Shown: positions 1-50,409 of the stretch, one piece after another
Position numbering within the stretch: the first letter of the stretch is position 1
Layout of the letters: every line of letters begins with the position of its first letter
IMG/VR virus record: IMGVR_UViG_3300029266_002412
Location: 1 to 50,409 of that record
Length of the DNA stretch: 50,409 bases
Source of the DNA: a virus
Reading direction: 5' to 3' (one strand)
Notes under the pieces: generated by a model
Told to the model about the DNA's origin: nothing
The model's input: the letters and a program-made list of their open reading frames with translations, nothing else
Database searches by the model: none
Translations under genes and position numbers: made by a program

Positions 1-536
1 CCTACTTTAAATTTATTTGTTATGTATTTTTCAGCTTCAGTTAAATCTTCCTTGTGAAATAGTTCTTCACTATCATCGTTGTGAGGATCTTGAGTCATAA
101 GTTTGCCATCAGGCATTTTATGCATAGGGCCAGTCCACTCTTTACCATCCTTTGTATAGTGAGGCACTCCTTTCTCCTCATTTAGTCTATCAAATTCTTC
201 ACCCACAATATCTCTAATACCTTCTAACGAAAGTTCAACATTTCTATCTAATTGAGTGATAAGTTTATTTGCTTCTGATTCTGCAGTTTTTTTCTTTTTA
301 GTAAGATCGCCTGCAATTTTTTTGAATTTTGGTTTGTCTGAATCAGATGCTGATTTGTATTTTTTTAAATTGAGTATCATTAGTTTTGATATCTCTGCCA
401 CTTTTGTAAAGGCCTTTGATACTTTGGCTGGTGTGACTTTTGATTCTTCTAAATCGTGTAAAAGATCTCGCTTTTGTTTTTCTGTAAGATTGGATAGTTC
501 CTCCTGAACTATATTCTGAATATTAATTTTACCCAT
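1..536 (-). CDS. Unknown acidic/lysine-rich protein, 3' end cut by window edge
   Basis: An open frame runs from ATG at 536 (MGKINIQNIVQEELSNL) to the left edge without a stop, giving about 178 residues. A clear Shine-Dalgarno AGGAGA lies about nine bases upstream of this ATG. The protein is highly charged: a helical N-terminal half rich in Lys and Glu, probably coiled coil, then a region around PHYTKDGKEWTGP and MPDGKLMTQDPHNDD. The latter resembles short segments in hypothetical proteins of T4-like phages, but I do not recognise a domain. No membrane segment or signal peptide is visible. Its function is unknown, and a virion or virion-maturation role is only a guess. The carboxyl end lies outside the window. 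The opposite-strand frame in this region has no phage-like character. Confidence 0.8.
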   Translation of the reverse strand, partial: MGKINIQNIVQEELSNLTEKQKRDLLHDLEESKVTPAKVSKAFTKVAEISKLMILNLKKYKSASDSDKPKFKKIAGDLTKKKKTAESEANKLITQLDRNVELSLEGIRDIVGEEFDRLNEEKGVPHYTKDGKEWTGPMHKMPDGKLMTQDPHNDDSEELFHKEDLTEAEKYITNKFKV

Positions 537-592
537 AAGGAACGTCTCCTGTTTTTAAATTGTACTTGTGTAGTTATGATATAAATATCAAA

Positions 593-778
593 CTATTTTA
601 TTAAAATGTCTTCGTTTTCAACCCAATACCTTCTACCGGACTGTTCTACTGCTATGTTCTTTGAAGTTTTACAGCTACATATCTTATCCATAATCTTAAC
701 ACTGGTTCCTTTATATAACATTCCAGAAACAGTCTGAATATCTCTTACTATAGTTGCTTTCTTTCCTATTATTGTCAT
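593..778 (-). CDS. Small unknown protein, 61 aa
   Basis: This 61-residue protein starts MTIIGKKATIVRD and ends YWVENEDILIK. The pattern of short beta strands, with a hydrophobic-glycine turn (SGMLYKGTSVKI) and a C-terminal WVENEDIL, looks like a small SH3-like or KOW-like beta barrel, as in many phage accessory proteins; that is an inference from residue pattern only. Two cysteines (CSCK) lie mid-chain. Its ATG overlaps the stop of the preceding gene as ATGA, so the two are probably translationally coupled. No specific function can be assigned. Confidence 0.6.
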   Translation of the reverse strand: MTIIGKKATIVRDIQTVSGMLYKGTSVKIMDKICSCKTSKNIAVEQSGRRYWVENEDILIK

Positions 779-1044
779 GACTTCCTTATCTTGTCAAACT
801 TATAACCTTCACCCATTAGTTCTTGTGCACTAATTATTGCTTGGTGATGAGACTTAAAAGGGCCTGCAACTCTATTTTTAGCATGATATACAAATACTTC
901 AACTTTGCCTCCAATTGTCTGCATTGAACCATCATTCATCTTTCTACTTCTTGGCATTTCTATTTTCTGACGGATATCAAAATATCCTATTTTACATAAA
1001 TAATTACCGTATTTTTCTTTTTTACCCAAAATATTCACTTCCAT
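775..1044 (-). CDS. Small unknown protein, about 89 aa
   Basis: I place the start at the ATG at 1044 (MEVNILGKKEKYGNY). The frame can be extended to a TTG at 1089, but that extension (KLNKYIFIYELK) overlaps the coiled-coil gene upstream and has no ribosome binding site. The protein is basic, mixes strands and helices, and carries HAKNRVAGPFKSHHQAIISAQELM, a segment typical of small phage proteins that read like a minimal alpha/beta fold. There is no membrane segment or cysteine cluster. It is coupled by an ATGA overlap to the downstream 61-residue gene. Function unknown. Confidence 0.6.
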   Translation of the reverse strand: MEVNILGKKEKYGNYLCKIGYFDIRQKIEMPRSRKMNDGSMQTIGGKVEVFVYHAKNRVAGPFKSHHQAIISAQELMGEGYKFDKIRKS

Positions 1045-1072
1045 TGTTTTTAGTTCGTATATAAATATATAT

Positions 1073-1216
1073 TTATTTAGCTTTTTCAAGCTTTTTTGCC
1101 TTCACCTTGAGTCTTTCAAGCTCAGTCCTAAGTCCTTCTACGACCCAACCGTCTTGTCTATCTCTTGCTGCTAGCTCCATTTGCAAATATGTTATTCGCT
1201 TTTGTAATTCTTCCAT
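1073..1216 (-). CDS. Small coiled-coil protein, 47 aa
   Basis: Reading from ATG at 1216 gives a 47-residue protein, MEELQKRITYLQMELAARD... ending KKLEKAK, with stop TAA at 1073-1075. Heptad spacing of Leu, Ile and Val with flanking Glu, Arg and Lys indicates a single amphipathic helix or coiled coil. The start codon shares one base with the stop of the preceding 81-aa gene (TAATG), which supports real coupled translation. Such short helical proteins in phages are often inhibitors or adaptors, but nothing here identifies a partner. Confidence 0.55.
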   Translation of the reverse strand: MEELQKRITYLQMELAARDRQDGWVVEGLRTELERLKVKAKKLEKAK

Positions 1217-1461
1217 TAATTAACTCTTACTTTGAGTCCTTTTATTTCTGTAAGGAACTCTTCAACTGTCAATGTTTTACCTTTTTCAGTTTTTATTTTT
1301 ACATCAGGCAATATCTCTGGCTGCCTGTCTACCATTTTCATCAATGTTTTTAATCCACTACCTGCCCAGAAAACTCCAAAGCCTGTATTTTCACCTAGTA
1401 TGTTAGAATCAAAGTGTACATCTTTTTCACTATCACCTGGAAGCATTATGAAATATGTCAT
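1216..1461 (-). CDS. Small unknown protein, 81 aa
   Basis: This 81-residue protein begins MTYFIMLPGDSEKDVHFDSN and ends TEIKGLKVRVN. It has a glycine-rich central stretch (LGENTGFGVFWAGSGL) followed by a lysine-rich amphipathic C-terminal half. Similar short proteins with FWAGSGLKTL-like cores occur beside structural or sugar genes in marine T4-like phages, but I cannot name a family. Its start overlaps the stop of the dehydrogenase-like gene by four bases (ATGA), and its stop overlaps the next start, placing it in the same coupled transcript as the sugar cluster. Function unknown. Confidence 0.6.
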   Translation of the reverse strand: MTYFIMLPGDSEKDVHFDSNILGENTGFGVFWAGSGLKTLMKMVDRQPEILPDVKIKTEKGKTLTVEEFLTEIKGLKVRVN

Positions 1462-2195
1462 TTCGATTCTTCTTTGTTTGCGTATTCCATAATAAGATCA
1501 AGTGCTTTGCTTTCGAACTCCTTTTGAAGCAGCTCTGTGTTTGCTATAACGCAATGGCCGCCTATCCCATTTTCTGGTGGGTATAAATTAGGCCGTACAA
1601 CGTTTTGCATATCTAGTCCCATATAACCTATGTTATAAGAAAGAGTCCACTTATTAATAACATCAAAATCTATATTATATTTGTCACACATCTTTTTCAT
1701 TTCACCATGCCAAGCTATACAAAGACCGTAGTATGTAGTACTTGTTAGCTTTGCTAGCTCTGAAGAATCTGAGTTCTCTACAGGATAAAATATAATCTCT
1801 AAGCTTTCGTAGTGCTCTTTTGCAAGTGCTAAATCAACTGAATTGTTATAACCTATAAACTTAACAAACTTTTCTATCCCTTCTTTCAAGTTTGGATGTA
1901 TACCTCTTACAGGTGAGTGTACAACAGGCCTAGATATCTGCTTTGTTGTTCCTACAGGCACTGTTGAGTGAATTATTGTTAATTTTGGTAAATACAAGTC
2001 GATATAACTATTGACTGTACTTATGAAGTTTTCTCCATAAGGCAAACATATATCTAATATGTCTATCTTTCCATGTATTGTATTTACGTTTAGATCTCTT
2101 ATCATAGGCACAAGACCTTTTTCTTGATATACCTTTGCTAGTGAGGATCCTATCTCACCGTATCCTATTATTCCTACTCTTGTTTTATCTTCCAT
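1458..2195 (-). CDS. UDP-glucose/GDP-mannose dehydrogenase-like NAD(P)-binding protein
   Basis: The N terminus TRVGIIGYGEIGSSLAKVY is a classic GxGxxG Rossmann nucleotide-binding loop. A mid-chain IIHSTVPVGTTKQI motif is typical of nucleotide-sugar dehydrogenases and 6-phosphogluconate-dehydrogenase-like proteins, and a central helical segment (SSELAKLTSTTYYGLCIAW) matches their second domain. At 245 residues it is much shorter than UDP-glucose dehydrogenases (about 400+), and I see no convincing catalytic Cys in the usual place; the C-terminal GIGGHCVIANTELL looks like the GxGGxC signature shifted into this short form. It lies at the promoter-distal end of the ADP-heptose genes and overlaps hldE-C by 11 bases. 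It probably acts on a nucleotide sugar or small sugar acid in the cytoplasm, substrate unknown. Confidence 0.75.
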   Translation of the reverse strand: MEDKTRVGIIGYGEIGSSLAKVYQEKGLVPMIRDLNVNTIHGKIDILDICLPYGENFISTVNSYIDLYLPKLTIIHSTVPVGTTKQISRPVVHSPVRGIHPNLKEGIEKFVKFIGYNNSVDLALAKEHYESLEIIFYPVENSDSSELAKLTSTTYYGLCIAWHGEMKKMCDKYNIDFDVINKWTLSYNIGYMGLDMQNVVRPNLYPPENGIGGHCVIANTELLQKEFESKALDLIMEYANKEESK

Positions 2196-2571
2196 TTAAT
2201 ATCTCCGTTGTTGAATATCCTTCTATTTTTTCAAAAAATCTTACGTGTTGTGCATGAGCTTCACCTATAACTGTTTTGTTCTTCCAGTCGTCGCCTACGA
2301 TCAAAACGTGTGGTTTAACATGCTTTACAATGCTGTCTAAAGCATCTTCATCGTTGAAAACATATACTTTATCTATGTACTTTATAGATTTTAGCAATTC
2401 TACTCTATCTTCTAACTTGTTGAAAGGTCTATTGTCACCTTTATCTTTTTTAATTTTATCATCAGAATCTATACCTACGTATAATTCTGTACCTAAACTT
2501 TTTGCATATTTAAAAAGCTCTATATGTCCTCTGTGTAGTATATCAAAACAACCATTTGTCCAAACTATCAT
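2185..2571 (-). CDS. hldE: HldE C-terminal-type adenylyltransferase (heptose-1-phosphate nucleotidyltransferase)
   Basis: A 128-residue single-domain cytidylyltransferase-like protein. WTNGCFDILHRGHIELF at residues 4-20 contains the HxGH nucleotide-binding motif (HRGH), and GYSTTEILN near the C terminus is the family's second signature (usually xSTTxLI). Gly-Asp-Asp-Trp-Lys (GDDWK) sits where TagD/HldE enzymes carry their substrate loop. In HldE this domain transfers AMP to D-glycero-beta-D-manno-heptose 1-phosphate to give ADP-heptose. Here it is a separate gene immediately after the kinase (4-bp overlap), so bifunctional HldE is split in two. Glycerol-3-phosphate cytidylyltransferase is an alternative, but the kinase and epimerase neighbours favour heptose. 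Confidence 0.85.
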   Translation of the reverse strand: MIVWTNGCFDILHRGHIELFKYAKSLGTELYVGIDSDDKIKKDKGDNRPFNKLEDRVELLKSIKYIDKVYVFNDEDALDSIVKHVKPHVLIVGDDWKNKTVIGEAHAQHVRFFEKIEGYSTTEILNGR

Positions 2572-3290
2572 ATCGTAACCACTCCTCTTTTCTGTACAAC
2601 TTCAGAAGCGCATTTGTTTGCAAAATCTATTGAATTGCTTATAAGCTTTGTATCAACGTATTTATATACAAGACCTGCAAGAAAAGTATCACCTGCACCT
2701 GAAACATTGGAAACCTTTACAGGATCAGTTTCATATGTGCTGTCTCTATATGTTGCACCTCTAGATCCTTTTGTGACTATAACATTACTATGAGAATACT
2801 CTTCGTTAATAATCCATTCAGGTTCGTTTATTTTAATAAAGCTAATTTTCTCACACCAAGCACCTAGTTTCTTTTTTGTATCTAAAAATGTAGGACACTT
2901 ACATTCTTCTGCAATAATCTTAATCATTGATTTTGTTAAAAATCCTTTGTTATAATCGGATATTACAACTGCATCAAATTTATATTGTTTAAGATATTTT
3001 ATAAAATCAACTTCACACTCAGCTGCAGAATCGTTTTCATCGAATCTCATAATCATCTGGCCTGATTTCTCATCTATATATCTTGTCTTTTTTATTGGTG
3101 AGTGATTTGTTATTATATATGTTTCACAGCTTAATGACTTAAAGTTTTCAACAACATTAGCTGCCATGCCAGGATTCTCTGTCTCACTTACAGGATTTAA
3201 CACTGGTACTGGCGCCTCGGGACAGAGTCTGTTTATATCACAATAAATAAATTTATCAATACAGCTATCACCTACAACTAATATTCTCAT
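2568..3290 (-). CDS. hldE: HldE N-terminal-type heptose-7-phosphate kinase (PfkB/ribokinase family)
   Basis: The protein starts MRILVVGDSCIDKFIYCD, then CPEAPVPVLN and NPGMAANVVENF, matching HldE kinase (usually CPEAPVPV and GGAANVA). The C-terminal NVSGAGDTFLAGLVYKY is the PfkB signature 2 with its catalytic GAGD aspartate. It is 240 aa against about 310 for the HldE kinase domain, so compact but carrying both ends of the fold. Expected reaction: phosphorylation of D-glycero-D-manno-heptose 7-phosphate at O1. It overlaps the cupin gene and the adenylyltransferase by four bases each. No GmhA isomerase or GmhB phosphatase is seen in the window, so the host may supply those steps or they may lie elsewhere. 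Confidence 0.87.
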   Translation of the reverse strand: MRILVVGDSCIDKFIYCDINRLCPEAPVPVLNPVSETENPGMAANVVENFKSLSCETYIITNHSPIKKTRYIDEKSGQMIMRFDENDSAAECEVDFIKYLKQYKFDAVVISDYNKGFLTKSMIKIIAEECKCPTFLDTKKKLGAWCEKISFIKINEPEWIINEEYSHSNVIVTKGSRGATYRDSTYETDPVKVSNVSGAGDTFLAGLVYKYVDTKLISNSIDFANKCASEVVQKRGVVTI

Positions 3291-3649
3291 TGACTATCTC
3301 CTTTTCTAATTCTATAACTATCGCTATCAAAATGCTCAGTTGATACTTCAAATATTTCTGAATTATCTTCTAAAGCAATAAGCTGGTGTGGCTGTCCTCT
3401 TTCTATAGTTAAGCACGTACCTACTTCTATAATTCTTGAACACTCTCTTGCCTTTTCAGTATCAATCCATTTATATTCAAAGCTTCCTCTACCAACATAC
3501 CAAGATTCTTTTTTAATTACATGATAATGCATTGAAAACATATTTCCTTTTTTACTAAACCTTAAAAGCTTTCCGCAATATTCTTCATCGTTATGAATCC
3601 ATATTTCTTCACCCCAAGCTTTTTCTACTATTTTAGGTTTTACTATCAT
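3287..3649 (-). CDS. Mannose-6-phosphate isomerase-type cupin
   Basis: A 120-residue cupin. KAWGEEIWIHNDEEYCGKLL at the N terminus is the KPWGxE-like signature of type II mannose-6-phosphate isomerase/cupin domains. SMHYHVIKKESWYVGRG provides the HxH...E metal-binding set, and ERGQPHQLIAL supplies the late histidine of the second cupin box. In its family such single-domain cupins isomerise or bind phosphosugars, and also occur as the C-terminal domain of mannose-1-phosphate guanylyltransferases. Lying between a GT9 transferase and the heptose kinase, it probably acts on a sugar phosphate feeding the heptose or GDP-mannose route. The exact substrate is not readable. Confidence 0.8.
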   Translation of the reverse strand: MIVKPKIVEKAWGEEIWIHNDEEYCGKLLRFSKKGNMFSMHYHVIKKESWYVGRGSFEYKWIDTEKARECSRIIEVGTCLTIERGQPHQLIALEDNSEIFEVSTEHFDSDSYRIRKGDSQ

Positions 3650-4431
3650 AATAATATCTCCATTCTTTTTTTAACTTCGTTAACTTCAGGATTCCAAGAT
3701 GGTGATGTTATGTATTCCATTTCAGTACCATGAGGATTCCAATCTTTTTTATATCTGTATGTATTGTTTTCGACTCCCCAAGCTATGTGCTTGAGTCCGC
3801 AAAGAGATGCCAAATGCATAGGGCCTGATGAAGGGCCTATGATCAAATCGGCACTTGACATATAATCACATAGCTCTGATAGTGGAGTATCTCTAAGATC
3901 TACTGTTCCTTCTATGTGTTCAGATGCTGCCTTTAATCCTATACTAGCAAATTTATATTCATCAAAGCTATCTATAATTTCTTTAAACTTTGTATAATCC
4001 CAGTTTCTTATATCAGTACCTACCTTATCTGTATGTCTTGCGTGTATGAGAATGTATTTTTCTTTTGTAGGTTTTCCGTATTTTATAAAACTTTGCTCCA
4101 ATCTAGGGTTCCATACAGATCTGTCTTGTTCTATTGAAGGTGTATAGTGTGTTAAACAATGATTAGGTGGTATATATACACTGCCTTTTTCAGGCATGGG
4201 ATAATTTTCTATCTTAGATCTATTAAAAAATGAGTCAGGTTGATATCCGCTAGGTGAGTAAGGAATATACTCATCGCAAAAGTCTTCATAAAGAAACTTA
4301 TTTATTTCTCTTCCTGATACTATAACTTTTTTAAAATTATTTTTTTCAACGTATCTTCTTAATACTCCTTGCCAGCAAAATAATTCCCAACCAAATTCTC
4401 CAACCCAAGGTCCTGCAAATAGTGTTTTCAT
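3646..4431 (-). CDS. GT9-like (heptosyltransferase-type) glycosyltransferase
   Basis: A 261-residue GT-B-like protein. The N terminus (MKTLFAGPWVGEFGWELF) suits the acceptor domain, and the C-terminal half has ILIHARHTDK followed by SADLIIGPSSGPMHLASLCG. The latter is the GT9 donor-binding signature (family form: D-x-G-x-x-H-L-A), here with SSGPMHLA. GT9 enzymes transfer heptose from ADP-heptose. The gene is directly upstream of a cupin and HldE-type genes and follows the HldD-type epimerase, so ADP-heptose is the likely donor. A promoter-like element precedes its ATG by only a few bases, marking the start of a transcription unit for the heptose genes. The acceptor is unknown. Confidence 0.8.
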   Translation of the reverse strand: MKTLFAGPWVGEFGWELFCWQGVLRRYVEKNNFKKVIVSGREINKFLYEDFCDEYIPYSPSGYQPDSFFNRSKIENYPMPEKGSVYIPPNHCLTHYTPSIEQDRSVWNPRLEQSFIKYGKPTKEKYILIHARHTDKVGTDIRNWDYTKFKEIIDSFDEYKFASIGLKAASEHIEGTVDLRDTPLSELCDYMSSADLIIGPSSGPMHLASLCGLKHIAWGVENNTYRYKKDWNPHGTEMEYITSPSWNPEVNEVKKRMEILL

Positions 4432-4435
4432 ATAT

Positions 4436-4462
4436 CTAATATAACAAATTTTTATGAATTAA
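4436..4462 (-). promoter_or_regulatory. Shared phage promoter-like element (site J)
   Basis: Minus strand reads TTAATTCATAAAAATTTG followed by TTATATTAG, ending a few bases before the ATG of the GT9-like gene at 4431. It matches the consensus TATGTCA-N8-TTTGTTATATTAG seen before ten other genes. The site overlaps the end of the upstream epimerase gene. Confidence 0.55.
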
Positions 4463-5234
4463 GTAAATATTTTTTGTATTTTTTTGTGCCTATTTTTACA
4501 TCACAAAGCGGCTTCCAGCCTGGCATAAACTTTTTATTATCTGCTTGTGTAAAATACTGATACCAACTTGGTATTTTATCTTTGCTGTGGTATTCGTAAG
4601 GAATGTCCATGCCTTCTACTAGGCTTTGAAATGAAGCAGCTTTACCAGTACCAACATCAAAAACCCCTCTTTCTAGCGTTGCTGCATGTATGTTTGCTCT
4701 CACTACATCATCAACAAAAATAAAGTCTCTTTTTATATCACCAGGGAATAACTTAAACTTCTTTGCTTTATAAGCTTGGTATGCGATTGATGCCATCTTG
4801 CCTTTGTTTTCTTCACCAGGCCCATAGACATTGAAATATCTAAGAGCTACAAACTTTTTACAAGCTTTCAATCCATATTCTTCTGCCAATAACTTTGACC
4901 AACCATATATGTTAGTAGGTATACCGTTTCCTGTTCCATAATTTGCTGCTGAGCTTGAGTAAACAACTTTTACATCATATTTTCTTGCTAAATCAAATAT
5001 AATCTTACTTGAATTATAATTACACTCTAACATCTCGTTACAATCTTGAAGTTCTGTATCGGATATTGCTCCTACGTGAAATATAACGTCACACTGCTTT
5101 ATTATAGCTTCTATATCTTTATAGTTTACATCATCGTTCCTTTCTATACAGTTAACGTGATATCCTTTTGATTTCAATGCTTTTAATAAGTTTGAACCTA
5201 TAAATCCTTTATGCCCTGTTAGTAATGCTCTCAT
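4452..5234 (-). CDS. hldD: ADP-heptose 6-epimerase-like NAD-dependent sugar epimerase
   Basis: I use the ATG at 5234 (MRALLTGHKGFIGSNLL), which overlaps the preceding stop as ATGA and places the GxxGFIG Rossmann loop at the very N terminus; an in-frame ATG at 5255 would add seven residues. An extended-SDR YxxxK appears as YGWSKLLAEEYG. ALRYFNVYGPGEENKGKMAS, RDFIFVDDVV and the late FTQADNKK closely follow HldD (family form NVYGPxExHKGxMAS ... YTQAD). HldD converts ADP-D-glycero- to ADP-L-glycero-D-manno-heptose. At 260 aa it is shorter than E. coli HldD (310). The adjacent HldE-type genes and GT9 transferase support the assignment. Confidence 0.85.
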   Translation of the reverse strand: MRALLTGHKGFIGSNLLKALKSKGYHVNCIERNDDVNYKDIEAIIKQCDVIFHVGAISDTELQDCNEMLECNYNSSKIIFDLARKYDVKVVYSSSAANYGTGNGIPTNIYGWSKLLAEEYGLKACKKFVALRYFNVYGPGEENKGKMASIAYQAYKAKKFKLFPGDIKRDFIFVDDVVRANIHAATLERGVFDVGTGKAASFQSLVEGMDIPYEYHSKDKIPSWYQYFTQADNKKFMPGWKPLCDVKIGTKKYKKYLLNS

Positions 5235-5932
5235 ATTCCTTTTATTATCTTCCATCGTTTTTTATCCAATATCATTTGCTCTAATTTTGATTTAACACCA
5301 CCTTCGAAAATTCCAGCCCCACCGTAGTGTATTGCATGAGACATAAATCTGTTAGCACTGCTGTTCCATTCTTCTGAAAACATTGTCATATGATTCCACT
5401 TATAAGATAGTTCGTGTACATCATATCCGTACTTGTTTATTAAATAGCCCATGTGAACATCATCATAACCAAATCCTGTCCAGTATTCTCCATTTATCGT
5501 TTCATATATGTTACTGTGACACTTTGACGTAAGAAAAAAAGCTGAATCCATATAGCCTTCACTCCAACCTACGTTTCCCCACTTTGATTGAGCTTGCTGC
5601 ATGCAATGCTGTCTAGCTAACTTCCTTGTGCCTTTATCTTCATAGACAGTTGCAATGCTATCATAAGGCACTATGTTAAAGATATTAGGACAGTCTGGTG
5701 CAAGTAAAACATCTGAATCTATATGAAGTATTCTATCGTATTTTTCATGTAATTCTTTATGTTTAAATATTCTATAATGCCATTTTCCGTCACCATCATT
5801 ACAGTCTGATTTGTGACTCATCACTTTAAATTCTGCTCCAACCTTTTTAGCGTATTCCTGTATTATTGGATGAGTAATATCTGTCCAATCTTTTATGCCT
5901 TCATCGGCACGAGTCGTAATTAGTAGTTTCAT
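5231..5932 (-). CDS. GT-A-fold glycosyltransferase, GT8-like
   Basis: A 233-residue protein with LHEKYDRILHIDSDVLLAPD near residue 70: the DSD is the DxD motif that binds the divalent metal and nucleotide sugar in GT-A enzymes. Upstream lies KWHYRIFKHKELHEKY, and a later GFGYDDVHMGYLINKYGY resembles the acceptor-side segment of GT8- or galactosyltransferase-like proteins. No signal peptide or membrane segment is present, so a cytoplasmic enzyme is expected. It is coupled by four-base overlaps to both the epimerase and the Gfo/Idh/MocA gene. Donor and acceptor cannot be read from sequence. Confidence 0.75.
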   Translation of the reverse strand: MKLLITTRADEGIKDWTDITHPIIQEYAKKVGAEFKVMSHKSDCNDGDGKWHYRIFKHKELHEKYDRILHIDSDVLLAPDCPNIFNIVPYDSIATVYEDKGTRKLARQHCMQQAQSKWGNVGWSEGYMDSAFFLTSKCHSNIYETINGEYWTGFGYDDVHMGYLINKYGYDVHELSYKWNHMTMFSEEWNSSANRFMSHAIHYGGAGIFEGGVKSKLEQMILDKKRWKIIKGI

Positions 5933-6861
5933 TTTATTATTCTGTCCATAAACTTTAGTCGTGATATTGTATTTAATTCTTTTTTGTAAAGATCTCTTGT
6001 GTTAGCTGATATGAAAAATCTAATCATACTTTCAAATTGATCTGATTTATCTATCTCAAAATACTCTGTACTTCCATTCTGTATGATGTGTATTGGATTA
6101 GTGCAGTCAGGTGTTCTAGAAAATACTCTTTCTGCTTTCATTGTTTCGTATTCACTTGATATTGTTATTTCATTTCTGTATGCCTGGCCGAAGCCAAAAT
6201 TAATAACTGCAGTAGAATCAGGATAAGCCATCATTATAGTACCTTTTTCTACAACTTCGTCTTCTATAAAATTATAATAGCAATCTTCGTAGCTTTTACC
6301 TAGTATTCTTTGTACAAAACTTAAAGGATATATAAGTGAATCGTGTATAGAGCCACCGCCTAAAGCTTTTTTGTATCTAATATCGTCTTTGTCTTCAAAA
6401 TAAGGAAAGTTAAATGTTGCATCTACATATTTTACACTGCCCATGCTTTCCAACAAAATGTCTATTTTCTTTTGTACAGGATGGAATTCGTACATCAAAG
6501 CCTCCATACATTTTAAATTTCTATTTTCTGCAATGTTAAATAGCTCTATTGCATCAGGTGCATTTGTTGTAAATGTCTTTTCCATAAGCAGATGCTTGCC
6601 GGAAAGTAGCACTTTCTTTCCCCATTCGTAATGTAAGCCTGGTGGCAATGAAACGTATATCATATCAACGTCACTTGCTAAAAGCTCTCCATAAGTATAT
6701 GGGTTTGTATGATATTCAAACCCCCAGCCAATTGCTTTGTTTATATCTCTAGAAGCAACACCAGATAGTTCAACTCCTTCTATTTTTTTTATTGCAGGTA
6801 TAACGCACCTTTTAGCTATTGACGAACAACCTAATATTCCTATTTTCATTTTTTTATACAT
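5929..6861 (-). CDS. Gfo/Idh/MocA-family NAD(P)-dependent oxidoreductase
   Basis: MKIGILGCSSIAKRCVIPAI is the N-terminal GxGxxA-like Rossmann loop; VYVSLPPGLHYEWGKK and HLLMEKTFTTN give the conserved EKP-type catalytic lysine region (here EKT). ALMYEFHPV is the family's YxxRxxP-like segment. Two starts are possible: ATG at 6861 (MYKKMKIG), used here, or ATG at 6849 directly before KIGILG. In deoxysugar pathways this family includes the 3-ketoreductases that act after NDP-hexose 2,3-dehydratase. A dehydratase of that type is encoded immediately upstream, so reduction of an unstable 3,4-diketo sugar to a 2,6-dideoxy sugar is the most coherent role, by inference. Confidence 0.83.
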   Translation of the reverse strand: MYKKMKIGILGCSSIAKRCVIPAIKKIEGVELSGVASRDINKAIGWGFEYHTNPYTYGELLASDVDMIYVSLPPGLHYEWGKKVLLSGKHLLMEKTFTTNAPDAIELFNIAENRNLKCMEALMYEFHPVQKKIDILLESMGSVKYVDATFNFPYFEDKDDIRYKKALGGGSIHDSLIYPLSFVQRILGKSYEDCYYNFIEDEVVEKGTIMMAYPDSTAVINFGFGQAYRNEITISSEYETMKAERVFSRTPDCTNPIHIIQNGSTEYFEIDKSDQFESMIRFFISANTRDLYKKELNTISRLKFMDRIIK

Positions 6862-7609
6862 GAGCTATAATGCTTCTTAAACAATGACCAACCCAAGCAT
6901 CTTGCTTGCAGCATTCTTTTATTTGATGTAAACTCATCCAGATAAAGTTTTCATTAACAATATCTACTTCTTGTGTTTCGTCAACCTCAACTATCATGTT
7001 TAGATTTCTTTTGTTATACAACCTTCCGCCGTCTTCAGCCAACCATTTCTTATAATGAACCTTGCCTACTTCATCGCCTTGAAAAAAGTTAAGGTAGTTA
7101 GGCACATTGCCTAAATGAGCTGCCTTTATGTTGCTGAATGTTGCCTGTAAAGTAGGGCTAATCTGTACCATGTTAGGATTGCCAGGTTCGCATTTAGCTT
7201 CAACCAAATAATGAGGTACACCATCAAACCTTTTTCTTAGCACTCCTAATATGCCGCCGTCCCAACCTGTCTGCTTTATTATAGGCTGGTCCCATCCACC
7301 TTTACATTCTCTTATATCAGTTTCGACTCTTAAGCCTAATATAGAGAAAAACTCTCCACTTTCATGGTCTATGCTTCCTTCGTCAATATTCCATTTTCTA
7401 CATTCACTTAATGGGATTTCTCTAACTGTCATCTCCTTCTTGTTAACGACACCTTGATACCACCATTGTATTTCTTGGAATGTATGCAATGTAGACCAGT
7501 CTTTTAATCCTTCAAAGTTAAATTCAAGTTCATCTGAATAGCATTCTATTCCTAAGTTTTTAACGCTGTTTTTATATTCTAAAAACTTTTCTTTATAATC
7601 GTTTTTCAT
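6854..7609 (-). CDS. NDP-hexose 2,3-dehydratase-like protein, half-length
   Basis: A 251-residue protein resembling one repeat of NDP-hexose 2,3-dehydratases (EvaA, SpnO, TylX3 type). Visible signatures are GGWDQPIIKQ, VPHYLVEAKCEPGNPN and VQISPTLQATFSNIKA; the EPGN and SPTxQAT motifs are the most diagnostic. Family members are usually about 450-480 aa with two similar halves, so this is a single-unit version that may dimerise to rebuild the site; that is inference. The reaction removes water across C2-C3 of a 4-keto-6-deoxyhexose. The neighbouring Gfo/Idh/MocA, DegT and 4,6-dehydratase genes match the expected pathway. It overlaps the next gene by eight bases. Confidence 0.83.
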   Translation of the reverse strand: MKNDYKEKFLEYKNSVKNLGIECYSDELEFNFEGLKDWSTLHTFQEIQWWYQGVVNKKEMTVREIPLSECRKWNIDEGSIDHESGEFFSILGLRVETDIRECKGGWDQPIIKQTGWDGGILGVLRKRFDGVPHYLVEAKCEPGNPNMVQISPTLQATFSNIKAAHLGNVPNYLNFFQGDEVGKVHYKKWLAEDGGRLYNKRNLNMIVEVDETQEVDIVNENFIWMSLHQIKECCKQDAWVGHCLRSIIAHV

Positions 7610-8520
7610 AGTTTTTTTGCTTCGCTTATAACGTCATTAATATCTATTTTATTACACCCAGCAGGATTTCTTTCTACAAACATAACTTTAGAATTTTTAT
7701 TTATAGGTGTTACTGAAGAAGGATTTTTATCGTGGCCATACATCCAATACGTTTCTAGTGTTATACCTGGATGTTGGTATGCTCCCATGATCCAAACAGG
7801 GCCTGTGCTTGCAGCAATATAAAATTCTGATGCTAGTGCTGCTTTTATCTGTTGAAAGAAAGACATATATGTAAGTTTTTTATAATTTTTTGAATCATGC
7901 AATCTAGGTTCGCTGTCCATACCATAATGAAATACTGTATAGCCGTCAGCTATTAATTTTGTTATCAACGAATTCCACCATTTTTCTGAAGGACATCTGC
8001 CAACTTCTTTACCGGCTCCTGTAAAAGGCCAGATTGCAATATTTTTATTAAAATAATCTAAGTTTATATTATTATTTTTACTATATGTACCTTGAATCTG
8101 ATTTTCAAATCCAACATCGAACCATTTTTCTAACTTGGGCTTCATTTCTTCGTCTGATAGATAGTCTTTCATGTCATATATTCCGTGCATATGTGCAGTT
8201 TCTTCTACAAGATTGTAATTATTAAACCAATCTTTGCTAGTATGCTTATCATTTGCAGCATCGTCTACTACTATATCACATTGAGATATTAATTTCTTAT
8301 CATAGTCACCTAGCTGTTCACTACTCCATCCATCAGTTATTTTTATTCTATCAATTAAGGGATGGTTGAAAAATATAGGCGCAATGAATGAAACTTTTTT
8401 CTCTATAAGCCAGTATTTATAACTACCTGGGTACTTTCTTTCAAAATATAATAACGTAGGGAGTGCACAGATTGAATCGCCAACTAAGCCTCCCATACAA
8501 GTCCAAATTTTTTTATTCAC
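7606..8520 (-). CDS. GT9-like glycosyltransferase (heptosyltransferase family)
   Basis: A 304-residue protein beginning KIWTCMGGLVGDSICALPTLLYF, the GxxGDxxxxLP N-terminal motif of ADP-heptose:LPS heptosyltransferases. The C-terminal domain has IAIWPFTGAGKEVGRCP, typical of GT9 donor-binding strands, then ALASEFYIAASTGPVWIMGA, equivalent to the family's ...DSGxxHLA... loop with the usual His replaced by Trp. This may shift donor or reduce activity. It is one of two GT9-like genes in the cluster and overlaps its neighbours by 4-8 bases. ADP-heptose is the expected donor, but other activated sugars made by this cluster are possible. Confidence 0.75.
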   Translation of the reverse strand: MNKKIWTCMGGLVGDSICALPTLLYFERKYPGSYKYWLIEKKVSFIAPIFFNHPLIDRIKITDGWSSEQLGDYDKKLISQCDIVVDDAANDKHTSKDWFNNYNLVEETAHMHGIYDMKDYLSDEEMKPKLEKWFDVGFENQIQGTYSKNNNINLDYFNKNIAIWPFTGAGKEVGRCPSEKWWNSLITKLIADGYTVFHYGMDSEPRLHDSKNYKKLTYMSFFQQIKAALASEFYIAASTGPVWIMGAYQHPGITLETYWMYGHDKNPSSVTPINKNSKVMFVERNPAGCNKIDINDVISEAKKL

Positions 8521-9151
8521 GGTTTACAGTCTCACAATCTTTAAACAAATCAAAGCTTCTTAAATCAGGATAATAAGGTTCGTTTTCAAATGAATCCTCA
8601 TTAGGTATATCTTTCTTAAATCTAGGGTAATTCGACATAAGAGTTAAACCTCTTGCTGCTTGCTCAGGTGTCATATATGCATTCCAACCTATAGTCTTTA
8701 TATTATCTTCGTGCATATATACTTCACCTCTTCCTTCATATCTTGCTCGCTTTGCAAAGTCTACAAGATTTTGATCATCAGTAATAATCATGCCTCCTTT
8801 GCCTATAGGTAAGTGCTTTTTAATATGAAAAGAAAGACACATTATAGAATCTTTTATATACATGTTTGATGTAAGTCTTTTTGCAGCGTCATAAAGCGGA
8901 TAAGGTTCAAGCTGGTATATACCTTCCCATTTATAATCTCTAAACTTTACAGACCCACCTGCGTGGATTATAGATTGCGGTACTGATAGGTAAGTTCGTG
9001 GTGGTATTGTTACCTCCTTTACTTTTAAATACTTTGCAGCAATCATTATCGCGTCAGTACAGCTGTCTGTAGCTATAGCATATTTAGAACCACAGTAATC
9101 TGCAATGTTTTCTTCAAACATTCTTACTATTTTATACGGGTTGTGTATCAT
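8513..9151 (-). CDS. DegT/DnrJ/EryC1/StrS-type sugar aminotransferase, short form
   Basis: A 212-residue protein with the N-terminal PLP domain of sugar aminotransferases: SKYAIATDSCTDAIMIAAKY (usual form ...GTdAL...), LYDAAKRLTS with the PLP-binding Asp-Ala, and SFHIKKHLPIGKGGMIITDD with the internal Schiff-base lysine and following GGxxxT. YEGRGEVY and YMTPEQAARG continue the fold. Full-length members are 370-400 aa, so the C-terminal small domain is missing or replaced by about 35 acidic residues. Compact forms like this are common in phages but may be inactive alone. Together with the 4,6-dehydratase and 2,3-dehydratase, an amino or dideoxy sugar product is suggested. Confidence 0.8.
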   Translation of the reverse strand: MIHNPYKIVRMFEENIADYCGSKYAIATDSCTDAIMIAAKYLKVKEVTIPPRTYLSVPQSIIHAGGSVKFRDYKWEGIYQLEPYPLYDAAKRLTSNMYIKDSIMCLSFHIKKHLPIGKGGMIITDDQNLVDFAKRARYEGRGEVYMHEDNIKTIGWNAYMTPEQAARGLTLMSNYPRFKKDIPNEDSFENEPYYPDLRSFDLFKDCETVNRE

Positions 9152-9362
9152 TATTTTCTTCCGGGAATACTTCTATACATAAAACATTTTCATCGTTAAC
9201 CATTATCATAGTTCCATCATCACATTCAAATTTAGAAAACTGGCCTTGTTTAAGACTGTCAGTTCTTATACCATGAAAAGTTCTTTTAACGCCTCCTACA
9301 AAATGTATTATCTGAGTTACGTACTTGCCTTTTTCTATTATTGTTGACTTTAAATTTATCAT
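9132..9362 (-). CDS. Small unknown protein, 76 aa
   Basis: A 76-residue beta-rich protein, MINLKSTIIEKGKYVTQIIH through CDDGTMIMVNDENVLCIEVF, ending EENNDTQPV. Alternating hydrophobic strands and the late VNDENVLCIEVFPE look like a small beta barrel or sandwich; no catalytic motif is visible. It lies between the 4,6-dehydratase and the aminotransferase, overlapping the former by four bases and the latter by 20, so it is translated with the sugar pathway. Many T4-like marine phages carry a similar-sized conserved hypothetical near structural genes, but I cannot assign a family. Confidence 0.65.
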   Translation of the reverse strand: MINLKSTIIEKGKYVTQIIHFVGGVKRTFHGIRTDSLKQGQFSKFECDDGTMIMVNDENVLCIEVFPEENNDTQPV

Positions 9363-10330
9363 GATAATTTTTCAACCCAGTAGTTTAACAAATCATTCAT
9401 AGTTTTTTCTATAGATATTTTAGGTTCCCAACCTGTATGTTCTTTTAGTAAGCTTGAATCTCCTACCTGTACTTGTATATCTATTTCTCTATAGTAAGGC
9501 TTGTATATTTCTTGCTTTATATCTTCATAAGGTATACCCGACGCTTTAATTAAGCAGTCTGTATAGTATTGCATTTTCTGGATTTCATCACCACAAACAT
9601 TATAGACTTTACCATTACTTTTTTCTGTCATCATCAAAAGATAATATGCATTAACGCAATCTCTTACATCTATAACAACTCTTTCAGTTTCAAGATTACC
9701 TATCTTCAAAACCTTGTCTTGTAAACCTAATTTCATTTTTGCAATCTGGTAAGCATCAGAGCTAATACTAAATATCTTACCTCGTCTTTCACCTGTATGG
9801 CTGAATGCTCTTGTTACAAATCCATTCAACTTCTTGTTTGCAAATCTTTCTTGAAGGTATATATCAATAGCAGCTTTAGAAGCACCATAAGGATTTGCTG
9901 GCAATATCTTGCCATCTGTATGTAATTTGGTGCCGTCACACGTATCACCATACACTTCCGATGTACTACAGAACATTAGCTTTGTTTCTGTGTTCTCTAA
10001 CAATGTTATTATATTCATAGTAGCTGTAACATTATCATTCCAAGTCATTATCGGGTCTGTAAAGCTTGTTGGTGGGTGACTTTGAGCAGCTAAGTGAAAT
10101 ACACCATCAAAGTTTTGTGAAAGCACTTTTTCTACTCCCATATAATCTTTTAAATCTGCATAGTGGAATTGTATTTTCTCTATTTCTTCAACAGACATAA
10201 TATCTACCAAATCCATTTCTCTACCATTAGCAGTTCTTATAATACCATGAACCTCGTGCCCTTCTTTTAACAATAGCTTTGCTAAATGAGGACCTGCAAA
10301 ACCTGTTATTCCTGTTACTAAAAATTTCAT
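9359..10330 (-). CDS. gmd: GDP-mannose 4,6-dehydratase/4-reductase-like SDR enzyme
   Basis: A 323-residue extended SDR: MKFLVTGITGFAGPHLAKLL is the NAD(P)-binding GxxGxxG, FHLAAQSHPPTSF the AAQSHV-like loop of GMD, MFCSTSEVYGD and NPYGASKAAIDIY the S...YxxxK triad, and FVTRAFSHTGERRG the family's RxFNHxGPRRG substrate loop. The length fits GMD/RMD enzymes. Expected reaction: GDP-D-mannose to GDP-4-keto-6-deoxymannose, or the subsequent 4-reduction; sequence alone does not separate the two. A good Shine-Dalgarno (AAGGAGA) and a promoter-like element lie upstream. This would be the entry step for the deoxysugar genes downstream on the same transcript. Confidence 0.85.
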   Translation of the reverse strand: MKFLVTGITGFAGPHLAKLLLKEGHEVHGIIRTANGREMDLVDIMSVEEIEKIQFHYADLKDYMGVEKVLSQNFDGVFHLAAQSHPPTSFTDPIMTWNDNVTATMNIITLLENTETKLMFCSTSEVYGDTCDGTKLHTDGKILPANPYGASKAAIDIYLQERFANKKLNGFVTRAFSHTGERRGKIFSISSDAYQIAKMKLGLQDKVLKIGNLETERVVIDVRDCVNAYYLLMMTEKSNGKVYNVCGDEIQKMQYYTDCLIKASGIPYEDIKQEIYKPYYREIDIQVQVGDSSLLKEHTGWEPKISIEKTMNDLLNYWVEKLS

Positions 10331-10358
10331 ATTCTTTCTCCTTTTTAATTTGTATATT

Positions 10359-10384
10359 ATAATATAAGCATTTTTCTTGACATA
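10359..10384 (-). promoter_or_regulatory. Shared phage promoter-like element (site H)
   Basis: Minus strand reads TTATGTCAAGAAAAATG then CTTATATTAT, about 30 bases before the GMD-like start at 10330. It matches TATGTCA-N8-TTTGTTATATTAG except at TTTG (ATGC), and it occupies the only gap in this part of the cluster. Confidence 0.5.
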
Positions 10385-10390
10385 AAAAAA

Positions 10391-10996
10391 TTATACTGTA
10401 TCTATGTACTTAATTTTTGATTTTTTATTTTTTAGTTCGCTGAAGTATTTCTCTCCAACCCACCAATCTTCCCAAGGTTCCCATATACTATTACCTTTGT
10501 TGTCATATTTTTCTGTACCATCTGTAAGTACGTCTTCAAACAACATCTTATATCCTGAAGCTTCAAGTATTTTTATAGAATCTTTCTTTCTTGCATCTGT
10601 AACTTCTGAATCTGCATATGAATCGTGTTCAAATGTCATAAAATCAAATGTATAGCCATTAGAGATTAAGAGCTCTAGACAAGGTATCGAAGCATCATCA
10701 ACATCAAGCGATATATAGTCGAAGTGTTTTACATTTGATTTAGCATCTAAAATTTCTATAAAACTCTGTACAGTAACGTCTGCTTTTATGCATTCGTTTC
10801 GTCTATCTGATTTGTTAAATAGATCTATCCATCTCTGTTGAAAATCTACTGATATACCTTTCCACCCTAACCACTCTAATGCTGCTGTGTTATTTCCTTC
10901 AAAAGGGTGGTGGCTACCTAGATCTAAATAACATCCTCTGCCTCCAATTAGTTTATGTGCAAACTTATCTTGAAATTCTTTAGCGTAATATTGCAT
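10391..10996 (-). CDS. FkbM-like SAM-dependent methyltransferase
   Basis: A 201-residue protein with GRGCYLDLGSHHPFEGNNTA, the glycine-rich SAM-binding motif I of FkbM-family methyltransferases (family form: ...vDiGAhxGxxS...), then GWKGISVDFQQ (acidic end of strand beta-2) and DYISLDVDDASIPCLELL, the conserved catalytic/SAM-proximal segment (usually ...D.E..E...L). FkbM enzymes O-methylate sugars or polyketides. Located among glycosyltransferases, it is likely to cap or decorate the glycan this cluster makes. It overlaps the upstream glycosyltransferase by 17 bases. Acceptor unknown. Confidence 0.8.
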   Translation of the reverse strand: MQYYAKEFQDKFAHKLIGGRGCYLDLGSHHPFEGNNTAALEWLGWKGISVDFQQRWIDLFNKSDRRNECIKADVTVQSFIEILDAKSNVKHFDYISLDVDDASIPCLELLISNGYTFDFMTFEHDSYADSEVTDARKKDSIKILEASGYKMLFEDVLTDGTEKYDNKGNSIWEPWEDWWVGEKYFSELKNKKSKIKYIDTV

Positions 10997-11801
10997 TCGC
11001 CCACTCCGTTCTTGTTAAATTAGTTACTTTACTTAATCCTCTATTAGCAATTGTATCTCGAGTATAACTTCTGCTTAGATAGAATTCTATTTTATCTTGC
11101 AAATCTTCTATGTCCTTATATATTACCAAGTCTTCTCCATCAACTAACCCTGTAAGTTCTCTACCGTGCCAGTCATCTGTAAGTAAAAAACCTCCAGCTG
11201 CAAGTACTTTATATATTCTATCAGAAGCACAGTTATCTGTGCATATATTAAGATTTATTTTAGTCTTACCTACCTCGATTGAATGTTGCAACCCGTATGC
11301 TGATGATATTATATTTACATTTTCTAAGCGATCTAGCATACTGCTTCTGTTACCATAGACATTACCTATGAATGAAATATCGTATTGTTTTTTTACGTTT
11401 TGAACAATATCAACTGACTCGTCATATCCTTCACATACGTAATAGCTTTCCTTGTTATATTTCTTAGCTAGCTCTAATGTCTTAGGTTTGTCAAAAAATG
11501 ATTTATCACTGTAATATGTTTTCATAGCCATTTCAGATGTAAATGTTTGAGCAGGATCCATAAACCAATATATTATTTTTTTATTGTTTTTCTTCAACTC
11601 CTTCATTGTATATTCTGAAACGCCATTTCCTTTTGCAATTAGAATGATGTCATAGTCTTTCTTTTCCTGAAGTTTTAAATTGAAATTATTTTCTGATCTG
11701 TAAGAAAATTCTTCTACATCATGACCCAAGCCTTTAAGCGAATCTCTCTGAGAATTGTTTGTTGAGCCTTCTGTGAATACACCTATGAACAATATTTTCA
11801 T
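10980..11801 (-). CDS. CgeB-like/GT-B glycosyltransferase
   Basis: A 273-residue GT-B-like protein: MKILFIGVFTEGSTNNSQR opens the acceptor domain, KKIIYWFMDPAQTF resembles the hinge strand of CgeB/YkvP proteins, and YDISFIGNVYGNRSSMLDRL followed by INLNICTDNCASDRIYKVLA and AGGFLLTDDWHGRE gives the C-terminal donor domain (family form: ...R.fEa.a.G...lt......). CgeB-like proteins are glycosyltransferases found in spore and phage glycosylation loci. It overlaps both neighbours. No membrane segment is present. Donor and acceptor are unreadable. Confidence 0.75.
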   Translation of the reverse strand: MKILFIGVFTEGSTNNSQRDSLKGLGHDVEEFSYRSENNFNLKLQEKKDYDIILIAKGNGVSEYTMKELKKNNKKIIYWFMDPAQTFTSEMAMKTYYSDKSFFDKPKTLELAKKYNKESYYVCEGYDESVDIVQNVKKQYDISFIGNVYGNRSSMLDRLENVNIISSAYGLQHSIEVGKTKINLNICTDNCASDRIYKVLAAGGFLLTDDWHGRELTGLVDGEDLVIYKDIEDLQDKIEFYLSRSYTRDTIANRGLSKVTNLTRTEWANAILR

Positions 11802-12619
11802 ATTTCTGAATATATTCTTTTTAGTGTTTCTTCTACCTTTATTTCTAAAAAAGATATAAGTTCAATTCCTTTATATTTTCCAAACCATTCTTCGTATGTA
11901 CAACCTACTCTATTATCAGTCTTTACTTTTAAGCCTAGCATTCTCGCTTCTAAAACTAATCTGCAGCAAGATTCGAATGCATGAGAAAAAAACACGATTC
12001 CTTGATATTTAGAAATGGTTTCTATAAGTTCCTTCCATTGACAGTTTTTAACATAATCATAAGGTATTGCTTGAGTCTCACAAAGTTGTATTGCTTTATT
12101 GCTTCTCTTACCTGGAACTATGCACCATTTAGAATCTTTATTTTCTTTATACATTTTTCTTATATGGTCGAATTGATCTTGTGAAAACTGAGTACAACCT
12201 AGCGTTTCGATATTTTCTATATCTAGATGCATGTTCATTATCTCTGCCTGTTTATGAGTAAGACAGAATACCTTTTTCGCATGAGAGTAAAATGATTTAT
12301 TAACAACTTTTGATTGAGGTGCAATAAAGCCATCATACATAGCTGTGTTTCTAGTATCAACGTACTTCTGATCACGCTCGATTATTATATATGTTGCTGA
12401 TTCCTGAAACCACAGCTTAGATTCTTCACTAAGTCCTGCAAAGTTAGAAATGATAAAAACATCAGCCTTATGTATATTCGGGCTAAACGTTTGACTTTTG
12501 ACAGTTTTCAAATTAACGCCTTTTTCTTTCAGATATTTTATAACTACTCCATCTGATAGCTCTGCACCTCCTATTATTTCATCTTCAAAAAAGTCTGATA
12601 TGTATATTATGTTCTTCAT
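11798..12619 (-). CDS. Glycosyltransferase, GT4-like (short)
   Basis: A 273-residue protein opening MKNIIYISDFFEDEIIGGAELSD, the GGxE loop typical of GT4 acceptor domains. Mid-chain VFCLTHKQAEIMNMHLDI matches the hinge helix region, and IVFFSHAFESCCRLVLEARMLGLKV contains an E...E-like donor site (family form E-G-x-P..E-A-x-A-x-G), here FESCCRLVLEARMLG. It is shorter than usual GT4 enzymes (about 350-400). It overlaps the CgeB-like gene by four bases, so the two are coupled and may act on consecutive sugars. Donor unknown. Confidence 0.75.
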   Translation of the reverse strand: MKNIIYISDFFEDEIIGGAELSDGVVIKYLKEKGVNLKTVKSQTFSPNIHKADVFIISNFAGLSEESKLWFQESATYIIIERDQKYVDTRNTAMYDGFIAPQSKVVNKSFYSHAKKVFCLTHKQAEIMNMHLDIENIETLGCTQFSQDQFDHIRKMYKENKDSKWCIVPGKRSNKAIQLCETQAIPYDYVKNCQWKELIETISKYQGIVFFSHAFESCCRLVLEARMLGLKVKTDNRVGCTYEEWFGKYKGIELISFLEIKVEETLKRIYSEI

Positions 12620-12624
12620 GTTTG

Positions 12625-13071
12625 TTATCTTTTAATTATATCGTCGTCAAAATCATAATCGATGAGTTGTACCAGTCCCATCTTATTAAGAAATAACGTT
12701 CTGTAACCATTATTGTAAATTCTTTTCATATCTGATCTTAATGTACCTATATAGAATCTCATAGAAGATTGCTCCATTACAAGCTTTGGAATATCCAGAG
12801 CTCGCTTTTTATATCTAGGTATTTCTCTAATTCCAGTGTCTCTTGCAAGAGCATTGAAGTGTGTAGTAGAAAATTCATTTAGATTTAATACGTGTGTCAC
12901 GCCTCTAAATAAAGGATTCAATATTAAAAACATGTAGTTCTTTTTCTCACCTTCTCTGTTTTGGTACAAATTAGATACAACCATACCTTTCTGTAAATCT
13001 TTTTTAGGTATAATCAAACGTGAATTCATTTTCATCAAGTGTTGATTGTAGTAATTTGTGCTAGGTATCAT
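12625..13071 (-). CDS. Unknown phage protein, 148 aa
   Basis: A 148-residue protein with an N-terminal segment MIPSTNYYNQHLMKMNSRLI followed by KNYMFLILNPLFRGVTHVLN and a basic C-terminal half (RFYIGTLRSDMKRIYNNGYR). LNPLFRGVTHVLNLNEFS reads like conserved hypothetical proteins beside structural genes of marine T4-like phages, where some are called DNA-end or head-tail proteins. I cannot confirm that and make no functional claim. It sits between glycosyltransferase genes but shares no sugar-binding motif, suggesting it was inherited with the island rather than acting in it. Confidence 0.65.
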   Translation of the reverse strand: MIPSTNYYNQHLMKMNSRLIIPKKDLQKGMVVSNLYQNREGEKKNYMFLILNPLFRGVTHVLNLNEFSTTHFNALARDTGIREIPRYKKRALDIPKLVMEQSSMRFYIGTLRSDMKRIYNNGYRTLFLNKMGLVQLIDYDFDDDIIKR

Positions 13072-13550
13072 TATATATCGCCTAATGCAAAACCTTTAAC
13101 TTTCTTACAAGCCGCAAGGTATTCTACAAAAAACTCAGCCTTTGACATATCTACCTTAGATTCTATATCTGTGCCTTCCATTATATCATTGACACCTTCT
13201 GCTACTGGTGCATAGCACCATTTTATTTTTTCGTTACCTACAACTTCATCACCACTATGCAATGCAACTTTACCAGCAGGAAAAACAAAGCATTCTTTGG
13301 TCTGTATTGTTGCTGGGTACCAATATGATTCGCCATCGTCATATCTTAATGTTTTAACTATATCTGGCATTGAAGATTCATATTCCTCAATGTTAAAGTC
13401 CGGATGCTTCTTGTAATTTAATGGGAATTCGTTTGTATACATACCTGAGCTCAAGTCCATTCTTGAAACACCTGACTTTTCATCAAATTCTTGCAGTACC
13501 ATGTCTTTTCCTGTTATCGGACTCTTCGTCCATTCTTCATTATTATTCAT
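13071..13550 (-). CDS. Unknown phage protein, 159 aa
   Basis: A 159-residue acidic protein: EEWTKSPITGKDMVLQEFDE at the N terminus, RYDDGESYWYPATIQTKECF in the middle and SKAEFFVEYLAACKKVKGFA at the end. The N-terminal SPITGKDMVL has the look of a zinc-less ribbon or a small binding domain, but the cysteines are absent. No catalytic signature is seen. Its one-base overlap with the 148-aa gene and eight-base overlap with the GT4 gene show it is part of the same transcript. Proteins of this type accompany marine T4-like phage structural genes; function unknown. Confidence 0.65.
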   Translation of the reverse strand: MNNNEEWTKSPITGKDMVLQEFDEKSGVSRMDLSSGMYTNEFPLNYKKHPDFNIEEYESSMPDIVKTLRYDDGESYWYPATIQTKECFVFPAGKVALHSGDEVVGNEKIKWCYAPVAEGVNDIMEGTDIESKVDMSKAEFFVEYLAACKKVKGFALGDI

Positions 13551-14874
13551 ATGTTTGTAGCTCTTCTAGTTTAGGGATTTCAAATTCAGTACTAAACGAT
13601 GGTAAATATCTTTCTAGTATATCACCAAAGCTTTCTGTCATCTTTTCAAGTGAAAAGTTAACCTTCATGTACTGCGATTGTTTTCTTGTTTTTTCTAAAT
13701 GTTTTTTGTAGTTTTTATGTACGTCGTTCATCACACTAGCTGCAAACTGATAGTTTATGTAAAACCAATTTGATTCAGCAACTATTACTTCTTCCCATAC
13801 AACTGAAGGGTGAACTTGTCTTAACTCACCTTCCATAAGAATACCGTGTTCTGATAGAAAATCTACGTGTCCTGACCAACCTGGAGCAATTACTGGTTTT
13901 CCTGTTAATGAAAATTCAGCAAGAGGTCTACCATATCCTTCACCATGTGTAAAGCTTACCATAGCTTTTATTTTTGAATGGTTGTAAAGTGAATTCATTT
14001 CCTTATCAGTTAGATCTCCCCATACTATATATACATTAGGAACTCTTTTGTTTGCTTTAGCAAAATTATTTCTTAGGTCACTTATTTTCTTTTTAAGTAT
14101 TATTTCTTCTGGTACAGAAAAACCTATACCTGTTTTAATAACTAATGCAGGTTGGTTTCTAGAGGAAAGCTTTGTAAAAGTAGATAAGAACGTATGTATT
14201 GTTCCACCTACATCTTTTCTATCGTGAGTAAACTCTCCGTTCATCCAATGGCCACACAAGATAAAGCAAAAGTCTTCTTCTATAGAATCCAAAGTTTCAG
14301 CAACTGATTTTTCTATTTTTGATTTCTTATTGTAAACTTCAATATCCACACCTTCAAACAAAACTTCAATTGGTTTTGTGTTAGCTAGTGTTTCTACTAT
14401 TTTCTGTGTGTTCTGGTCTATCTTGTCGTAAGTGCATGTAAATGCTCTTGCAGAATGATTTGAAGGTACAATATTCATGTCCATTCTGTTCATTCCTTCT
14501 AACCACTGAGGTGAAACTCTGTCAGTCTCTATCCCTGCTGTAATTCCAATGTTATATTTACCTACAGCTTGGAATTCGTTAGGAACAGTAACCTGCATCC
14601 ATATATCTGGCTGGTTAGATATTTCTTGATTTGCTGTAGTTATGTCTAATATGTCTTTGTTTTCTTTTCTTGTTAATTCTGTACGAGGGCAAGTACCCCA
14701 TCTCTGATCCAAGACTTTTATATTAAACTTGTCTAATGCAATTAAACTTCTTATTAAATCTCTTGAGTGATTTCCATAGCCACTTCTACTAGATGCAGGA
14801 CAGCTAATTATTATTGTTGGTTTATTCTGATTCATATTATAGTACTCCTGTTGGATATATTGGTTCTGGTTCAT
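13543..14874 (-). CDS. GT4-family glycosyltransferase
   Basis: A 443-residue glycosyltransferase group 1 protein. SSRSGYGNHSRDLIRSL is the GxG acceptor-side loop; MNIVPSNHSARAF is the hinge helix; FCFILCGHWMNGEFTHDRKD begins the donor domain; and AMVSFTHGEGYGRPLAEFSL contains the EGxxxxxAE donor motif (HGEGYGRPLAE), followed by GKPVIAPGWSGHVDFL. These match GT4 retaining transferases closely. The protein is full length. It overlaps the next GT4 gene by 38 bases and is probably cytoplasmic. The donor sugar is not readable, but a GDP- or ADP-linked sugar made by the island is plausible. Confidence 0.88.
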   Translation of the reverse strand: MNQNQYIQQEYYNMNQNKPTIIISCPASSRSGYGNHSRDLIRSLIALDKFNIKVLDQRWGTCPRTELTRKENKDILDITTANQEISNQPDIWMQVTVPNEFQAVGKYNIGITAGIETDRVSPQWLEGMNRMDMNIVPSNHSARAFTCTYDKIDQNTQKIVETLANTKPIEVLFEGVDIEVYNKKSKIEKSVAETLDSIEEDFCFILCGHWMNGEFTHDRKDVGGTIHTFLSTFTKLSSRNQPALVIKTGIGFSVPEEIILKKKISDLRNNFAKANKRVPNVYIVWGDLTDKEMNSLYNHSKIKAMVSFTHGEGYGRPLAEFSLTGKPVIAPGWSGHVDFLSEHGILMEGELRQVHPSVVWEEVIVAESNWFYINYQFAASVMNDVHKNYKKHLEKTRKQSQYMKVNFSLEKMTESFGDILERYLPSFSTEFEIPKLEELQTYE

Positions 14875-16246
14875 TCGTGTTTATTAATTTAAAAGACTTC
14901 ATTGGTTTCCAAGTTTCAAATAATGATTCAAAAGCTTTTATTACTTTATCACACATACCTTCTTTATTGAATCCGTTTTCTATTGCCCAATTTCTTCCTT
15001 CAAGTCCCTTTGCTTTTCTCTTGTCTCTACCCATATCATACCAATACTTAATTCCTTTTTCAATATCATCTATTGTTGGTCTTGAGTCGTAAATGTATGG
15101 TGTAACTGGTGATCCTTGTATGCTCTGGTTAGGCCATAACGGATAAGTCCACGATCCGTGATCTTTTGATATCTTACCAGTTGAATTGCTTGGTACTTCT
15201 GCTGTAAAGTGTTTTACGCTAAGTTCTTCGCCATTTACTTTAAATCCTAGTTGATCTTGCAGCCCTCCACACACAGTTGCTATAGTAGGTGTTCCAGCCA
15301 TCATACCTTCCATGTGTGACAACCCAAACCCTTCTGCTGAAGATGGATTGCAAATTACATCTGCTATGTTATATAGTACATTTAATTTTTCATATGGAAG
15401 CTTTGCTGTGCTAAATATAACTTTAAGACCTGGATATAATTTAGTTGATACAGCCTGAAGGTCAGTTCCATGTTCGTCTACAATATCAGTGTGCATTAAT
15501 AGACATACTTTAGTCTTTTGCTCTTCGCTAAGCTTAGTCCAAAACTGTCCAAAAGCCTGTATTAAATCAGAACACCCTTTTCTTCTAATATTTCTACTAT
15601 TAAAAAAGCAAATATATTCAACGTCCTGATCTCCAAATAAAGCTGTTTGGGTACCTATTACTTCAGGATGTACATCGTCTAAAGGGAAGTACTTTTTATC
15701 ATCTATACCATGTTGAACATAATGTAAATCTACATCTTCAACTCTTGGTGAACGCTGACATACGTGTTTATTTATATTGTATGTCTGCTTTGATATTCCC
15801 ATTAAAAGATCGCACGATTCGTAAAATGGTTCATTCCAATGAGGGAATGGAAGATCATCCCATATATTATAATATGATATTGGCGTATGCTGTCTTAATT
15901 CGTGTGCCATTTCATATAGCCAGCCCCAAAATCTAGGATCTGTAAAATGCATGATAGCATCTGGTTTTTCGATATTAATAACATCTCTTAATATATCTGG
16001 GTTTCCATATCCAGATACAGGTAATACTTTAATATAACCATCTGAAACTCCTGATTCTTTTATTGTGTCTTGTTGCTCTGAAAGATCTACAAAGCCTTTT
16101 CCTTCTTCAGGATGCTTTATAGCGCCACCGATCTGAACCCAATCATATTTGTGTAATGTTCCCATTACAATTTCCTTTGACATCGTACCTACACCTGAGT
16201 GAAGTCTAATATCATCTCCTAATAATAGTATTTTCTTTTTTGCCAT
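14837..16246 (-). CDS. GT4-family glycosyltransferase
   Basis: A 469-residue GT4 enzyme beginning MAKKKILLLGDDIRLHSGVG, with a SGVGTMSKEIV acceptor loop, and a C-terminal donor motif VICNPSSAEGFGLSHMEGMMAGTP (the usual PSxxEGFGLxxxEaMAxGxP). YICFFNSRNIRRKGCSDLIQ is the typical start of the donor domain with its RKG. It is the first large gene of the glycosyltransferase island and shares 35 bases with the ribbon-helix-helix-like gene upstream. The close pair of GT4 genes suggests two consecutive transfers on the same acceptor. Confidence 0.88.
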   Translation of the reverse strand: MAKKKILLLGDDIRLHSGVGTMSKEIVMGTLHKYDWVQIGGAIKHPEEGKGFVDLSEQQDTIKESGVSDGYIKVLPVSGYGNPDILRDVINIEKPDAIMHFTDPRFWGWLYEMAHELRQHTPISYYNIWDDLPFPHWNEPFYESCDLLMGISKQTYNINKHVCQRSPRVEDVDLHYVQHGIDDKKYFPLDDVHPEVIGTQTALFGDQDVEYICFFNSRNIRRKGCSDLIQAFGQFWTKLSEEQKTKVCLLMHTDIVDEHGTDLQAVSTKLYPGLKVIFSTAKLPYEKLNVLYNIADVICNPSSAEGFGLSHMEGMMAGTPTIATVCGGLQDQLGFKVNGEELSVKHFTAEVPSNSTGKISKDHGSWTYPLWPNQSIQGSPVTPYIYDSRPTIDDIEKGIKYWYDMGRDKRKAKGLEGRNWAIENGFNKEGMCDKVIKAFESLFETWKPMKSFKLINTNEPEPIYPTGVL

Positions 16247-16415
16247 TTTCTATAACCTTTTCTTTTATTGTTTGTCTATAACCCTTGTTGTTAATAAATT
16301 CCATTAATGAGATCTTTACTAGTTCTCTAAATGTAATTTTTTCATCTATGGATAATTTCCTAAAACTATCCCATGACTTTATGTCTACTTTAACTGATGT
16401 TAATTTTTGTTTCAT
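16212..16415 (-). CDS. Ribbon-helix-helix-like small DNA-binding protein, 67 aa
   Basis: A 67-residue basic protein. LTSVKVDIKSWDSFRKLS forms a single N-terminal strand followed by a helix, then FRELVKISLMEFINNKGY as second helix: the strand-helix-helix layout of MetJ/Arc-type repressors. The tail is very basic (KEKVIENGKKENTIIRR). Its end overlaps the start of the GT4 gene by 35 bases, so it could autoregulate the sugar island transcript; that is an inference from position. A ribosome binding site (AAGGAGA) lies upstream, with a TATATTTATATA-rich stretch behind it. Confidence 0.7.
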   Translation of the reverse strand: MKQKLTSVKVDIKSWDSFRKLSIDEKITFRELVKISLMEFINNKGYRQTIKEKVIENGKKENTIIRR

Positions 16416-16462
16416 AACTATATCTCCTTGAATGCATATATAAATATATACCTATATATGTT

Positions 16463-16864
16463 TTATGAGATAATCACGATGCTTTTTTTTAATTTTTTTG
16501 CTTCTTTTATCATATTTTCTGTTCCTGATGTGTGGCCACCTTCTGGTATAAATGCTATTATCTTATCACAGTATTTAGCCAACATCTTATTTCTATGAAA
16601 AAAGTTTTTTGGTGCATATTTTTTACCATAATAGTTTTCATGCAATGCCGAATATAAGTTCTTTGGTGTGTGAGCTGGATTGAATTCTATATAATTACAG
16701 CCAAGATCTATTGCATATTTTTTAGCATATTTTTCTGCACCTATTAAACAGCCGCCTGAAACTACAGTTAGGTTTTCACCTACTCTTGATTTAAGTGCAA
16801 ATATTGCATCCTTTACTTTTCTATAATTCTGATATTCTATGCTTCCTATTATACCTATTTTCAT
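16463..16864 (-). CDS. SLOG/DUF2493-like Rossmann nucleotide-binding protein
   Basis: A 133-residue single-domain protein. MKIGIIGSIEYQNYRKVKDA, then NLTVVSGGCLIGAEKYAKKYA with the SGG-x-x-G-A loop, and CDKIIAFIPEGGHTSGTENM with the GGxxxGT loop are the hallmarks of SLOG-superfamily (YpsA/DprA-related, DUF2493-like) domains. These bind nucleotides or nucleotide derivatives; in phages their role is unproven. It overlaps the Cas4-like nuclease gene by four bases, so the two may be produced together. No membrane segment or partner domain is present. Confidence 0.8.
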   Translation of the reverse strand: MKIGIIGSIEYQNYRKVKDAIFALKSRVGENLTVVSGGCLIGAEKYAKKYAIDLGCNYIEFNPAHTPKNLYSALHENYYGKKYAPKNFFHRNKMLAKYCDKIIAFIPEGGHTSGTENMIKEAKKLKKSIVIIS

Positions 16865-17775
16865 ACAGCCATTCTTAGTTTAGGAGGGCATAGATCGTGT
16901 CGTTTTTTAAAAGGACAATATGTACATCCAGATTTAAGTGCTGGATATATACCATCAGGATTTCGCTTGCCATTTACAAATGCTTTTTCTACAAACTCAT
17001 CTAGAATTTTTGCTGTTTTATTCATAGAAGGCTTTCCAGCAGGCGGTGTATATATCTGTATCCGCTTTTGTGGAAAATCAAGATTTTCATATAGTTTACG
17101 TTTTACAATAAAGTATTCTATATCGATGTCTGATTCTTCTACACCATACTGTTTTGCAAAGTATTTTTTGTATATACGTAGCTGATCACCTTCGCCTTTT
17201 TTCTTCTTAGCTTTCCAGCCAAACATAGATGTTTTTATATCTATAATTTTTATCCTGTCACCTTCTTTCATTACAAGATCTACAAAACCCATAACCACTA
17301 TCTTGTCTGAGCCTTCTACCGGACACAGTATAGGTATTTCTACACCTAATAATTCTGTATTTTTTTTGGAGAAGTAAGCACCTCGACGTTTTTTGAATTC
17401 GTCTATAATCTGTACACCATCATTATAAAAGTCATTGATTTCTTCTGAAAAGCTAAAGTGCTTGCCGCCTTGTTCATCGACTGCCTTTTTATATTCTACC
17501 TTCATTGTATCTGAAAGTAGCTTGTGAAGATCTAGCTTGTCAGCATTTACTATAGATTCCTTGTACATCCTATCTAGGTAAGTCTGTAGCACCTCGTGCA
17601 TTGCAGTACCAAAGACCAAAAACATATTAGGTTCGAAGTCTCTTAGTTTATCTATATAAGCTAATTTCCACTGTAGTGGGCAATTTTTATACATATTTAT
17701 TTGGCTGTAAGATATTGTTGTCTTACCTTGCTTCCTTGCATGTATAGCTAAATCTTTTGGTGTCTTTATGTTCAT
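16861..17775 (-). CDS. PD-(D/E)XK exonuclease, Cas4/RecB-like
   Basis: A 304-residue RecB-family nuclease. ISYSQINMYKNCPLQWKLAY is the N-terminal SxSxLxxYxxCPxxW motif with the first iron-sulfur-type cysteine; VFGTAMHEVLQTYL carries the GxxxH; VMGFVDLVMKEGDRIKIIDIKT gives the catalytic D...D-x-K. The C-terminal SGCTYCPFKKRHDLCPP has three more cysteines, so a 4Fe-4S cluster as in Cas4/AddB is likely. Such phage enzymes trim DNA ends in recombination. A promoter-like element (site C) precedes it. There is no CRISPR array in the window, so a replication/recombination role is the simplest reading. Confidence 0.87.
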   Translation of the reverse strand: MNIKTPKDLAIHARKQGKTTISYSQINMYKNCPLQWKLAYIDKLRDFEPNMFLVFGTAMHEVLQTYLDRMYKESIVNADKLDLHKLLSDTMKVEYKKAVDEQGGKHFSFSEEINDFYNDGVQIIDEFKKRRGAYFSKKNTELLGVEIPILCPVEGSDKIVVMGFVDLVMKEGDRIKIIDIKTSMFGWKAKKKKGEGDQLRIYKKYFAKQYGVEESDIDIEYFIVKRKLYENLDFPQKRIQIYTPPAGKPSMNKTAKILDEFVEKAFVNGKRNPDGIYPALKSGCTYCPFKKRHDLCPPKLRMAV

Positions 17776-17794
17776 AATGAGTTTATTTATACTA

Positions 17795-17820
17795 CTAATA
17801 TACGCATAATTTCCGAGATA
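17795..17820 (-). promoter_or_regulatory. Shared phage promoter-like element (site C)
   Basis: Minus strand reads TATCTCGGAAATTATGCG then TATATTAG, upstream of the Cas4-like gene start at 17775. It matches TATGTCA-N8-TTTGTTATATTAG in its two halves. A T4-late-like TATAAATA lies just downstream, before the ATG. Confidence 0.5.
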
Positions 17821-17826
17821 AAAAAA

Positions 17827-18114
17827 TTATTTGGTGGTTATTTTTGAATTATTTTTTATTAACTTGTCTAGGTATTGCTTTGCTTTAAGTAAATCTTCCA
17901 TACCATTTTTATGTCTCCATCTTGTAACATATTTTATTATGTTTCCTTCAAAGAAGTCAAGGCCTTGAGAGTGGGCATATTCCCACATCTCAATTCCCTT
18001 AGTATAATGTGCAGGATGCTTTACAATATCATCTTTAACCGTAACTACTTTCTCAGCAGCTGTAGATGTATTCAGTGCATTTGCTCTTACATTTGCCAAT
18101 GTATTATTAACCAC
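17827..18114 (-). CDS. DUF3310-like protein
   Basis: The C-terminal half, HPAHYTKGIEMWEYAHSQG then FFEGNIIKYVTRWRHKNGME and KAKQYLDKLI, is the DUF3310 signature (family form: HPxHY...GxExIdvi...F..GNaiKYl.R...Kg....DLkKA..Yl). I use the GTG at 18114, which overlaps the stop of the upstream gene and follows AAAGGA; another GTG at 18156 would add 14 residues inside that gene. The N-terminal 40 residues are a polar linker. DUF3310 proteins are widespread in phages and have been linked to nucleotide metabolism without a settled function. It belongs to a small-gene run after groEL. Confidence 0.85.
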   Translation of the reverse strand: MVNNTLANVRANALNTSTAAEKVVTVKDDIVKHPAHYTKGIEMWEYAHSQGLDFFEGNIIKYVTRWRHKNGMEDLLKAKQYLDKLIKNNSKITTK

Positions 18115-18355
18115 TTGGCTGATCCTTTGGTAAAAATCCTTTATTAATATGTCCACATTCAGTGCACCTGTATATCTGTATAGGTATAAGAGTTTCTTTT
18201 CCTGTTGGTGACATCACTGCAGAAAGCTGTTTAAACATGAAAGCTGGTTCGAACGTTTGGCATTCGCATTTTTCACACAACATATCTTCTAAGTCATTTG
18301 GATTAATATTCAACTGCTGCTGCTGTGGTTGGTTTAAGTTTATTTCTTTTCCCAT
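18107..18355 (-). CDS. Zinc-ribbon-like small protein, 82 aa
   Basis: An 82-residue protein with MLCEKCECQTFEPAF and IQIYRCTECGHINKGFLP, two CxxC pairs separated by about 30 residues: the spacing of a zinc ribbon. The N terminus (LNQPQQQQLNINPND) is glutamine-rich and probably disordered. Similar small ribbons in T4-like phages are annotated only as conserved hypothetical. It may bind nucleic acid or a host polymerase subunit, but no direct evidence exists. It lies between the T9SS-like secreted protein and DUF3310 on one transcript. Confidence 0.78.
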   Translation of the reverse strand: MGKEINLNQPQQQQLNINPNDLEDMLCEKCECQTFEPAFMFKQLSAVMSPTGKETLIPIQIYRCTECGHINKGFLPKDQPSG

Positions 18356-18873
18356 TATTTTACTCTTATATATTTTTTGTTATTTCTAATGTACATTGTT
18401 CCAATAGGAGCTTGTTTTAGCTCTCTACCTTGTAAGTCATATACTATATTGTACATGCCTTCGTTTTTAATTAGTTCTTCAATACCTGTAGTATTACCTT
18501 GTGAATTATATAATACCCATGTGTATGTATTCTGATCAAAAACTAACGAATCGCATTTAGTACATACTTCCATTATACCTGCTTCCCAAAGCATAATGTC
18601 ATAACATACCTTTAGTGTGTCTGTTGTTAATACCTGTCCGAAATAAGCATACTGTCCATCTGCTGAATAACATGTATTTGAATTACATACTTGCCATAAT
18701 ACCAACATAGAATCTGGATTATGTACCATTGCAGATGTATCTAGGCCTATGCTTAATCCTTGACTTTGATCTGTCCAATATGTTATTGAATCACAGCAGA
18801 AATATAATGTTGATTGCTGTGCTTGTGTTTGTAGTCCAAGCGAGACTAATAATATTATTAAATACTTTTTCAT
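18355..18873 (-). CDS. Secreted protein with T9SS-like C-terminal sorting domain
   Basis: A 172-residue protein with a signal peptide (MKKYLIILLVSLGLQTQAQ, cleavage probably near residue 18) and six or more cysteines in the mature part (FCCDSITYW, VCNSNTCYS, EVCTKCDS). The last 40 residues, NIVYDLQGRELKQAPIGTMY then IRNNKKYIRVK, fit the type A sorting domain of Bacteroidota type IX secretion substrates (family form: ..vydlxGrxv......G.Yi.....k..k). T9SS cargo is carried across the outer membrane and often anchored there. I infer export to the host surface, with superinfection exclusion or envelope modification possible. It follows groEL directly, with no sugar-binding or catalytic motif. Confidence 0.8.
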   Translation of the reverse strand: MKKYLIILLVSLGLQTQAQQSTLYFCCDSITYWTDQSQGLSIGLDTSAMVHNPDSMLVLWQVCNSNTCYSADGQYAYFGQVLTTDTLKVCYDIMLWEAGIMEVCTKCDSLVFDQNTYTWVLYNSQGNTTGIEELIKNEGMYNIVYDLQGRELKQAPIGTMYIRNNKKYIRVK

Positions 18874-18874
18874 A

Positions 18875-20810
<1,936 letters not shown>

Positions 20811-20812
20811 AT

Positions 20813-21523
20813 TTAACTCTCCTTTTCTAATTGTAATTCATATTCTGATTTTGTGCATGTAACACCTGTTTGCTCTTTTACAAGTTCAGGTGTTGTACAT
20901 GACTGATTGAAACTTGCAAATTCTGTATGTGATTTCCACCTACCGCAGCCTGCAAATAGACAGCCAAACGCATTAGATAGATAATCAGCCTTAGCGTATT
21001 CGCATTTCTTTGTTACGTCACACATAGGCTTAAAGCCATACGCCATTTCAATACCTGCTTCTAACATCTTCTGTCTTAATAGCCAATGTAAACCTACAAT
21101 GAACTCTTCTTCACAAAACTGTAACCTTCTTGCCATCTGGCCTCTTAGTGAACCTATGGTTTGTTCTACGACATAACTACATTCTCTAGACATAAGATTT
21201 AGTGATGATGGTTCTACTTGAGAATCCATATCCTGGTTCTCATCTCTTAATTCTTCTAGCTCTTCCAGGGTTTCCATTACTTCTTTTTTAAATTCAGGAT
21301 CTTTCTCCATAGTATCCCACACTTGGGTATATACTACGTAGTTAGGTTCTTCACTAACTTTATAATCTTTAAATTTTATACCTACTCTAGCTCTTGAATG
21401 CTGGTCGAATTGACATACAGGGGTTCCTGTTACTTTATAAGAGATCATCCCTGAATCTTCTTGGTAACTAAGAATTTCTACGCCTAAGCATTCAATACCT
21501 TTTTTAACTATAACTTTATTCAT
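20813..21523 (-). CDS. Unknown Cys-rich phage protein, 236 aa
   Basis: A 236-residue protein. The N-terminal third is beta-rich (VKKGIECLGVEILSYQED ... VTGTPVCQFDQHSRARVGI); the middle is strongly acidic and helical (EVMETLEELEELRDENQD), likely coiled coil; the C-terminal third is cysteine-rich (PMCDVTKKCEYAK, NAFGCLFAGCGRWKSH, FNQSCTTPELV). Eight or so cysteines there could hold zinc or an iron-sulfur cluster. I recognise no family. It overlaps the ThyX-like gene by eight bases and precedes groES by three, so it is co-expressed with both. A link to thymidylate synthesis or chaperonin work is possible but unproven. Confidence 0.7.
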   Translation of the reverse strand: MNKVIVKKGIECLGVEILSYQEDSGMISYKVTGTPVCQFDQHSRARVGIKFKDYKVSEEPNYVVYTQVWDTMEKDPEFKKEVMETLEELEELRDENQDMDSQVEPSSLNLMSRECSYVVEQTIGSLRGQMARRLQFCEEEFIVGLHWLLRQKMLEAGIEMAYGFKPMCDVTKKCEYAKADYLSNAFGCLFAGCGRWKSHTEFASFNQSCTTPELVKEQTGVTCTKSEYELQLEKES

Positions 21524-22331
21524 CTGTAAATAACTTTTTATCTGATTCGCTTAGATCTTCGAATTTAATGTCTGTAATATATTTTAGTACATCTTCTGTA
21601 TTGTTGTGTATAACCTTTAAGTATTCTCCTATCAAAGGAAACTTATCTGCTACAGATTCTATAACTTTTAAATACAATTCGCTCATTGCCCATTCTTTAT
21701 TATCTATCTGATCAAATTTACCTGACGCATTGAAACCTCGCATGCTTACAAGTGATAATAGATTTTGGCCAAAATGATATGAATGCTGATAGCTTTGAGG
21801 CAAGAAAGATCTTGCAGATTGCCAAGAAGCTTGGTCTGTATCTAATGCTTTTGCATATAAACCTTTAAGTCGCTTCATTACTCTTTTCTGCTTTGAGCTA
21901 AGCTCATCAAGAGTAACAATGTCCACATCAGATTTGTTATTGTCTCTACAGCCTATACTCATAAAACTAGTAAAAGGAGTTTGTGTATGGTAATCGAAAA
22001 GCCATCTTGGCACGCCTCTTACTCTGAATATAAACTGCACCATCTCCCTAGCTTGAGGTAAAGTGTTGTGTGTTAATACAGCCTTGACTACTTCTAGCTT
22101 ACCTTCCGGTGAAGTAATTGGCCACTTTCGTTCAAACTCATTGTCTCCCCAAGTAGATGTGCTTGTAACAAACATAGACTTATAAGGATTTGACATGTGA
22201 TCTTCTAACGTGACCTCCACCTCATCTTGTAATAATTTGAATTCTGTTTTTAGTAGTGGCTGTTCTTCAGGTAATGTTCCCATCACAATTCTCAGATTCT
22301 CAACCACGTCGTAACTTAATTTATCTTGCAT
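21516..22331 (-). CDS. Divergent ThyX-like (flavin-dependent thymidylate synthase family) protein
   Basis: A 271-residue protein with REMVQFIFRVRGVPRWLFDY then HTQTPFTSF near residues 95-123, matching the ThyX region in which an R(H)R-x7-S motif follows helix FxFR-x-x-PR; here the canonical RHRxxS is replaced by DYHTQTPFTS. SARSFLPQSYQHSYHF, then QNLLSLVSMRGF and KEWAMSELYLKVIESVADKF, corresponds to ThyX's R-x-x-LP...N-x-R-x-L...AQ-x-E-I-R segments. ThyX makes dTMP from dUMP with FAD and folate. The loss of RHRxxS means activity or substrate may differ, for example a modified pyrimidine. A promoter-like element lies upstream. Confidence 0.6.
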   Translation of the reverse strand: MQDKLSYDVVENLRIVMGTLPEEQPLLKTEFKLLQDEVEVTLEDHMSNPYKSMFVTSTSTWGDNEFERKWPITSPEGKLEVVKAVLTHNTLPQAREMVQFIFRVRGVPRWLFDYHTQTPFTSFMSIGCRDNNKSDVDIVTLDELSSKQKRVMKRLKGLYAKALDTDQASWQSARSFLPQSYQHSYHFGQNLLSLVSMRGFNASGKFDQIDNKEWAMSELYLKVIESVADKFPLIGEYLKVIHNNTEDVLKYITDIKFEDLSESDKKLFTDE

Positions 22332-22356
22332 ATTTCATAACCTTTTTTATTATATA

Positions 22357-22382
22357 TAAATATAACAAAACTTTCCGATATA
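22357..22382 (-). promoter_or_regulatory. Shared phage promoter-like element (site A)
   Basis: Minus strand reads TATATCGGAAAGTTTTG then TTATATTTA, with a ribosome binding site and ATG at 22331 about 25 bases beyond. It is nearly identical to site B before the membrane-protein gene at 39802 (only one base differs across the 26). Confidence 0.6.
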
Positions 22383-22388
22383 AGGAAA

Positions 22389-25300
22389 TTATATTAACTT
22401 TTTTATCGAAGAGTTTTTGCTTTTTGTGAAACCGAACTTGTTTTTTGACGAAGGTATTAATACAAATTCACCTTCTTTTAATCCTGCAATGTCCCTTGTA
22501 TTGAATATGGTAATATATAACTGTTTTAAATCATCTTCTAATACGATCTTGTAAAATTCTCTACCTGTTTTTTTAGATTTCTTAATAATTATTTTATTTA
22601 TTATACCATACATTTGAAACTGACCTTTATCTAAATCATCAGGTATTTGCTTTGGGCTAGTTAACTGGCGTATTATATCAGGTGCGTTGTCTTGAAAGAA
22701 TTCTGTATATTTAACAAAAGGATGCTGGCTGAAATAAAAGTCAAAGTACTTCTTTTCAAATGCAAACTTTTCAGATTTCTGCCAATCCTTTTCACCTACA
22801 TTAGATTCTAATACTTCTTTTACTTTGTCATCTACATTTTCTTTCTTCTTAAGATTTTTACATGCAGTAAGTACCTCTTCTAATATCTTTGAATTATCGA
22901 AAACAGTTTTAAAATATCCTAGTCTACACAAAGGTTCATATGTACGTTTCGTAACTTTGTTTTCAATTATAAAATTAACAAGATCTGGTATTGTTTTTAT
23001 CTGATCTGGTTTAATTGAGTTTATAAGTGCAGCATCTTTGTCAGGCACACCTTTAACTAAGTTTAAGCCGAATTTTATAGAGTCACGTTCTCTATCTATT
23101 TCAAATTTATTACCTGTTTGGCCGATAATGAATTCATTGAATCTTATACCTTTACCTTCGATCTGTTTAACAAACCAACTTAATTCATCGTTTGTAGAAT
23201 GATTAAGTAGTGATGCGTAATATTCTTTAGGATAGTGAACTTTTTGCCACATAGATATATAAGCATTCATAGCATATGCAAGTGAGTGAGACTTGTTAAA
23301 TGAATATTCAGAATATTTACCTAAAACATCAAGTAATTCATCTATATCCTTGTCTTCCATACCTTTTGCTCTAGCTCCTTTCTTAAATCTATCAAGCATG
23401 TCATAAAAATTACCTTTTTTAGCTTGATTACCTTTGTGCAACAACTTAAGGATTTTTCTACCACCATCTGCTTCAGCTAATGTAAATCCACCTATCTGCT
23501 GTAATATAAACATAATCTGCTCTTGGAATATTGGAACACCTAGCGACTCACCTAATATATCCCAAAGAATTGGAGATTTTTTGTCTAGAAGCTTTTTTGC
23601 CTCTTCCGGATTTTCGCGGTTTTTGAGATATTCATCAATTCCACCGGCCTGGATTATGGCAGGGCGAAACATTGCATTGATAGAAGAAAGATCGATAATA
23701 TTTTTTGGCTTAATTGTTCGGATTAAATTTATCATATTATCTGATCCAAATTGAAATATGTCCTTGCAGTTACCTGTTTCAAACTCATCATAAACAGCCT
23801 TATCATCAAAGTCAGATTTTAGTATCTCTTCTTCTAGACCATATTTTCCATGATCTTTTTCTATCAACTTAAATGTATCATTAATAACCGATGCTGCTTT
23901 TAAGCCTAGAATATCTAACTTACAATAACCTAGATCACTTACTTCACGTTCATCTCCACCTTCCTGTACACCGGTAACAATTTCACCTTTCAATCTTAGC
24001 AGAGGTATTTCTGATTTGTCTAGATCTTTATTGCTTACAAGTATACCTGATGCATGTCTACCTGTTTGTCTTACCATACCTACCATCTTAGGTGCTACCT
24101 TTAAAAACAATTCTTTGTTATCTTTTATAAATGCCATAAGATCTTTTTCACCTTTTTTCTGAGCAATAGTAAAAGCATTTTTTATTTCTATTTCTATAGG
24201 TGAGTTAGGATCCTCTCCAAAATATCCTGTAAGTTTATTTGATAGAACAAAGTCTAGTTCATGTATTCTACATAAATCTTTTACAGTAGTCTTTGCACCG
24301 AACTTACCAAAGTTTGCGATGTGACATACACGTTCAGTACCAAACTTATCTTTAAGATAACCTTCACATAGCTTTTGAGTATCAGAATCTATATCTAAAT
24401 CTACATCTGCAGGGTCAATTCTAGCAGGGTTTAAGAACCTTTCGAAAATTAGATTATGTCTAATCGGATCGATCTTTGTAATATCTAGCACAAATAAAAC
24501 AAGAGAACCACCTGCTGAACCTCTACCTGCACCTGTTGCACCACCTACTTTATATACAAAGTTGTTTAACAGATCATCTAAAATAAGGAAGTAGTCAATA
24601 AATCCTTTCGATTTTATAATGTCCAATTCATATTTTAATCTATCTGTATATTCTTTATTATTGTCAGGTAGTAAGCCATTGCCTATCTTCTCAACCCATT
24701 TTACTTTAAGCTTTTCCATAAATTCAGATTCACTTTGCTGTTTGTCTTCATGATACTTAGGAAAGTTATCTGGATATTTAGGTAGTTCTATGTTAACCTT
24801 GTCGTTTATTTCGAATGTAGAATCGATTGCCAATTCTAGGAATTTCTTATCCATTCCATATTTCTCTGCTTCAGCATATATCTCATCTATCTCTTTGATG
24901 TATAACGAGTGAACACTATAGAACCAATCTTCTACTGGATACGATTGCACTGTTTCACGCTGACGTATTACATATAACAAGTATTGGATGTACCAATCAT
25001 CTTTATTTGCGTAGTGATAATCTAAAGAAAACACAGGTTTTATTCCTGTTTTTTCATACACCTTGTGGTAAAAGTTATTACATTGCATCTGCATATCAAG
25101 ATTGTTAAGCTGTATTTCAAGATAGAAGTCTTCACCAAACTTATCTCTATACTTTTTAATAAGCTTTAATGCCTCAACCTCATTTCCAGATAATATGTAT
25201 TGATTCCACTTTGATTGTAAGCACCCTGTAGTAATTATATTATTTTCATCTAAAGTGTTGTATACTTTATCCATACTAGATAAAGGCTTTCTATAAAATG

Positions 25301-25742
25301 TATCGAAACTTGAATTTGAAACCTTTAATATATTTTTAACACCTTCATAGTTTTTAGAATAAACAAGAGTGTGATTGTTTGCAGCAGCTGATTTGTCTAG
25401 GTGTTCACCGGCATCACCTATTACATCGATGGAGCCTTTTTTTAGATCTAAGAATTTTTCATGATCACTATGATATAAATCATTAGTATATAATTCACAG
25501 CCTATAATTGGATTTAGATTGTTTTCCCTTGCTTGTGTATAAAACTTAGAGAACGAAGACATGTTGCCATGCTCTGTCAATGATATACCTGGTGCACCTA
25601 CCTCTTTTGCACGAGTCATTATATCCTCTATCTTTGTTACACCATCTCCTTGTGAGTAAGTAGAATGGCCGTGCAAAGGAACATAGTTTGTAAATTTATT
25701 TCCTGTTTTGTACTTTAGTTTGTAGTCACATTTTTGACACAT
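22389..25742 (-). CDS. dnaE: DNA polymerase III alpha subunit (family C), DnaE-like
   Basis: A 1117-residue replicative polymerase. A PHP domain opens near residue 20 (YVPLHGHSTYSQGDG, ISLTEHGNMSSF); GAGRGSAGGSLVLFVLDI at about 404-421 is the catalytic GRGSAAGS segment; PADVDLDIDSD at about 444-454 is the PDIDIDF-type motif with two catalytic aspartates. The palm and fingers (YSEYSFNKSHSLAYAM) are followed by a C-terminal OB-fold-like region (FYKIVLEDDLKQLYITIFN). Family C polymerases are the bacterial replicases and are uncommon in phages. The beta-clamp-binding motif was not identified. A promoter-like element precedes it. Confidence 0.95.
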   Translation of the reverse strand: MCQKCDYKLKYKTGNKFTNYVPLHGHSTYSQGDGVTKIEDIMTRAKEVGAPGISLTEHGNMSSFSKFYTQARENNLNPIIGCELYTNDLYHSDHEKFLDLKKGSIDVIGDAGEHLDKSAAANNHTLVYSKNYEGVKNILKVSNSSFDTFYRKPLSSMDKVYNTLDENNIITTGCLQSKWNQYILSGNEVEALKLIKKYRDKFGEDFYLEIQLNNLDMQMQCNNFYHKVYEKTGIKPVFSLDYHYANKDDWYIQYLLYVIRQRETVQSYPVEDWFYSVHSLYIKEIDEIYAEAEKYGMDKKFLELAIDSTFEINDKVNIELPKYPDNFPKYHEDKQQSESEFMEKLKVKWVEKIGNGLLPDNNKEYTDRLKYELDIIKSKGFIDYFLILDDLLNNFVYKVGGATGAGRGSAGGSLVLFVLDITKIDPIRHNLIFERFLNPARIDPADVDLDIDSDTQKLCEGYLKDKFGTERVCHIANFGKFGAKTTVKDLCRIHELDFVLSNKLTGYFGEDPNSPIEIEIKNAFTIAQKKGEKDLMAFIKDNKELFLKVAPKMVGMVRQTGRHASGILVSNKDLDKSEIPLLRLKGEIVTGVQEGGDEREVSDLGYCKLDILGLKAASVINDTFKLIEKDHGKYGLEEEILKSDFDDKAVYDEFETGNCKDIFQFGSDNMINLIRTIKPKNIIDLSSINAMFRPAIIQAGGIDEYLKNRENPEEAKKLLDKKSPILWDILGESLGVPIFQEQIMFILQQIGGFTLAEADGGRKILKLLHKGNQAKKGNFYDMLDRFKKGARAKGMEDKDIDELLDVLGKYSEYSFNKSHSLAYAMNAYISMWQKVHYPKEYYASLLNHSTNDELSWFVKQIEGKGIRFNEFIIGQTGNKFEIDRERDSIKFGLNLVKGVPDKDAALINSIKPDQIKTIPDLVNFIIENKVTKRTYEPLCRLGYFKTVFDNSKILEEVLTACKNLKKKENVDDKVKEVLESNVGEKDWQKSEKFAFEKKYFDFYFSQHPFVKYTEFFQDNAPDIIRQLTSPKQIPDDLDKGQFQMYGIINKIIIKKSKKTGREFYKIVLEDDLKQLYITIFNTRDIAGLKEGEFVLIPSSKNKFGFTKSKNSSIKKLI

Positions 25743-25766
25743 AGTTTACCTTTTTTATTTTATATT

Positions 25767-25794
25767 ATAATATAACAAATTTATGGGAGATATG
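25767..25794 (-). promoter_or_regulatory. Shared phage promoter-like element (site I)
   Basis: Minus strand reads CATATCTCCCATAAATTTG then TTATATTAT, about 25 bases before the DnaE start at 25742. It matches the TTTGTTATATTA right half exactly; the left half is less regular than in other sites. Confidence 0.5.
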
Positions 25795-25819
25795 AAAGGA
25801 TTTTGAGAAGTATTTTGCA

Positions 25820-25834
25820 AAAGTTATTAACAAT
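25820..25834. repeat. 15-bp sequence shared with 39897-39911 (AAAGTTATTAACAAT)
   Basis: The 15 bases AAAGTTATTAACAAT occur here and at 39897-39911. In both places they overlap or touch the stop codon of a minus-strand gene and lie just upstream of a promoter-like element. The core GTTATTAAC is a near-palindrome, so a protein-binding site is possible. Confidence 0.4.
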
Positions 25835-26318
25835 GAGTCCAGGGCTTTAAACCATTCTCCATAAATCTATGAAGAGATGTTATGTGAACATGTATTTTTC
25901 CAAACTTATATTCAGGCCAGCAAGTTATGAGTGCAGACATAATCATCATATAAGTCTGATTATCATAGCAGAAATTGTTATCAAAGTTTTGACTTCTTAC
26001 AAACACATGTATATCTATCTTTCCATCTCTTGCTATTGCCTGTATTGTAGAAAGACAAGCTGTTAAATATGGATTGTCTTGATATGTTTTATGAAGCACA
26101 CATTGCCTAGACTCTATACCTTTTGTTTCGCATATCTGTAAAATGTCTTCTATGATCTCGTTGCGTTCGATTTCATCGCCTTCTAAAGCAGGAGGTATTT
26201 TTTTACCCATAAATCCTGAATCAACCTCTACATCATAATTAAAATTGTATACTTCTCTATATGTGGAACTGCCTTGTGAGCTTAGCAGGCTTTCTATTTT
26301 CTGTGTTATTTTCTTCAT
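25827..26318 (-). CDS. ThyA/dCMP-hydroxymethylase-family protein, short
   Basis: A 163-residue protein with the core motifs of the thymidylate synthase superfamily. NPYLTACLSTIQAIARDGK aligns with the PCHxxxQFxxxDGKL active-site segment, the catalytic Cys being C88 and the following His replaced by Leu. HVFVRSQNFDNNFCYDNQTY matches LxxRSxDxxxGxPxNxxxY, giving the phosphate-binding Arg-Ser and the conserved Asn. KIHVHITSLHRFMEN corresponds to the late GDxHxY segment. Canonical enzymes are about 260-310 aa; the N-terminal region is missing or very short. Substrates in this family are dUMP or dCMP with methylene folate. The reaction here, methylation or hydroxymethylation, cannot be settled. It overlaps the reductase by 62 bases. 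Confidence 0.72.
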   Translation of the reverse strand: MKKITQKIESLLSSQGSSTYREVYNFNYDVEVDSGFMGKKIPPALEGDEIERNEIIEDILQICETKGIESRQCVLHKTYQDNPYLTACLSTIQAIARDGKIDIHVFVRSQNFDNNFCYDNQTYMMIMSALITCWPEYKFGKIHVHITSLHRFMENGLKPWTHC

Positions 26319-27321
26319 AATGCTTTACTATCGATAAATATGTTTTTGTTATACCTTCTGCTGAATTCATTGCATCAGCAGGCAAATTGTAGTGCTGATA
26401 TAAATCATAAAAGTTTTTTGATTTTCCATTGTGTCTTGCAAGGTAGTCACCTTCTGCAATTATGTTTATGTGCTTGCTTAAATTATCACACCCTGTTACT
26501 TGCTGTATAAGATATAGATAGTTTTCAAATGCCATTGGTCTATCTTTACTTATTATAAAGTCTTTGCCCCAACCATTATCCATTAACAAAAGAGTAATAA
26601 ACATATCAGCAAAGTATTCATATCTCATATAGTCTTTTTCTATTTTAGGATCAAGCAGTACATCAAGTTTGCCATTTTCATTAAGTGGAGACAATGTATA
26701 AGGTATGTTGTTCTTACCACAATATACTTTTTCTGTTATCTTTCTTATCATAGATGAGTTGTCGAATGGTGCATCACCATAAATAAACACAGGTTTTATA
26801 ACCATCATTTTATCAATATCCATAGCCTGTTTTACAGCTAGTTCACCTGAGTATTTAGATAAACCATAAAGTGTTTTAGGATCTATTTTTGCAGTTTCAT
26901 CAAACTCACCATTGTTTTTCATGTACTCATCAGGATCAAATACTGCAGTAGTTGAAAAGTAAATAAGCTTACAGCCTACAGCGTTAGCTACGTTTATAAG
27001 ATTTTGAGTACTTACAATGTTAGAATTTACCGCCTCGTATGAAAAGTCATCACACTTATCTGTATTGACATAAGCAGCTGTATGTATTATAATGTCTTCT
27101 TCTGTTAGTTTTTTCGCTACAAGATCCAATACATCTGTATCAGTTACGTCAACCTCTTTGTCTTTTACAAGCTTTCCATTTAGATAGCTAAAGTCGTTTG
27201 TATATTTAGCTAGATCAGAATTGTCCATAATTTCAAATCTTTCTTGATTAGATTCTTTGATTGCTTTAATAATAGACGTTGCTAACATTCCACTTTCACC
27301 TGTTATAAATATTTTTCTCAT
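26257..27321 (-). CDS. RmlD-like NAD(P)-dependent sugar reductase/epimerase
   Basis: A 354-residue SDR: MRKIFITGESGMLATSIIKA is the GxxGxxG-type nucleotide loop; DIIIHTAAYVNTDKCD follows RmlD's N-AAYTxVDxAE; KLIYFSTTAVFDPDEY and KTLYGLSKYSGELAV give the S/T...YxxxK triad. VIKPVFIYGDAPFDNSSMI resembles the later RmlD segment. dTDP-4-dehydrorhamnose reductase acts on dTDP-4-keto-rhamnose; other family members act on GDP- or UDP-sugars. It is unusual here: it lies in the nucleotide block, away from the main sugar island. It is coupled to the kinase-like gene by ATGA and shares 62 bases with the ThyA-like gene. Confidence 0.8.
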   Translation of the reverse strand: MRKIFITGESGMLATSIIKAIKESNQERFEIMDNSDLAKYTNDFSYLNGKLVKDKEVDVTDTDVLDLVAKKLTEEDIIIHTAAYVNTDKCDDFSYEAVNSNIVSTQNLINVANAVGCKLIYFSTTAVFDPDEYMKNNGEFDETAKIDPKTLYGLSKYSGELAVKQAMDIDKMMVIKPVFIYGDAPFDNSSMIRKITEKVYCGKNNIPYTLSPLNENGKLDVLLDPKIEKDYMRYEYFADMFITLLLMDNGWGKDFIISKDRPMAFENYLYLIQQVTGCDNLSKHINIIAEGDYLARHNGKSKNFYDLYQHYNLPADAMNSAEGITKTYLSIVKHYEENNTENRKPAKLTRQFHI

Positions 27322-27740
27322 AATTTCTCTTGTATTTTTCCTGCTGATTGATTTATGTCATCAAGCGTAGTATCTATTCTATCTACTTTTATGTCGTATT
27401 CTATAACAGCTGTTTCAAGCACATCGTAAAAGACATCTCTATGTTTTTTCCAGTCTTTTATATCCAAATCCGCTTCATCGTGCTGTATAAATCTTTTCTT
27501 TACCAAGTCAAATGAACAGTCAATGAAATAAAATTCCTCACCTCTTTTGCTAGCATTTGACCATAGTTCAAAAAACAACTTTTCATTTATGTCTCTTTTA
27601 TATAACCTGCTATATGCTATCTGAGATAAAAAAGATCTTATATAAACCAGTGTGCTACCTTTTCCGTTTTTAACTACTTGTCTTCTTATCGAGTCTTTGC
27701 CTGTCTTATCAGGGCCGTCAATGTGTACTATCCTTCCCAT
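27318..27740 (-). CDS. Thymidylate kinase-like P-loop protein, short
   Basis: A 140-residue protein with GRIVHIDGPDKTGKDSIRRQ, a Walker A loop (GPDKTGKDS) of the deoxynucleoside-monophosphate kinase type, usual form GxDGxGKST. EFYFIDCSFDLVKKRFIQ resembles the Leu-D-x-x-x-xxAxxR stretch of thymidylate kinase, with part of the LID region lost. Typical TMP kinases are about 205-215 aa, so this is truncated or minimal. The neighbouring dUTPase, MazG-like fusion and thymidylate-synthase-like genes point to dTMP or a modified dNMP as substrate. It overlaps the upstream gene by 13 bases. Activity on a hypermodified nucleotide would be consistent but is speculative. Confidence 0.72.
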   Translation of the reverse strand: MGRIVHIDGPDKTGKDSIRRQVVKNGKGSTLVYIRSFLSQIAYSRLYKRDINEKLFFELWSNASKRGEEFYFIDCSFDLVKKRFIQHDEADLDIKDWKKHRDVFYDVLETAVIEYDIKVDRIDTTLDDINQSAGKIQEKL

Positions 27741-28081
27741 GTCGTCATCTCTTCTGTTATTCTTTTCAAATGATACACAGAAACTTTTCCAAATATCAAA
27801 GTCTTGTTGTATACAAGAATTTCATTTTCACTTTTTCTATGTAAATCAAATGCATCTTCTACTACAATATCTAGGCTTCCATAACCCGTGCTGTCTTCCA
27901 TAGGTATGCAGCATACAAATTCTCTTTCATAATCTTTTACTAACGAGTATGCCCAAACATCTCCTATAAAAGATTTTGTTTGTATCCTGTCTTTTACCAA
28001 AGATTCCCAGAATTTTATTTCTTGCTTTGCAGCTGGATTTTCATAGAAACAATAAGTTAATTTAATTTCCTGTACTACCAA
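27728..28081 (-). CDS. Unknown protein, 117 aa (TTG start)
   Basis: A 117-residue protein, VVQEIKLTYCFYENPAAKQE and FVCCIPMEDSTGYGSLDIVV, ending RITEEMTTWEG. The first codon is TTG at 28081; AGGAGG two bases upstream is also coding sequence of the dUTPase, and no ATG occurs until residue 61. It is alternately hydrophobic and acidic, with a likely alpha/beta fold; no motif is recognised. It lies between dUTPase and the TMP-kinase-like gene with 13-20 base overlaps on both sides, so it is surely translated in this operon. A nucleotide-metabolism accessory role is a guess. Confidence 0.6.
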   Translation of the reverse strand: MVVQEIKLTYCFYENPAAKQEIKFWESLVKDRIQTKSFIGDVWAYSLVKDYEREFVCCIPMEDSTGYGSLDIVVEDAFDLHRKSENEILVYNKTLIFGKVSVYHLKRITEEMTTWEG

Positions 28082-28523
28082 AGCCTCCTTCTCCTCTACT
28101 TGTTACATTAAGCTCATCAACTTCTTTAAATTCAAAGTTAGGTACAGGCATGACAATAATCTGACCTACTCTGTCACCTGGTGAGTATCTTTCTATATCT
28201 GTAGAACAACCTGATTTTTTAAATCTTAATTTTACAGGGCCTCTATATCCCGAATCAACTACACCAACGCAGTTAGCTAGCATCAAATCTGTTTTAGATA
28301 CAGAACTACGTGGGAATAAATAACCTACGTATCCTGCAGGTATTTCCATAGCAAGGCCTGTGTCGTACTCCATGTATCTAATTTCTTGAGATGTGAAACC
28401 TTCAGTTGGAGCTCCATACTTTACTGTCATTGATACTGCTGTTAAATCCATACCTGCATCGCCTAGTTTTGCGTATGTCGGTATAGTTGCTGTTGGGTCT
28501 AATTTTTTAATGTTAATTTTCAT
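28062..28523 (-). CDS. dut: Trimeric dUTPase
   Basis: A 153-residue dUTP pyrophosphatase with all five family motifs: GDAGMDLTAV (motif 1, near residue 21), YLFPRSSVSKTD (2), NCVGVVDSGYRGPVKLRF (3, with catalytic Asp and uracil-binding Tyr), YSPGDRVGQIIVMP (4) and the C-terminal GEGGFGSTG (5). The length and motif order are normal. It removes dUTP and supplies dUMP to thymidylate synthesis. It is encoded directly after the MazG/HAD fusion. Presence of an intact dUTPase argues against a uracil-containing genome. Confidence 0.95.
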   Translation of the reverse strand: MKINIKKLDPTATIPTYAKLGDAGMDLTAVSMTVKYGAPTEGFTSQEIRYMEYDTGLAMEIPAGYVGYLFPRSSVSKTDLMLANCVGVVDSGYRGPVKLRFKKSGCSTDIERYSPGDRVGQIIVMPVPNFEFKEVDELNVTSRGEGGFGSTGN

Positions 28524-29451
28524 TGTGAACTACCTCTATTATATTACCGTTAATTATTTTAATTCCTTCGTTTAGTTTTCTATCAAGTGTTTTCTGTGAG
28601 TATATACCTAGATTCTTTCTAAGATATACCTTGAATCCACTATCGTGTAACTTGTTTGCATTTTGAATATCATCATCTATACAGAAAGCTACCTGATCTG
28701 TATTAAAATTATTGATTATATACTTTTCTTTCTCCTCATCGAATACGATTGCATCATAGCATATGTCATTATCTTTAAGCCACTTTAAAGTATCTGAATA
28801 TATTCTAAAGTATTTTTTGTAAGGTCTTGCAGTTAACAACACAACACTATATTTTTCACATGTTCGTTTCATAAAAGATTCTACACCTGATAATACTTTT
28901 AGCTTAGCTTTTACTCCACATGTTCTGTATTCTGCTTTTATTCTGTACTGCTCTTTCTTATCTACTTTTTCTTTAAACTGCTTAAGCGAATCGTATCCTG
29001 CCCATTCAAGGAAACCACCAGGCCAGTCAGCAAGTACACCATCAATATCTATAAATGCTATTTTTTTATCTGACGCCTTGATAGAATCCATAACATCTTC
29101 CTGTTTAAATTTAGCTTCGACAACGTTTGACTTGTCAATAAACTTTTCATATAATTGATCTACAGAAAAACCGTTTAGTTGTATAATGCCAAACAAGTAT
29201 TTTAGCACATCAACACATTCTTCTAATACATTGTCATTAACATCTTCTGTATTTTTTGATGTGTGCATCTTCCAATCTATCTCATCAAGTACTTCATATA
29301 CCTCTTTAGACAGTGCTAGAACGTACTCTTTGTTCCATTTAATTCTTAGTTCTTTGTTATTACGGACTTCATTAACGGATAATCCTTGTTTTTCAAAAAA
29401 CTTTTCTGTGAATTCTTCTTGTATCTTAAATATTTCTTTTAATTTATCCAT
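28513..29451 (-). CDS. MazG/dimeric-dUTPase-like domain fused to HAD 5'-nucleotidase-like domain
   Basis: A 312-residue two-domain protein. Residues 1-115 are all-helical and contain NKEYVLALSKEVYEVLDEIDW and NVLEECVDVLKYLFGIIQLNG; the E-x3-E...E-E-x-x-D pattern is the metal-binding signature of MazG/dimeric dUTPases. Residues 130-290 are a HAD domain: KIAFIDIDGVLADWPGGFLE (catalytic DxD), KYSVVLLTARPYKKY (motif II Thr) and IVFDEEKEKYI...FCIDDDIQNA (motif IV DD). The first domain would remove pyrophosphate from a dNTP, the second a phosphate from a dNMP. This points to nucleotide-pool remodelling such as removing a normal base nucleotide. It overlaps dUTPase by 11 bases. Confidence 0.83.
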   Translation of the reverse strand: MDKLKEIFKIQEEFTEKFFEKQGLSVNEVRNNKELRIKWNKEYVLALSKEVYEVLDEIDWKMHTSKNTEDVNDNVLEECVDVLKYLFGIIQLNGFSVDQLYEKFIDKSNVVEAKFKQEDVMDSIKASDKKIAFIDIDGVLADWPGGFLEWAGYDSLKQFKEKVDKKEQYRIKAEYRTCGVKAKLKVLSGVESFMKRTCEKYSVVLLTARPYKKYFRIYSDTLKWLKDNDICYDAIVFDEEKEKYIINNFNTDQVAFCIDDDIQNANKLHDSGFKVYLRKNLGIYSQKTLDRKLNEGIKIINGNIIEVVHNEN

Positions 29452-30394
29452 TGGTTTCCCATTTTTTTACTTTATCTAATACTTCGTTTGCCTTAACCTT
29501 ATGGCTCCACTCTGCAAATCTACCTAGCATTGTTATGCCACACATAGATTCTATATCTTCACTGTTTGTTATTTGTATAGGTATATCTTCGAATTTCATA
29601 TCTATTTTGTTACCTTGTATGCTATCACCCTCAATAGGTTCTACAGATTCGTACACCATATAGTCTCTAAAATAAGTACACCTAGTCCAGTCAGCATCAA
29701 TAGAGTATATGTAGTCATAAAATGTAGAAGGGTGGCCAGTATTCATTGCATCGTTAACTGAAAATCCATATTCGCATTTGTAAAAGCTTTTCTTAGAAGT
29801 GCTAAGATCTATCTTATACTTTTCACACTCTGCTTTTATCTGAGGTGATACTTTCTTTAATATGTTTAGGTTGAGTGTATTTATAATGCTGCCGTATTCA
29901 GATGATGTATCATTTGCAAATTCTATTCTCATCATTTCTGTATCTATAGATTTTACTGACGTTCTTACAAGCTGGCCTCTGTCTTCTATTATTCTTAAAA
30001 GTTTAATAAAAAAAGTCTTATAACTATCTTCACCAAACTCTCCAAATTCTACATGTGCAATCTCAGTCTTACCTTCTGAAAGATGACTGCCTTCACTTGA
30101 TTTACCTCGTGTCTTAAGACTATATTGTTTTTTGAAATTATCATCAGGAGTATCATATACACCATTTTTGTCATGATATCCTATAATGCAATGTTCTACT
30201 TTTATCTCAAAGTCATTCATTACTTCCTTAACAAACCACTTCATATCTGATGTTGCTTGTAATAATCTTGGGCCTGGTATGAATGGCATATTTAATTGAC
30301 CTAAAGGTTTTTCATCTATAACCTTGTAGTCCTTATTGTAATATGCAGCTATCAATCCTGCAGGGCCTGCTCCTAATATATAATTCTGTTTCAT
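29444..30394 (-). CDS. FAD-dependent oxidoreductase-like protein
   Basis: A 316-residue protein starting MKQNYILGAGPAGLIAAYYN, the GxGxxG dinucleotide-binding loop of FAD/NAD oxidoreductases, then YKVIDEKPLGQL with the acidic end of strand beta-2. SYKTFFIKLLRIIEDRGQLV and SSEYGSIINTLNLNILKKV look like the second FAD-contact region of the UDP-galactopyranose-mutase/amine-oxidase-like clade. It is shorter than those enzymes (about 370-450) and no substrate motif is recognisable. A promoter-like element immediately upstream shows it opens the nucleotide-metabolism transcript. A role in base or sugar modification is possible from context. Position before the MazG/HAD fusion is the only functional clue. 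Confidence 0.7.
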   Translation of the reverse strand: MKQNYILGAGPAGLIAAYYNKDYKVIDEKPLGQLNMPFIPGPRLLQATSDMKWFVKEVMNDFEIKVEHCIIGYHDKNGVYDTPDDNFKKQYSLKTRGKSSEGSHLSEGKTEIAHVEFGEFGEDSYKTFFIKLLRIIEDRGQLVRTSVKSIDTEMMRIEFANDTSSEYGSIINTLNLNILKKVSPQIKAECEKYKIDLSTSKKSFYKCEYGFSVNDAMNTGHPSTFYDYIYSIDADWTRCTYFRDYMVYESVEPIEGDSIQGNKIDMKFEDIPIQITNSEDIESMCGITMLGRFAEWSHKVKANEVLDKVKKWETNG

Positions 30395-30415
30395 CTGTAA
30401 CCTTTTTATTTATAT

Positions 30416-30441
30416 CTAATATAACAAATTTTTCTGACATA
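30416..30441 (-). promoter_or_regulatory. Shared phage promoter-like element (site E)
   Basis: Minus strand reads GTATGTCAGAAAAATTTG then TTATATTAG, one of the best matches to the consensus. A T4-late-like TATAAATA lies just downstream, and AAGG-type ribosome binding bases precede the ATG at 30394. Confidence 0.6.
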
Positions 30442-30447
30442 CAACTA

Positions 30448-30633
30448 CTATTTCTTATTTTTATATGCACAATGTTTACAATTGTTATTACAACAATGTC
30501 CTCTACGCTTGTGGTATATTTCAGTCATCACCATTTTACCTTGATCCCAATAAAATTCATCTGATTTTAGTTTTGGCTTTTTGAATTCTCGGTAAAATAA
30601 TTTTTGGATCCAATCATCTTTAATTAACTTCAC
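30448..30633 (-). CDS. DUF5522-like Cys-rich small protein
   Basis: The C-terminal half, GKMVMTEIYHKRRGHCCNNN then CKHCAYKNKK, is the DUF5522 signature (family form: ...GxxVFTxxYHlxRGyCCgxgCrHCPY). I use a GTG start at 30633, preceded by GGAGGT four bases upstream, which overlaps the ribonucleotide reductase stop by 14 bases; an ATG at 30681 would add 16 residues inside that gene. The four or five cysteines (CC...C..C) probably bind zinc. The family is common in Bacteroidota and Proteobacteria and has no known function. Following the ribonucleotide reductase, it could be an accessory to it. Confidence 0.78.
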   Translation of the reverse strand: MKLIKDDWIQKLFYREFKKPKLKSDEFYWDQGKMVMTEIYHKRRGHCCNNNCKHCAYKNKK

Positions 30634-32479
30634 AGCTACCTCCAGCACAAGCCAATTCACCTGACAAGTTAGTGTTGTCATCTATCTCGATAACATTTGA
30701 TAAATCTACATCTGTCAGCACCTTCATCATTTCGTTGTATTTTTCTTCTGTAATATCTTCAAATGGTGCTTGAGTATATGTACCGCCGTCATAAGGCAGC
30801 ACTGATAAACCGTTGTAATAATTCCTGTTTTCCCACATCCAATTCCCTGCGTTGTCCCATTCGTTTTCTTTCAAGCTAATAGTTGCAGATACATTGTGAG
30901 TATTAGATCCGTTTCTGTGGCCTGGTGTAACCCATTCAGTTGCAACTTTCTTAACTCTTTCCAATGTGTCAAAGGGAGATTCTGTTCTAAGTATAGATCC
31001 TGCTGGTGATTTCTGAGGTATTTGAATTACTGCAGTATCATGTGGTCTGAAATATTCATCTTCAACTAAAGCAGGGTGATTGTCTTTTAAGTAATTATAA
31101 ATAGATTCGTTTTTACCAACTCTTATACGTCTGATATAATAATCGTTATGCCATGCATGTATACCCGAGCTTGTACCAAGTACTAATGATGTTGTACCTG
31201 CAGGCTTTACTGTAGTTGTTCGTGCTGATTTATTTATTCCTATTATTTTTGCTATTCTTGTATTTTCTCTTTTAACTATGCTTGCAGCTTTTTTCATATC
31301 ATATCCTAAAACTGTTCCACTTCCAATACCTGTCATCGAAACGCCAATAAGTGCATCCTTCTCTGTTGTTTCTCTCCAAACATCTCTTAAATAATGGAAG
31401 TCTGTATATCCAGCTTGAAGCGTGCCTACAAATGATGCAGCTTTAACTCTTTCATTTAAGTCTTCTTGATCTTCTATATTAGAGACGTTAACTTCACAAA
31501 GATTGCAGAACTGATTTGGTCTTAATGCTATTTCACAACAAGGATTTGTTCCCCAATCTTTATCGTTGTTCAAGTATATACCAGGCTCACCAGCACCAGA
31601 CAGCTCAACTCGTTTCCAAAGATCCATAAAAAATGATTGAGTTATTTTGTGTCTCATTAAGCATGCTGAATTGTTTGCTCTACCTCTTTGTGGATTTAAC
31701 TCCCACCAATTACCTGCTTTACACGATATCATTGCATCATCATCTGCATTGAACAAAGAAATTAATGCTGCTCGCCTAATACCACCTGCTAATACAGCAT
31801 CAGCTATATGGCATATAATATCATGAGCTTCTAATGTTGTAAGTCTTTCACCTGTTTCTTTTGAATCTAGCATACCTGTAAGTTTTAGAATGCATTCTTT
31901 TAGCGGCTGTGGGCCTGGAGCTTTACCACCTGATGTTACTAACATTGCACCTTTAGGTCTTACGTCTGAATAGTCGAATATTACTCTACTACCTCCACCA
32001 TTCATATATGATTTCATAAGAACTTTGATTGCATCAGCCCAACCTTCAATAGAATCGCCAATTAAAAACCTTCTTTTTCTTTTTGGATACGGCTTTTGTA
32101 TTACAGGAAGTTTTGCAACGTGATGACGCTGCACAGAATATCCAACTCCGGTACCACCTAACAATAAAAACATAGTCTCACTAAACGCATCAATGCAATC
32201 AATAGGAAGATATGCACAATTATAAATTCTATTAGGAGATATTTCTATAGGCTTTCCTCCAAACTGCAAGCTACGCATAGATGGTAATATTTTCTTATCA
32301 TATACAAATTTATAATTTTCTTCTATCTCATCAGCCAACATAGGAAATTTCTTCTTATGCATTTCTTTATTTCTTGTGACAAGCTCTTCCCACGTTTCTC
32401 TTCTGTTTAACTCTGGTACATATTTTGCGTACTTCATGTAAACTGTAATTTCTGATAGTATTTGATTTGATATTTCCAT
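30620..32479 (-). CDS. nrdJ: Class II (adenosylcobalamin-dependent) ribonucleotide reductase
   Basis: A 619-residue protein with SPNRIYNCAYLPIDCIDAF (first redox Cys), FLLLGGTGVGYSVQRHHV, TNPCCEIALRPNQFCNLCE (the NPCxE radical/catalytic Cys-Glu motif) and KPAGTTSLVLGTSSGIHAWH (PxGTxSxxxG phosphate-binding loop). The tail ends LACAGGSCEVN, the C-x4-C shuttle pair typical of monomeric RTPR-type NrdJ. The RTPR enzyme of Lactobacillus is about 739 aa, so this is shortened but complete in motifs. It reduces ribonucleotides to deoxyribonucleotides and requires host adenosylcobalamin. It lies directly downstream of the helicase gene and a near-perfect palindrome. Confidence 0.92.
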   Translation of the reverse strand: MEISNQILSEITVYMKYAKYVPELNRRETWEELVTRNKEMHKKKFPMLADEIEENYKFVYDKKILPSMRSLQFGGKPIEISPNRIYNCAYLPIDCIDAFSETMFLLLGGTGVGYSVQRHHVAKLPVIQKPYPKRKRRFLIGDSIEGWADAIKVLMKSYMNGGGSRVIFDYSDVRPKGAMLVTSGGKAPGPQPLKECILKLTGMLDSKETGERLTTLEAHDIICHIADAVLAGGIRRAALISLFNADDDAMISCKAGNWWELNPQRGRANNSACLMRHKITQSFFMDLWKRVELSGAGEPGIYLNNDKDWGTNPCCEIALRPNQFCNLCEVNVSNIEDQEDLNERVKAASFVGTLQAGYTDFHYLRDVWRETTEKDALIGVSMTGIGSGTVLGYDMKKAASIVKRENTRIAKIIGINKSARTTTVKPAGTTSLVLGTSSGIHAWHNDYYIRRIRVGKNESIYNYLKDNHPALVEDEYFRPHDTAVIQIPQKSPAGSILRTESPFDTLERVKKVATEWVTPGHRNGSNTHNVSATISLKENEWDNAGNWMWENRNYYNGLSVLPYDGGTYTQAPFEDITEEKYNEMMKVLTDVDLSNVIEIDDNTNLSGELACAGGSCEVN

Positions 32480-32522
32480 TTTTCCCTTTATTTAATTATT
32501 CTGTTGTGATCTGACTTAAATC

Positions 32523-32539
32523 GCCAACCAGTGGTTGGC
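32523..32539. promoter_or_regulatory. Perfect 17-bp inverted repeat (operator or hairpin)
   Basis: GCCAACCAGTGGTTGGC consists of two 8-base arms around a single central G, located between the stop of the DnaB-like gene and the nrdJ start. As RNA it folds into a 7-bp GC-rich hairpin with a three-base loop, but no U-run follows on the transcribed strand, so an operator or RNA-processing signal is as likely as a terminator. Confidence 0.55.
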
Positions 32540-32557
32540 ATAGCTAATATAAATATA

Positions 32558-33907
32558 TTAGTCGTCAAGTTCTTCGAACCTCTTTTTCATTTCTTTTCGC
32601 AAATATTCTTGATGATTACTCATTTGAGTTGTTAACTCTTTACCTGTAACAGAGCTTTCATCAAATATGTTAAAGCTACCGTTATTTGTATCTATCTGAC
32701 TTGGGAAAGTTATTCCATCAGGTCCAAATCTATTTTTAATAACATGTATTCTACCAGTGCCGCCTACTTTATCTTCTATCTTTCTAGATAGTGACATTAC
32801 AAAATCAGCTGTCATTATCTTTGAATATGATTCTGCAATCTTGTCTGCTTGAATTACGTCTTCTTGCAATGCTGATCTGTTTGCTTGTGATGCTGTCCAT
32901 ACCGGCACATCTAATGTACCTGCTAGACCTCTAAGTTCTTCATAAATGTTACCTAGCTCTAGTCTATAATCCTTCTGACCGCCGTTGCCTCTTAATAAAT
33001 CTGCATAATCCAATATGATCATATCAGGTTCTTTACCTAGCATCCTGTATCTTTCGACGTGTGAAGCTATTGTAGATATTGCAGCTGTTTTAGTTGGGTA
33101 ATACTTTACAATAAGGTTTCCTGGTATCTTTTCAACTGTTTCTTTTACTGCATCTATATTATATTTAAGTTCTTGATTTGCAATACCTGTTATAACTGAA
33201 TCGTATCTTAATCCTACGTAAGCTTCGTTTAGCTCTAAAGTATAGTGAAGTACATTTTTACCTTGCTTGATAACATTTGCTCCTAAGTTAACTAATAAAA
33301 ATGATTTACCAATACCTGCCGGTGCAACAACAACTCCTAGCTCACCTTTACCTAAACCACCATCCATTAAGTTATCTATAACATCCCAACCTGTTGGCAA
33401 TATATGACGAGTAGCTTGATTATATCTATCATCTACCATTGCAACGTAATCATGACCTACATTTCTTTCAGTACCTGCAGTCATTGCTGCATCTATCTTA
33501 GCTTTTATAGCGTCGTATTTTCCTGCACTTAATAGTTCTACTGAATCCATAATGGCATGTTTTAACACTTTGTTTTTACAAAAGTCAAGTGTCTGCTCCA
33601 TTACAAATTCTAGATCTTGTGAGTCAACGTACTTAAATGTGTCTTTTACATTTGCAATGATGCTTTTCTTATATACATCATCAGTTATCTGTGATATCTT
33701 TACTTTAAGAACCTCAGCTGTTGGCTGTGTTTTATATTTTCTAAAATAGTCTTTTATAACAGTTACCAAAAACTGGTTAGATTCATTTTCAAAATATTCA
33801 GGTTCAAGTATATCATCTATTTGCTGAAGGAATTCTTTGTTTTTCAACAAACATGTTATAATTTTTATTTGGAAGGTGTAACCAAACTCGCTTAATCTAT
33901 CACTCAT
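32558..33907 (-). CDS. DnaB/gp41-like replicative DNA helicase
   Basis: A 449-residue helicase. The N-terminal 150 residues form a helical domain (FQIKIITCLLKNKEFLQQID); residues 170-420 are RecA-like. GVVVAPAGIGKSFLLVNLGA at about 191-210 is the Walker A loop; VLHYTLELNEAYVGLRYD is motif 1a; EPDMIILDYADLLRG is Walker B; VWTASQANRSALQED is the H3-like motif with SQ-x-NR, and IHVIKNRFGPDGITFP is H4. It unwinds DNA at the fork, in partnership with DnaE here. It overlaps the 5'-3' exonuclease gene by four bases. No primase domain is fused and none was found in the window. Confidence 0.92.
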   Translation of the reverse strand: MSDRLSEFGYTFQIKIITCLLKNKEFLQQIDDILEPEYFENESNQFLVTVIKDYFRKYKTQPTAEVLKVKISQITDDVYKKSIIANVKDTFKYVDSQDLEFVMEQTLDFCKNKVLKHAIMDSVELLSAGKYDAIKAKIDAAMTAGTERNVGHDYVAMVDDRYNQATRHILPTGWDVIDNLMDGGLGKGELGVVVAPAGIGKSFLLVNLGANVIKQGKNVLHYTLELNEAYVGLRYDSVITGIANQELKYNIDAVKETVEKIPGNLIVKYYPTKTAAISTIASHVERYRMLGKEPDMIILDYADLLRGNGGQKDYRLELGNIYEELRGLAGTLDVPVWTASQANRSALQEDVIQADKIAESYSKIMTADFVMSLSRKIEDKVGGTGRIHVIKNRFGPDGITFPSQIDTNNGSFNIFDESSVTGKELTTQMSNHQEYLRKEMKKRFEELDD

Positions 33908-34947
33908 ATACTTTTAACCGCCATTGCTTCTAGGTGAGAAAAACATTGCTTTAGCCAGAGGTCGGGATTTCTAATTGCAGAATTTGTCTTGTCTTCTAAC
34001 ATAAGCTTTTGAAATTTATATTTTACTAATCTGTTTATGGGTTTCCTAACAGCATCTATAATTCCTGATTTTATACTGCCTGGAATGTCAACATCACTTA
34101 GCTGCATTAAGTCATAGTTTAATCTTATCATAGCTTCGTTATTTTTTATGTCTGCAATTACTTTTGAATCATCATCGAGATTTTTAATGTGATCAATCAT
34201 TTCATCAAGAGTAAGCTTTTTGTCTTCAAATAATATAGGAAGTTTTTTCTTAAGTGTTTTAACACCTACGCCTCGTATACCTGGAATGTTATCAGAAGCA
34301 TCACCTTTCATTGTTCTATATAATAGAAAGTTGTGAGCAGGTATTTCAAAGTCTTCTAGTACAGAATCTTTAAAATAATATTTCTTTTTAGTAGGAGACC
34401 ATACCTGAACTCTATCATCTACTAGCTGGAGAAAGTCTTTGTCTGTTGACATTATATAGAAGTGGCTTTTAGGATATACCTGCTGTGATAGATATGCCAT
34501 AGCATCATCAGCTTCTATATTTTCTGGTGCTATCACTGTCATTGGGAGTGTATCAAGATATTGAGTTAATCTACGAATTTGATTTTTCATAGATATACTT
34601 TCATCTTCTTGATTGTGGAAGGAGTCTAGACGAGTTAACCGCTTTCTAACTTTTCTGTTCGCTTTGTACTCGGGAAAGAGTTTGCGTCGTTTACTAGAAC
34701 CACCTTTGCCATCAAAACAAATAATAACTCTACTTGGTTTGATGTTTTTTATTGCATAACCTATAGACTGCAGAAAACCCGTCATCCCTCCAATATGTAT
34801 ACCGTCCTCGTTCATACTAGGGTTGACGGCAAAAGCCCTAATAAATGTATTTAATCCATCAATCACTAATATTCTGTCATCAGGTGACTGATTTACCTGA
34901 TCCTCTGGTTTGAGATTTTTCAGGATTTCTATATAACTTTGTTTCAT
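33904..34947 (-). CDS. 5'-3' exonuclease / flap endonuclease
   Basis: A 347-residue FEN/5'-nuclease. RILVIDGLNTFIRAFAVNPS gives the first metal-binding Asp; RVIICFDGKGGSSKRRKLFP then EYKANRKVRKR is the helical arch region; ENIEADDAMAYLSQQ and FYIMSTDKDFLQLVDDRVQV supply the EADD and STDxD acidic clusters; GDASDNIPGIRGVGVKTL is the helix-hairpin-helix. These are the hallmarks of Pol I 5'-nuclease or T4 RNase H. As the window's PolA-like protein lacks this domain, this separate enzyme can remove RNA primers and flaps. A promoter-like element ends seven bases before the ATG. Confidence 0.92.
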   Translation of the reverse strand: MKQSYIEILKNLKPEDQVNQSPDDRILVIDGLNTFIRAFAVNPSMNEDGIHIGGMTGFLQSIGYAIKNIKPSRVIICFDGKGGSSKRRKLFPEYKANRKVRKRLTRLDSFHNQEDESISMKNQIRRLTQYLDTLPMTVIAPENIEADDAMAYLSQQVYPKSHFYIMSTDKDFLQLVDDRVQVWSPTKKKYYFKDSVLEDFEIPAHNFLLYRTMKGDASDNIPGIRGVGVKTLKKKLPILFEDKKLTLDEMIDHIKNLDDDSKVIADIKNNEAMIRLNYDLMQLSDVDIPGSIKSGIIDAVRKPINRLVKYKFQKLMLEDKTNSAIRNPDLWLKQCFSHLEAMAVKSI

Positions 34948-34951
34948 ATAT

Positions 34952-34977
34952 CTAATATAACTAAATTAATTGACATA
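34952..34977 (-). promoter_or_regulatory. Shared phage promoter-like element (site D)
   Basis: Minus strand reads ATATGTCAATTAATTTA then GTTATATTAG, with the ATG of the 5'-3' exonuclease only seven bases past the right half. A transcript starting just downstream would be nearly leaderless. Confidence 0.6.
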
Positions 34978-34987
34978 TAAAAATAAA

Positions 34988-35004
34988 AAACGTACTAAGT
35001 AGGC
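34988..35004. repeat. Left copy of 17-bp inverted repeat flanking hsp20
   Basis: AAACGTACTAAGTAGGC here is the exact reverse complement of 35477-35493. The pair brackets the small heat shock protein gene, about 470 bp apart. Its inner TACTAAGTA is itself a near-palindrome. Confidence 0.75.
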
Positions 35005-35010
35005 AGTTTG

Positions 35011-35445
35011 TTATTTTATTTCTATAAACTTGGCTTTCGCCGTTTCGAATTTTGGAACCGTGATTTGTAGTAAACCATTTTTCATTTGTGCATCTAGACT
35101 TGATAAATCAAAGTCCGGACTAACCTTCCATCCCATATCAAAGCTACGCCTTGCAATTCCTCTATGAATATATGTTGGTGCTTCTTGATTTGATGGGTTT
35201 GATTCTACTGTAGGTTTATTGTAGGTAACCTTTAAAGTGTTTCCTTCAACTAAAACTTGAGTATCGTCTTTTTCTAGTCCAACACAAGCAATATCAAAGC
35301 ATAGTATGTCGTCTTGAACGAATACGTCAACTGGATAATCAGGCTTTGAGTCCATTGCTGAACCAAATCCTACGTTTGTGTCGAAAAAATTTTTGAATAA
35401 TAAATCGGTGGAGAAGAGTCTCTCACCTAGCATGTGTCTTGTCAT
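35011..35445 (-). CDS. Hsp20/alpha-crystallin small heat shock protein
   Basis: A 144-residue protein. Residues 38-144 form the alpha-crystallin domain: PVDVFVQDDILCFDIACVG (strands beta-2/3), LEKDDTQVLVEGNTLKVTYN, RGIARRSFDMGWKVSPDFDL and AQMKNGLLQITVPKFE, where LQITVP is the conserved GxLxIxxP motif. The N-terminal 35 residues (MTRHMLGERLFSTDLLFKN) are a typical variable arm. It is a holdase preventing aggregation of phage or host proteins during infection and complements the GroEL/ES pair elsewhere in the window. It is flanked by 17-bp inverted repeats. A ribosome binding site AAGGAGA lies upstream. Small Hsp20 proteins are also common in cyanophages. Confidence 0.93.
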   Translation of the reverse strand: MTRHMLGERLFSTDLLFKNFFDTNVGFGSAMDSKPDYPVDVFVQDDILCFDIACVGLEKDDTQVLVEGNTLKVTYNKPTVESNPSNQEAPTYIHRGIARRSFDMGWKVSPDFDLSSLDAQMKNGLLQITVPKFETAKAKFIEIK

Positions 35446-35476
35446 AATAATCTCCTTAAATAATTTTAATGTTAGC

Positions 35477-35493
35477 GCCTACTTAGTACGTTT
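35477..35493. repeat. Right copy of 17-bp inverted repeat flanking hsp20
   Basis: GCCTACTTAGTACGTTT, exact reverse complement of 34988-35004. It lies about 30 bases before the hsp20 start, in the probable promoter region, next to a TATATTTATATA-rich stretch. Confidence 0.75.
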
Positions 35494-35522
35494 AACATAT
35501 ATAAATATACAGCTACTCAGTC

Positions 35523-35807
35523 TTATTTCTGAAAAGCTATATGAAACATTTCTTCACCTGCCTTCCAATTACTTCTCTTGGAGTCTTTGCAGATTGCTAT
35601 TGTGTATTTTGATCGGATATCAGAAAGAGCGTTTTCCACATCCCTGCTATCTTTAAGATCTCTAACAGTAACTGTAGTATACGTTTTAAACCTACCTTTA
35701 GAAGGTGCTTTACGATCTTTTCTTATAGAAGCTTTAGCTCTATCTTCATCACCTTGCTGCAAAGCTCGCTCAGCTGATGATATTGATGGAGATTTTTTAG
35801 TTGCCAT
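35523..35807 (-). CDS. Small basic unknown protein, 94 aa
   Basis: I use the ATG at 35807 (MATKKSPSISSAERALQQ), which follows AAGGAG at six bases; an upstream ATG at 35867 would add 20 residues but has no ribosome binding site. The N-terminal half is lysine/arginine-rich and probably disordered (DRAKASIRKDRKAPSKGRFK); the second half (TYTTVTVRDLKDSRDVENAL, then SDIRSKYTIAICK) looks like a small beta-alpha-beta domain. The high charge suggests nucleic-acid binding, but no family is recognised. It precedes hsp20 on the transcript, separated by about 75 bases containing the inverted repeat. Confidence 0.6.
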   Translation of the reverse strand: MATKKSPSISSAERALQQGDEDRAKASIRKDRKAPSKGRFKTYTTVTVRDLKDSRDVENALSDIRSKYTIAICKDSKRSNWKAGEEMFHIAFQK

Positions 35808-35955
35808 TACTGGCTCCTTAGTATCAATTGTTTTTTGATTCTGTAAATGTACTGTTAATCTTTTCATAATATCTTTTTTTTATTTTTAAAGTAAAGGCTC
35901 TTAGTTGGTTAAATTAATCTTTATCATAGTGAGGATTTTTAACTCTTAACATTCT

Positions 35956-35995
35956 ACACCACGTGAAGGTGGCCTTGTTTAGTAGAACAAGGTGT
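35956..35995 (-). ncRNA. Compact three-way-junction RNA element
   Basis: The 40 bases pair completely as a three-way junction: outer ACA/TGT (3 bp), a CCAC/GTGG arm (4 bp, six-base loop) and a CCTTGTT/AACAAGG arm (7 bp, six-base loop), with no unpaired bases at the junction. It begins four bases after the 65-aa gene on the transcript. It could be a 3'-end stabiliser, processing site or ligand-binding element; no U-run follows to suggest a classical terminator. Confidence 0.5.
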
Positions 35996-35998
35996 ATA

Positions 35999-36196
35999 TT
36001 ACAACACCTTTATTACATCAGATTTTTTGACTTCGACAACCTCGAATTCAATTGAATCGTTTGCAAAATCTTTGTTTACAATTGCCTCTGCATCTGTAAC
36101 TGAGACTGCTGAAACTAAGTACGCTTCTTTCTTCCATGTAACTTTTGTTCCGTTATCCGTTGCTACCTTTACTCTTGCTAAATAATACATATCCAT
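35999..36196 (-). CDS. DUF4494-like small protein, 65 aa
   Basis: A 65-residue protein: MDMYYLARVKVATDNGTKVT, WKKEAYLVSAVSVTDAEAIV and IEFEVVEVKKSDVIKVL. The EAYLVSAVSVTDAEAIV segment fits DUF4494 (family form: E.YLVdA.SfTEAEa), a small protein family seen mainly in Bacteroidota and their phages. It is a single alpha/beta unit with no catalytic residues. Its function is unknown. It lies between the tRNA-like RNA and the three-way-junction element, so it may be the only coding part of that transcript segment. Position after RecA suggests early or middle expression. Confidence 0.72.
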   Translation of the reverse strand: MDMYYLARVKVATDNGTKVTWKKEAYLVSAVSVTDAEAIVNKDFANDSIEFEVVEVKKSDVIKVL

Positions 36197-36230
36197 AATT
36201 TTCTCTTTTATTTAATTAATATAATAATAA

Positions 36231-36450
36231 TCCATGCGGTGGGATTCGAACCCACAGTTTTTCAAGTACAAATTTGTAGGCTAAAAACTTAAAAAAAGCC
36301 TTATAGTTCCTGTACTCTTGAGGAACTTGGGGTTGCTATTAGCACCGCCGGTACCTTAGTTAGCTACAAGTAGCTTATAAAGGTTGCGTATCTCCAAGAC
36401 AGTGTATTCATGTTTTATATACATGTCAACTATCATTCCGCCACGCATGG
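36231..36450 (-). ncRNA. tRNA-like RNA with large internal insert: tmRNA-like or intron-containing tRNA
   Basis: The transcribed strand begins CCATGCG and ends CGCATGG plus a discriminator A, a perfect 7-bp acceptor stem 220 nt apart. The 3' part carries a perfect T arm, GTGGG-TTCGAAT-CCCAC. After the acceptor comes TGGCGGAATGATAGTTGACA, which resembles a D region (Leu-type tRNA or tmRNA GGA...GA). AGTT (20-23) and CATGTA (26-31) can pair with AACT (192-195) and TACTTG, giving a P2-like helix beside the T arm, as in tmRNA. Internal hairpins include AGTTCCT/AGGAACT. Against tmRNA: pair 3:70 is A:U rather than G:U, and no clear ALAA-type tag is seen (possible tags ATFISYL or NLYKLLVAN). A 17-nt CATGT/ACATG hairpin with a 7-base loop could be an anticodon arm in an intron-bearing tRNA. 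No CCA is encoded. Confidence 0.7.
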
Positions 36451-36456
36451 TTATTA

Positions 36457-37587
36457 TTATCCTATTGGTACATCATCATTTCCAATTTCAATATCATCGA
36501 TACCTATATTGTCAGTGTGATATGCCATTACTAATACTTCACAAATTTTATTGTAAATTCTTTTTTTCCTATCTGGATCTGAAAGAATTAACCTTTCAAA
36601 GTCTTTTGACAAAAACTTTATCTCCTTACCTGATACATCATCAGTGTAAGTATACCATGACCCACCTTGTTTTATAAGATTATAGTCTTTTAATACTTGT
36701 AGCCATCCACCAAAATCATCAATTCCAGATTCAAAATAAATATTAAACTCTGCTTCTCTTAAAGGTGGTCCCATTCTGTTCTTGACAACCTTTGCTTTTG
36801 TCTTAATACCTATAACTTGTTCTTTACCGTTAATCTTAGCTTTTATCTGTCCTGCTGCTTTCAATCTTAATCTACAACTAGCATGAAACTGAATTGCTTT
36901 ACCACCTGATGTAGTATATTTGTCTCCAAACATTACACCAAGCTTTTCTCTTAGCTGATTTGTAAATACCAAACATACTCTTTCTCTACCAATTAACTGA
37001 GTTATCTTTCTCATACCTTTTGACAACACGATAGCTTTTGATGTAGCCCAACCTTCTTTATCATAGTCTTGAGCCTGTTCAATCTTTGTTGTCGCTGCAG
37101 CTACAGAATCCACTGCAATTGATACAAGTCTGTTTTTGTCTGATTCTTTTACTTTTAGAATTATATTTTCAATTACTTCAAAAATATCTTCTACAGCTTC
37201 AAGTTGAATGTATAACATCTTACCCATATCCATACCTATCGCTGTTAAGAAGTCCTCGTTCATAGCGTTTTCAGTGTCAATGTATACAGCCAAGCCTCCC
37301 ATTTTTTGAGTGTTAGCAAGTAGATGAGCGGCTATAAGTGATTTACCAGAAGCTTCCATTCCAGTAATTTCTGTAATTCTACCTACCGGTAAACCACCAT
37401 TAGCTCTATTAGAAATAGCTAGGTCAAGTAAAGATGAACCTGTACTTATCCATTCAGTCAAATCGGTTGGAGTATCTTCCGCACCATCTAGAAAGTATGC
37501 TACTTTCATTCCTTTGAACTGCTTGTTTAATGAGTCAGCTAATACGCTGGCCAATTCATCTCTTTTGTTTTTCTTATCCTTTGCCAT
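36457..37587 (-). CDS. recA: RecA-family recombinase
   Basis: A 376-residue RecA-like ATPase. STGSSLLDLAISN and GGLPVGRITEITGMEASGKS give the typical N-terminal core with Walker A (GMEASGKS at 76-83; bacterial RecA has GPESSGKT). LVSIAVDSVAAATTK is Walker B; CLVFTNQLREKLGVMFGDK covers loop L1 with its conserved NQ...R; TTSGGKAIQFHASCRLRL is the L2 and post-L2 strand (usual GG.ALKF..S.R). The C-terminal 60 residues are acidic. It should catalyse strand exchange, replacing T4 UvsX. It forms an operon with the gp32-like SSB, 11 bases apart. Confidence 0.94.
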   Translation of the reverse strand: MAKDKKNKRDELASVLADSLNKQFKGMKVAYFLDGAEDTPTDLTEWISTGSSLLDLAISNRANGGLPVGRITEITGMEASGKSLIAAHLLANTQKMGGLAVYIDTENAMNEDFLTAIGMDMGKMLYIQLEAVEDIFEVIENIILKVKESDKNRLVSIAVDSVAAATTKIEQAQDYDKEGWATSKAIVLSKGMRKITQLIGRERVCLVFTNQLREKLGVMFGDKYTTSGGKAIQFHASCRLRLKAAGQIKAKINGKEQVIGIKTKAKVVKNRMGPPLREAEFNIYFESGIDDFGGWLQVLKDYNLIKQGGSWYTYTDDVSGKEIKFLSKDFERLILSDPDRKKRIYNKICEVLVMAYHTDNIGIDDIEIGNDDVPIG

Positions 37588-37598
37588 ACTCTTTCTCC

Positions 37599-38351
37599 TT
37601 ACTCGTTAAATAAATCATCGAATGCAGATTCTACATCCTTAGTTGATGATACGCCTGTTGACTTTGATGTTGATGCTACTGGTGCAGTTTCTTCACCGCC
37701 GTCTGGGTTTAACCATTCTTCCAATACAGCTTTTAGATCATCATAAGAATTCTTTCTGAATATCTCATAGATTTCTTTCTGTCCACTGACAATTTTATCA
37801 GCAACGTTTGTGTCAGCTGTTGCAGCTGTTTGGTTTGGTTTTACACGGATTACAGTTTTAGGATAGTTTCCTACTCCTTCTGCTGGTGTGAACTCTAATG
37901 AGATATCTCTACCAGATTTTACATCTGTGATATCACCATAATCTGGATCTGAAATAAATCCTAGCAATTCAGTATATACCTGCTTACCAAATCCCCAGTA
38001 CTTAACACCTTCAGATTCCTGTCCTCTAACGATCACCGGTACATAACATCTCATCTTTGGTGATAATTTTCTTGCCAATTTAAAGTCATCTGATTTTCCA
38101 GTTGCTCTAAGTTTCTGTGCAAATTCTTCTACTGGATCTGGTTCACCATAAGTAATTGGTGATAGATAATTCTTTTTACCTAAGTCATAGTGAAAATACA
38201 TTTCGATGAAAGGATTTTCTTTGTTATGCTGGTAAGGTACAATTCTTACTTGGTTTTTACCTGGTTCAGGTTTCCACAAGTTATCTTGTCTTCCTGTTTG
38301 TGTTTGTAAGTTGTTTAACTTACGTCTGATTGCGTCTAAATCAATAGCCAT
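37599..38351 (-). CDS. gp32-like single-stranded DNA-binding protein
   Basis: A 250-residue protein following the T4 gp32 layout: a short N-terminal basic arm (DLDAIRRKLNNLQTQTGRQD), a core beginning LWKPEPGKNQVRIVPYQHN with strands and aromatic residues (FIEMYFHYDLG, MRCYVPVIVRGQE, GVKYWGFGKQVYTELLGFI), and an acidic tail (VESAFDDLFNE) like that of SSB proteins. The zinc-binding cysteines of T4 gp32 are absent. It coats single-stranded DNA at forks and in recombination. A ribosome binding site (AGGAGA) and a promoter-like element (site K) precede it. Adjacent recA fits a shared role. Confidence 0.87.
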   Translation of the reverse strand: MAIDLDAIRRKLNNLQTQTGRQDNLWKPEPGKNQVRIVPYQHNKENPFIEMYFHYDLGKKNYLSPITYGEPDPVEEFAQKLRATGKSDDFKLARKLSPKMRCYVPVIVRGQESEGVKYWGFGKQVYTELLGFISDPDYGDITDVKSGRDISLEFTPAEGVGNYPKTVIRVKPNQTAATADTNVADKIVSGQKEIYEIFRKNSYDDLKAVLEEWLNPDGGEETAPVASTSKSTGVSSTKDVESAFDDLFNE

Positions 38352-38379
38352 TTTTTTCTCCTGTTTAATTATTATTTAG

Positions 38380-38405
38380 TTAATATAACAAAAATAAATT
38401 ACATT
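38380..38405 (-). promoter_or_regulatory. Shared phage promoter-like element (site K)
   Basis: Minus strand reads AATGTAATTTATTTTTG then TTATATTAA, about 30 bases before the SSB start at 38351. Only the right half is a strong match; the left half has lost TGTCA. Confidence 0.45.
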
Positions 38406-38415
38406 ATATAATTTT

Positions 38416-39420
38416 TTATAAAGTATTTTTGTATTTTTTTAGGTAGCCTTCTATGGCTAATTCCTTATGTTTTGCTTCGACAACAACATCAATGTCTAGT
38501 CCGTAGTCTTGTATTTCATCTACGATTAGATCTGAGTGTGCCTGTACTTTTATTTTCTGAGTTTCCTTATATAGCTTTTCCATAGTAGGATATCCAGCTA
38601 TATCGTTTATTGTAATTTTACTGTTTTTAAGAAAAGCTTCAACAATTAAGCCTTGTTCGCGCCTACGTGATTCAGAATAGTGAGTGCAAGGTTTTACATC
38701 ACCCCATGTAGATGCTGCAAGTTTTAGTGCTTGTTCTTCTGTGAGGCCGCCTGTGCAGAATTGGTGGTGGTGGTAATCGAATACAATAGGAATTCCTACA
38801 CGTTTGTATACATAATCGTATAAGTCTTGTACAGAATACATAGATGCCTTATCGTCGTTTTCCACTGTGAGCCTAGATTTCGCTGATTCACTTAGCTTTT
38901 CAAAGTTATTGCAAAATCTAACAAGTGCAGTTTCCTTATTACCATAAGCACCACCAACATGAATATTAATCTTTGCCATTCGTGAGCGAGGTAAACCCAT
39001 AAGGTCCATAATCTGGCCTGATTTGTTTAGTTCGTTCCAAGCACCATCTACAACTTTTTGATGAGGTGATGCAAGTACTGTAAATTGTCCTGGGTGGAAT
39101 GAGAGACGCTGTCCATAACCTTGTGCAAGATCACCTGCTTGCTTTAAAAGCTTACACAATTCATTGTAACCTGGTAAGTCTTTGAATTCGTATTCAGACA
39201 TCCAAGGGTATATTTCGCTTGACATACGGAATACTTTTATTCCATTATCCTCATTCCATTGAATGATCTTAATAAGATCTTTTGTATTTTCTATACACAA
39301 TTCAGACACATAGTCTAAGCCTTTTGCATCGTATGTTCGCCTAATCATTGAGCGACCTGTGTATATACCTTGTTTTCGTAAGTGCATGTTTATACATGCG
39401 TATCCTAATTGTTTTGCCAT
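38416..39420 (-). CDS. uvsE: UV-damage endonuclease UvsE/UvdE
   Basis: A 334-residue TIM-barrel endonuclease. MAKQLGYACINMHLRKQGIY is the family N terminus (LGYACxN); then FRMSSEIYPWMSEYEF, LSFHPGQFTVLASPHQKVVD, INIHVGGAYGNKETALVRF, LTVENDDKASMYSV, FDYHHHQFCTGGLT and THYSESRRREQG carry the metal-binding His, Glu and Asp residues. The family nicks DNA 5' to cyclobutane dimers, 6-4 photoproducts and some base lesions. Phage copies suggest infection in lit surface water or the need to repair DNA before replication. A promoter-like element (site G) ends immediately before the ATG. Confidence 0.95.
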   Translation of the reverse strand: MAKQLGYACINMHLRKQGIYTGRSMIRRTYDAKGLDYVSELCIENTKDLIKIIQWNEDNGIKVFRMSSEIYPWMSEYEFKDLPGYNELCKLLKQAGDLAQGYGQRLSFHPGQFTVLASPHQKVVDGAWNELNKSGQIMDLMGLPRSRMAKINIHVGGAYGNKETALVRFCNNFEKLSESAKSRLTVENDDKASMYSVQDLYDYVYKRVGIPIVFDYHHHQFCTGGLTEEQALKLAASTWGDVKPCTHYSESRRREQGLIVEAFLKNSKITINDIAGYPTMEKLYKETQKIKVQAHSDLIVDEIQDYGLDIDVVVEAKHKELAIEGYLKKYKNTL

Positions 39421-39425
39421 ATTCT

Positions 39426-39451
39426 ATAATATAATAAATTTAATTGACATA
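39426..39451 (-). promoter_or_regulatory. Shared phage promoter-like element (site G)
   Basis: Minus strand reads CTATGTCAATTAAATTTA then TTATATTAT, ending about five bases before the uvsE ATG at 39420. Confidence 0.55.
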
Positions 39452-39457
39452 GAGAAA

Positions 39458-39802
39458 CTATTTCCATAATATTTGTATACAAACTAATGTTGTTGCTAAT
39501 ACAAGTGATATTGCAGTTTTTGTTGTTATGCCTTCGTCCATAAAAAACCAAGTAAGTAATACAAATGATATCATACCTGTACCAAAGCCTATAAATCTAC
39601 CAGGCCACAGTAGACCATCGAAGTGACCTACGACGTGCTTTGTTGCTAATATAAACATATATGAAATTACTGTTCCAAATGTTATCGATAAAATTAAGGG
39701 ATTTTTGTCAAACCATTTCCAGAGAAACTGGCCGTTTGTTTGTATCCAGATCAGTGTCTGGCCTGCAAAGAATAGTACTATCGCTAGTGTCAATTGTTTC
39801 AT
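39458..39802 (-). CDS. Small integral membrane protein, four predicted helices
   Basis: A 114-residue hydrophobic protein with four likely membrane segments: LTLAIVLFFAGQTLIWI, ILSITFGTVISYMFILAT, FIGFGTGMISFVLLTWFF and KTAISLVLATTLVCIQILW. Between the second and third lies KHVVGHFDGLLWPGRFIGFG, a polar loop with Gly-Arg. The layout is like EmrE/DMT-type small transporters, but the resemblance is weak and no motif proves transport. It may sit in the host inner membrane. Its promoter-like element (site B) is nearly the same as site A. It is expressed separately from tail genes. Confidence 0.7.
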   Translation of the reverse strand: MKQLTLAIVLFFAGQTLIWIQTNGQFLWKWFDKNPLILSITFGTVISYMFILATKHVVGHFDGLLWPGRFIGFGTGMISFVLLTWFFMDEGITTKTAISLVLATTLVCIQILWK

Positions 39803-39844
39803 TCGTTATTGTTCTTTTGTTATTAAGTAATTTTTAATTATATA

Positions 39845-39870
39845 TAAATATAACAAATCTTTCCGATATA
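39845..39870 (-). promoter_or_regulatory. Shared phage promoter-like element (site B)
   Basis: Minus strand reads TATATCGGAAAGATTTG then TTATATTTA, about 45 bases before the membrane-protein start at 39802. It differs from site A by one base. Confidence 0.6.
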
Positions 39871-39896
39871 TGAAAATTTATATGGGTTTTTTTTAT

Positions 39897-39911
39897 AAAG
39901 TTATTAACAAT
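39897..39911. repeat. 15-bp sequence shared with 25820-25834 (AAAGTTATTAACAAT)
   Basis: Identical to 25820-25834. It touches the stop of the 133-aa gene and precedes promoter-like site B. Confidence 0.4.
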
Positions 39912-40312
39912 TATTTTTTAACTTTAATGTAGATTACTTCCTTTACAGAAGTATCTATTCTTCGCAAACCTTCATCGTTGGTTACAAGTATAGAATTTCT
40001 GTAGTTGCTCCATTCTAACTGAAACCTAGTATCTAGTACTCCATTGTTGCACATTTTAATACATTCATTTAATGCGTTAATAGTATACAGTGTGTTAGTC
40101 TGCTTTTTTCTATGTAAAGATATAGTGTCTGATATAATTTCTACTTGCTGACTTGAGTCTATATTATATGTACACATTAGTTCTGATTTGTTTTCTTCAT
40201 TGTTTAATATGAAAAGTTTGTTGTATAGAATATCATATCTATCTATTATCTTATCTACAGTTTTTGTAAGAAACTTTGTTTTAGTGAAAGTACATAATAA
40301 CTGTGTTTTCAT
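39911..40312 (-). CDS. Unknown phage protein, 133 aa
   Basis: A 133-residue basic protein beginning MKTQLLCTFTKTKFLTKTVD, with a helical middle (TLYTINALNECIKMCNNGVL) and C-terminal RNSILVTNDEGLRRIDTSVK. Its start codon shares one base with the stop of the 489-aa protein upstream, indicating coupling. The layout (beta, helix, beta) and position after structural genes suggest a small structural or regulatory protein. I do not recognise a family and see no catalytic residues or membrane segments. Downstream lies a short intergenic region with promoter site B. Confidence 0.68.
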   Translation of the reverse strand: MKTQLLCTFTKTKFLTKTVDKIIDRYDILYNKLFILNNEENKSELMCTYNIDSSQQVEIISDTISLHRKKQTNTLYTINALNECIKMCNNGVLDTRFQLEWSNYRNSILVTNDEGLRRIDTSVKEVIYIKVKK

Positions 40313-41781
40313 TATATGTCCCCACCTTTAGTTTGACTTACAGGATTTATTAGCAATCTGCAACCTATCATAAGTCCATCTTTTACTTCAACCTTAGATG
40401 CTCCTGTGTATCTTGCTACCATGAATGGCTCATATTGCTTTCCAAATGAAGGGAATTTTTCAACACCTCCATATATTTTAGGATTCCACATAATATGTCC
40501 TGCACTACTTACTCCTATATGCACAGCTGTAGCGTCACCATCATCGTTGATAGCAAACCCTACAGAAAATGCAGTGTTATCTTGCATAAGAATATGGCAA
40601 TTATTTATTCCAGCTTTACCTGTAAAATAATCGTTTCCGAATATTGACATCATTGCAACTTTCTTTCCTACGTCACCAGCTTTAAGTACAGATCTTCGCC
40701 TTGACCACCCTGAACCGTTTTCTAAAACGTAAAGATTTTTAGGCTTCAGCTTTCCTATTTTATATGCTTGGCTCTTCCATAGCTCATCATTCTGATCTTT
40801 AGGAATAATTTCTTTTCCATCACTAACAAGTATCCAATTCTTTCCATCATTCTTCAACTGCGTTACGTTCTTATATACTACACCAGATTTTGCAACCTCT
40901 TTTTTAGTAGCTTCTACGAAGTCATCAATCATTTTTTTAACACCAGGCAAGTCTTGCATCTGTGCAGTAAATTTCTTATTATAGAAACTAGATATAGAAC
41001 CATATTGTTGAAACGATGCTTTTAATTCATTTCCTGATGGGTCAAACATAGCTCCGTGTTTGTATGACATAAAAAAAGTTGGTTTACCACCAATGCCAAA
41101 TGTTAAATCTGCTTTTGGTACACCTTTAACTTTAGTACCTCCTCCAATTTCCACTCCAGTATCTCTACCTTTAATAAACAAAGGAAGTGATTTTTTCTTA
41201 CTTAAGTATGTTTTCATCCAAATATCAATATTTTCTATTTGCATGTTTTCATATCCAATACCTGCAGCTACTTTTGATTTTATTTCAGCACCCATCTGGA
41301 TAAGCTTTAATATTGTGTGTACTCTGCCTAAGTGCTTGTCAGAACCTTGTTTAACTTTTTTTGCTAACTGACATATTCTTTCTCCATACTGAGTTCTTAC
41401 TTTGGTAACTGAGCCAGCTGTTGTAATTACCAGTTTTCCCTGTATTGATATTATAGCCTTAAGATCTGCAAGTGTGTATTGTTTCTTGTTAGGATCAAAT
41501 TTGTTACCACTACCTGCTGTTAATGAACCAGGACTAAGTGAAGATATCTTGTCAGCATCTTCCTGTGTTATATCTGTACCTCCTACTTGTTTTACAATAG
41601 AAAGCTCAAATGTTCCAGCTCCTTCGTTTATACTTCTTATATATGCAGTAATAAATTCTTCAGAATATTTGTGGTCTCTAAGAGTTGCCTCTAGCAATTC
41701 AATATGATTTCTATTTTTTGGGTCTGGCATTCCATTATTAACTTTGTATGCCCAATCTTGTATTAAATAGTCTGTGTTCAT
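40312..41781 (-). CDS. Unknown protein with PD-(D/E)XK-like nuclease motif, 489 aa
   Basis: A 489-residue protein. VPKADLTFGIGGKPTFFMSY then KHG at residues 221-243 has the shape of a PD-(D/E)XK core: Pro-Lys-Ala-Asp225, a 15-residue beta hairpin, then Ser-Tyr-Lys241. EIGGGTKVKG just before may contribute the upstream acid. The N-terminal 130 residues are helical (YSEEFITAYIRSINEGAGTF, TLADLKAIISIQG); the C-terminal 150 are beta-rich, with NCHILMQDNTAFSVGFAIND. It could be a restriction-endonuclease-like or packaging/virion nuclease. A structural role cannot be excluded, since tail genes precede it. Function is inference from one motif. Confidence 0.72.
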   Translation of the reverse strand: MNTDYLIQDWAYKVNNGMPDPKNRNHIELLEATLRDHKYSEEFITAYIRSINEGAGTFELSIVKQVGGTDITQEDADKISSLSPGSLTAGSGNKFDPNKKQYTLADLKAIISIQGKLVITTAGSVTKVRTQYGERICQLAKKVKQGSDKHLGRVHTILKLIQMGAEIKSKVAAGIGYENMQIENIDIWMKTYLSKKKSLPLFIKGRDTGVEIGGGTKVKGVPKADLTFGIGGKPTFFMSYKHGAMFDPSGNELKASFQQYGSISSFYNKKFTAQMQDLPGVKKMIDDFVEATKKEVAKSGVVYKNVTQLKNDGKNWILVSDGKEIIPKDQNDELWKSQAYKIGKLKPKNLYVLENGSGWSRRRSVLKAGDVGKKVAMMSIFGNDYFTGKAGINNCHILMQDNTAFSVGFAINDDGDATAVHIGVSSAGHIMWNPKIYGGVEKFPSFGKQYEPFMVARYTGASKVEVKDGLMIGCRLLINPVSQTKGGDI

Positions 41782-41811
41782 GATGATCCCTTTATCTATA
41801 TAAATATCAAA

Positions 41812-42822
41812 TTAAAGGTCCAAAGACCTCATGTTATGATAGTCCCTACCTATCTTAACTTTAGTAGGCAGCTCCATTAATTTCTTAATTTCACTTAGGA
41901 TTTCCTTGCCATCATCAGAACTAATATCAAATACAAAAGCGTCGTATACATAAAGTATAATTTTACTAAACTTATTTTCTAACATATCTAAAATATTCTT
42001 TAGAATTCTAGAATTAGTTTCTGTTTCCAATGCCTGTATATAATAGTTAAATAGTTTTTGAGGATTCATATCCTTGAAATTTCTTTTATAGAACCTACGT
42101 TTTAAAATTGGTGTTTCTATGTAACCTTTACTATTATAAATATCCCACAATTTAAAAATATATTCATTTGTTCGTTTAAAATAATCTATATGCAAAAATT
42201 CTTTTGGTATACCTCCGTATAATATCTGAAAGCTTATTTTTTTCGAATCTTGATATTGCTCATCTGTAAGTTCAGCTGTATCAAAGTATAGTTTTCCTAA
42301 ATATCTATGAAAACTTCCTTTAGGCTGCTCTATATCTACTAGGTTTGCAATCAATCTCAGGTGATATGCATCGTAATCTAATTCTGCTATTATGCCTCCA
42401 GGGTGTCTACTTATATATTTTGATCTTGTGCCGCTTTCTTTGTTAAGTCCAGCATAGTTTATTCCATTATTTGAATTGGAAGGTCTACCTGTTGTGGTAA
42501 ACAAGTTGTATTTCGTGTATTCAAATCCGCTTTCAGTCCAAAGTCCGCTTTTTTCAATTTCTCTAAAATGCTTAACAACATTATCATTATATGATTTGAC
42601 CATACTTTCAGACACATCAGGAATCGCATGCGAAAGAGCGTCTAAATGATCTTTTTCTTCTCTAATCTTGCTCTGAGGTATGATGTCATATAGATTATAT
42701 CTGTCTCCGTATAACCTTTTATAGAATGTGCTTATTGGTAGATCTATAGAGTCATTGCTCATAGCTTTGTTGTAATGAAGATAATATCTTACTTGTAATT
42801 TATTGCGAAGTTCTGTTAACAT
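41812..42822 (-). CDS. Minimal family A DNA polymerase domain, atypical
   Basis: A 336-residue protein with only the polymerase domain of Pol I. TTTGRPSNSNNGINYAGLNK at about 109-128 matches TxTGRLSSxxPNLQNIP; AELDYDAYHLRLIANL at 146-161 is motif A (usual DYSQIELRxxA, Asp149 conserved, the steric-gate Glu replaced by His154); SKKISFQILYGG at 193-204 is the O helix (K...F...YG); ILYVYDAFVFDI at 289-300 is motif C with Asp294 but VYDA instead of VHDE. No 3'-5' or 5'-3' exonuclease domain is present; the 5' nuclease is a separate gene. Catalysis is possible with both aspartates, but the altered positions could mean unusual nucleotide selectivity or a non-replicative role. Confidence 0.82.
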   Translation of the reverse strand: MLTELRNKLQVRYYLHYNKAMSNDSIDLPISTFYKRLYGDRYNLYDIIPQSKIREEKDHLDALSHAIPDVSESMVKSYNDNVVKHFREIEKSGLWTESGFEYTKYNLFTTTGRPSNSNNGINYAGLNKESGTRSKYISRHPGGIIAELDYDAYHLRLIANLVDIEQPKGSFHRYLGKLYFDTAELTDEQYQDSKKISFQILYGGIPKEFLHIDYFKRTNEYIFKLWDIYNSKGYIETPILKRRFYKRNFKDMNPQKLFNYYIQALETETNSRILKNILDMLENKFSKIILYVYDAFVFDISSDDGKEILSEIKKLMELPTKVKIGRDYHNMRSLDL

Positions 42823-42826
42823 GTAT

Positions 42827-42852
42827 CTAATATAACAAAATTATTTGAAATA
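42827..42852 (-). promoter_or_regulatory. Shared phage promoter-like element (site F)
   Basis: Minus strand reads CTATTTCAAATAATTTTG then TTATATTAG, ending four bases before the ATG of the PolA-like gene at 42822. TGTCA is replaced by TTTCA. Confidence 0.55.
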
Positions 42853-42857
42853 GAAAA

Positions 42858-43688
42858 CTATTTAGGTAGTTTTATCTTAGGTCTATAGAAAGGGTCATCG
42901 TTGACATCGTATATATATTTAGCACACCAAAAATTAGCTTTTACATTAGCATGAAACTTAGTACAGTGTCCTTCTTCATAGAAAAAACAATTTTCACAAT
43001 TCTGATTAGGTGGTATTAGTTTGTTAACTTGTACGCGACCTAGGTTTCCTTCTTGATATGCTTTTGGAAGGTTTGTAGGTACCAACATAACACCTCCTTC
43101 ATATATTCTTCTACCATCAGGGCTAGTGTCTATCCCTAAAGGATTATCAGGCCATTTCATATAATCAGTAGGTAGTACGAATTTATGTATATTTTTTATT
43201 GTTTGCTTAGCTTCCAATATAGATTCGTAATTTAAGCCTACTGCTCGAACTGAAAGTTTTAGTTTTATTTCTACCCATAATGCATTTTTGTGATAAGGTG
43301 TACTGTCTTTTTTAAAGTATTTGTATTGATCTTTTGTTACTTCGCATATAGCACCTGTGTTTTGTATTTCAGTAAAGTATCTTGAGTACTCACCTTTTTC
43401 AACTTCTTTCTCTGTAAGTTTGTGTTTGTATGGTACAGGTTCTATAAAGTTTCTATTGTACTCTGGCTTTATTTCGTCATATAAAACTTTTTCTCTAGAA
43501 ACTTCGAAAGGATACAGCTTCATTGTCTTCTGTACTTCTTTTGTCATATCATCACCGCCAAATGGAGTTCCAGCATAAAATACTATAGATCCTATGTATT
43601 CTGTATACTTACCTTTTTCATCTTTAGTCATCCACTCTTCACCTGGAGTAAATCCTTTCTTGATATATTTCTTTTTATATACTCTCAT
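42858..43688 (-). CDS. Cysteine-cluster (HiPIP-like) phage protein, 276 aa
   Basis: A 276-residue protein. The C-terminal part has QNCENCFFYEEGHCTKFHAN then VKANFWCAKY, four cysteines spaced C-x2-C-x8-C-x12-C, as in high-potential iron-sulfur-protein-like segments of T4-like phage virion proteins. The middle has VEIKLKLSVRAVGLNYES and the N-terminal part KYTEYIGSIVFYAGTPFGGD, neither recognised. An iron-sulfur or zinc cluster is likely, as known for lambda tail-tip protein gpL. It follows the baseplate-like genes by two bases, which suggests a virion or virion-assembly role. No enzymatic motif is present. Confidence 0.7.
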   Translation of the reverse strand: MRVYKKKYIKKGFTPGEEWMTKDEKGKYTEYIGSIVFYAGTPFGGDDMTKEVQKTMKLYPFEVSREKVLYDEIKPEYNRNFIEPVPYKHKLTEKEVEKGEYSRYFTEIQNTGAICEVTKDQYKYFKKDSTPYHKNALWVEIKLKLSVRAVGLNYESILEAKQTIKNIHKFVLPTDYMKWPDNPLGIDTSPDGRRIYEGGVMLVPTNLPKAYQEGNLGRVQVNKLIPPNQNCENCFFYEEGHCTKFHANVKANFWCAKYIYDVNDDPFYRPKIKLPK

Positions 43689-43690
43689 AA

Positions 43691-45685
43691 TTACCCTATT
43701 CTCAATGCAGTTTCTATACTTGTTGTCCAGTCATCTTGAGTTACAGAATGTTTTATGTTTGTCACTTGGAATTGATGAGCCACTGCAAGCACATTAGATG
43801 TTTGATCGGTTGTAAATAGCTGTCCCCAGTGAAGACCTCCAATTCCATCAAACGTTCCATCAAAGCCAATAGGTACTACAGTACCGCCTTTGTCAGTTGG
43901 CGGATCTTTCTTGTTCCAATATGCTTTAGTAGCTCCTTTAACTTCATCAACAGCTTCGTCATCTCTGTTATCTGCAAGAGTTGCAAGTGCATCTGCCAAT
44001 GCAAGTTTAGGATCTGACGCTTCACCTCCATTTGCTTTTTTAGCAGTAGCTCCTGTACCTTCACATCCTTCTCCTGGATTAAGAGATGTGTCAAGTTTCT
44101 GCATTCCCATTAGTGTATCGTTTATACCTTTAGCATAATCAAAGTATGCCCCTTGTGGTTCATCGGTATTTTTTGCACCTGTCTTGGATGCTCTTTGAGT
44201 ACCCATCATTATTGAATGACGAAGTGCTTGAGGTATTTCAGTGCTCATTCCCCAACTTCTACAAGATGTATTACCATATATTTTTAATTTAGGTCCTGGT
44301 GTAGGTGGTACGTAATTCTTATCTATTATTCTCATCGTTGAAGGATCTGATGGGTCATCTACTAATTCTATGTTCCAAAAACCTCCACATACATCGTTTA
44401 CCTTTTTTGCAACCTTGAGAACATATTCATCTATTGTTTTAGAATCTTGAAACACTGTCCAGAGGAAATACGTATTTAAAAGAATTTTTCCTAACTCTAA
44501 ATAGCCACCTGCTTTTATTGCTGTTGGAGCTGCTCCAATTCCTGATGCCTTTTTAATACCAAATGACGACCCGTTATCACCGCCTGTTGCATTTCCACTT
44601 AGCCAATGATATCTACCTGGGATTAAACAAACCCATGGATCAGCTGATGCATAAGGTACTCCTGAAGGACATTTCATTCTAGAGTCTGAACTATCAAGTC
44701 TCCATACGTGGCCTTTGTCCCAGTTTTTTTGAGGTGATGAACCTATAGATGTGAGCGTAGAGTTTCCTGCATGGTTACCTAATGGGGACATACCTGAAAC
44801 TATCGTTGATTCGAACCACGCCCATGTTACATAATAATTCATGGTTGGTGATCCAAAAAATCCTGTTACTTGTTCCCACCAAGGAGTGTCATCTTTTGCA
44901 TCTTCATCAAGATTTACAGACCCTCCGCAAAACACACCGCCAGGACTCCATGACACGTTTTCTTCTATATTTCTTTCAGCAATATCTTTTAGTGCAACTT
45001 TCATCCAATTTCCATTACCATCACCTTTGTCATCATCTTCTTTACCTGCACAGCCTGCAGCTCCTTTATTTGAAACGTCAACAGGACCACTTATATAAGC
45101 TTTACCTGGTGAATCTATTGTAATATCGCACGAATAAGATTTTGATGCAGGATCAAACGACCAGTTAAAGTCTGATATAACACCTAACATAGCATCAATA
45201 CAACCTTTTGCAGTCTCTACCTTTGTTTGTATAGACTTCTGGCCCGCGTTCCAGCTTTTGAATCCTGTTGAAGAAAGCTTTGTCACTCCATTACCACCTG
45301 AATCCATATTCCAACCCCATTGAGCAAAAGCTGAAATTCCAGGTATGAAATAAGCTCGCTGAGCTTTTTTAAGTTGCTCTAAAGAATATAGTGTAAACTT
45401 AACTGTAGCTTTTTTCATAGATCCATTTGTACCTGTTGTGTTTACATCTATTGAATTCAAAACAGGTGTAGCAACAAGCCTTCCGCTTGATGCATTATCA
45501 TAAAAATCTGACTGACTTCGTTTTTCGTATCCTGCTATTGGCATTGGTTCGTTTGAAAATGATGTTAATGACATCCACGGTTTTTTTGAAACTTTCCATT
45601 TGCCTGCAGGACTTGCCTTGCCTCTTGCATTTATTTCACTTGCTACTTTAGCCGGAAGTGCAGTACCTGTTAAATAACTCGCCAT
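43691..45685 (-). CDS. Putative baseplate/tail protein, 664 aa
   Basis: A 664-residue Gly/Ser/Asp-rich protein. Early KATVKFTLYSLEQLKKAQRA then FIPGISAFAQWGWNMDS is the signature of tail/baseplate hub-like components of T4-like marine phages, where a beta domain with a long loop contacts the tail tube. The central region is rich in Gly, Ser and Trp (NYYVTWAWFESTIVSG, HKLDS-type loops), and the end, VTNIKHSVTQDDWTTSIETA, looks like a hub-type beta barrel. Placement directly after the gp53-like gene supports baseplate assembly. I cannot say which T4 baseplate protein it matches. No lysozyme motif is visible. Confidence 0.75.
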   Translation of the reverse strand: MASYLTGTALPAKVASEINARGKASPAGKWKVSKKPWMSLTSFSNEPMPIAGYEKRSQSDFYDNASSGRLVATPVLNSIDVNTTGTNGSMKKATVKFTLYSLEQLKKAQRAYFIPGISAFAQWGWNMDSGGNGVTKLSSTGFKSWNAGQKSIQTKVETAKGCIDAMLGVISDFNWSFDPASKSYSCDITIDSPGKAYISGPVDVSNKGAAGCAGKEDDDKGDGNGNWMKVALKDIAERNIEENVSWSPGGVFCGGSVNLDEDAKDDTPWWEQVTGFFGSPTMNYYVTWAWFESTIVSGMSPLGNHAGNSTLTSIGSSPQKNWDKGHVWRLDSSDSRMKCPSGVPYASADPWVCLIPGRYHWLSGNATGGDNGSSFGIKKASGIGAAPTAIKAGGYLELGKILLNTYFLWTVFQDSKTIDEYVLKVAKKVNDVCGGFWNIELVDDPSDPSTMRIIDKNYVPPTPGPKLKIYGNTSCRSWGMSTEIPQALRHSIMMGTQRASKTGAKNTDEPQGAYFDYAKGINDTLMGMQKLDTSLNPGEGCEGTGATAKKANGGEASDPKLALADALATLADNRDDEAVDEVKGATKAYWNKKDPPTDKGGTVVPIGFDGTFDGIGGLHWGQLFTTDQTSNVLAVAHQFQVTNIKHSVTQDDWTTSIETALRIG

Positions 45686-45687
45686 AA

Positions 45688-46092
45688 TTATTCCTCTTCT
45701 GTATCAGGCTGCGGTGCCTGGTATAACCTTTCTCTTAACATTGCTTCATACTCATCTATGATTTCAGGTATTCTATCAGGATGAGGTATTCTAATTCTTT
45801 GACCTGGTTTAACATACATCGAACCTTTACCTATTCCTTCCTTCATGCTTGTTGTAATACCATAATTTGAAGATCTGTCAAGTTTGTTTCCGTTTGCTAT
45901 TATCCACCATAGCGTAACGTCATCATAGTATTGGTAAGCTAGATTGTCTAATCTATCTTCTTGTAATACATCAATATAATAATCATCGACATGTCTTTCT
46001 ATCTTAGGATATATTATTGTTGCGTAAACCTTTTTAGGTTTTAAATTAAACTTGTCTGTTCTTCTAGTCTTATTTGTTTCGTATCTTTTCAT
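45688..46092 (-). CDS. Baseplate wedge gp53/LysM-like protein
   Basis: A 134-residue protein. YPKIERHVDDYYIDVLQEDR then LDNLAYQYYDDVTLWWIIAN is the gp53-type motif (usual DRLDxLAxxYYGDxxLWWxIAxxN), ending with GSMYVKPGQRIRIPHPDRIP, a LysM-like C-terminal segment. T4 gp53 is a baseplate wedge component; other families use the same motif for tail-assembly proteins of the gpX/LysM group. Its two-base spacing from both neighbours indicates a tail operon. It contains no signal peptide. Role: connecting baseplate parts or binding peptidoglycan near the tail tip. Confidence 0.85.
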   Translation of the reverse strand: MKRYETNKTRRTDKFNLKPKKVYATIIYPKIERHVDDYYIDVLQEDRLDNLAYQYYDDVTLWWIIANGNKLDRSSNYGITTSMKEGIGKGSMYVKPGQRIRIPHPDRIPEIIDEYEAMLRERLYQAPQPDTEEE

Positions 46093-46094
46093 TG

Positions 46095-48782
46095 TTAGCT
46101 CCAGATCTCAGATTTAAAGAATTCACCACCAGATTGCCATATTGTACCATCTGCATTTACGAGGAATTTACCACTCATTTTTATATCAAATAGCATTGGT
46201 AATTCATGGCCTGCAGTTTCTTTGTCATCTCCATAGTTTATATCCCAGCCAGCGTCAAGATTTACAGTATAGTCAAAGCTGTCAACTATACATGGTACTT
46301 CTTGCCATAAAGCCCCTACTGTAATTTTCTGTATTCTACCTCCACCAACTCCACTGTACATCTTAGGTGAAATATAACCCATAATATCATTAAGAAGTCT
46401 ATAGTTATTTTTTAATTCTGCTGAAGTAAATGCTGGCATAGTCAGACCTAGTGACCATTCTCTTGATATCTTATCAAACATATAAGCATTTACAGGATTT
46501 CCTGCATATGATATCTCTGAGTATGAAGGACTTAGCTTATCGCTTATCTCTGTTATATAAGCTCGTAATTTAATATCATCGTTAAATCTTATTTTTACAT
46601 AATCTTTATCATAGTCTAGATCATCTGGAGACTCTCCTGGCTTTGTTAAACCATAATCTTTAATACCTATTCTTTGAACAGAGTGGCCTGGATAAGAATC
46701 AGATGTATCTTTCTTTCTAAAATCTCTAAATGCTTTAGGACTTCGTCTATGTTGACCTATGTCTATGTAACCAAATACATCAAATGTCTTTTCTCCACTT
46801 CCCGGAAATATCTCTCCACTATTAGCAGGTGATGTGACGAACAATTCATCTTCTGTATTTCGCTTAGCTGTTGGAGCTCCTTTGTTTTCTTCGTCTGTTC
46901 CAAACTTAGACTGAACAAAACTTTCAAGATCTGGGTTTCCATATTTATTATCAACTAAATCGTTTCCAAACTTATCATGTATATCTGAATAGTTCTTTGT
47001 CTTGTATTTGCCAGGGTTGACTCCTGCTGGATCTATATCACCTAGATTTTTTGGGAAACCTTTCCAACTATCTGGTGTATCTTGTTCGTATGGCTCATAT
47101 CCATTGTCACCTTTGAACGTTAATATATTTAAGGATAGATCTTCATTTTCTGAACCACCTTGAGCTTCTGAAACTTTACCTGCCTCATAGTGAGTTGTAG
47201 CTTTCTGTTTGTAATAAGGCTCCTCTGGTGTATATAGAAAAGTACCTTCCAATCTTCTACCAGATGTATGCTTGTGCATTGTTGACTGACCTATTCCAAA
47301 GAAAGAGTGAGGGCCCATAAGACCTGAAAGTCTTTTTATAGGTTCACCAGTACCTCTCATCTTATTTAAAAATGTTGTAAACTTAGTATAAAGTTTTTCT
47401 AAGCCTTTTAGTTTTTGAGGTACCAATCCTTTACGAGGATTTTTAAAAAACCCAACCTCCATATCTTCACCTAGCTTTATAAGTCTATTGCTATCACCGG
47501 GACTACCTGGATTTAAGTTTTCAATTGTCTGAACTACTCTTTCATAAGTTATATCTCTAGGATTCAATGGCCCTAGTGCATGTCTATCTATATGTACTCC
47601 AAACTGAGTTAATGGTACTTGAAGTGCAAGAGCTAGAGGATTGTATATTCTATCAGCATTTGGAATTCCTAGTTGGAAAAACTGCTTTTTAGGGTTTGAT
47701 GCTTGAAGTCCAAACTGCTTTAAGTTAAACATCAACCCATCAGGACTAACCATATATTTTGCTATTCTTACTGTATCTATAACAGGTGCAGTCAACATGT
47801 TTATTCTTTCAAATAAACCTTTAGGATTATCTTTACCTTTTTGTATACCTCTCTGTACGAATGGTGATTTCAACCAAAGTGGAGATCTAGGATTGTTTCT
47901 TTCAGCTTCTGTTCTTATATCTACAAAGTCGTTTTTGCCTACTTTTTTATATAACTTGTCAATGTTATCATTTCCAATTCTCATACTTCGTATATTGTCT
48001 GTTACGCCAGCAGGAACTGAATCATTTCCATCCCAAGGAGCATCGGTTGGTCTTACTCTTGCGAAGTAGTTATTATATTGCAATCTAGTAAATACATTTG
48101 ATGAACCACCCATAGGAAGATTTTCATTAAAAGTAAATTTTGTAGTACCATCTCTCTTGTCAGGCTGATCTTCTATATTTAAAAACCCTGATGTCATATT
48201 ATTCATATGAGTTATTTTTGGAGCTCCTTGACCTGAGAACATAGGAACTCTATCGCCTGGAGTTAGTGCAGCAAACAATTTCAGCATTGCGCTTGGTTTT
48301 TTAGCAGTTCTTGCCATTGGTGATACAGGGTCTTGCGTTGACTTAAACGGTGTTAAAGCCATAGGATTTATAGGTGCTGTAGTTGACTTGTCAGGTGTTG
48401 CACCAAAAGCAGCTGGATTTAAAGTTGACTTATCAGGTGTTACAGATAAAGGTGAAATAGGATTTTGAGTACTGTACTGTATACCATTCTGATCTTTGTT
48501 AGGTTCTAATGTACTATATTCTGTACTCTTCGTATTTGTATTTATTTCTTGAGTAGGATAATCTATTTTATTCTTATTTGTATTTATTTTTTGAGTAGGA
48601 AAATCTGTCTTATTTTGATCTGTATTTATTTCTTGTGTTGAAAACGCAGGTGATTGACCGAACTGCTGCTGTATAGGTTTTGGAGCAAACTTTCCTAAAG
48701 GATCTACTGAAGTTCCTACAGGCTGTTTGTTTTTCTTACTTTGTAAAAAGTACTGTTCTAGATTTTTAAAATTAAATGCCAT
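46095..48782 (-). CDS. Large tail/baseplate-associated protein with N-terminal repeats, 895 aa
   Basis: An 895-residue protein without a recognised fold. Residues 45-155 consist of short degenerate Asn/Thr/Lys repeats (TQEINTNKNK-like, then TPDKSTxNP-like), probably extended or fibrous. The rest contains ADRIYNPLALALQVPLTQFG, KRLSGLMGPHSFFGIGQSTM, and near the end EWSLGLTMPAFTSAELKNNY then RLLNDIMGYISPKM and KITVGALWQEVPCIVDSFDY, resembling a C-terminal barrel of baseplate or tail-tube-initiator proteins (the TVGALW/VPCIVDSFDYTV segment is recurrent in marine T4-like phages). It sits between the tape-measure and gp53-like genes, which fits a baseplate hub-to-tube connector. Assignment is by position and texture. 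Confidence 0.72.
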   Translation of the reverse strand: MAFNFKNLEQYFLQSKKNKQPVGTSVDPLGKFAPKPIQQQFGQSPAFSTQEINTDQNKTDFPTQKINTNKNKIDYPTQEINTNTKSTEYSTLEPNKDQNGIQYSTQNPISPLSVTPDKSTLNPAAFGATPDKSTTAPINPMALTPFKSTQDPVSPMARTAKKPSAMLKLFAALTPGDRVPMFSGQGAPKITHMNNMTSGFLNIEDQPDKRDGTTKFTFNENLPMGGSSNVFTRLQYNNYFARVRPTDAPWDGNDSVPAGVTDNIRSMRIGNDNIDKLYKKVGKNDFVDIRTEAERNNPRSPLWLKSPFVQRGIQKGKDNPKGLFERINMLTAPVIDTVRIAKYMVSPDGLMFNLKQFGLQASNPKKQFFQLGIPNADRIYNPLALALQVPLTQFGVHIDRHALGPLNPRDITYERVVQTIENLNPGSPGDSNRLIKLGEDMEVGFFKNPRKGLVPQKLKGLEKLYTKFTTFLNKMRGTGEPIKRLSGLMGPHSFFGIGQSTMHKHTSGRRLEGTFLYTPEEPYYKQKATTHYEAGKVSEAQGGSENEDLSLNILTFKGDNGYEPYEQDTPDSWKGFPKNLGDIDPAGVNPGKYKTKNYSDIHDKFGNDLVDNKYGNPDLESFVQSKFGTDEENKGAPTAKRNTEDELFVTSPANSGEIFPGSGEKTFDVFGYIDIGQHRRSPKAFRDFRKKDTSDSYPGHSVQRIGIKDYGLTKPGESPDDLDYDKDYVKIRFNDDIKLRAYITEISDKLSPSYSEISYAGNPVNAYMFDKISREWSLGLTMPAFTSAELKNNYRLLNDIMGYISPKMYSGVGGGRIQKITVGALWQEVPCIVDSFDYTVNLDAGWDINYGDDKETAGHELPMLFDIKMSGKFLVNADGTIWQSGGEFFKSEIWS
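48327..48641 (-). repeat. Coding repeats in N-terminal region of the 895-aa protein
   Basis: About ten short tandem degenerate units: first 14-16 residue T-Q-x-I-N-T-x-x-N/K units, then 15-16 residue T-P-D/F-K-S-T-x-x-P units. DNA repeats such as TGAGTAGGAWAATCT recur on the plus strand. They probably arose by slippage of a short coding unit. Confidence 0.7.
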
Positions 48783-48783
48783 G

Positions 48784-50409
48784 TTATGCTCCTATAGGTC
48801 CTGATGCTAGTTGAATTATTTTGCCTACTTCTTTACCATCCATAACCACTTTACCACCAGCTTGTATAACAGATATAAGTTCATCAAGTTTTTTTACTAC
48901 TTCCGAACTATCTTTTTCTTTAGTATCAGTCTCGCTTGTTTTTGATGGGCCGCTATCGCCAACACCACCTATAGAACCAAGCTTATCAAGTACAGGCATT
49001 AAAGGTACTAGCAATAATAGTGATGCAGCAAACAATGTTAACGCTCCAGCCATTAGTGTAAATCCAATTGCTCCAGGTATTAATGTTATTCCTGCTAAAC
49101 CTAATGCTGCAGTCCCAGCGGCAAATCCCATCATATCTAATCCTTGAGGTATCATACCTAAAGCAGAAGTGTATGCAGGTAGTACAAATGCTATAGCTCC
49201 TAAACCTAAAGTACCTAACAGTATCTGAGGTAGTAGTATTCCCATACCTGCAATTGATGCTCCAATTATTGCTAGACCAGTACCAAAACCAATTATCGAT
49301 CCACTATCAATTCCTGATAGACCTGATAGTGCTTTTACTGCAGGTTCTATTGCTAGACCTAATGACATTGCAGAAAGTGCACCTAGTAATATTGCTGGTA
49401 ACATGAATCCCATACCTGCAACTGCTATTGCAATTAATCCTAGACCTAATGCGAACCCTGCAATTGCTGCTGGATCAACTCCTTTTAACATTCCCATTGC
49501 CATTGCAGCTGGAATTATTGCAACGCCTAACACCGCTAGAGCTAAAGATCCTAATAGAACCATAGGGAATATCATTCCTAAGCCAGCTGCTGCCAGTCCT
49601 AGTACTCCAAGTCCTAAACTAAATGCTATCATAGACATTGGGTCTACACCTTTTATTAAATTAAATGCAAATGCTGCGGGTATCATTGCCACACCTAATA
49701 ATGCTAGTACAGCTAAACCTTTTAAAATACTTGAAAACCCTTTCCCGAGTGATTTAAGTCCTGAAGCTAAGAATTTAAAGTTTGTTGCTAACATCGCTAG
49801 AGGTACTAGACCCATAAACAATAAAAACGGTATTGAAGGCAACGCCAACAGTAATGCAGGTCCAGCTAGAGCAAGTGCTGCAATACCTTTGAAAGTTCCT
49901 TTTCCCATTGACCTTAAGCCTGCAGCTAAATCTTGCATTTTCTTTTTAACACCACCTTTCTTACCACCAGCTCCTAACTTATCAGCACTAGGTAAAGCAT
50001 CTTTTGCAACATCTTTTGCCTTGTCTTGTATCATATCAGTTGCTTTGTCTTTACCGTGGCCTAACATCTTACCTACTCCTGAATCTTTCAACTTCCCAAC
50101 AAGCTTGCCTCCCATACCTTTTAAAGCAGGAGCAAAACCACCTACAGCTTTAACACCAGCCCCAAGCAGGTTTGTTGTTGCTGCAATTGTAGTTGCGTTT
50201 TCTTTTAAGTAACCACCATATCTTGCTGTGGATTCCATAAGCTTTGCACTAAATGCTGATTGTTTTTCGCCGGTCTCTGTAAGACCTGCAGCTTTGTTTA
50301 ATTGTTTTTCAAGTTCACCAGTTGTTACACCCATTAAATCTGCTGCTTGTTTCTTTTGGTAATAATCCATTTGATTAAATGCTGATATACCACCAAGTTG
50401 GTTTAGCAA
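48784..50409 (-). CDS. Tape measure protein, C-terminal part (5' end beyond right edge)
   Basis: The frame is open to the right edge; the first in-window codon TTG is not a convincing start, so this is the C-terminal 540 residues. LQNxF-like head aside, residues 90-430 alternate Gly/Ala/Leu membrane-like helices (ALAGPALLLALPSIPFLLFM, ALAVLGVAIIPAAMAMGML) with short polar turns (KGVDPAAIAG), repeated about every 57 residues. The last 90 residues are polar, with KKLDELISVIQAGGKVVMDG. Long alanine/glycine-rich hydrophobic helices are the mark of phage tape measure proteins, which set tail length and enter the host membrane. No enzymatic domain is seen in this part. Confidence 0.8.
   Translation of the reverse strand: MLNQLGGISAFNQMDYYQKKQAADLMGVTTGELEKQLNKAAGLTETGEKQSAFSAKLMESTARYGGYLKENATTIAATTNLLGAGVKAVGGFAPALKGMGGKLVGKLKDSGVGKMLGHGKDKATDMIQDKAKDVAKDALPSADKLGAGGKKGGVKKKMQDLAAGLRSMGKGTFKGIAALALAGPALLLALPSIPFLLFMGLVPLAMLATNFKFLASGLKSLGKGFSSILKGLAVLALLGVAMIPAAFAFNLIKGVDPMSMIAFSLGLGVLGLAAAGLGMIFPMVLLGSLALAVLGVAIIPAAMAMGMLKGVDPAAIAGFALGLGLIAIAVAGMGFMLPAILLGALSAMSLGLAIEPAVKALSGLSGIDSGSIIGFGTGLAIIGASIAGMGILLPQILLGTLGLGAIAFVLPAYTSALGMIPQGLDMMGFAAGTAALGLAGITLIPGAIGFTLMAGALTLFAASLLLLVPLMPVLDKLGSIGGVGDSGPSKTSETDTKEKDSSEVVKKLDELISVIQAGGKVVMDGKEVGKIIQLASGPIGA
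49200..49760 (-). repeat. Imperfect ~57-residue coding repeats in the tape measure protein
   Basis: Units of the form KGVDP-x-(A/S)-(I/M)-(A/I)-(G/A)-F-(S/A)-LGLG followed by two hydrophobic helices repeat three to four times with a period of about 168-171 bases. Plus-strand anchors lie near 49303, 49470 and 49641. Confidence 0.65.

Follow-up and report, generated by a model that had tools for sequence, protein, structure and literature searches.

On the minus strand at 2185-5234 of a viral contig, analysed over its whole length of 50,409 bases (the window), lie an HldC-like nucleotidyltransferase, an HldA-like kinase, a cupin, a weak GT9-like protein and an HldD-like epimerase, in that order. 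The gene set, first observed in an initial annotation of the sequence, is real, and an ORF check recovered every gene named there, in place and on the minus strand. Most neighbours share 4-base overlaps (2568-2571, 3287-3290, 3646-3649 and 5231-5234); a 20-base gap at 4432-4451, however, makes the original description of a single overlapping run slightly inexact. The nucleotidyltransferase gene is overlapped by a gene for a UDP-glucose/GDP-mannose dehydrogenase-like protein (1458-2195, minus strand, 245 aa; PF00984, 2.2e-7), a neighbour conserved by blastn in two related contigs, L001 and L021, and the epimerase gene is adjoined by one for a GT8-like glycosyltransferase (5231-5932, minus strand; PF01501, 8.9e-6).

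L001, the nearest relative, aligns with the window at 74.9% over 4,975 columns (blastn). Against it, the module genes have dN of 0.075-0.206 and dS of 0.91-1.85, and with dN so far under dS they are evidently under purifying selection. L001 also encodes a protein with a type IX secretion (T9SS) sorting domain (TIGR04183, 1.3e-11). Such domains are a trait of Bacteroidota, and the phage host is thus probably a member of that phylum, an assignment that comes mainly from this one relative.

Three Hld-like enzymes and their neighbours

The three Hld-like proteins match their TIGR families far beyond chance, yet all score below the respective NCBIfam equivalog cut-offs. The nucleotidyltransferase (2185-2571, 128 aa) has TIGR02199 (HldC) as its top family (8.3e-35; 119.7 bits against a cut-off of 181.5) and also matches PHROG 7878 (7.8e-44); in alignment it keeps the HxGH and STT motifs as LHRGH and YSTT, the tyrosine in place of arginine ahead of STT meaning that it lacks the STTR5 hallmark. 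The kinase (2568-3290, 240 aa) matches TIGR02198 (HldA; 7.2e-39; 133.8 bits against an equivalog-domain cut-off of 345) and PHROG 8133. The epimerase (4452-5234, 260 aa, from an ATG at 5234, a start at 5255 also being possible) has TIGR02197 (HldD) as its top family (2.0e-51; 175.1 bits against 274.6) and aligns with PDB 1eq2 (2.8e-31), a protein of 310 aa. HldD enzymes use a catalytic serine, a Tyr-x3-Lys pair and a second catalytic lysine; S100/S101, Y116, K120 and K150 (the lysine of the RYFNVYGP-E--KG motif) are invariant in all eight sequences aligned. Since three independent enzymes of one pathway, kinase, nucleotidyltransferase and epimerase, thus stand together in one gene run, the family matches support an ADP-heptose-type enzyme set in a phage, as originally proposed.

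The two remaining genes are less readily assigned. The cupin (3287-3649), which belongs to cyanophage family T4-GC 307 and is labelled cysteine dioxygenase, matches PHROG 7851 (6.1e-35), WbuC (7.6e-6) and, below the family cut-off, PF07883 (5.6e-5); of 38 loci with a nucleotidyltransferase, 33 also have a cupin close to the kinase, and the protein could possibly tailor the sugar. The heptosyltransferase-like protein at 3646-4431 (261 aa) is 73% identical in L001, stays short of the gathering cut-off of PF01075 (GT9; 2.5e-4; 20.9 bits against 22) and matches nothing in the PDB at E values of 1 or lower. It is the only GT9-like protein supported, and the plural "GT9-type transferases" of the initial annotation is not borne out; another candidate, at 7606-8520, matches no Pfam family and does not resemble the 3646-4431 protein by BLASTP.

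Directly upstream, and transcribed in the same direction, are 2,3-dehydratase, Gfo/Idh, DegT and GMD-like genes, and the Hld-like genes might accordingly serve a mixed deoxysugar glycan with a repurposed epimerase. This is quite improbable, as the close relative L021 keeps kinase, cupin and HldD (without a nucleotidyltransferase anywhere in its 86-kb contig) even though the stretch matching window positions 5235-10993 has been replaced (blastn); heptose and deoxysugar gene sets are therefore separable. A limited pattern scan of virus contigs returned no relatives of the 2,3-dehydratase.

A compact, probably virus-borne kinase clade

The kinase belongs to a compact set with domains of 240-269 aa (240 in the window), as opposed to 296-315 aa in full-length HldA/HldE, so that the clade is some 60 residues shorter than bacterial HldA-type kinases; it has also lost the second glycine of the GG motif, which reads GM in the window. 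The window kinase nevertheless keeps the 36 positions conserved in both the compact (101) and the full-length (59) HldA/HldE domains compared (L170, L124 and L135 being left out), among them R-P-P-P, K-R, R-D, SDY-KG, D-K and the catalytic GAGD. An AlphaFold model (pLDDT 95.5) has HldA 4e84 as its closest solved fold among 1000 chains (Z 26.3, rmsd 2.2, 235 aligned), the best chain other than HldA scoring Z 23.8; the predicted fold is HldA-like despite the shortening. The short kinase and epimerase (260 aa against 310 aa in 1eq2) might suggest an acquired module that is functionless and in decay, but this is very improbable given the purifying selection, the intact motifs and the complete, high-confidence predicted kinase fold.

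In a quick tree of 50 rows each from the 101 compact and 59 full-length kinases, one branch separates the two sets (SH-aLRT 96). With the compact kinases all on one side, a recent split of HldE is rejected. The initial annotation had singled out the division of HldE into two genes, and kinase and nucleotidyltransferase are indeed two ORFs with a 4-base overlap rather than one protein; the unfused arrangement is ordinary, however, because 30 of 64 non-compact prokaryote loci carry both in one ORF, and cyanophages already possess the set.

Virus contigs often carry compact kinases and prokaryote records seldom do; 15 were found in the latter (L101-L115), several with a phage-like cassette; in phage records the kinase is present in 31 of 50,697. 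The clade is likely, rather than proven, to be virus-borne, and L101-L115 could include phage-derived loci. The best 80 of at least 590 relatives were kept, and 114 compact kinases were reduced by similarity to 102. No HldC-like gene lies within 3.5 kb in 64 of these 102, and for 28 of the 64 a search of the whole contig left 21 without any; many compact kinases thus occur without HldC, and the kinase is not tied to it. Such kinases would illustrate how far an HldA-type enzyme can be reduced in size.

Absent steps and a mislabelled phosphatase

GmhA and GmhB are missing from the window, as was first noted: the record has no SIS_2 match (PF13580, 0/1), and neither a GmhB-type TIGR01656 protein nor a small HAD protein occurs in the 50,409 bases, a contig that may be partial. 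With HAD, GmhA and GmhB all lacking here, the upstream steps would therefore fall to the host, probably one of the Bacteroidota, or to phage genes outside the sequenced contig. Among 118 genomes from the same phylum as G010 (the Winogradskyella genome that contains L101), 104 match the gmhA model TIGR00441, of which 14 exceed the cut-off and about 77 reach E 1e-45 or better, and 79 match TIGR02199 (68 over the cut-off).

Related cassettes encode a protein of about 110 aa annotated as "phosphoheptose isomerase", a label also used in PMC9238414 and PMC7378029. By sequence and modelled structure, this protein is predicted to be a HAD phosphatase and no isomerase. A GmhA behind the label was sought and rejected, SIS_2 being found in none of 18 phage records, 9 of them named cyanophage genomes. 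Instead, 11 of 12 and 22 of 25 of the proteins so labelled match the EcbF/BcbF phosphatase model, although two of these members fall below its cut-off by score, and a model of the viral HAD folds like HAD enzymes, with 1xpj and 9iqw ranking well above the GmhB structures 3l8h (Z 8.7) and 2gmw (Z 7.7). The comparison thus indicates a phosphatase of related fold that may or may not be a GmhB. The small HAD tracks the nucleotidyltransferase, to which it is fused in one contig; in 30 whole contigs searched for HldC and HAD (those of the 28 loci above, L001 and L066), weak HAD matches were found in five (E 1e-6 to 1e-8) and strong ones in three.

A commentary on Tang et al. 2024 describes the phosphatase as absent in viruses (PMC11461863), and the small HAD may be that enzyme. 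A literature search found no treatment of the mislabelling, although one may already exist in print. Were the protein a heptose 1,7-bisphosphate phosphatase, viruses would encode every nucleotide-heptose step after the isomerase, filling the gap noted in that commentary (PMC11461863), and the isomerase label in phage genome records would need correcting. A bolder reading, plausible though less likely than not, is that viruses own a nucleotide-heptose pathway made up of a minimal HldA-type kinase clade, an HldC-type transferase and a capless HAD of about 110 aa that stands in for GmhB in viruses. In that case the lineage of the window would have dropped the phosphatase and L021 the transferase too, with the host covering those steps.

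The HAD also opens another reading, in which kinase and nucleotidyltransferase activate a different sugar phosphate, such as D-arabinose 5-phosphate, as RB69-like phages do for glycosylation of DNA or other targets. The cassette HAD is related to the D-arabinose 1,5-diphosphate phosphatase AfhF of phage HY126 (9iqw, by PDB title; Z 13.0, 30% identity, profile E 1.6e-24), the logic of isomerase, kinase, phosphatase and nucleotidyltransferase is common to heptose and arabinose, and arabinosylated DNA is described for RB69 in PMC6024577. Activation of arabinose is nonetheless unlikely: the HX01 and Acj9 loci have only the HAD in common with the cassette, kinase and nucleotidyltransferase profiles finding no match there even at an E limit of 10. 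In their place HX01 encodes a SIS protein and an NTP_transferase protein, and the HAD is absent from the window. Moreover, an epimerase of the HldD type, which acts at C6, would serve no purpose with a pentose.

Proposed pathway and comparison with known systems

We consider it somewhat probable that the phage carries the later steps of nucleotide-heptose synthesis, a truncated ADP-heptose branch that feeds its own glycosyltransferases; judged from its sequence, the gene set probably makes activated heptose for coating surfaces. With GmhA and GmhB activity presumably supplied by the host, the presumed substrate of the compact kinase is D-glycero-D-manno-heptose 7-phosphate, which it would phosphorylate at C1. 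The 7-phosphate would then be taken off by a phosphatase from outside the window (host GmhB or the small HAD of related phages), after which the HldC-like enzyme would add the nucleotide and the HldD-like epimerase convert the product to the L,D form. The cupin may modify the sugar, and phage glycosyltransferases would transfer the heptose onto, putatively, a host surface glycan or the virion. Against the ADP-heptose reading stand the sub-cut-off scores of all three Hld-like proteins, the lack of a nucleotidyltransferase in L021, the kinase's independence of HldC and the arabinose-acting relative of the HAD. An earlier remark on animal innate immunity has no bearing here.

Both activities of E. 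coli HldE are represented in the window, although in two genes and with a compact kinase from another clade. Bacterial unfused HldA/HldC with HldD is alike in fold, signature residues and expected reaction order; the window differs in its shorter kinase, GM for GG, its lower scores and a record without GmhA or GmhB. The arabinose module of RB69/HX01 is likewise a phage-encoded sugar activation, with an AfhF-like HAD related to that of the cyanophage cassette, but it employs other kinase and nucleotidyltransferase families and includes a SIS isomerase. The closest parallel, cyanophage cassette T4-GC 304-308 (P-SSM2, S-SSM7, S-CAM1, S-CAM3, P-TIM68, S-SM2 and others), comprises nucleotidyltransferase, compact kinase (35-47% identical to that of the window), cupin and HldD-like epimerase; such cassettes are already annotated in GenBank, and heptose-related LPS genes are listed for a cyanophage in PMC7378029. 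Four of the five families occur in the window, which lacks the small HAD (GC 306) present in all nine named loci that were read, has an extra GT9-like gene between cupin and epimerase, and comes from a phage whose DnaE-type polymerase has its relatives outside the T4-like phages. Similar heptose gene sets are thus known in ocean cyanobacterial viruses, and the unusually small, virus-type kinase is the less ordinary part; to these the window adds a phage, probably infecting Bacteroidota, that is not a T4-like cyanophage and retains only part of the pathway.

Gene content and conservation of the heptose-type module

Nearly all long open reading frames of this 50,409-base virus record, which may be a fragment, lie on the minus strand, as does the run at 5234-2185, which reads in order as an HldD-like epimerase (4452-5234), a GT9-like gene, a cupin, a PfkB kinase (2568-3290), and a cytidylyltransferase-like, or HldC-like, gene (2185-2571). 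The best NCBIfam families are rfaE_dom_II, rfaE_dom_I, and heptose_epim, each ranking top for its protein and each scoring under its own equivalog cut-off. Each enzyme keeps its expected motifs, namely LHRGH and YSTT for the transferase, GAGD for the kinase, and SS, Y-x3-K, and a second lysine for the epimerase. An ADP-heptose-type gene run at 2185-5234, as the initial annotation had it, is thus present. Its description as one overlapping run holds for every neighbor pair, which overlap by 4 bases, except the epimerase and GT9-like gene, which are separated by 20 bases; the cupin and GT9 transferase placed in it do find matches, both weak. Across six genes compared with the nearest relative virus contig (L001), dN is 0.075-0.206 and dS 0.91-1.85, with 77% identity between the kinases; the module is real and conserved.

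Next to the run lies a deoxysugar-like island (5231-10996) comprising a Gfo/Idh oxidoreductase, a 2,3-dehydratase, a short DegT aminotransferase (212 aa), and a GMD-like dehydratase. In L021, a close relative contig, the corresponding stretch has for the most part been replaced. The NDP-hexose 2,3-dehydratase (6854-7609; PF03559, 8.8e-63) is single-module, EvaA (4j7g) having two such modules, and tblastn with it found matches in none of 50,697 phage records.

A trimmed kinase and its relatives

The window kinase, at 240 residues, belongs to a compact clade whose domains (101 sequences) span 240-269 residues, versus 296-315 in 59 full-length HldA/HldE kinase domains. Thirty-six positions are conserved across both sets, and the biggest block missing from the compact kinases spans 23 residues and follows window residue 64 in the alignment. 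The GG motif differs as well: its second G is found in 100% of the full-length sequences, whereas at least 90% of the compact ones have M there. A single branch splits the two groups (SH-aLRT 96; 50 + 50 rows). The AlphaFold model of the window kinase has a mean pLDDT of 95.5, and among 1000 realigned chains the Burkholderia cenocepacia HldA structure 4e84 ranks first (Z 26.3, rmsd 2.2, 235 aligned), against Z 23.8 for the best non-HldA row; model quality and best match together indicate a complete, though trimmed, HldA-type fold.

At least 590 kinase relatives occur in virus contigs, and a search of genome contigs gave 79 kinase loci, 15 compact (L101-L115) and 64 non-compact. Of 50,697 phage records, 31 carry the kinase, all named as cyanophage or marine virus. 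Alongside it, each of the nine named loci read has a nucleotidyltransferase, a cupin, and a HAD of the same families, and seven have a strong HldD-like gene (>100 bits), L014 and L017 having weak ones only. As such genes are also listed as heptose-related LPS genes in one announcement (PMC7378029), phage heptose modules are an already known kind.

Three results count against the heptose reading: 64 of 102 compact kinases lack a gene of HldC type within 3.5 kb (in 21 of 28 such loci there is none anywhere in the contig, the contigs being fragments), no nucleotidyltransferase was found in L021, and all equivalog cut-offs were missed in the window; the kinase family may therefore serve more than one role. 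Compact kinases have an E1/transketolase-like TPP enzyme in two parts nearby at L073:3395-4597, L010:6975-8183, and L011:7847-8992; its ORF cluster occurs in 13 of the 64 loci that lack a nucleotidyltransferase close by, and such an enzyme is annotated near the kinase in S-SM2 and P-TIM68. In cyanophage Bellamy (L182:7540-9513), the cassette cupin accompanies a GHMP kinase and an NTP_transferase, a pairing that resembles the GDP-heptose route. This suggests that the cupin acts on a sugar common to that route and the cassette.

Host and proposed pathway

One L001 protein (7425-10880) has a T9SS type A sorting domain, and the window GroEL and helicase find their nearest relatives in a mix of phages, Flavobacterium phages being among the best-ranked; with moderate confidence, these point to a Bacteroidota host. 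The sorting-domain protein is a 1151-aa repeat protein, perhaps secreted by host machinery during infection, and the phage-encoded GroEL (18875-20515; PHROG 5725, 1.8e-158) is about half identical to cellular GroEL. Among 118 Bacteroidota genomes sampled, 104 have gmhA-type matches, many of them weak, and 79 have HldC-type matches, so it is plausible that the host provides heptose 7-phosphate, though not every host would.

Heptose 7-phosphate would be supplied by host GmhA and phosphorylated at C1 by the compact kinase, to judge from its family and fold. Host GmhB or some unseen enzyme would then remove a phosphate, the HldC-like enzyme (assigned by family) would attach the nucleotide, the HldD-like enzyme (by family and residues) would epimerize the sugar, and glycosyltransferases of the phage would pass it on to a glycan. 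The reported lack of GmhA and GmhB in the window was borne out, in a record that may be a fragment: neither GmhA nor a match to the GmhB-type model was found.

The small HAD protein and the pentose alternative

Between kinase and transferase, the pathway would need a bisphosphate sugar phosphatase, for which the small HAD of the cyanophage cassette is a fitting candidate; a commentary (PMC11461863) describes the phosphatase as absent in viruses. No small HAD was found in the window, nor in the L001 (52.8 kb) or L021 (86 kb) contig. The window does have an NT5C-like HAD domain, at 28513-29451 in fusion with a dUTPase/MazG-like part, which nothing ties to the heptose pathway.

The small HAD of the cassette, a protein of ~110 aa (L012:9719-10063; also L003, L009-L018, L060, L063, L099, and others), is labeled phosphoheptose isomerase in cyanophage and T4-like records, and its family occurs in 387 of 50,697 phage records (tblastn, L009 copy as query). 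Isomerase identity was rejected for want of a SIS domain, SIS_2 matching 0 of 18 phage records and 9 of 14 control genomes. The invariant residues of the protein include an early D-x-D-x-T, a T-(A)-R in the middle, and K and D toward the end, which is the HAD pattern, and the commonest NCBIfam match is the EcbF/BcbF capsule phosphatase (22 of 25 members). The label is thus likely an annotation error, and correcting it makes one missing viral step testable. Of the 102 compact kinases left after de-duplication, 38 have a nucleotidyltransferase nearby and 64 do not; a HAD within 3.5 kb accompanies 29 of the former and 1 of the latter (Fisher p 1.8e-16, overstated because the sequences are related). 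Single ORFs join a nucleotidyltransferase to a following HAD (L063, 6684-7454) or a HAD to a stretch that is cytidylyltransferase-like by eye (L115, 9172-9966).

For the L009 copy, the predicted fold (pLDDT 91.7) gave matches to 1xpj at Z 13.2 and to 9iqw at Z 13.0 (rmsd 1.9 over 95 aligned); the title of 9iqw names it as AfhF, a D-arabinose 1,5-diphosphate phosphatase encoded by phage HY126. The HAD substrate could accordingly be a pentose bisphosphate, and the HAD-linked module could serve a pentose, as in arabinose phages. The HldD-like enzyme, however, suits heptose rather than pentose. Moreover, the HAD of phages HX01 and Acj9 has as neighbors an arabinose 5-phosphate isomerase and a protein of 561 aa, which in HX01 is an NTP_transferase. 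Searched with the profiles of the cassette kinase and nucleotidyltransferase, these two loci gave no match even at E 10. The known arabinose module therefore uses other enzymes, and the HAD alone is common to it and the cyanophage cassette.

Follow-up and report, generated by a model that had tools for sequence, protein, structure and literature searches.

A phage glycan island encoding a single-repeat 2,3-dehydratase and a compact DegT aminotransferase with a predicted role in aminodeoxysugar synthesis

The window analysed here is a linear IMG/VR fragment of 50,409 bases, and gene content was judged within its ends. Four intact genes on the minus strand, between positions 10330 and 5929, encode an SDR, a compact DegT aminotransferase (mini-DegT), a single-repeat NDP-hexose 2,3-dehydratase and a Gfo/Idh/MocA oxidoreductase, and form the core of a roughly 20-gene glycan island (Table 1). 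These genes had initially been read as following one another on one transcript; the common strand and overlapping order hold, and overlaps of 4-25 bases between adjacent ORFs are consistent with a single transcript, but genes for a 76-aa and a 304-aa protein are interspersed among the four. Homologues of the 76-aa protein adjoin half-length 2,3-dehydratase genes at other loci (L156, L180-L185, L199, L200). Family profile searches with the 304-aa protein recognised no family, and an impression by eye that it is GT9-like was dropped for want of any profile support.

Table 1. Predicted genes of the island, with the matches on which each assignment rests
Feature	Coordinates	Strand	Basis
Short UDP-glucose/GDP-mannose dehydrogenase-family protein	1458..2195	-	PF00984 31 bits, cut-off 25.4
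HldE adenylyltransferase-domain-like	2185..2571	-	TIGR02199 120 bits, under cut-off 181.5; phrog_7878
HldE kinase-domain-like sugar kinase	2568..3290	-	TIGR02198 134 bits, under cut-off 345
Cupin	3287..3649	-	phrog_7851; Cupin_2 weak
GT9-type (heptosyltransferase-like), weak match	3646..4431	-	PF01075 20.9 bits, cut-off 22
HldD-like ADP-heptose 6-epimerase	4452..5255	-	TIGR02197 175 bits, under cut-off 274.6
GT8-type glycosyltransferase	5231..5932	-	PF01501 25.9 bits, cut-off 24.3
Gfo/Idh/MocA oxidoreductase, predicted NDP-sugar 3-ketoreductase, 310 aa	5929..6861	-	PF01408 52 bits, cut-off 24; E94-K95
Single-repeat NDP-hexose 2,3-dehydratase, 251 aa	6854..7609	-	PF03559 212 bits, cut-off 25
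304-aa protein, glycosyltransferase-like only by context	7606..8520	-	kept in L089, L131, L166
Mini-DegT/DnrJ/EryC1/StrS, 212 aa, predicted sugar 4-aminotransferase	8513..9151	-	PF01041 88 bits, cut-off 19.8
Conserved 76-aa protein	9132..9362	-	no Pfam match
Extended SDR, predicted NDP-hexose 4,6-dehydratase, 323 aa	9359..10330	-	PF16363 203 bits
Glycosyltransferase	10980..11801	-	PF13524 52 bits
Glycosyltransferase-like, common to 30 of the island loci examined	11798..12619	-	no solid Pfam match
Glycosyltransferase	13543..14874	-	phrog_2170 71 bits
GT4-type glycosyltransferase	14837..16246	-	PF00534 54.5 bits

The SDR retains the T-x-E and Y-x3-K active-site motif (T123-S124-E125, Y148, K152), and its top PDB match is 7us5, a GDP-heptose 4,6-dehydratase. 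Its earlier description as GMD-like is right for the fold but not for GMD identity, the score against the GMD equivalog TIGR01472 being 119 bits under a cut-off of 415. Assignment of the nucleotide (GDP or dTDP) through family models failed in the same way; because every equivalog cut-off is missed, 4,6-dehydratase activity and NDP specificity are predicted from the TSE/Y/K motif. The oxidoreductase has as its top PDB matches the sugar 3-ketoreductase 3rbv/3rc1 (E 7.5e-37), which we take to be KijD10. The match runs over nearly the whole length and includes the E-K motif; sequence identity is low, and the 3-ketoreductase role is a predicted one. At several other loci (L009, L011, L013, L156, L089 and the L187-L198 group) the 3-ketoreductase gene likewise adjoins a 2,3-dehydratase gene.

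The 2,3-dehydratase has a single PF03559 domain (profile positions 3-202 of 203) in its 251 aa, and thus, as first noted, one of the two repeats of EvaA-type enzymes. EvaA, the Amycolatopsis orientalis TDP-hexose 2,3-dehydratase (PDB 4j7g/4j7h), shares PF03559 with it, as do the TylX3/SpnO/Gra27 relatives, and is its sole PDB match (E 1e-58). The phage protein aligns to each EvaA repeat separately, with 41% identity to the N-repeat, and adds an N-terminal extension; the predicted fold is the same (AF2 pLDDT 91; Z 19.9 over 222 residues). Its E141 and E192 correspond to E139 and E190 of the catalytic pocket A, a pair kept in 15/15 single-repeat proteins. In EvaA these two residues are reported to be essential, and the second pocket is regarded as an inactive leftover of gene duplication (PMC8987622).

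A broken dehydratase gene was rejected on the basis of intact relatives of equal length under purifying selection. A complementary second half encoded elsewhere was also rejected: no second PF03559 copy was found in the window record or in the bacterial genomes G011, G013, G014 and G015, each of which has one such domain. In the tree, the single-repeat proteins of phages and bacteria, 15 in all, group as a single clade (100/99) separate from both EvaA-type repeats, and since this clade lies outside the two-repeat proteins, recent truncation is unsupported. The initial annotation had suggested that the enzyme may be a reduced, phage-specific version; this is not supported, and the clade also occurs in genomes of Gemmatimonadota, Actinomycetota and Pseudomonadota.

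The short DegT is the more surprising of the two compact proteins. DegT sugar 4-aminotransferases have about 370 aa and a complete large and C-terminal domain; the PF01041 match of the 212-aa phage protein falls in two stretches, and profile and structure alignments both leave gaps, the former placing them at an internal stretch of ~42 residues and at ~87 C-terminal residues. The earlier view of an aminotransferase without its C-terminal domain is therefore correct for most of that domain and overlooked the internal deletion. What is kept is the fold-type I PLP core shared with GDP-perosamine synthase (3bn1, 3dr4), PseC, WecE and DesI, including the Schiff-base Lys (K112) and the Asp that contacts the PLP pyridine (D88). 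GDP-perosamine synthase is the best structural match of the predicted model (AF2 pLDDT 92; Z 19.5 over 207 residues). The usual N-x-R-M motif reads N-x-Y-M, with Tyr for Arg. With some of the PLP domain, the bulk of the small domain and this Arg missing, activity is not assured. A broken gene was again rejected, given same-length intact relatives and purifying selection. At least 576 IMG/VR matches were obtained and the family is nearly absent among the cellular genomes sampled, so here the proposal of a phage-specific version holds in the main: the compact DegT is largely viral.

It is clear from these comparisons that, at the level of sequence, both compact proteins are real conserved enzyme families and not broken genes. 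We tentatively propose that phages keep a large family of compact (~200 aa) fold-type I PLP sugar aminotransferases without most of the C-terminal domain, and that the ancestor whose duplication gave the two-repeat, antibiotic-type enzymes survives in the form of the single-repeat 2,3-dehydratase, the catalytic and remnant sites having been split between repeats later. The single-repeat proteins mix invariants found only in the N-repeats of EvaA-type enzymes with others found only in the C-repeats (R100, E101, G195 and R196, which N-repeats lack), as expected of a homodimer resembling the pre-duplication ancestor. It is also quite conceivable, if short of probable, that the C-repeat was lost early from a two-repeat protein: the half-length clade joins the N-repeat clade in a midpoint-rooted drawing, the root of which has no outgroup. 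The four C-repeat residues, however, make descent from a modern N-repeat impossible, and no two-repeat member branches inside the half-length clade.

Rarity of this gene set in phages, as first suggested, is supported: tblastn of the dehydratase against 50,697 phage records returned no relatives and a single-sequence scan of IMG/VR nothing, alignment-based scans being needed to recover relatives, on 27 IMG/VR contigs in the best of them. Much the same set does occur in related viruses (L089, L156, L201, L186), contrary to the absence that had been named as refuting the pathway. Within ~6 kb, L201 encodes a mini-DegT, a two-repeat 2,3-dehydratase, a 3-ketoreductase, RmlB (431 bits, cut-off 365) and an RmlA-like protein, with no further aminotransferase recognised in the cassette. 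The 2,3-dehydratase, 3-ketoreductase and mini-DegT occur together in L089 and L156, where no dedicated 4,6-dehydratase was seen. The L089 dehydratase has two repeats and stands alongside a 79% identical mini-DegT, which shows that pairing of the two compact enzymes is not obligatory. Bacterial cassettes run DegT, half-length dehydratase, 3-ketoreductase, RmlA, RmlB (L009), the same with a GNAT gene after the dehydratase (L010), or half-length dehydratase, 3-ketoreductase, DegT (L013, from Ferrimonas). Other viral single-repeat genes have different but equally classic neighbours for this step: they lie by a C-methyltransferase, with DegT (L177) or an RmlC-like gene (L186), or by an RmlC equivalog and an SDR (L182, whose relative L200 has an RmlB equivalog).

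Downstream of the core, the HldE-kinase, HldE-adenylyltransferase and HldD proteins have the expected best families, all three scoring under curated cut-offs, and the island probably also makes ADP-heptose. Apart from the HldE-like one, no sugar-1-phosphate nucleotidyltransferase was recognised in the window. DNA hypermodification, considered for ThyX-like and thymidylate-synthase-like genes, was set aside, the matches being weak and the ThyX-like protein having no PDB match.

By its enzyme families and the similar cassettes in relatives, the gene set fits the 2,6-dideoxy or amino-deoxysugar synthesis first proposed; GDP-mannose as the starting compound is not established, and in bacteria the 2,3-dehydratase step adjoins dTDP-glucose genes. 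A C4-amino product needs a 3-ketoreductase; EvaB-type C3 amination does not. The reading we favour, with moderate confidence, is that the island makes an NDP-4-amino-2,4,6-trideoxyhexose, probably with ADP-heptose beside it. The SDR would convert an NDP-hexose to the NDP-4-keto-6-deoxyhexose, and a homodimer of the single-repeat dehydratase would turn this into the 3,4-diketo-2,6-dideoxy sugar by elimination of the 2-OH. C3 would next be reduced by the Gfo/Idh/MocA enzyme and C4 aminated by the compact DegT, after which the island's own soluble glycosyltransferases would transfer the sugars, most likely onto a virion protein. The analysis establishes the families, catalytic residues, conserved association of the genes, purifying selection and predicted folds; the activity, order, substrate, NDP carrier, homodimer and target are inferred.

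Phages commonly change host O-antigen or glycosylate DNA, and there is an appreciable, if minority, chance that the sugar instead modifies phage DNA or the surface of the host, in the latter case to exclude superinfection or alter the receptor. Membrane segment prediction found none among the island proteins, and hence no flippase, polymerase or lipid-linked initiator that would point to the host surface; for DNA, a base-hydroxymethylation enzyme was not confirmed within the window. It is unlikely that the mini-DegT, for all its missing parts, is a non-catalytic relic or a regulatory or scaffold protein, with the pathway ending in a neutral 2,6-dideoxyhexose whose C4 ketone is reduced by another SDR, for which an RmlD-like protein at 26257-27321 is a candidate. 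The catalytic Lys and PLP Asp are invariant in 85/85 members checked, selection on the compact enzymes is strongly purifying (dN/dS 0.02-0.17 where computable), and an acetyltransferase lies within two genes in 48/81 loci, is fused to the mini-DegT as a GNAT domain in L100 and apparently also in L103, and in the bacterial cassette L010 is a 56% identical GNAT. Also unlikely is a heptose substrate giving a deoxyheptose, with the SDR as a heptose 4,6-dehydratase, suggested by the GDP-D-glycero-D-manno-heptose 4,6-dehydratase match of the SDR and the ADP-heptose-type genes directly downstream, since HldE-type genes yield ADP-heptose and not GDP-heptose, single-repeat dehydratases adjoin dTDP-glucose enzymes in bacteria and L200, and RmlA-like genes accompany this mini-DegT and 3-ketoreductase pair in L089 and L201.

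The favoured aminodeoxyhexose pathway would follow the logic of dTDP-forosamine and epivancosamine synthesis in actinomycete antibiotic clusters, with 2,3-dehydration and then 3-ketoreduction or amination, and some viral relatives share the methylation of such pathways. It differs in being phage-encoded, in its compact enzymes and in its setting beside ADP-heptose-type genes and glycosyltransferases, with no antibiotic scaffold; phages would thus carry branched deoxysugar pathways such as have elsewhere been described for antibiotics. Among the open-access titles and abstracts listed by literature searches, none described single-repeat 2,3-dehydratases, compact DegT proteins of phages or phage 2,3-dehydratases. 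A living single-repeat clade with both residue sets offers a direct route to testing how duplication divided the work of EvaA, and the compact DegT, widespread in environmental phages, bears on how small a fold-type I PLP enzyme can be and still function; both may serve as small enzymes for making rare sugars. A similar island is found in Flavobacterium phage immuto (MW353176), with homologues of the glycosyltransferases (40-44%), of the 76-aa protein (59%) and of the mini-DegT (38%). Over the 30.6 kb compared, no 2,3-dehydratase or 3-ketoreductase homologue was recognised, and immuto additionally encodes a full-length transaminase.

The deoxysugar gene block described in the initial annotation stands with small corrections: its four ORFs are intact and all four proteins exceed Pfam gathering scores, and two additional genes lie among them, the larger of which, encoding a 304-aa protein, has no family match. 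Between 10330 and 5231 each ORF overlaps the next by 4-25 bases, and the block forms the middle of a bigger island (about 1458-16246) that also encodes several glycosyltransferases and HldE-kinase-like, HldE-adenylyltransferase-like and HldD-like proteins. The surrounding sequence is a linear fragment of 50,409 bases from IMG/VR, a tailed-phage-like genome encoding a DnaE-type polymerase, DnaB helicase, UvsX-like recombinase, SSB, ribonucleotide reductase, GroEL and a baseplate-wedge-like protein.

Coordinates of features in the window and in related loci
Feature	Locus	Positions	Strand	Remark
SDR	window	9359-10330	-	
76-aa protein	window	9132-9362	-	additional gene; homologues of 76-80 aa below
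Compact DegT, 212 aa	window	8513-9151	-	
304-aa protein	window	7606-8520	-	additional gene
Single-repeat 2,3-dehydratase, 251 aa	window	6854-7609	-	
Gfo/Idh/MocA (predicted 3-ketoreductase)	window	5929-6861	-	
HldE kinase-like, adenylyltransferase-like; HldD-like	window	2185-5255		HldE parts as two separate small genes
SLOG/DprA-like small protein	window	16463-16864		glycan island edge; YspA-type match just below cut-off
GroEL-type chaperonin	window	18875-20515		full-length, 546 aa
MazG/dUTPase_2-type domain	window	28513-29451		apparently fused to NT5C/HAD-type nucleotidase domain
76-80 aa protein	L156	7089-7325		
76-80 aa protein	L182	7053-7295		
76-80 aa protein	L200	6972-7205		
76-80 aa protein	L199	3767-4003		
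NDP-hexose C-methyltransferase-type	L186	6830-7999		Methyltransf_13 + Methyltransf_14
NDP-hexose C-methyltransferase-type	L177	6869-8005		Methyltransf_13 + Methyltransf_14
Compact DegT fusion	L162	8012-10612		866-872 aa
Compact DegT fusion	L168	7994-10612		866-872 aa
Compact DegT, amidinotransferase	L003	11998-15665		

The dehydratase covers the PF03559 profile end to end, and its sole PDB relative by sequence is EvaA, each repeat of which aligns to it separately; it has one repeat where EvaA has two, and shares the catalytic glutamate positions with EvaA. Structural alignment of its predicted model (pLDDT 91) with the EvaA N-repeat (residues 12-246) covers 222 residues at Z 19.9, far above the Z of about 9 obtained with ordinary Nudix folds. 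A scan of GTDB genomes with the PF03559 alignment gave 450 relatives, and among the 80 kept five are apparently single-repeat (L009-L013, approximately 254-263 aa, the start of L009 being ambiguous), the remaining examined relatives having two-repeat length. The bacterial genomes G011 (Ferrimonas), G013, G014 and G015 have one PF03559 domain only, and G016 has a single-repeat gene plus an additional two-repeat gene. Among 27 IMG/VR contigs matching the single-repeat alignment, 13 are single-repeat and most others two-repeat (L190 is probably a cut gene).

The tree of repeats separates cleanly into N-repeats (97/97), C-repeats (99/94) and 15 single-repeat proteins (100/99), as did that of an earlier sequence set (99/96, 100/98 and 100/100), and single-repeat proteins never branch among two-repeat proteins. 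At 26 N-specific positions (at least 95% conserved in N-repeats and not in C-repeats) the first eight single-repeat proteins keep the N-type residue at 19-20, against a C-repeat average of 4.2, and they keep 5-6 of nine C-repeat-specific residues, against an N-repeat average of 0.8. N-type K139, P142, N144, H165 and K200 co-occur with C-type R100, E101, G195 and R196 in all 15. These sequences are most simply read as those of a homodimer whose chains would each perform both jobs, resembling a pre-duplication state. Very early loss of the C-repeat is a possible alternative origin, and the tree, being unrooted, does not alone prove an ancestral single form. Reduction specific to phages, as initially proposed for the dehydratase, is wrong, as single-repeat genes occur in bacteria and form their own clade apart from two-repeat proteins. 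E141 and E192 are the counterparts of EvaA E139 and E190, the catalytic pair whose mutants are inactive while pocket B mutants are active, according to PMC8987622.

Bacterial single-repeat genes look, from their neighbours, to lie within complete cassettes: in L009 the order is DegT, single-repeat gene, Gfo/Idh/MocA, RmlA, RmlB, and L010 has the same with a GNAT between the single-repeat gene and Gfo/Idh/MocA; in L011 it is RmlB, RmlA, cupin, single-repeat gene, Gfo/Idh/MocA, and in L013 single-repeat gene, Gfo/Idh/MocA, DegT. The L009 RmlB exceeds its equivalog cut-off and the L009 and L010 GNATs their Pfam cut-offs; other names derive from BLAST to homologues and reading of the sequences. 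In viral relatives further classic partners occur: a C-methyltransferase and full-length DegT (L177), a C-methyltransferase and RmlC-like gene with Gfo/Idh/MocA further on (L186), an RmlC equivalog and SDR (L182, whose relative L200 has an RmlB equivalog), and RmlC-like, SDR and full-length DegT genes (L005). The 3,4-diketo-2,6-dideoxy intermediate has several known pathway uses, and the match of this spread of partners to them supports a putative genuine 2,3-dehydratase activity. The C-methyltransferase-type genes of L186 and L177 lie directly upstream of the single-repeat gene, a combination likewise found for branched antibiotic sugars. The 76-80 aa protein, which has no Pfam match, recurs beside single-repeat genes; in Flavobacterium phage immuto its homologue adjoins a full-length transaminase gene.

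The suggestion that the aminotransferase is a reduced, phage-specific version was largely right, with at least 576 relatives in an alignment-based IMG/VR scan (80 kept) against cellular matches at E <= 1e-15 in 1 of 296 sampled Bacteroidota genomes (L174, beside acetyltransferase-like and glycosyltransferase-like genes) and 0 of 299 sampled Pseudomonadota genomes. The DegT profile matches it in two stretches. In a profile alignment with GDP-perosamine synthase 3bn1 its residues 9-66 and 103-180 pair with 40-100 and 179-254, so that approximately 42 internal and 87 C-terminal residues are missing; its model (pLDDT 92) and GDP-perosamine synthase align over 207 residues at Z 19.5. K112 (Schiff-base Lys), D88 (PLP Asp), GG119-120, GR140-141 and Y159 are present in 85/85 proteins (the window, 80 IMG/VR loci, the virus contig L089 and three phage records), of approximately 193-240 aa except for fusions, although several loci are near-duplicates and the counts are not independent events. 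Pairs with estimable dS have dN/dS of 0.02-0.17.

Of the 81 loci in which the compact DegT is a stand-alone gene, 48 have an LbH/PglD- or GNAT-type acetyltransferase within two genes of it, the two types directly adjoining it 25 and 16 times and standing at distance 3-7 five times and twice. GNAT is fused to it in L100, and the L010 GNAT is 56% identical to phage GNATs; together these point to probable amino-sugar formation followed by N-acylation. Glycosyltransferase- and FkbM-methyltransferase-like parts are fused to it in L162 and L168, and L103 and L167 have ORFs of fusion-matching length. In Synechococcus phage S-SCSM2R (L003) a few genes separate a compact DegT from an annotated inosamine amidinotransferase downstream of it, a hint that this cyanophage may bear a guanidino-sugar.

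The island is modular, with interchangeable sugar cassettes, since related loci share differing subsets of it. L089 (185 kb) has the same island with a compact DegT 79% identical, a 3-ketoreductase 50% identical, an RmlA-like gene and, in the dehydratase's place, a two-repeat rather than single-repeat gene; L156 combines single-repeat dehydratase, 3-ketoreductase, compact DegT and HldE/HldD-like genes; L201 groups compact DegT, two-repeat dehydratase, 3-ketoreductase, RmlB equivalog and RmlA-like genes; and immuto shares glycosyltransferases, the 76-aa protein and compact DegT. HldE kinase-like homologues occur in 14 compact-DegT island loci and adenylyltransferase-like ones in up to 20, so phage-made ADP-heptose may be common.

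The deoxysugar pathway reading holds at the level of sequence, through the enzyme families and the same cassettes in relatives. The SDR would act first, followed by the 2,3-dehydratase, the 3-ketoreductase and a 4-aminotransferase, most likely yielding an NDP-4-amino-2,4,6-trideoxyhexose; the separate 3-ketoreductase argues for amination at C4 rather than C3. The SDR is nearest to GDP-sugar enzymes but reaches no equivalog cut-off, while in relatives there are dTDP-glucose genes. On a 19-residue Kyte-Doolittle scale none of the island's proteins scores above 1.6 in any segment, and hence no flippase or polymerase is apparent; soluble enzymes and the lack of export machinery would favour a cytoplasmic acceptor, for example a virion protein. 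Immuto, like the window, also encodes a GroEL-type chaperonin.

Follow-up and report, generated by a model that had tools for sequence, protein, structure and literature searches.

The stretch of DNA analysed here, referred to as the window, is a virus record of 50,409 bases (IMGVR_UViG_3300029266_002412) which holds genes for UvsX, a DnaB-like helicase, a 5'-3' exonuclease, RNR and a PD-(D/E)XK exonuclease. A gene for a protein of 172 amino acids lies on its minus strand, exactly where a first, sequence-only reading had placed it. That reading named its neighbours as groEL and a zinc-ribbon gene: the former is confirmed by its Pfam match, while the latter is recognised by its CxxC motif only. 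The features of the locus are the following.

18355 to 18873, minus strand: whole gene, 172 amino acids, ATG start; an open reading frame with groEL on one side of the insertion and the CxxC gene on the other
18820 to 18873, minus strand: predicted Sec/signal peptidase I signal peptide, residues 1-18, MKKYLIILLVSLGLQTQA, with Gln at +1 (sequence and modelled helix)
18487 to 18819, minus strand: mature domain and linker, residues 19-129, an Ig/FnIII-like all-beta sandwich with strands within residues 30-121 and 7 Cys (AlphaFold)
18358 to 18486, minus strand: predicted short T9SS C-terminal signal, residues 130-172, 43 amino acids (motifs, co-occurrence, profile)
18875 to 20515, minus strand: groEL, upstream flank of the insertion (PF00118, E 1.2e-64)
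18107 to 18355, minus strand: CxxC..CxxC protein, downstream flank, zinc-ribbon-like from its motif alone (the match to Pfam Zn_ribbon_8 is non-significant at E 0.19)

Elsewhere in the window, a sugar-nucleotide and glycosyltransferase cluster occupies 2568-16246 and 26257-27321, both on the minus strand, with a PfkB kinase, epimerases, a GFO/IDH/MocA oxidoreductase, a GDP-mannose dehydratase-like protein, an NDP-hexose 2,3-dehydratase (PF03559, E 8.8e-63) and several glycosyltransferases; it would fit a phage that changes surfaces, and it may serve another purpose. A UvdE-type UV endonuclease is encoded at 38416-39420 (minus strand; PF03851, E 2.2e-57), and a small membrane protein, MKQLTLAIVLFFAGQTLIWIQTNGQ..., at 39458-39802 (minus strand); by eye, the latter is like one that recurs in 17 of the 52 loci carrying a gene with the C-terminal tail discussed below.

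The signal peptide and the Cys-rich body that the sequence-only reading had proposed are both borne out. Cleavage is predicted at A18|Q19 (MKKYLIILLVSLGLQTQA|Q), Gln at +1 of the signal peptidase I site being the 'Q-rule' of Bacteroidota (PMC5837995). In the full-length AlphaFold model (172 residues, 44-row alignment, mean pLDDT 73) residues 3-18 form a helix, followed by an all-beta domain at residues 30-121, with pLDDT of about 82-93 over 31-120. Residues 125-141, with pLDDT below 50, make a disordered linker that spans the cleavage site predicted for the tail, and the tail itself, at pLDDT 50-62, ends in a hairpin with strands 159-163 and 166-170. Compared with the PDB, the body resembles generic FnIII/Ig-like chains (Z up to 8.8), which indicate no function, and a Foldseek search of the model against the PDB returned no significant match. 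A match of the window protein to ComS (E 0.0073) was dropped, as it was below the cut-off and covered residues 10-26 only, mostly signal peptide. Relatives of the gene are found in seven viral loci at 49-85% identity, and A0A218ML00, an uncharacterized protein of an uncultured virus in BFVD which bears no function annotation, belongs to the same family (45% identity, E 4.4e-13). Among cultured phages, neither the protein nor its tail has a meaningful relative.

The first reading assigned the C-terminus to the T9SS type A kind, a label that the curated models do not bear out. Pfam and NCBIfam found no sorting domain of the T9SS in the window gene, nor any in the eight aligned family members (the window protein and seven others), and TIGR04183 and PF18962, searched directly against the window record (G000), gave no match. 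Since these curated type A models miss the tail, we take it as a short-CTD variant rather than as a literal 'T9SS type A domain'. What it shares with TIGR04183 and PF18962 is the C-terminal position and motifs B, D and E, and related phages carry canonical copies on giant proteins; it differs in having 43 residues against 72-75 model positions and in lacking the YPNP start. When short and canonical tails are compared by profile the motifs do align, but the match is weak, with a probability of 12% and E 0.0024.

The nearest published system is that of Prevotella intermedia, for whose T9SS cargo Ye et al. (2025; PMC11969387) distinguish between long and short CTDs. The short CTDs measure 43-55 amino acids and have PT/GI as the consensus cleavage site, with Ile (+2) most conserved. 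Motifs B and D each contain an invariant Gly; motif B also has a Tyr and favours a basic residue, and motif E is basic. A three-stranded sheet is predicted, and cleavage was established for five of the short CTDs. In the window, the sequence of the tail is T|GIEEL...YDLQGRE...P-I-GTMYI-RNNKKYIRVK, in which we recognise motif B as YDLQGR, motif D as G-T-M-Y-I and motif E as the basic end NNKKYIRVK. Cleavage by PorU is predicted at T129|G130, then I131, G130-K172 making up 43 residues. The likeness to the short CTDs of that paper (PMC11969387) extends to the length, to T|GI with Ile at +2, to YxxxG[RK] and to the basic end, as well as to a predicted three-stranded sheet with cleavage in a flexible linker, which for the window comes from the model only. 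The two differ in motif D, which is GxxYI in most of the viral proteins as against GxY then Ile, and in that the window-type tail occurs in phages and Flavobacteriales. P. intermedia is the one organism with short CTDs that our literature search found, subscription papers being partly outside its reach.

These features hold across the viral tail proteins with a clear start, of which there are 62. All have motif B (Phe being allowed for Tyr) and [AS]Q within residues 13-34; the GxxYI spacing of motif D is present in 59 and G.YI in 4, and the first of these spacings also occurs in some bacterial tails (L206, L227, L232). A loose pattern for the cleavage site, [PT][TVLS][GSANT]I, fits 41 of the 62, with Val replacing Ile in L171, L180, L183-L185 and L187 among others. 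Modelled alone (42 rows), the tail becomes a small sheet with mean pLDDT 84, and about 94 over residues 150-169, the strands being short ones near 144-145 and 151-152, then 160-163 and 166-170; a fold search with a piece so small gave nothing useful. A profile made from Bacteroidales tails only, which had themselves been found with the phage-tail pattern, gives the window protein 44.3 bits (E 2.3e-13); the second-ranked of the 375 frames of the window has E 1.8, and the best of 2000 shuffles of the tail reaches 9.9 bits. A similar tail is also present on an arabinanase, PDB chain 4kca (E 3.8e-9).

When viral contigs were scanned with an alignment of the tail, 92 stretches were confirmed and the best 80 of them kept; in the viral loci retrieved, a tail HMM recognised 68 distinct proteins, with the tail C-terminal. 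The corresponding scan of bacterial genomes gave 88 confirmed stretches (the best 80 kept), almost all from Bacteroidota, the exceptions being, by title, one MAG contig labelled as archaeal and one labelled as Clostridia. All 90 bacterial matches to the tail HMM end within 6 residues of the C-terminus, and most of the proteins have a signal peptide by a crude test. Across the phylum, a profile search found the tail in 4 of 296 genomes, so that the tail, or its profile, is lineage-specific. A test of its link with secretion is thus best placed within one family, and we took the 251 genomes of the family of G013 (Prevotella sp. P2-180, which holds L219), with SprA as the marker of the translocon and GldM as that of the motor. 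The tail occurs in 177 of these genomes and SprA in 195: 173 have both, 4 the tail without SprA, 22 SprA without the tail and 52 neither (Fisher p 3e-31, with genomes treated as independent and their relatedness ignored). GldM is present in all four genomes that have the tail without SprA, and absent from all 12 that were checked among the 52 with neither. A T9SS marker therefore accompanies the tail in 177 of 177 tail-bearing genomes of the family. Outside this set, SprA was found in eight of ten tail-bearing genomes taken from named loci. The other two are G020, a small Flavobacteriales MAG of about 1 Mb that may be incomplete and shows neither SprA nor GldM, and G016, an archaeal-labelled MAG that shows no T9SS marker, its contig L205 having a viral look.

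Co-occurrence of this kind ties the tail to the T9SS, but falls short of proof of transport. It may be argued, from the failure of every curated sorting model, that the tail is no T9SS signal at all and that the protein is periplasmic, ending in a beta hairpin of a generic kind found on exported proteins in Bacteroidota. We hold this to be very improbable, given the strict co-occurrence within one family, the likeness to short CTDs whose cleavage is experimental, and the exchange of such a tail for a canonical CTD on Omp28, to which we return. Export through the T9SS is, for its part, well supported by computation. Of the earlier proposal that the phage uses the secretion system of its host, the idea thus stands, upheld by the co-occurrence, by host homologues and by a published short signal, while the wording 'type A' does not. 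Its premise that the T9SS exists only in Bacteroidota has to be widened, the system having been described across the Fibrobacteres-Chlorobi-Bacteroidetes superphylum (PMC7468147).

The host homologues belong to Flavobacteriales, which agrees with the clue to a Bacteroidota host that had been drawn from the sequence. In the order to which G012 belongs (a Flavobacteriales MAG, locus L273), relatives occur in 44 of 296 genomes; a check of 15 such genomes found SprA in 13 and GldM in the other two. In L288 (G747) the protein is 58% identical to that of the window over its whole length, and the locus looks chromosomal, between a transporter-like gene and, by eye, a thymidylate synthase-like gene. 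The same body with the same tail being present in Flavobacteriales at this identity, the gene is seen as host-derived. In a tree, the window protein falls within a clade of 17 rows (100/98) that includes L288; host and phage rows are mixed, and the starred branches force at least four changes of the phage label, on a tree made unreliable by its long branches. This tree left out L090, L167, L200, L202 and L204, as well as proteins of more than 200 amino acids, and took L292 and L293 by their second domains only. Exchange between hosts and phages, whichever its direction, is likely to have been repeated, as far as the sequences tell.

In phages, what usually comes immediately after groEL is the CxxC gene or some other gene, and among 80 groEL loci only L010 and L063 have a tail gene within the stretch retrieved. 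At the junction, L009, L025 and L012, relatives that lack the gene, read TAATG where the window reads TAATATG...AATAATG, a comparison that points to precise insertion after groEL. The same slot is occupied in other contigs, L003 (with the near-identical L004) and L006/L091. A host sequence misassembled into a viral contig would also account for a homologue in bacterial genomes, yet the recurrence of the gene at one groEL slot in these independent contigs, together with the phage replication genes of the window (UvsX, DnaB-like helicase, exonuclease, RNR), leaves hardly any room for such an artefact. Of 59 rows from viruses, 3 have the gene in the interval from groEL to the CxxC gene, and 11 have it after recA, mostly before hsp20. 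Such positions in replication and chaperone regions bear on whether the protein could be a component of the virion, its C-terminus serving particle assembly. Ig/FnIII-like beta-sandwich domains are common on phage particles, and the genes of this kind in the 79,962-base phage record G001 are, by eye, near tail-fibre-like genes; these positions, the signal peptide and the fact that the homologues are bacterial genes nevertheless make a structural role a distant prospect.

G001 also shows how the gene travels. Its DNA matches the window, over more than 250 bases, at 18342-18876 only, where identity reaches 86.6%, and just four other window proteins have relatives there, at 39-49% identity. So close a match in an otherwise distant phage indicates recent exchange between distant phages. 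Compared with L002 and L003, the whole gene has dN/dS of 0.14 and 0.24, respectively, and the body 0.11 and 0.22; these low values indicate purifying selection on the gene, the body included. We may ask whether the gene is a neutral passenger derived from the host, of no benefit to the phage, as its host origin and the empty groEL slot of most related loci would allow. Its dN/dS of 0.14-0.24, the 68 distinct tail proteins of the retrieved viral loci and the exchange between distant phages all speak against it, and we regard it as very unlikely.

The tail is not restricted to one body. Directly downstream of the window-gene relative in G001 (L002:4519-5157), beside this Cys-containing cargo gene, lies a gene for a TlpA/ResA-like thioredoxin protein (NF002854, E 5.8e-13) with a predicted signal peptide and the same short tail. 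The tail is also borne by Omp28-like proteins in L111 and L112 (PF11551, E 1e-20 and 8e-17), by a weakly Omp28-like one in L100, and by a 434-residue protein with a CGPC motif in L167. CxxC is kept in all five thioredoxin- and Omp28-type tail proteins, and four of the five adjoin a small Cys-containing tail protein. A search of cultured phages with the Omp28-like tail protein found nothing meaningfully related. The Omp28-like protein of the host locus L293 has a canonical domain, scored by TIGR04183 at 33.3 bits against a cut-off of 23, and its gene adjoins one that combines a phage-type body with the short tail. Omp28 has, then, a canonical tail in a host and a short tail in phages, and is, on this comparison of sequences, one type of body with two interchangeable tails. 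A body of the phage type (57% identical to L130) is also combined in hosts with a different tail, ...LLFYIYDNGEIEKNFIIK, at which C-terminus TIGR04183 is silent.

Canonical tails are found in phages as well. In 4 of 11 phage records searched, giants of 1151-1398 residues combine a signal peptide and 20-28 Cys-containing 'GCTD...NYNP..DDGSC' repeats with a tail detected by TIGR04183 (E down to 1e-15); they are encoded as follows.

L188:14698-18894: giant phage protein with canonical T9SS type A tail (signal peptide, repeats, TIGR04183)
L192:9191-12646: the same
L193:10127-13588: the same
L194:14155-17610: the same

The giant of L188 has no match in cultured phages. Directly after it, at 18891-20012 of G001 (L188:18891 onward), comes a gene for a protein of 373 residues with a signal peptide and, by eye, a barrel-like C-terminus, ...GVNYRVF; a scan of 370 of its residues gave no Pfam match. 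As a separate matter, the Flavobacteriales loci L289, L294-L298 and L300-L302 have a tail of yet another type, ...YIYDDGTVEKRIVIE, negative with TIGR04183 where scanned, in a group that includes a peptidyl-arginine-deiminase-like protein (PF04371, E 1.7e-86); this tail is possibly another unmodelled sorting signal.

The one relevant report of phage-encoded T9SS cargo that our search of the literature found, many subscription papers being outside it, is that on Cryophage (Bellas et al., 2020; PMC7468147). There too the phage encodes proteins with T9SS tails and is presumed to use the system of its host, the genes are variable and superinfection exclusion was suggested. In that single phage, type A domains are found on an endoglucanase, a GH39 protein and a PA14 protein, in what its authors call a unique occurrence (PMC7468147). 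The present case differs in its short tail, which the models miss, and in its bodies, which are of the small Ig-like, the TlpA-like or the Omp28-like kind; the tail occurs in 68 distinct proteins of the viral loci retrieved. As far as our searches show, the breadth of the phenomenon, the short tail and tail-swapping are new within the literature that they covered.

Taking these results together, we think it probable, with some assurance, that the window gene is a host-derived T9SS cargo in a phage of T9SS-bearing Flavobacteriales, and that its product behaves as follows. In the infected cell, Sec would carry the protein across the inner membrane, the signal peptide being removed at A18|Q19, and it would fold in the periplasm, probably with disulfides. 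The tail would then take it through the SprA/PorV translocon of the host, and the PorU sortase would cut the disordered linker at about T129|G130, the mature domain of 111 residues ending on host surface glycan or being released. The surface of the infected cell would thereby be altered in favour of the phage, the purpose being the least certain step of all. Phages that change the surface of their host commonly block superinfection, and the most likely course here is hindered adsorption (superinfection exclusion) or altered adhesion, a suggestion put forward tentatively, with the balance somewhat against it. Receptor masking and a remodelled surface, which the sequence-only reading named beside superinfection exclusion, are likewise no more than possibilities. 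Alternatively, the cargo might act as a decoy that occupies PorV, the translocon or PorU, and so lessens the export of host surface proteins such as phage receptors or adhesins. A small body with an intact signal would suit such a function, and several kinds of body sharing one tail would fit selection on the tail; yet the body too is under purifying selection (dN/dS 0.11 and 0.22), with its Cys pattern kept, and cargos of 1151-1398 residues would be costly for that role, so that we see it as an improbable option.

Returning to a cargo that acts at the surface, we may extend the proposal, more speculatively and with doubts that outweigh our confidence, to a portable surface-display kit. Phages of T9SS-bearing Bacteroidota would put the short tail on varied bodies (small Cys-containing Ig-like domains, thiol-disulfide enzymes, Omp28-like proteins) and canonical tails on repeat giants, and these would move among unrelated phages and slots. 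The outcome would be a disulfide-rich coat on the infected cell, coded by the phage. The thioredoxin-fold protein, a neighbour in 4 of 5 cases, would bring about the maturation or rearrangement of its Cys-rich partner.

The tested curated models, TIGR04183 and PF18962, do not see the short signal, and if the interpretation is true, such T9SS cargo is under-counted in viruses and in bacteria alike. Short T9SS signals would also extend beyond P. intermedia, and the tail would offer a small, naturally occurring tag with which to display proteins at the surface. Phages of Bacteroidota would then widely use the T9SS of their hosts by way of a short signal, and the remodelling of the host surface through phage-driven secretion becomes concretely testable.

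Follow-up and report, generated by a model that had tools for sequence, protein, structure and literature searches.

A cassette of genes on the minus strand of the virus record IMGVR_UViG_3300029266_002412, analysed here over 50,409 nucleotides (the window), most likely provides the phage with a modified pyrimidine deoxynucleotide to build into its genome, by means of a predicted heteromeric ThyX, a minimal ThyA-fold protein and a nucleotide kinase (probability about 0.5). All of the genes named in an earlier note on this DNA are present and in place. The formation of a modified pyrimidine is likely, since an FAD protein, a MazG/HAD protein, the kinase, the ThyA-fold protein (THYA) and ThyX proteins recur jointly in divergent phages, and THYA carries an RSQN motif and an Asp at the cytosine position; the identity of the base and all of the enzyme activities given below are predicted.

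Two ThyX paralogues and the division of the dUMP site

XA (21516..22331, 271 amino acids), a ThyX-family subunit, scores above the threshold of the Pfam family Thy1 (28.6 bits, threshold 24.8; E-value 1.5e-6) and contains DYHTQTP in place of the ThyX motif RHR, in agreement with the earlier note, which had described a ThyX-like protein without the canonical RHRxxS. The position of M. tuberculosis R199 is also lost. XA retains R109 and R129 (M. tuberculosis R87 and R107), Arg174 of the ARxxLP motif and Asn190, and its invariant residues hold in 17 relatives and 11 diverse relatives. The motif SIGCRDN (residues 125-131, 21939..21959), invariant except for I or A at residue 126, corresponds to the arm that subunit C contributes to the dUMP site in canonical ThyX.

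The gene XB (20813..21523), overlooked in the earlier note, encodes a second subunit of the ThyX family, with five cysteines in its C-terminal tail. XB alone has no Thy1 match in Pfam. Its AlphaFold2 model, of moderate quality (pLDDT 71, below 50 in the tail), matches ThyX structures only, with a Z-score of 10.7 to 3fnn over 156 residues (rmsd 3.4) and of 3.0 for the next unrelated structure; the UMP/dUMP methylase PolB (PDB 4p5a) is among the top fold matches. XB has lost the arm found in XA, and keeps R133 (M. tuberculosis R199) and, at the RHR position, R44-A-R46, which belongs to the motif DQHSRAR (residues 40-46, 21386..21406), invariant in XB and aligned to the canonical RHR region via the single-chain family described below. 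The profiles of XA and XB gave no significant direct alignment to the canonical ThyX profile, both families being shallow, and none or chance matches to PDB sequences; the tie to canonical ThyX runs via the single-chain members and the fold of XB. XA and XB are adjacent in all 36 of the two-gene relatives in which this could be tested. Between the window and the related contig L002 their nucleotide identity is 90 and 86%, respectively, against 62-72% for five neighbouring genes.

Four related phages have a single-chain ThyX at the place of XA and XB. These proteins are clear Thy1 members (4e-12, 1.9e-13, 8.5e-13 and 1.3e-9; 38-51 bits) and branch basally in the tree. In one of them, L064, residues 14-211 align to XA with 41% identity and residues 100-305 to XB with 39% identity across 206 amino acids, and the two alignments overlap in the ThyX core. 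The reading of XA and XB as the N- and C-terminal halves of a simply split ThyX was discarded, since the two overlap across the entire core.

In canonical ThyX, a homotetramer encoded by a single gene, the active site is shared between subunits. In the M. tuberculosis enzyme dUMP is contacted by R95 and R199 from subunit A, and by R87, S105 and R107 from subunit C (PMC6514825). All 11 XB proteins compared have Arg at the positions of R95 and R199, which XA has lost, whereas all 11 XA proteins have Arg at the positions of R87 and R107, which XB has lost; this partition rests on few positions. The single chains keep all of the dUMP-contacting arginines, so that the set is complete in the XA+XB pair or in each single chain, and in neither XA nor XB alone. 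The RHR motif reads RAR or RQR in the single chains and XB. From these complementary sets of arginines the pair is predicted to be an obligately heteromeric ThyX, which arose by gene duplication and complementary loss.

The columns of the catalytic Ser and Tyr (T. maritima S88 and Y91), which are needed for methylation by ThyX (PMC8316439), are occupied by Gly and Asp across the whole clade, including the single chains; an invariant Ser is kept two residues before the catalytic Ser column. One record, G018, encodes a canonical RHR-containing ThyX (E 1.3e-44) besides XA-XB, so that the cassette ThyX is unneeded for dTMP there. In view of both observations, plain dTMP synthesis by the cassette ThyX is doubtful.

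The minimal ThyA-fold protein and its cassette

THYA (25827..26318, 163 amino acids), predicted to act on dCMP, matches the phage ThyS family with an E-value of 8e-4. The top matches of its AlphaFold2 model (pLDDT 90) are ThyA-superfamily structures only, headed by T4 dCMP hydroxymethylase (Foldseek E 6.6e-8) and with a VIA Z of 12.8 to MilA; the T4 enzyme is the best profile match as well. The structural prediction thus bears out the assignment of the earlier note to ThyA/hydroxymethylase-like proteins with a catalytic Cys, while the missing His to which that note had drawn attention is uninformative, as T4 gp42 and the RB69 enzyme are also without it. The marks of the superfamily are the nucleophilic Cys88 and the phosphate-binding R108 and S109, which together with Asp119 and His150 are retained in 13 of 14 aligned sequences. 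Asp119 (25962..25964) occupies the position of T4 gp42 Asp179, which confers cytosine specificity, and of E. coli ThyA Asn177.

Residues of folate activation are absent: in the RSQN motif (residues 108-111, 25986..25997) Asn111 stands at the position of the E. coli ThyA folate residue Asp169, and the Glu58 segment is missing. The title of PDB entry 1bjg describes a D221(169)N mutant that does not promote opening of the cofactor imidazolidine ring. THYA of the single-chain lineages L113 and L142 retains Asp169 (RSSD). The T4 hydroxymethylase requires Asp or Glu three residues before the catalytic Cys (PMC6400193); at this place, T4 Asp145, THYA has Leu85. The T4 Glu60 region is lacking too, THYA being about 65 residues shorter ahead of the SRQ motif. 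A T4-like hydroxymethylcytosine pair made up of THYA and the kinase was considered and dropped for want of Asp145 and Glu60 equivalents. THYA also matches the RB69 enzyme (E 4e-4), described as a 5-hodCMP synthase (PMC13390438), with which it shares RSQN and the Asp at the cytosine position; the flavin dependence of this enzyme is taken from PDB titles, 9iqc being entitled 'Monooxygenase dependent on riboflavin with dCMP and FAD'. The flavin-linked 5-hydroxy-dCMP synthase of RB69 is, besides T4 dCMP hydroxymethylase, the closest functional analogue of THYA. THYA is not indispensable, since L002 has no such gene and the copy in L055 is degenerate.

The remaining enzymes listed in the earlier note were recovered: a small P-loop nucleotide-kinase-like protein (KIN, 27318..27740), whose TMP-kinase-like match of 2.4e-4 is below the cut-off; a dUTPase (28062..28523, Pfam 7.5e-19); a MazG/dUTPase_2-type NTP pyrophosphatase fused to an NT5C-like HAD phosphatase (28513..29451); and an FAD-binding protein with the motif GAGPAG (29444..30394), located mostly beyond the range 21516-29451 covered by that note. 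The best PDB profile matches of the FAD family, weak ones (E 0.005), are UDP-galactopyranose mutases (UGM). Overlooked there were a dTDP-4-dehydrorhamnose-reductase-like protein of the NDP-sugar type (SDR, 26257..27321; Pfam RmlD 8.2e-27, family profile against PDB 8e-24) and a 117-amino-acid protein without a family match (27728..28081), which belong, as does XB, to the same conserved cassette. A neighbouring DnaE-type DNA polymerase III alpha (22389..25742) lies inside the cassette, and its position differs among phages.

The cassette genes co-occur in dozens of contigs, with XB identity down to 39-57%, so that their association is not due to chance. KIN is fused to THYA in three lineages (L022, L057 and L113), and the MazG/HAD protein is conserved beside ThyX even where ThyX is a single chain. 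In other cassettes the dUTPase is replaced by a UDG-superfamily gene, and a dCMP deaminase adjoins the cassette in several records. The earlier note's idea of a kit for modified pyrimidines thus stands as to two thymidylate-synthase-superfamily systems, a kinase and NTP-destroying enzymes in a conserved cassette, and as to the cytosine Asp of THYA; the ThyX-like protein is no lone oddity but half of a two-subunit ThyX. A class II RNR and a dUTPase adjoin the cassette ThyX pair, two phrog_2170 glycosyltransferases are located at 13.5-16.2 kb, and deoxysugar genes are among the neighbours in the window. Searches for a TAGT-type DNA glycosyltransferase and for the helical domain of the 5-hmdU DNA kinase (HMUDK) gave no match, the control for the latter being likewise silent.

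All known members of the XA-XB family come from contigs of uncultivated viruses. In a collection of 50,697 phage records no match was found to XA, XB or THYA, and the single-chain ThyX had one, a weak canonical ThyX. Pattern scans of bacterial and archaeal genomes revealed no relative of XA or XB, and therefore no host is proposed. The nearest cultured RecA is that of Microcystis phage Mel-JY01 (53%).

Proposed pathway and alternative readings

XA and XB would constitute an obligate heteromeric flavoenzyme, whose single-chain ancestor was duplicated, with reciprocal loss in the two copies. The arginines on the RHR side and the second arginine for base and phosphate would come from XB, and the facing arm of the nucleotide site from XA, so that active sites would form only at XA-XB interfaces. 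The enzyme may bind a pyrimidine dNMP and flavin, and its product is probably other than plain dTMP, since the Ser and Tyr of the methylene chemistry are replaced. In THYA, Cys88 would add to C6 of dCMP held by Asp119; as the folate residues are missing, C5 is probably functionalised through flavin/oxygen chemistry, as by the RB69 synthase. KIN would phosphorylate the unusual dNMP, the MazG/HAD protein and the dUTPase (or UDG) would clear normal dCTP/dUTP or uracil, and the FAD protein and SDR may perform further steps. It is possible, at appreciably less than even odds, that this is a new pathway, whose flavin chemistry on dNMPs is carried out by a heteromeric ThyX, with a five-cysteine tail that may bind a metal or an Fe-S cluster, and by a minimal dCMP enzyme of ThyA fold that works without folate, and whose product is a base undescribed in any DNA.

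A narrower form of the preferred reading, glycosylated 5-hydroxycytosine as in RB69, would have THYA form 5-hydroxy-dCMP, SDR produce a rare sugar nucleotide together with the UGM-like FAD protein, a nearby glycosyltransferase attach it to DNA, and XA-XB supply dTMP or reduced flavin. The shared RSQN...D residues, the UGM matches, the type of SDR and the two phrog_2170 genes point this way; the modest E-values of the RB69 and UGM matches, the failed TAGT search and the Leu of THYA at Cys-3, which is Glu in the RB69 enzyme, leave it rather unlikely. Still less probable is T4-like 5-hydroxymethylcytosine, made by THYA as a short folate-using dCMP hydroxymethylase with KIN as its kinase and XA-XB supplying dTMP: the T4 enzyme leads the profile and fold matches, and the catalytic Cys and Asp119 (T4 Asp179) are retained, but Asn111 replaces the folate Asp, the Glu60 region is missing and Leu85 stands where T4 requires Asp145.

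Ordinary dTMP supply, with XA-XB as a heteromeric dTMP synthase, THYA as a reduced auxiliary and the rest as the usual nucleotide set of large lytic phages (RNR, dUTPase, MazG, TMP kinase), would accord with the retained dUMP-contacting arginines, the adjoining class II RNR and dUTPase, and the failure to find canonical ThyA or ThyX in most related records, an absence weakened by the incompleteness of these records. The clade-wide loss of the methylation Ser and Tyr, the canonical ThyX of G018 and the cytosine Asp of THYA make it unlikely. The degenerate THYA of L055 and the lack of several ThyX site residues in XB might suggest that THYA and XB are non-enzymes, namely inactive regulators or scaffold subunits produced by decay; this is very improbable, given that the retained residues are invariant among very divergent phages and partition by subunit, and that single-chain relatives contain both sets.

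As a natural division of the ThyX site by duplication, with single-chain relatives extant, XA and XB represent a clean model for the origin of an obligate heteromer and tell which subunit provides which ThyX residue. Culture-based work would miss this family, given its absence from the phage records and genome scans searched. Should the product of the cassette prove to be a modified base, this would add a flavin-based route to phage DNA modification, of relevance to escape from restriction and CRISPR and as a source of nucleotide-modifying enzymes.

Comparison with known systems

The cassette proteins share with canonical ThyX of T. maritima and M. tuberculosis the fold and the core residues for the dUMP phosphate and base and for flavin (M. 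tuberculosis R87, R95, R97, R107 and R199). Unlike in canonical ThyX, the site is divided over two paralogues, the His of RHR is replaced by Ala or Gln, the Ser105 column by Gly and Tyr108 by Asp, an N-terminal insertion of about 50 residues is added in XA and the single chain, and the five-Cys tail in XB and the single chain. PolB is likewise a ThyX-fold enzyme acting on UMP/dUMP, but is encoded by a single gene and belongs to a Streptomyces pathway.

THYA resembles the 5-hydroxy-dCMP synthase AfhB of RB69/HY126 (PDB 9iqc and 9iqu) in the ThyA fold, the catalytic Cys, RSQN and the cytosine-position Asp; unlike AfhB, to which it aligns with 24% identity, it is shorter by about 75 residues, has Leu for Glu at Cys-3 and is accompanied by a kinase and the ThyX pair. 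With T4 gp42 it shares the equivalents of Cys148, Asp179, Arg-Ser and Ser-x-His, and it lacks those of Asp171 (folate) and Asp145 and the Glu60 segment. The thymidine-hypermodification sets of the ViI, M6 and SP10 phages (PMC9599517) also combine a thymidylate-synthase-family enzyme, a kinase and NTP-destroying enzymes, but they are ThyA-based, whereas the present cassette is ThyX-based.

Gene content and recurrence of the cassette

The cassette genes are closely packed in one series, all on the minus strand of the window, and encode an FAD protein (29444-30394), a MazG/dUTPase_2-HAD fusion (28513-29451), a dUTPase (28062-28523), a 117-aa protein (27728-28081), the small P-loop kinase KIN (27318-27740), an SDR (26257-27321), the ThyA-fold protein THYA (25827-26318), DnaE (22389-25742), and the ThyX-family proteins XA (21516-22331) and XB (20813-21523, 236 aa). 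The description in the earlier note is correct but overlooks XB. The 50.4-kb record lacks end repeats and is probably a fragment. In the clade of the window, GroES and GroEL genes directly follow XB (18875-20810 in the window), and downstream of the cassette lies a block of deoxysugar and glycosyltransferase genes (1458-16246) encoding a dTDP-glucose 4,6-dehydratase-like protein, an NDP-hexose 2,3-dehydratase, a DegT aminotransferase, a Gfo/Idh/MocA protein and several glycosyltransferases.

The association of ThyX-family and ThyA-fold proteins noticed earlier is real: the FAD, MazG/HAD, 117-aa, KIN, SDR, THYA, XA and XB genes recur together in divergent contigs (L050/L099, L053, L054, L056, L057/L102, L059/L100 and L060/L101), with or without an inserted DnaE and with occasional loss of some members. 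A dCMP deaminase gene is present in 6 of 16 records and adjoins the cassette in several. Among the cassette-bearing records, which are incomplete, five carry only a dUTPase (G000, G002-G005), six only a UDG-superfamily gene (G014, G015, G017-G020) and none both, as if either could serve uracil exclusion. The UDG-superfamily domain is joined to the kinase in L053 (2769-3722) and L054 (2892-3743), and to the DnaE polymerase in L057 (1329-5180, 1283 aa). The 145-kb record L022 encodes DnaE as two adjacent ORFs of 427 and 748 aa (5487-9018) and, ahead of the FAD gene, a cysteine-synthase-like PLP enzyme (2226-3173; PALP, 7e-68).

THYA and the putative pyrimidine chemistry

The AlphaFold2 model of THYA (pLDDT 90) resembles T4 dCMP hydroxymethylase, AfhB of phage HY126 (a dCMP hydroxylase, 9iqu), 9iqc and MilA. 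Cys88, Arg108-Ser109, Asp119 and His150 are kept in 13 of 14 aligned sequences; the L055 copy lacks the Cys, Arg-Ser, Asp and His. Asp119 aligns with E. coli ThyA Asn177 and with T4 gp42 Asp179, the determinant for dCMP (PMC6400193), while Asn111, within an RSQN motif, occupies the position of the folate-serving Asp of ThyA and T4 gp42. THYA also lacks the segment bearing Glu60 in T4 gp42, and has Leu85 where T4 gp42 requires Asp145 and the RB69 enzyme has Glu. The latter, RB69ORF048c (PDB 9iqc, 540 bits), to which 5-hydroxy-dCMP synthesis in Mosigvirus is ascribed (PMC13390438), shares with THYA both RSQN and the Asp at the cytosine position, the pairwise match being weak (E 4e-4). Asp119, RSQN and the missing Glu60 segment make dCMP the likely substrate of THYA and folate chemistry unlikely. 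The folate Asp was not lost family-wide, as THYA of the single-chain lineages L113 and L142 keeps RSSD.

KIN and THYA are a single fused protein in L022, L057 and L113, which fits a kinase acting on the THYA product. In L055 (504-1403) and L060 (437-1309), a SAM-methyltransferase-like gene separates KIN from THYA or adjoins them. Two genes from the RB69 synthase gene, RB69ORF050c (L032, 1493-2662) belongs to the peptidase-U32 family (7e-11), which includes RNA cytidine hydroxylation proteins.

Beyond the observed homology, gene linkage and residue partition, we infer a scheme of substrates and reactions in which MazG/HAD and dUTPase would lower dCTP and dUTP, yielding dNMPs; Cys88 of THYA would activate dCMP, whose C5 would then react with a flavin-derived oxidant or other electrophile; and KIN would phosphorylate the product. 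XA-XB would perform flavin chemistry on a pyrimidine dNMP, and the FAD protein, which is weakly UGM-like, and the SDR may finish or decorate the product. The modified-base idea of the earlier note is likely but unproven.

Origin of the XA-XB pair

Pfam assigns XA to Thy1; the XB sequence gave no meaningful match in Pfam or PDB sequences. The best VIA match of the AlphaFold2 model of XB (pLDDT 71, pTM 0.72) is ThyX 3fnn (Z 10.7, 156 residues), and 47 ThyX-family rows precede the first unrelated structure (Z 3.0); judged by its predicted fold, XB is the second ThyX of the window. XA lies directly upstream of XB in 36 of the 39 XB-encoding viral loci; two others start within XB itself, and L064 encodes one protein matching both. 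An additional scan yielded three more such single chains (L113, L114 and L142), and all four, including L064, adjoin FAD and HAD genes and are clear Thy1 members (46.7, 51.1, 38.5 and 48.9 bits).

XA and XB might be plain halves of one split ThyX gene. Residues 14-211 of the L064 chain align with XA (41% identity) and residues 100-305 with XB (39%), so that the two overlap in the ThyX core, which both cover, and this explanation was rejected. The tail common to XB and L064 contains five invariant Cys (C168, C174, C188, C193 and C209 in the window), perhaps a metal site. A maximum-likelihood tree rooted on canonical ThyX (111 core columns; a short alignment with long branches) places the L142 and L114 chains basally and unites XA, XB and the remaining single chains with 100% support; the XB clade has 100% support and its grouping with L098/L113 82%. 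Such a topology fits an origin of the pair by duplication from a single-chain ancestor. Nucleotide identity between the window and L002 is 90% for XA and 86% for XB, against 62-72% for FAD, MazG/HAD, SDR, DnaE and GroEL, which suggests that the pair was exchanged as a unit.

Partition of dUMP-site residues

ThyX relies on a Ser and a Tyr for methylene transfer (T. maritima S88 and Y91; PMC8316439, PMC11940539). These columns are Gly and Asp across the whole XA, XB and single-chain clade, with an invariant Ser two residues ahead of the Gly, and one 84-kb record (G018) encodes, besides XA and XB, a canonical ThyX with VRHRLCSFAQESTRYV (E 1.3e-44). Both the replacement and the additional ThyX make plain dTMP synthesis by XA-XB less probable.

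Canonical ThyX, the single chains, XA and XB were aligned, and columns were counted in eleven diverse XA-XB pairs. The positions of M. tuberculosis Arg87 and Arg107 are Arg in 11/11 XA and 0/11 XB, and those of Arg95 (first Arg of RHR) and Arg199 in 11/11 XB and 0/11 XA. The ARxxLP Arg is retained by XA only, and the Asn following it by every XA and almost no XB; single chains retain the full set. By these patterns, the two-gene ThyX is a product of complementary degeneration. Its presence in a conserved cassette that also encodes a ThyA relative of the cytosine type makes the finding more interesting than had been described, and on different grounds. In M. tuberculosis ThyX, subunit A contributes Arg95 and Arg199 to dUMP binding and subunit C contributes Arg87, Ser105 and Arg107, and the RHR motif of subunit A sits on FAD (PMC6514825). 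The dUMP-site residues of the canonical homotetramer are thus split between neighbouring subunits, and XA and XB show the identical split between two proteins, from which we infer that they would form an obligate heteromer.

Follow-up and report, generated by a model that had tools for sequence, protein, structure and literature searches.

A small family A DNA polymerase with a reduced thumb and a histidine at the steric gate is a conserved second polymerase in a large group of T4-like phages

An extra family A DNA polymerase, divPolA1, was described by Yutin et al. (2024, Virol J 21:200; PMC11348598) in 14 phages with genomes of 155-190 kb, where it accompanies a regular polymerase of family A, B or C. 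In these phages, the palm residues of divPolA1 are kept, its thumb is truncated, its exonuclease is dead, replication genes lie downstream and GroEL/GroES genes are found close to the regular polymerase. The same study described divPolA2, which is likewise an extra family A enzyme that stands beside a regular polymerase and lacks a homologous thumb, but which was reported from barbaviruses, has its own N-terminal globular domain and sits in a variable neighbourhood, and we set it apart on the basis of that description. Polymerase swapping in Caudoviricetes, where the polymerase family changes in a fixed slot, was also reported (PMC11348598).

The window analysed here (the whole stretch of DNA under study, a 50,409-base fragment) displays these divPolA1 traits at the level of protein and gene neighbourhood and has a DnaE in the regular slot, although its small family A polymerase is a shorter form (336 aa) that has lost the beta-sheet part of this dead domain. 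The features considered below are:

18875-20515, minus strand: GroEL (Pfam Cpn60_TCP1, E 1.2e-64)
20517-20810, minus strand: GroES, recognised by eye from its translation, marking the regular-polymerase neighbourhood
22389-25742, minus strand: DnaE-type polymerase III alpha, 1117 aa, presumed replicase (Pfam, PHROG_405, alignment)
32558-33907, minus strand: DnaB-type helicase (PHROG_19, E 1.5e-82)
33904-34947, minus strand: FEN-type 5'-3' exonuclease, proposed partner (Pfam 5_3_exonuc_N, E 9.2e-33)
36457-37587, minus strand: RecA/UvsX recombinase (PHROG_97, E 1.3e-70)
37599-38351, minus strand: gp32-type ssDNA-binding protein (Pfam gp32, E 3.8e-13)
40312-41781, minus strand: 489-aa protein directly downstream of divPolA1, with no credible family match in Pfam or PHROG
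41812-42822, minus strand: divPolA1, 336-aa family A polymerase (Pfam, homology, alignment, predicted fold)
45688-46092, minus strand: presumably a gp53-like baseplate protein, upstream boundary of the module

A preliminary description of this DNA had given exactly these coordinates for both polymerase genes, leaving out their strand, and had reported that a family C polymerase coexists with a small family A polymerase and a separate 5'-3' exonuclease. Pfam and PHROG matches bear this out. DnaE is full length, with the Pfam PHP, DNA_pol3_alpha and finger domains all matched, an E of 2.5e-240 against PHROG_405 and an alignment to Thermus DnaE 2hpi (E 1.2e-103) in which the catalytic and PHP metal ligands are visible; no family B polymerase was found in the window record. 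The small PolA scored 44.1 bits against the Pfam DNA_pol_A cut-off of 34.3 and matched gp001 of Flavobacterium phage immuto (35.4% identity over 92% of the query, E 2e-51), and it belongs to divPolA1, a family that is itself already published. The statement that phages normally encode one replicative polymerase is therefore fair as a rule, to which divPolA1 has been a published exception since 2024.

Compared with Klenow and Bst, divPolA1 retains the palm and fingers fold, the catalytic aspartates, the Lys/Phe/Tyr of motif B, Asn845 and Gln849, whereas it is without a full thumb or a working exonuclease, it carries E710H, R754Y and H881Y, and the 5'-3' exonuclease is a separate gene in the window phage. 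The window protein consists of palm and fingers with a cut-down thumb; of the exonuclease-like domain, the helical half alone remains. Its thumb, on which the preliminary description was silent, is almost wholly missing: 16 residues separate IEKSGL from TGRPSN, the corresponding IExxGL-to-TGR spacing is 16-36 residues in 99 members, and a matched comparison gave thumb spans of 22-40 residues in eight members versus 124-387 in eight regular PolAs. The small PolA had correctly been said to have no exonuclease, as DNA_pol_A_exo1 gave no match, and the sheet half of that domain is absent, the window protein aligning from Bst residue 367-368 and the long forms from 301; judged by anatomy only, the 3'-5' exonuclease of divPolA1 is inactivated. 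An AlphaFold2 model of the protein reached a pLDDT of 92.9 and a pTM of 0.88, and the best PDB matches of this predicted fold were Pol I large fragments (Z 26.0, 318 residues, 3.6 A).

A profile alignment with Klenow paired D149, H154, K194, F198 and Y202 of the window protein with D705, E710, K758, F762 and Y766, and Y293-D294-A295 with H881-D882-E883; motif A reads DYDAYH (residues 149-154), motif B is K194/F198/Y202 and motif C is YDA (293-295). Both catalytic aspartates are kept, as had been noted (D149 and D294), and they were found in 102/102 (motif A) and 107/107 (motif C) rows among 107 distinct relatives, as were the equivalents of K758 (104/104), F762 (105/105), Y766 (106/106) and Q849 (107/107). 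The reported histidine at the steric gate was likewise recovered: His154 stands in place of Glu, with His in 102/102 aligned relatives and Glu in 8/8 regular PolAs. The equivalent of R754, which had gone unremarked, is Tyr190, and it is Tyr in 103/104 relatives. Concerning motif C, the change from VHDE to VYDA is real, but loss of its Glu is ordinary in phage PolA; since Ser or Gln occupies this site in 5/8 of the regular PolAs compared, a T7-RNA-polymerase-like motif C (YDS/YDA) was rejected as a signal. Our analysis adds that E710H, R754Y and H881Y form, in these alignments, an invariant set in divPolA1. The search patterns used to gather relatives include the gate His, and 80 of 551 confirmed stretches were kept in the sample. 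Members that did not match DYDA[YF]H nonetheless had the gate His in 25/25 cases, and those that did not match the motif C pattern had Tyr-Asp in 43/43, five incomplete rows lacking motif A being left out of this count.

The steric gate of Pol I touches the sugar and not the base, and the gate His is shared by many different phages, which makes the earlier suggestion that this enzyme handles modified nucleotides a weak one. Although immuto carries a 7-deazaguanine gene set, we claim no link between modified bases and the gate His, because relatives in widely differing phages all share it. Elsewhere in family A, the gate Glu is near-universal and is credited with preventing the entry of RNA into DNA. 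The literature searched, figures and supplements aside, does not mention a His gate in divPolA1; a search of the text of PMC11348598, figures aside, returned neither steric gate nor histidine, and the accessible part of PMC2579912 has nothing on the steric gate.

The distribution of the family is far wider than published: divPolA1 is widespread in aquatic phages and is a conserved second polymerase in a large group of T4-like (myovirus) phages. In a tree built by a quick method, for which the 99 rows with 280 aa or more were reduced to 81 by a 92% identity limit, one clade, that of the window, also lacks the beta-sheet part of the dead exonuclease (rows L036 and L125 appear short in this tree merely because their contigs end, and MelJY01 forms a very long branch). 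Since this short clade has an SH-aLRT of 83 and is joined with three long forms beside it at 97, the sheet half was likely, though not certainly, lost once. Rhodothermus phage RM378, considered as a relative because of a possible split PolA, was rejected; its two annotated polymerase-like genes gave no family-profile match, and read by eye, p12 is a 5'-3' exonuclease and p24 has a family B-like exonuclease motif.

Around divPolA1, gene order was retained in 45/45 loci. Where the flank was long enough, gp32 was found downstream in 42/42 loci, RecA in 32/32 and FEN in 25/25, and a homologue of the 45688-46092 protein was found upstream in 40/41; a homologue of the 489-aa protein lay near 36/86 loci, and no FEN-divPolA1 fusion was seen. 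This neighbourhood suggests a function in replication or recombination, and it is compatible with Okazaki maturation, D-loop synthesis and repair.

In relatives, the regular-polymerase slot is filled by either DnaE or PolB. In the window, GroES/GroEL (18875-20810) sit two genes from DnaE, and the GroES-GroEL pairing is also found in immuto. A family B or C polymerase was detected on 15 of 42 IMG/VR contigs (11 PolB, 4 DnaE), which lists more contigs than the published account of swapping, and in 13/13 contigs extending 20 kb downstream of divPolA1. The distance between the two genes was 13.9-23.8 kb, and contigs G011 and G015, which had no family B/C match in 18.0 and 19.0 kb downstream, end within this range. 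A cell genome (G043) was left out of these counts, and the divPolA1 position was derived from locus coordinates for G009, G027, G028, G036 and G042. As for primases, DnaG_N (PF08275) gave no match above cut-off in 12 records, and PHROG_47 detected a primase in 6/12, the other six being fragments. Considering that this DnaG-type primase was present in 3/3 named phage records, priming is covered, and we rejected divPolA1 as a substitute primase.

The repair or gap-filling role first suggested for the small polymerase would fit both its anatomy and its neighbours. We propose, with roughly even confidence, that divPolA1 acts with FEN as a short-patch, non-proofreading gap filler and DnaE as the replicase. 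DnaE would be the processive enzyme, in a slot that polymerases of families A, B and C occupy interchangeably; FEN, an exonuclease with a gene of its own, would first remove RNA primers or flaps, and divPolA1 would then fill gaps on gp32-coated single strands with short, non-proofread patches, the two proteins together working as a "Pol I in two pieces". Most likely, divPolA1 is catalytic and distributive, partners with FEN and serves the lagging strand or repair. Its catalysis may be slow, because the R754, H881 and E710 positions are changed together, and a family A enzyme that has no thumb may grip DNA weakly unless helped by a putative partner. In phage Tt72 PolA, an Ala mutant at the E710 equivalent retained 35% activity and a natural Ser at E883 is functional (PMC9324360).

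The same neighbours could instead point to a polymerase that extends RecA/UvsX-invaded 3' ends on gp32-coated DNA (D-loop synthesis), the FEN linkage being incidental. The nearest conserved downstream genes are indeed gp32 and RecA (42/42 and 32/32 loci), with a UvdE repair gene in between in 20/86 loci; however, FEN is linked just as tightly (25/25 where the contig reaches), a thumbless enzyme should be without the processivity that D-loop synthesis normally requires, and we consider this reading unlikely. The setting of such synthesis would be recombination-dependent replication or break repair. It is very unlikely that the essential replicase is divPolA1, with the DnaE, PolB or PolA of the swappable slot as an accessory: the replication operon keeps divPolA1 throughout while the regular polymerase switches family, and the role of the regular enzymes was called "less obvious" by Yutin et al. 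(PMC11348598), but a protein of 336 aa without thumb or proofreading stands against a full-length DnaE with PHP and polymerase domains, and the regular polymerase was never missing from contigs reaching 20 kb (13/13). The replacement of three conserved Pol I active-site residues and the loss or shortening of two domains would fit a non-catalytic or decaying phage Pol I remnant, which might at most persist as a binding factor. This reading, which the preliminary description had named as one that would refute its own, is extremely improbable, because dN/dS values of 0.04-0.13 (YN00; four pairs with L019 not included) indicate strong purifying selection and because the two catalytic aspartates, like the equivalents of K758, F762, Y766 and Q849, are invariant.

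A further question is whether the altered gate admits ribonucleotides, as it may. Ala at the family A steric gate is known to open it, and His at this position in all aligned relatives, including the 25 outside the His-containing search pattern, against Glu in 8/8 regular PolAs, would agree with a gate through which ribonucleotides pass freely, leaving ribo-patches or allowing RNA primers to be extended. On the other hand, His is bulkier than the gate-opening Ala, so the 2'-OH may still be excluded, F762 and Y766 are retained, and a dedicated primase exists in 3/3 named phage records; such free entry appears quite unlikely. The related idea that E710H, R754Y and H881Y together rebuild the active site, which would then accept ribonucleotides or RNA primer ends and leave mixed ribo/deoxy patches in the gaps of RNA-primed lagging strands, strikes us as rather unlikely. 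A natural gate variant of family Y, DinB2, provides a precedent for rNTP use (PMC4176160).

divPolA1 is thus a widespread polymerase family in which the gate residue is replaced and most of the thumb is gone, yet which is strongly selected, and its study would bear on how little of Pol I suffices and on whether a steric gate can be rebuilt. If the sugar-permissive reading were true, a thumbless enzyme would fill RNA-primed lagging-strand gaps. Phage replication in this group shows two layers: the small polymerase stays the same and keeps its link to FEN, gp32 and RecA, and the replicase is exchanged freely.

Every gene of the polymerase and replication module lies on the minus strand of the window, a 50,409-base virus record that is probably a fragment:

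22389-25742, minus strand: DnaE (polymerase III alpha), 1117 aa, PHROG_405 match at 2.5e-240
33904-34947, minus strand: FEN-type 5'-3' exonuclease, a gene separate from the small PolA
41812-42822, minus strand: small PolA (divPolA1), 336 aa, Pfam DNA_pol_A at 44.1 bits (cut-off 34.3 bits)

The preliminary description had placed both polymerase genes exactly, and its DnaE-like polymerase III alpha is borne out by the PHROG_405 match and by Thermus DnaE 2hpi, which aligned almost end to end (1.2e-103). It had also proposed a PolA devoid of exonuclease alongside a separate 5'-3' exonuclease; the latter is the FEN-type gene, and searches of the whole record detected neither the 3'-5' exonuclease domain PF01612 nor a family B polymerase. 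Aligning the family profile to Klenow confirmed the register of the two proposed active-site changes, with His at the steric gate E710 (Klenow numbering) and Tyr-Asp-Ala at H881-D882-E883.

The small PolA is divPolA1, and thus another member of a known family. Yutin et al. 2024 (PMC11348598) describe divPolA1 in 14 phages, alongside a regular polymerase of family A, B or C, with palm residues retained, a truncated thumb and a dead exonuclease, with replication genes downstream and with chaperonins close to the regular polymerase. Within the literature text accessible to our search, divPolA1 was named solely in that paper and its preprint, and we saw no published account of the invariant changes at the gate and in the motifs, of a short clade without the exonuclease sheet, or of the wide breadth of the family. 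Using tblastn, 107 named-phage records matched, 8 of them with at least 80% query coverage; an uncultured 484-kb phage (LR756508, 37.7%) came top, with Flavobacterium phage immuto (35.4%, E 2e-51) and Microcystis phage Mel-JY01 (34.1%) among the best. IMG/VR pattern searches gave 40 loci from the single sequence and 551 confirmed stretches from an alignment (80 retained), while a scan of cellular genomes gave six MAG contigs.

Conservation was then scored over 107 distinct proteins (the window, three named phages, IMG/VR and MAG contigs). The gate His and the motif A Asp were each found in 102/102 proteins, motif C Tyr-Asp in 107/107, and a Tyr replacing R754 in 103/104, while K758 (104/104), F762 (105/105), Y766 (106/106), N845 (106/107) and Q849 (107/107) were kept. 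The His does not owe its frequency to the His-containing search pattern, since all 25 members not matching that pattern also carried it. Glu, Arg and His invariably occupied E710, R754 and H881 in eight regular PolAs, namely immuto gp199, one bacterial enzyme and six encoded by other phages or by fragments of phages. The preliminary description had left room for a decayed remnant; dN/dS values of 0.04-0.13 (two methods; window gene and four close relatives), together with the invariant catalytic residues, argue strongly against such decay.

The AlphaFold2 model (74 relatives; mean pLDDT 92.9, pTM 0.88) matched Pol I and Pol theta in Foldseek (best E 9.3e-15). Its VIA-align alignment to Bst large fragment 4dqr_D (Z 26.0, 318 residues, 3.6 A) starts at Bst residue 367-368, versus residue 301 for a 432-aa long form (pLDDT 94.1; Z 29.4, 395 residues, 2.9 A), so that, in the window's short form, the sheet half of the exonuclease-like domain has gone. 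Both forms almost lack the thumb: IExxGL and TGR are 16-36 residues apart (99 members), and the thumb span from motif start is 22-40 in eight members versus 124-387 in the eight regular PolAs. In a catalytic-core tree, the 20 complete short forms make one clade (SH-aLRT 83), joined by three 425-aa forms at 97.

Among 86 divPolA1 loci longer than 6 kb, gp32 (ssDNA-binding protein; 42/42), RecA (32/32) and FEN (25/25) follow divPolA1 wherever flank suffices, and the order gp32, RecA, FEN, DnaB is kept in all 45 loci showing the four genes. Upstream, 40/41 loci carry a gene that we take to encode a gp53-like baseplate protein. The 489-aa protein adjoining divPolA1 downstream (40312-41781, minus strand) has homologues near 36/86 loci and gave no credible match in a family search; it is a conserved companion. 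Directly upstream of divPolA1, a 276-aa protein with several cysteines near its end (42858-43688, minus strand; no credible family) has homologues near 27/86 loci. A UvdE-type UV endonuclease within the replication module (38416-39420, minus strand) has them near 20/86.

A family B polymerase or DnaE was present in all 13 IMG/VR contigs reaching 20 kb downstream; over 42 IMG/VR contigs, 11 carried family B, four DnaE and 27 neither, and in the 15 positive contigs the polymerase lies 13.9-23.8 kb from divPolA1. Mel-JY01 encodes PolB, LR756508 encodes PolB and has a DnaE match at 47415, and in immuto a full PolA (gp199) directly precedes GroES and GroEL, where the window has DnaE. Since DnaE recurs in a window-like layout in two independent contigs (G001, G006), a misassembled window is very unlikely. 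The LR756508 family B matches (260623-266900) are distributed over two open frames of 1022 and 625 aa, separated by 4-5 kb, which suggests that the gene is split or that an element has inserted; one relative's DnaE lies in two pieces in different frames (G029:C1:113366-114467, the contig of locus L085; 447 + 750 aa), possibly through a split gene, frameshift or insertion. Between DnaE and GroES/GroEL, the window encodes a Thy1-like (ThyX) thymidylate synthase (21516-22331, minus strand). Judged from translations alone, the window also has a long series of genes of sugar-nucleotide, epimerase and glycosyltransferase type (1458-16246, minus strand), which resembles the glycosyltransferase block in immuto.

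DnaE would be the natural replicase. divPolA1 lacks proofreading and most of its DNA-gripping part and keeps its catalytic core. According to PMC9324360, phage Tt72 PolA retains 35% activity when its E710 equivalent is mutated to Ala and naturally has Ser at E883, so that, by analogy, the divPolA1 changes need not abolish catalysis. The gate His may admit ribonucleotides, for which DinB2, from another polymerase family, offers a precedent (PMC4176160). A primase was detected in 3/3 named phage records, which argues against a role in priming. divPolA1 is tightly linked to FEN, gp32 and RecA, and on the simplest reading it would fill gaps after FEN, the two acting as a Pol I in two pieces. On the main rival reading, it would carry out D-loop synthesis with RecA.
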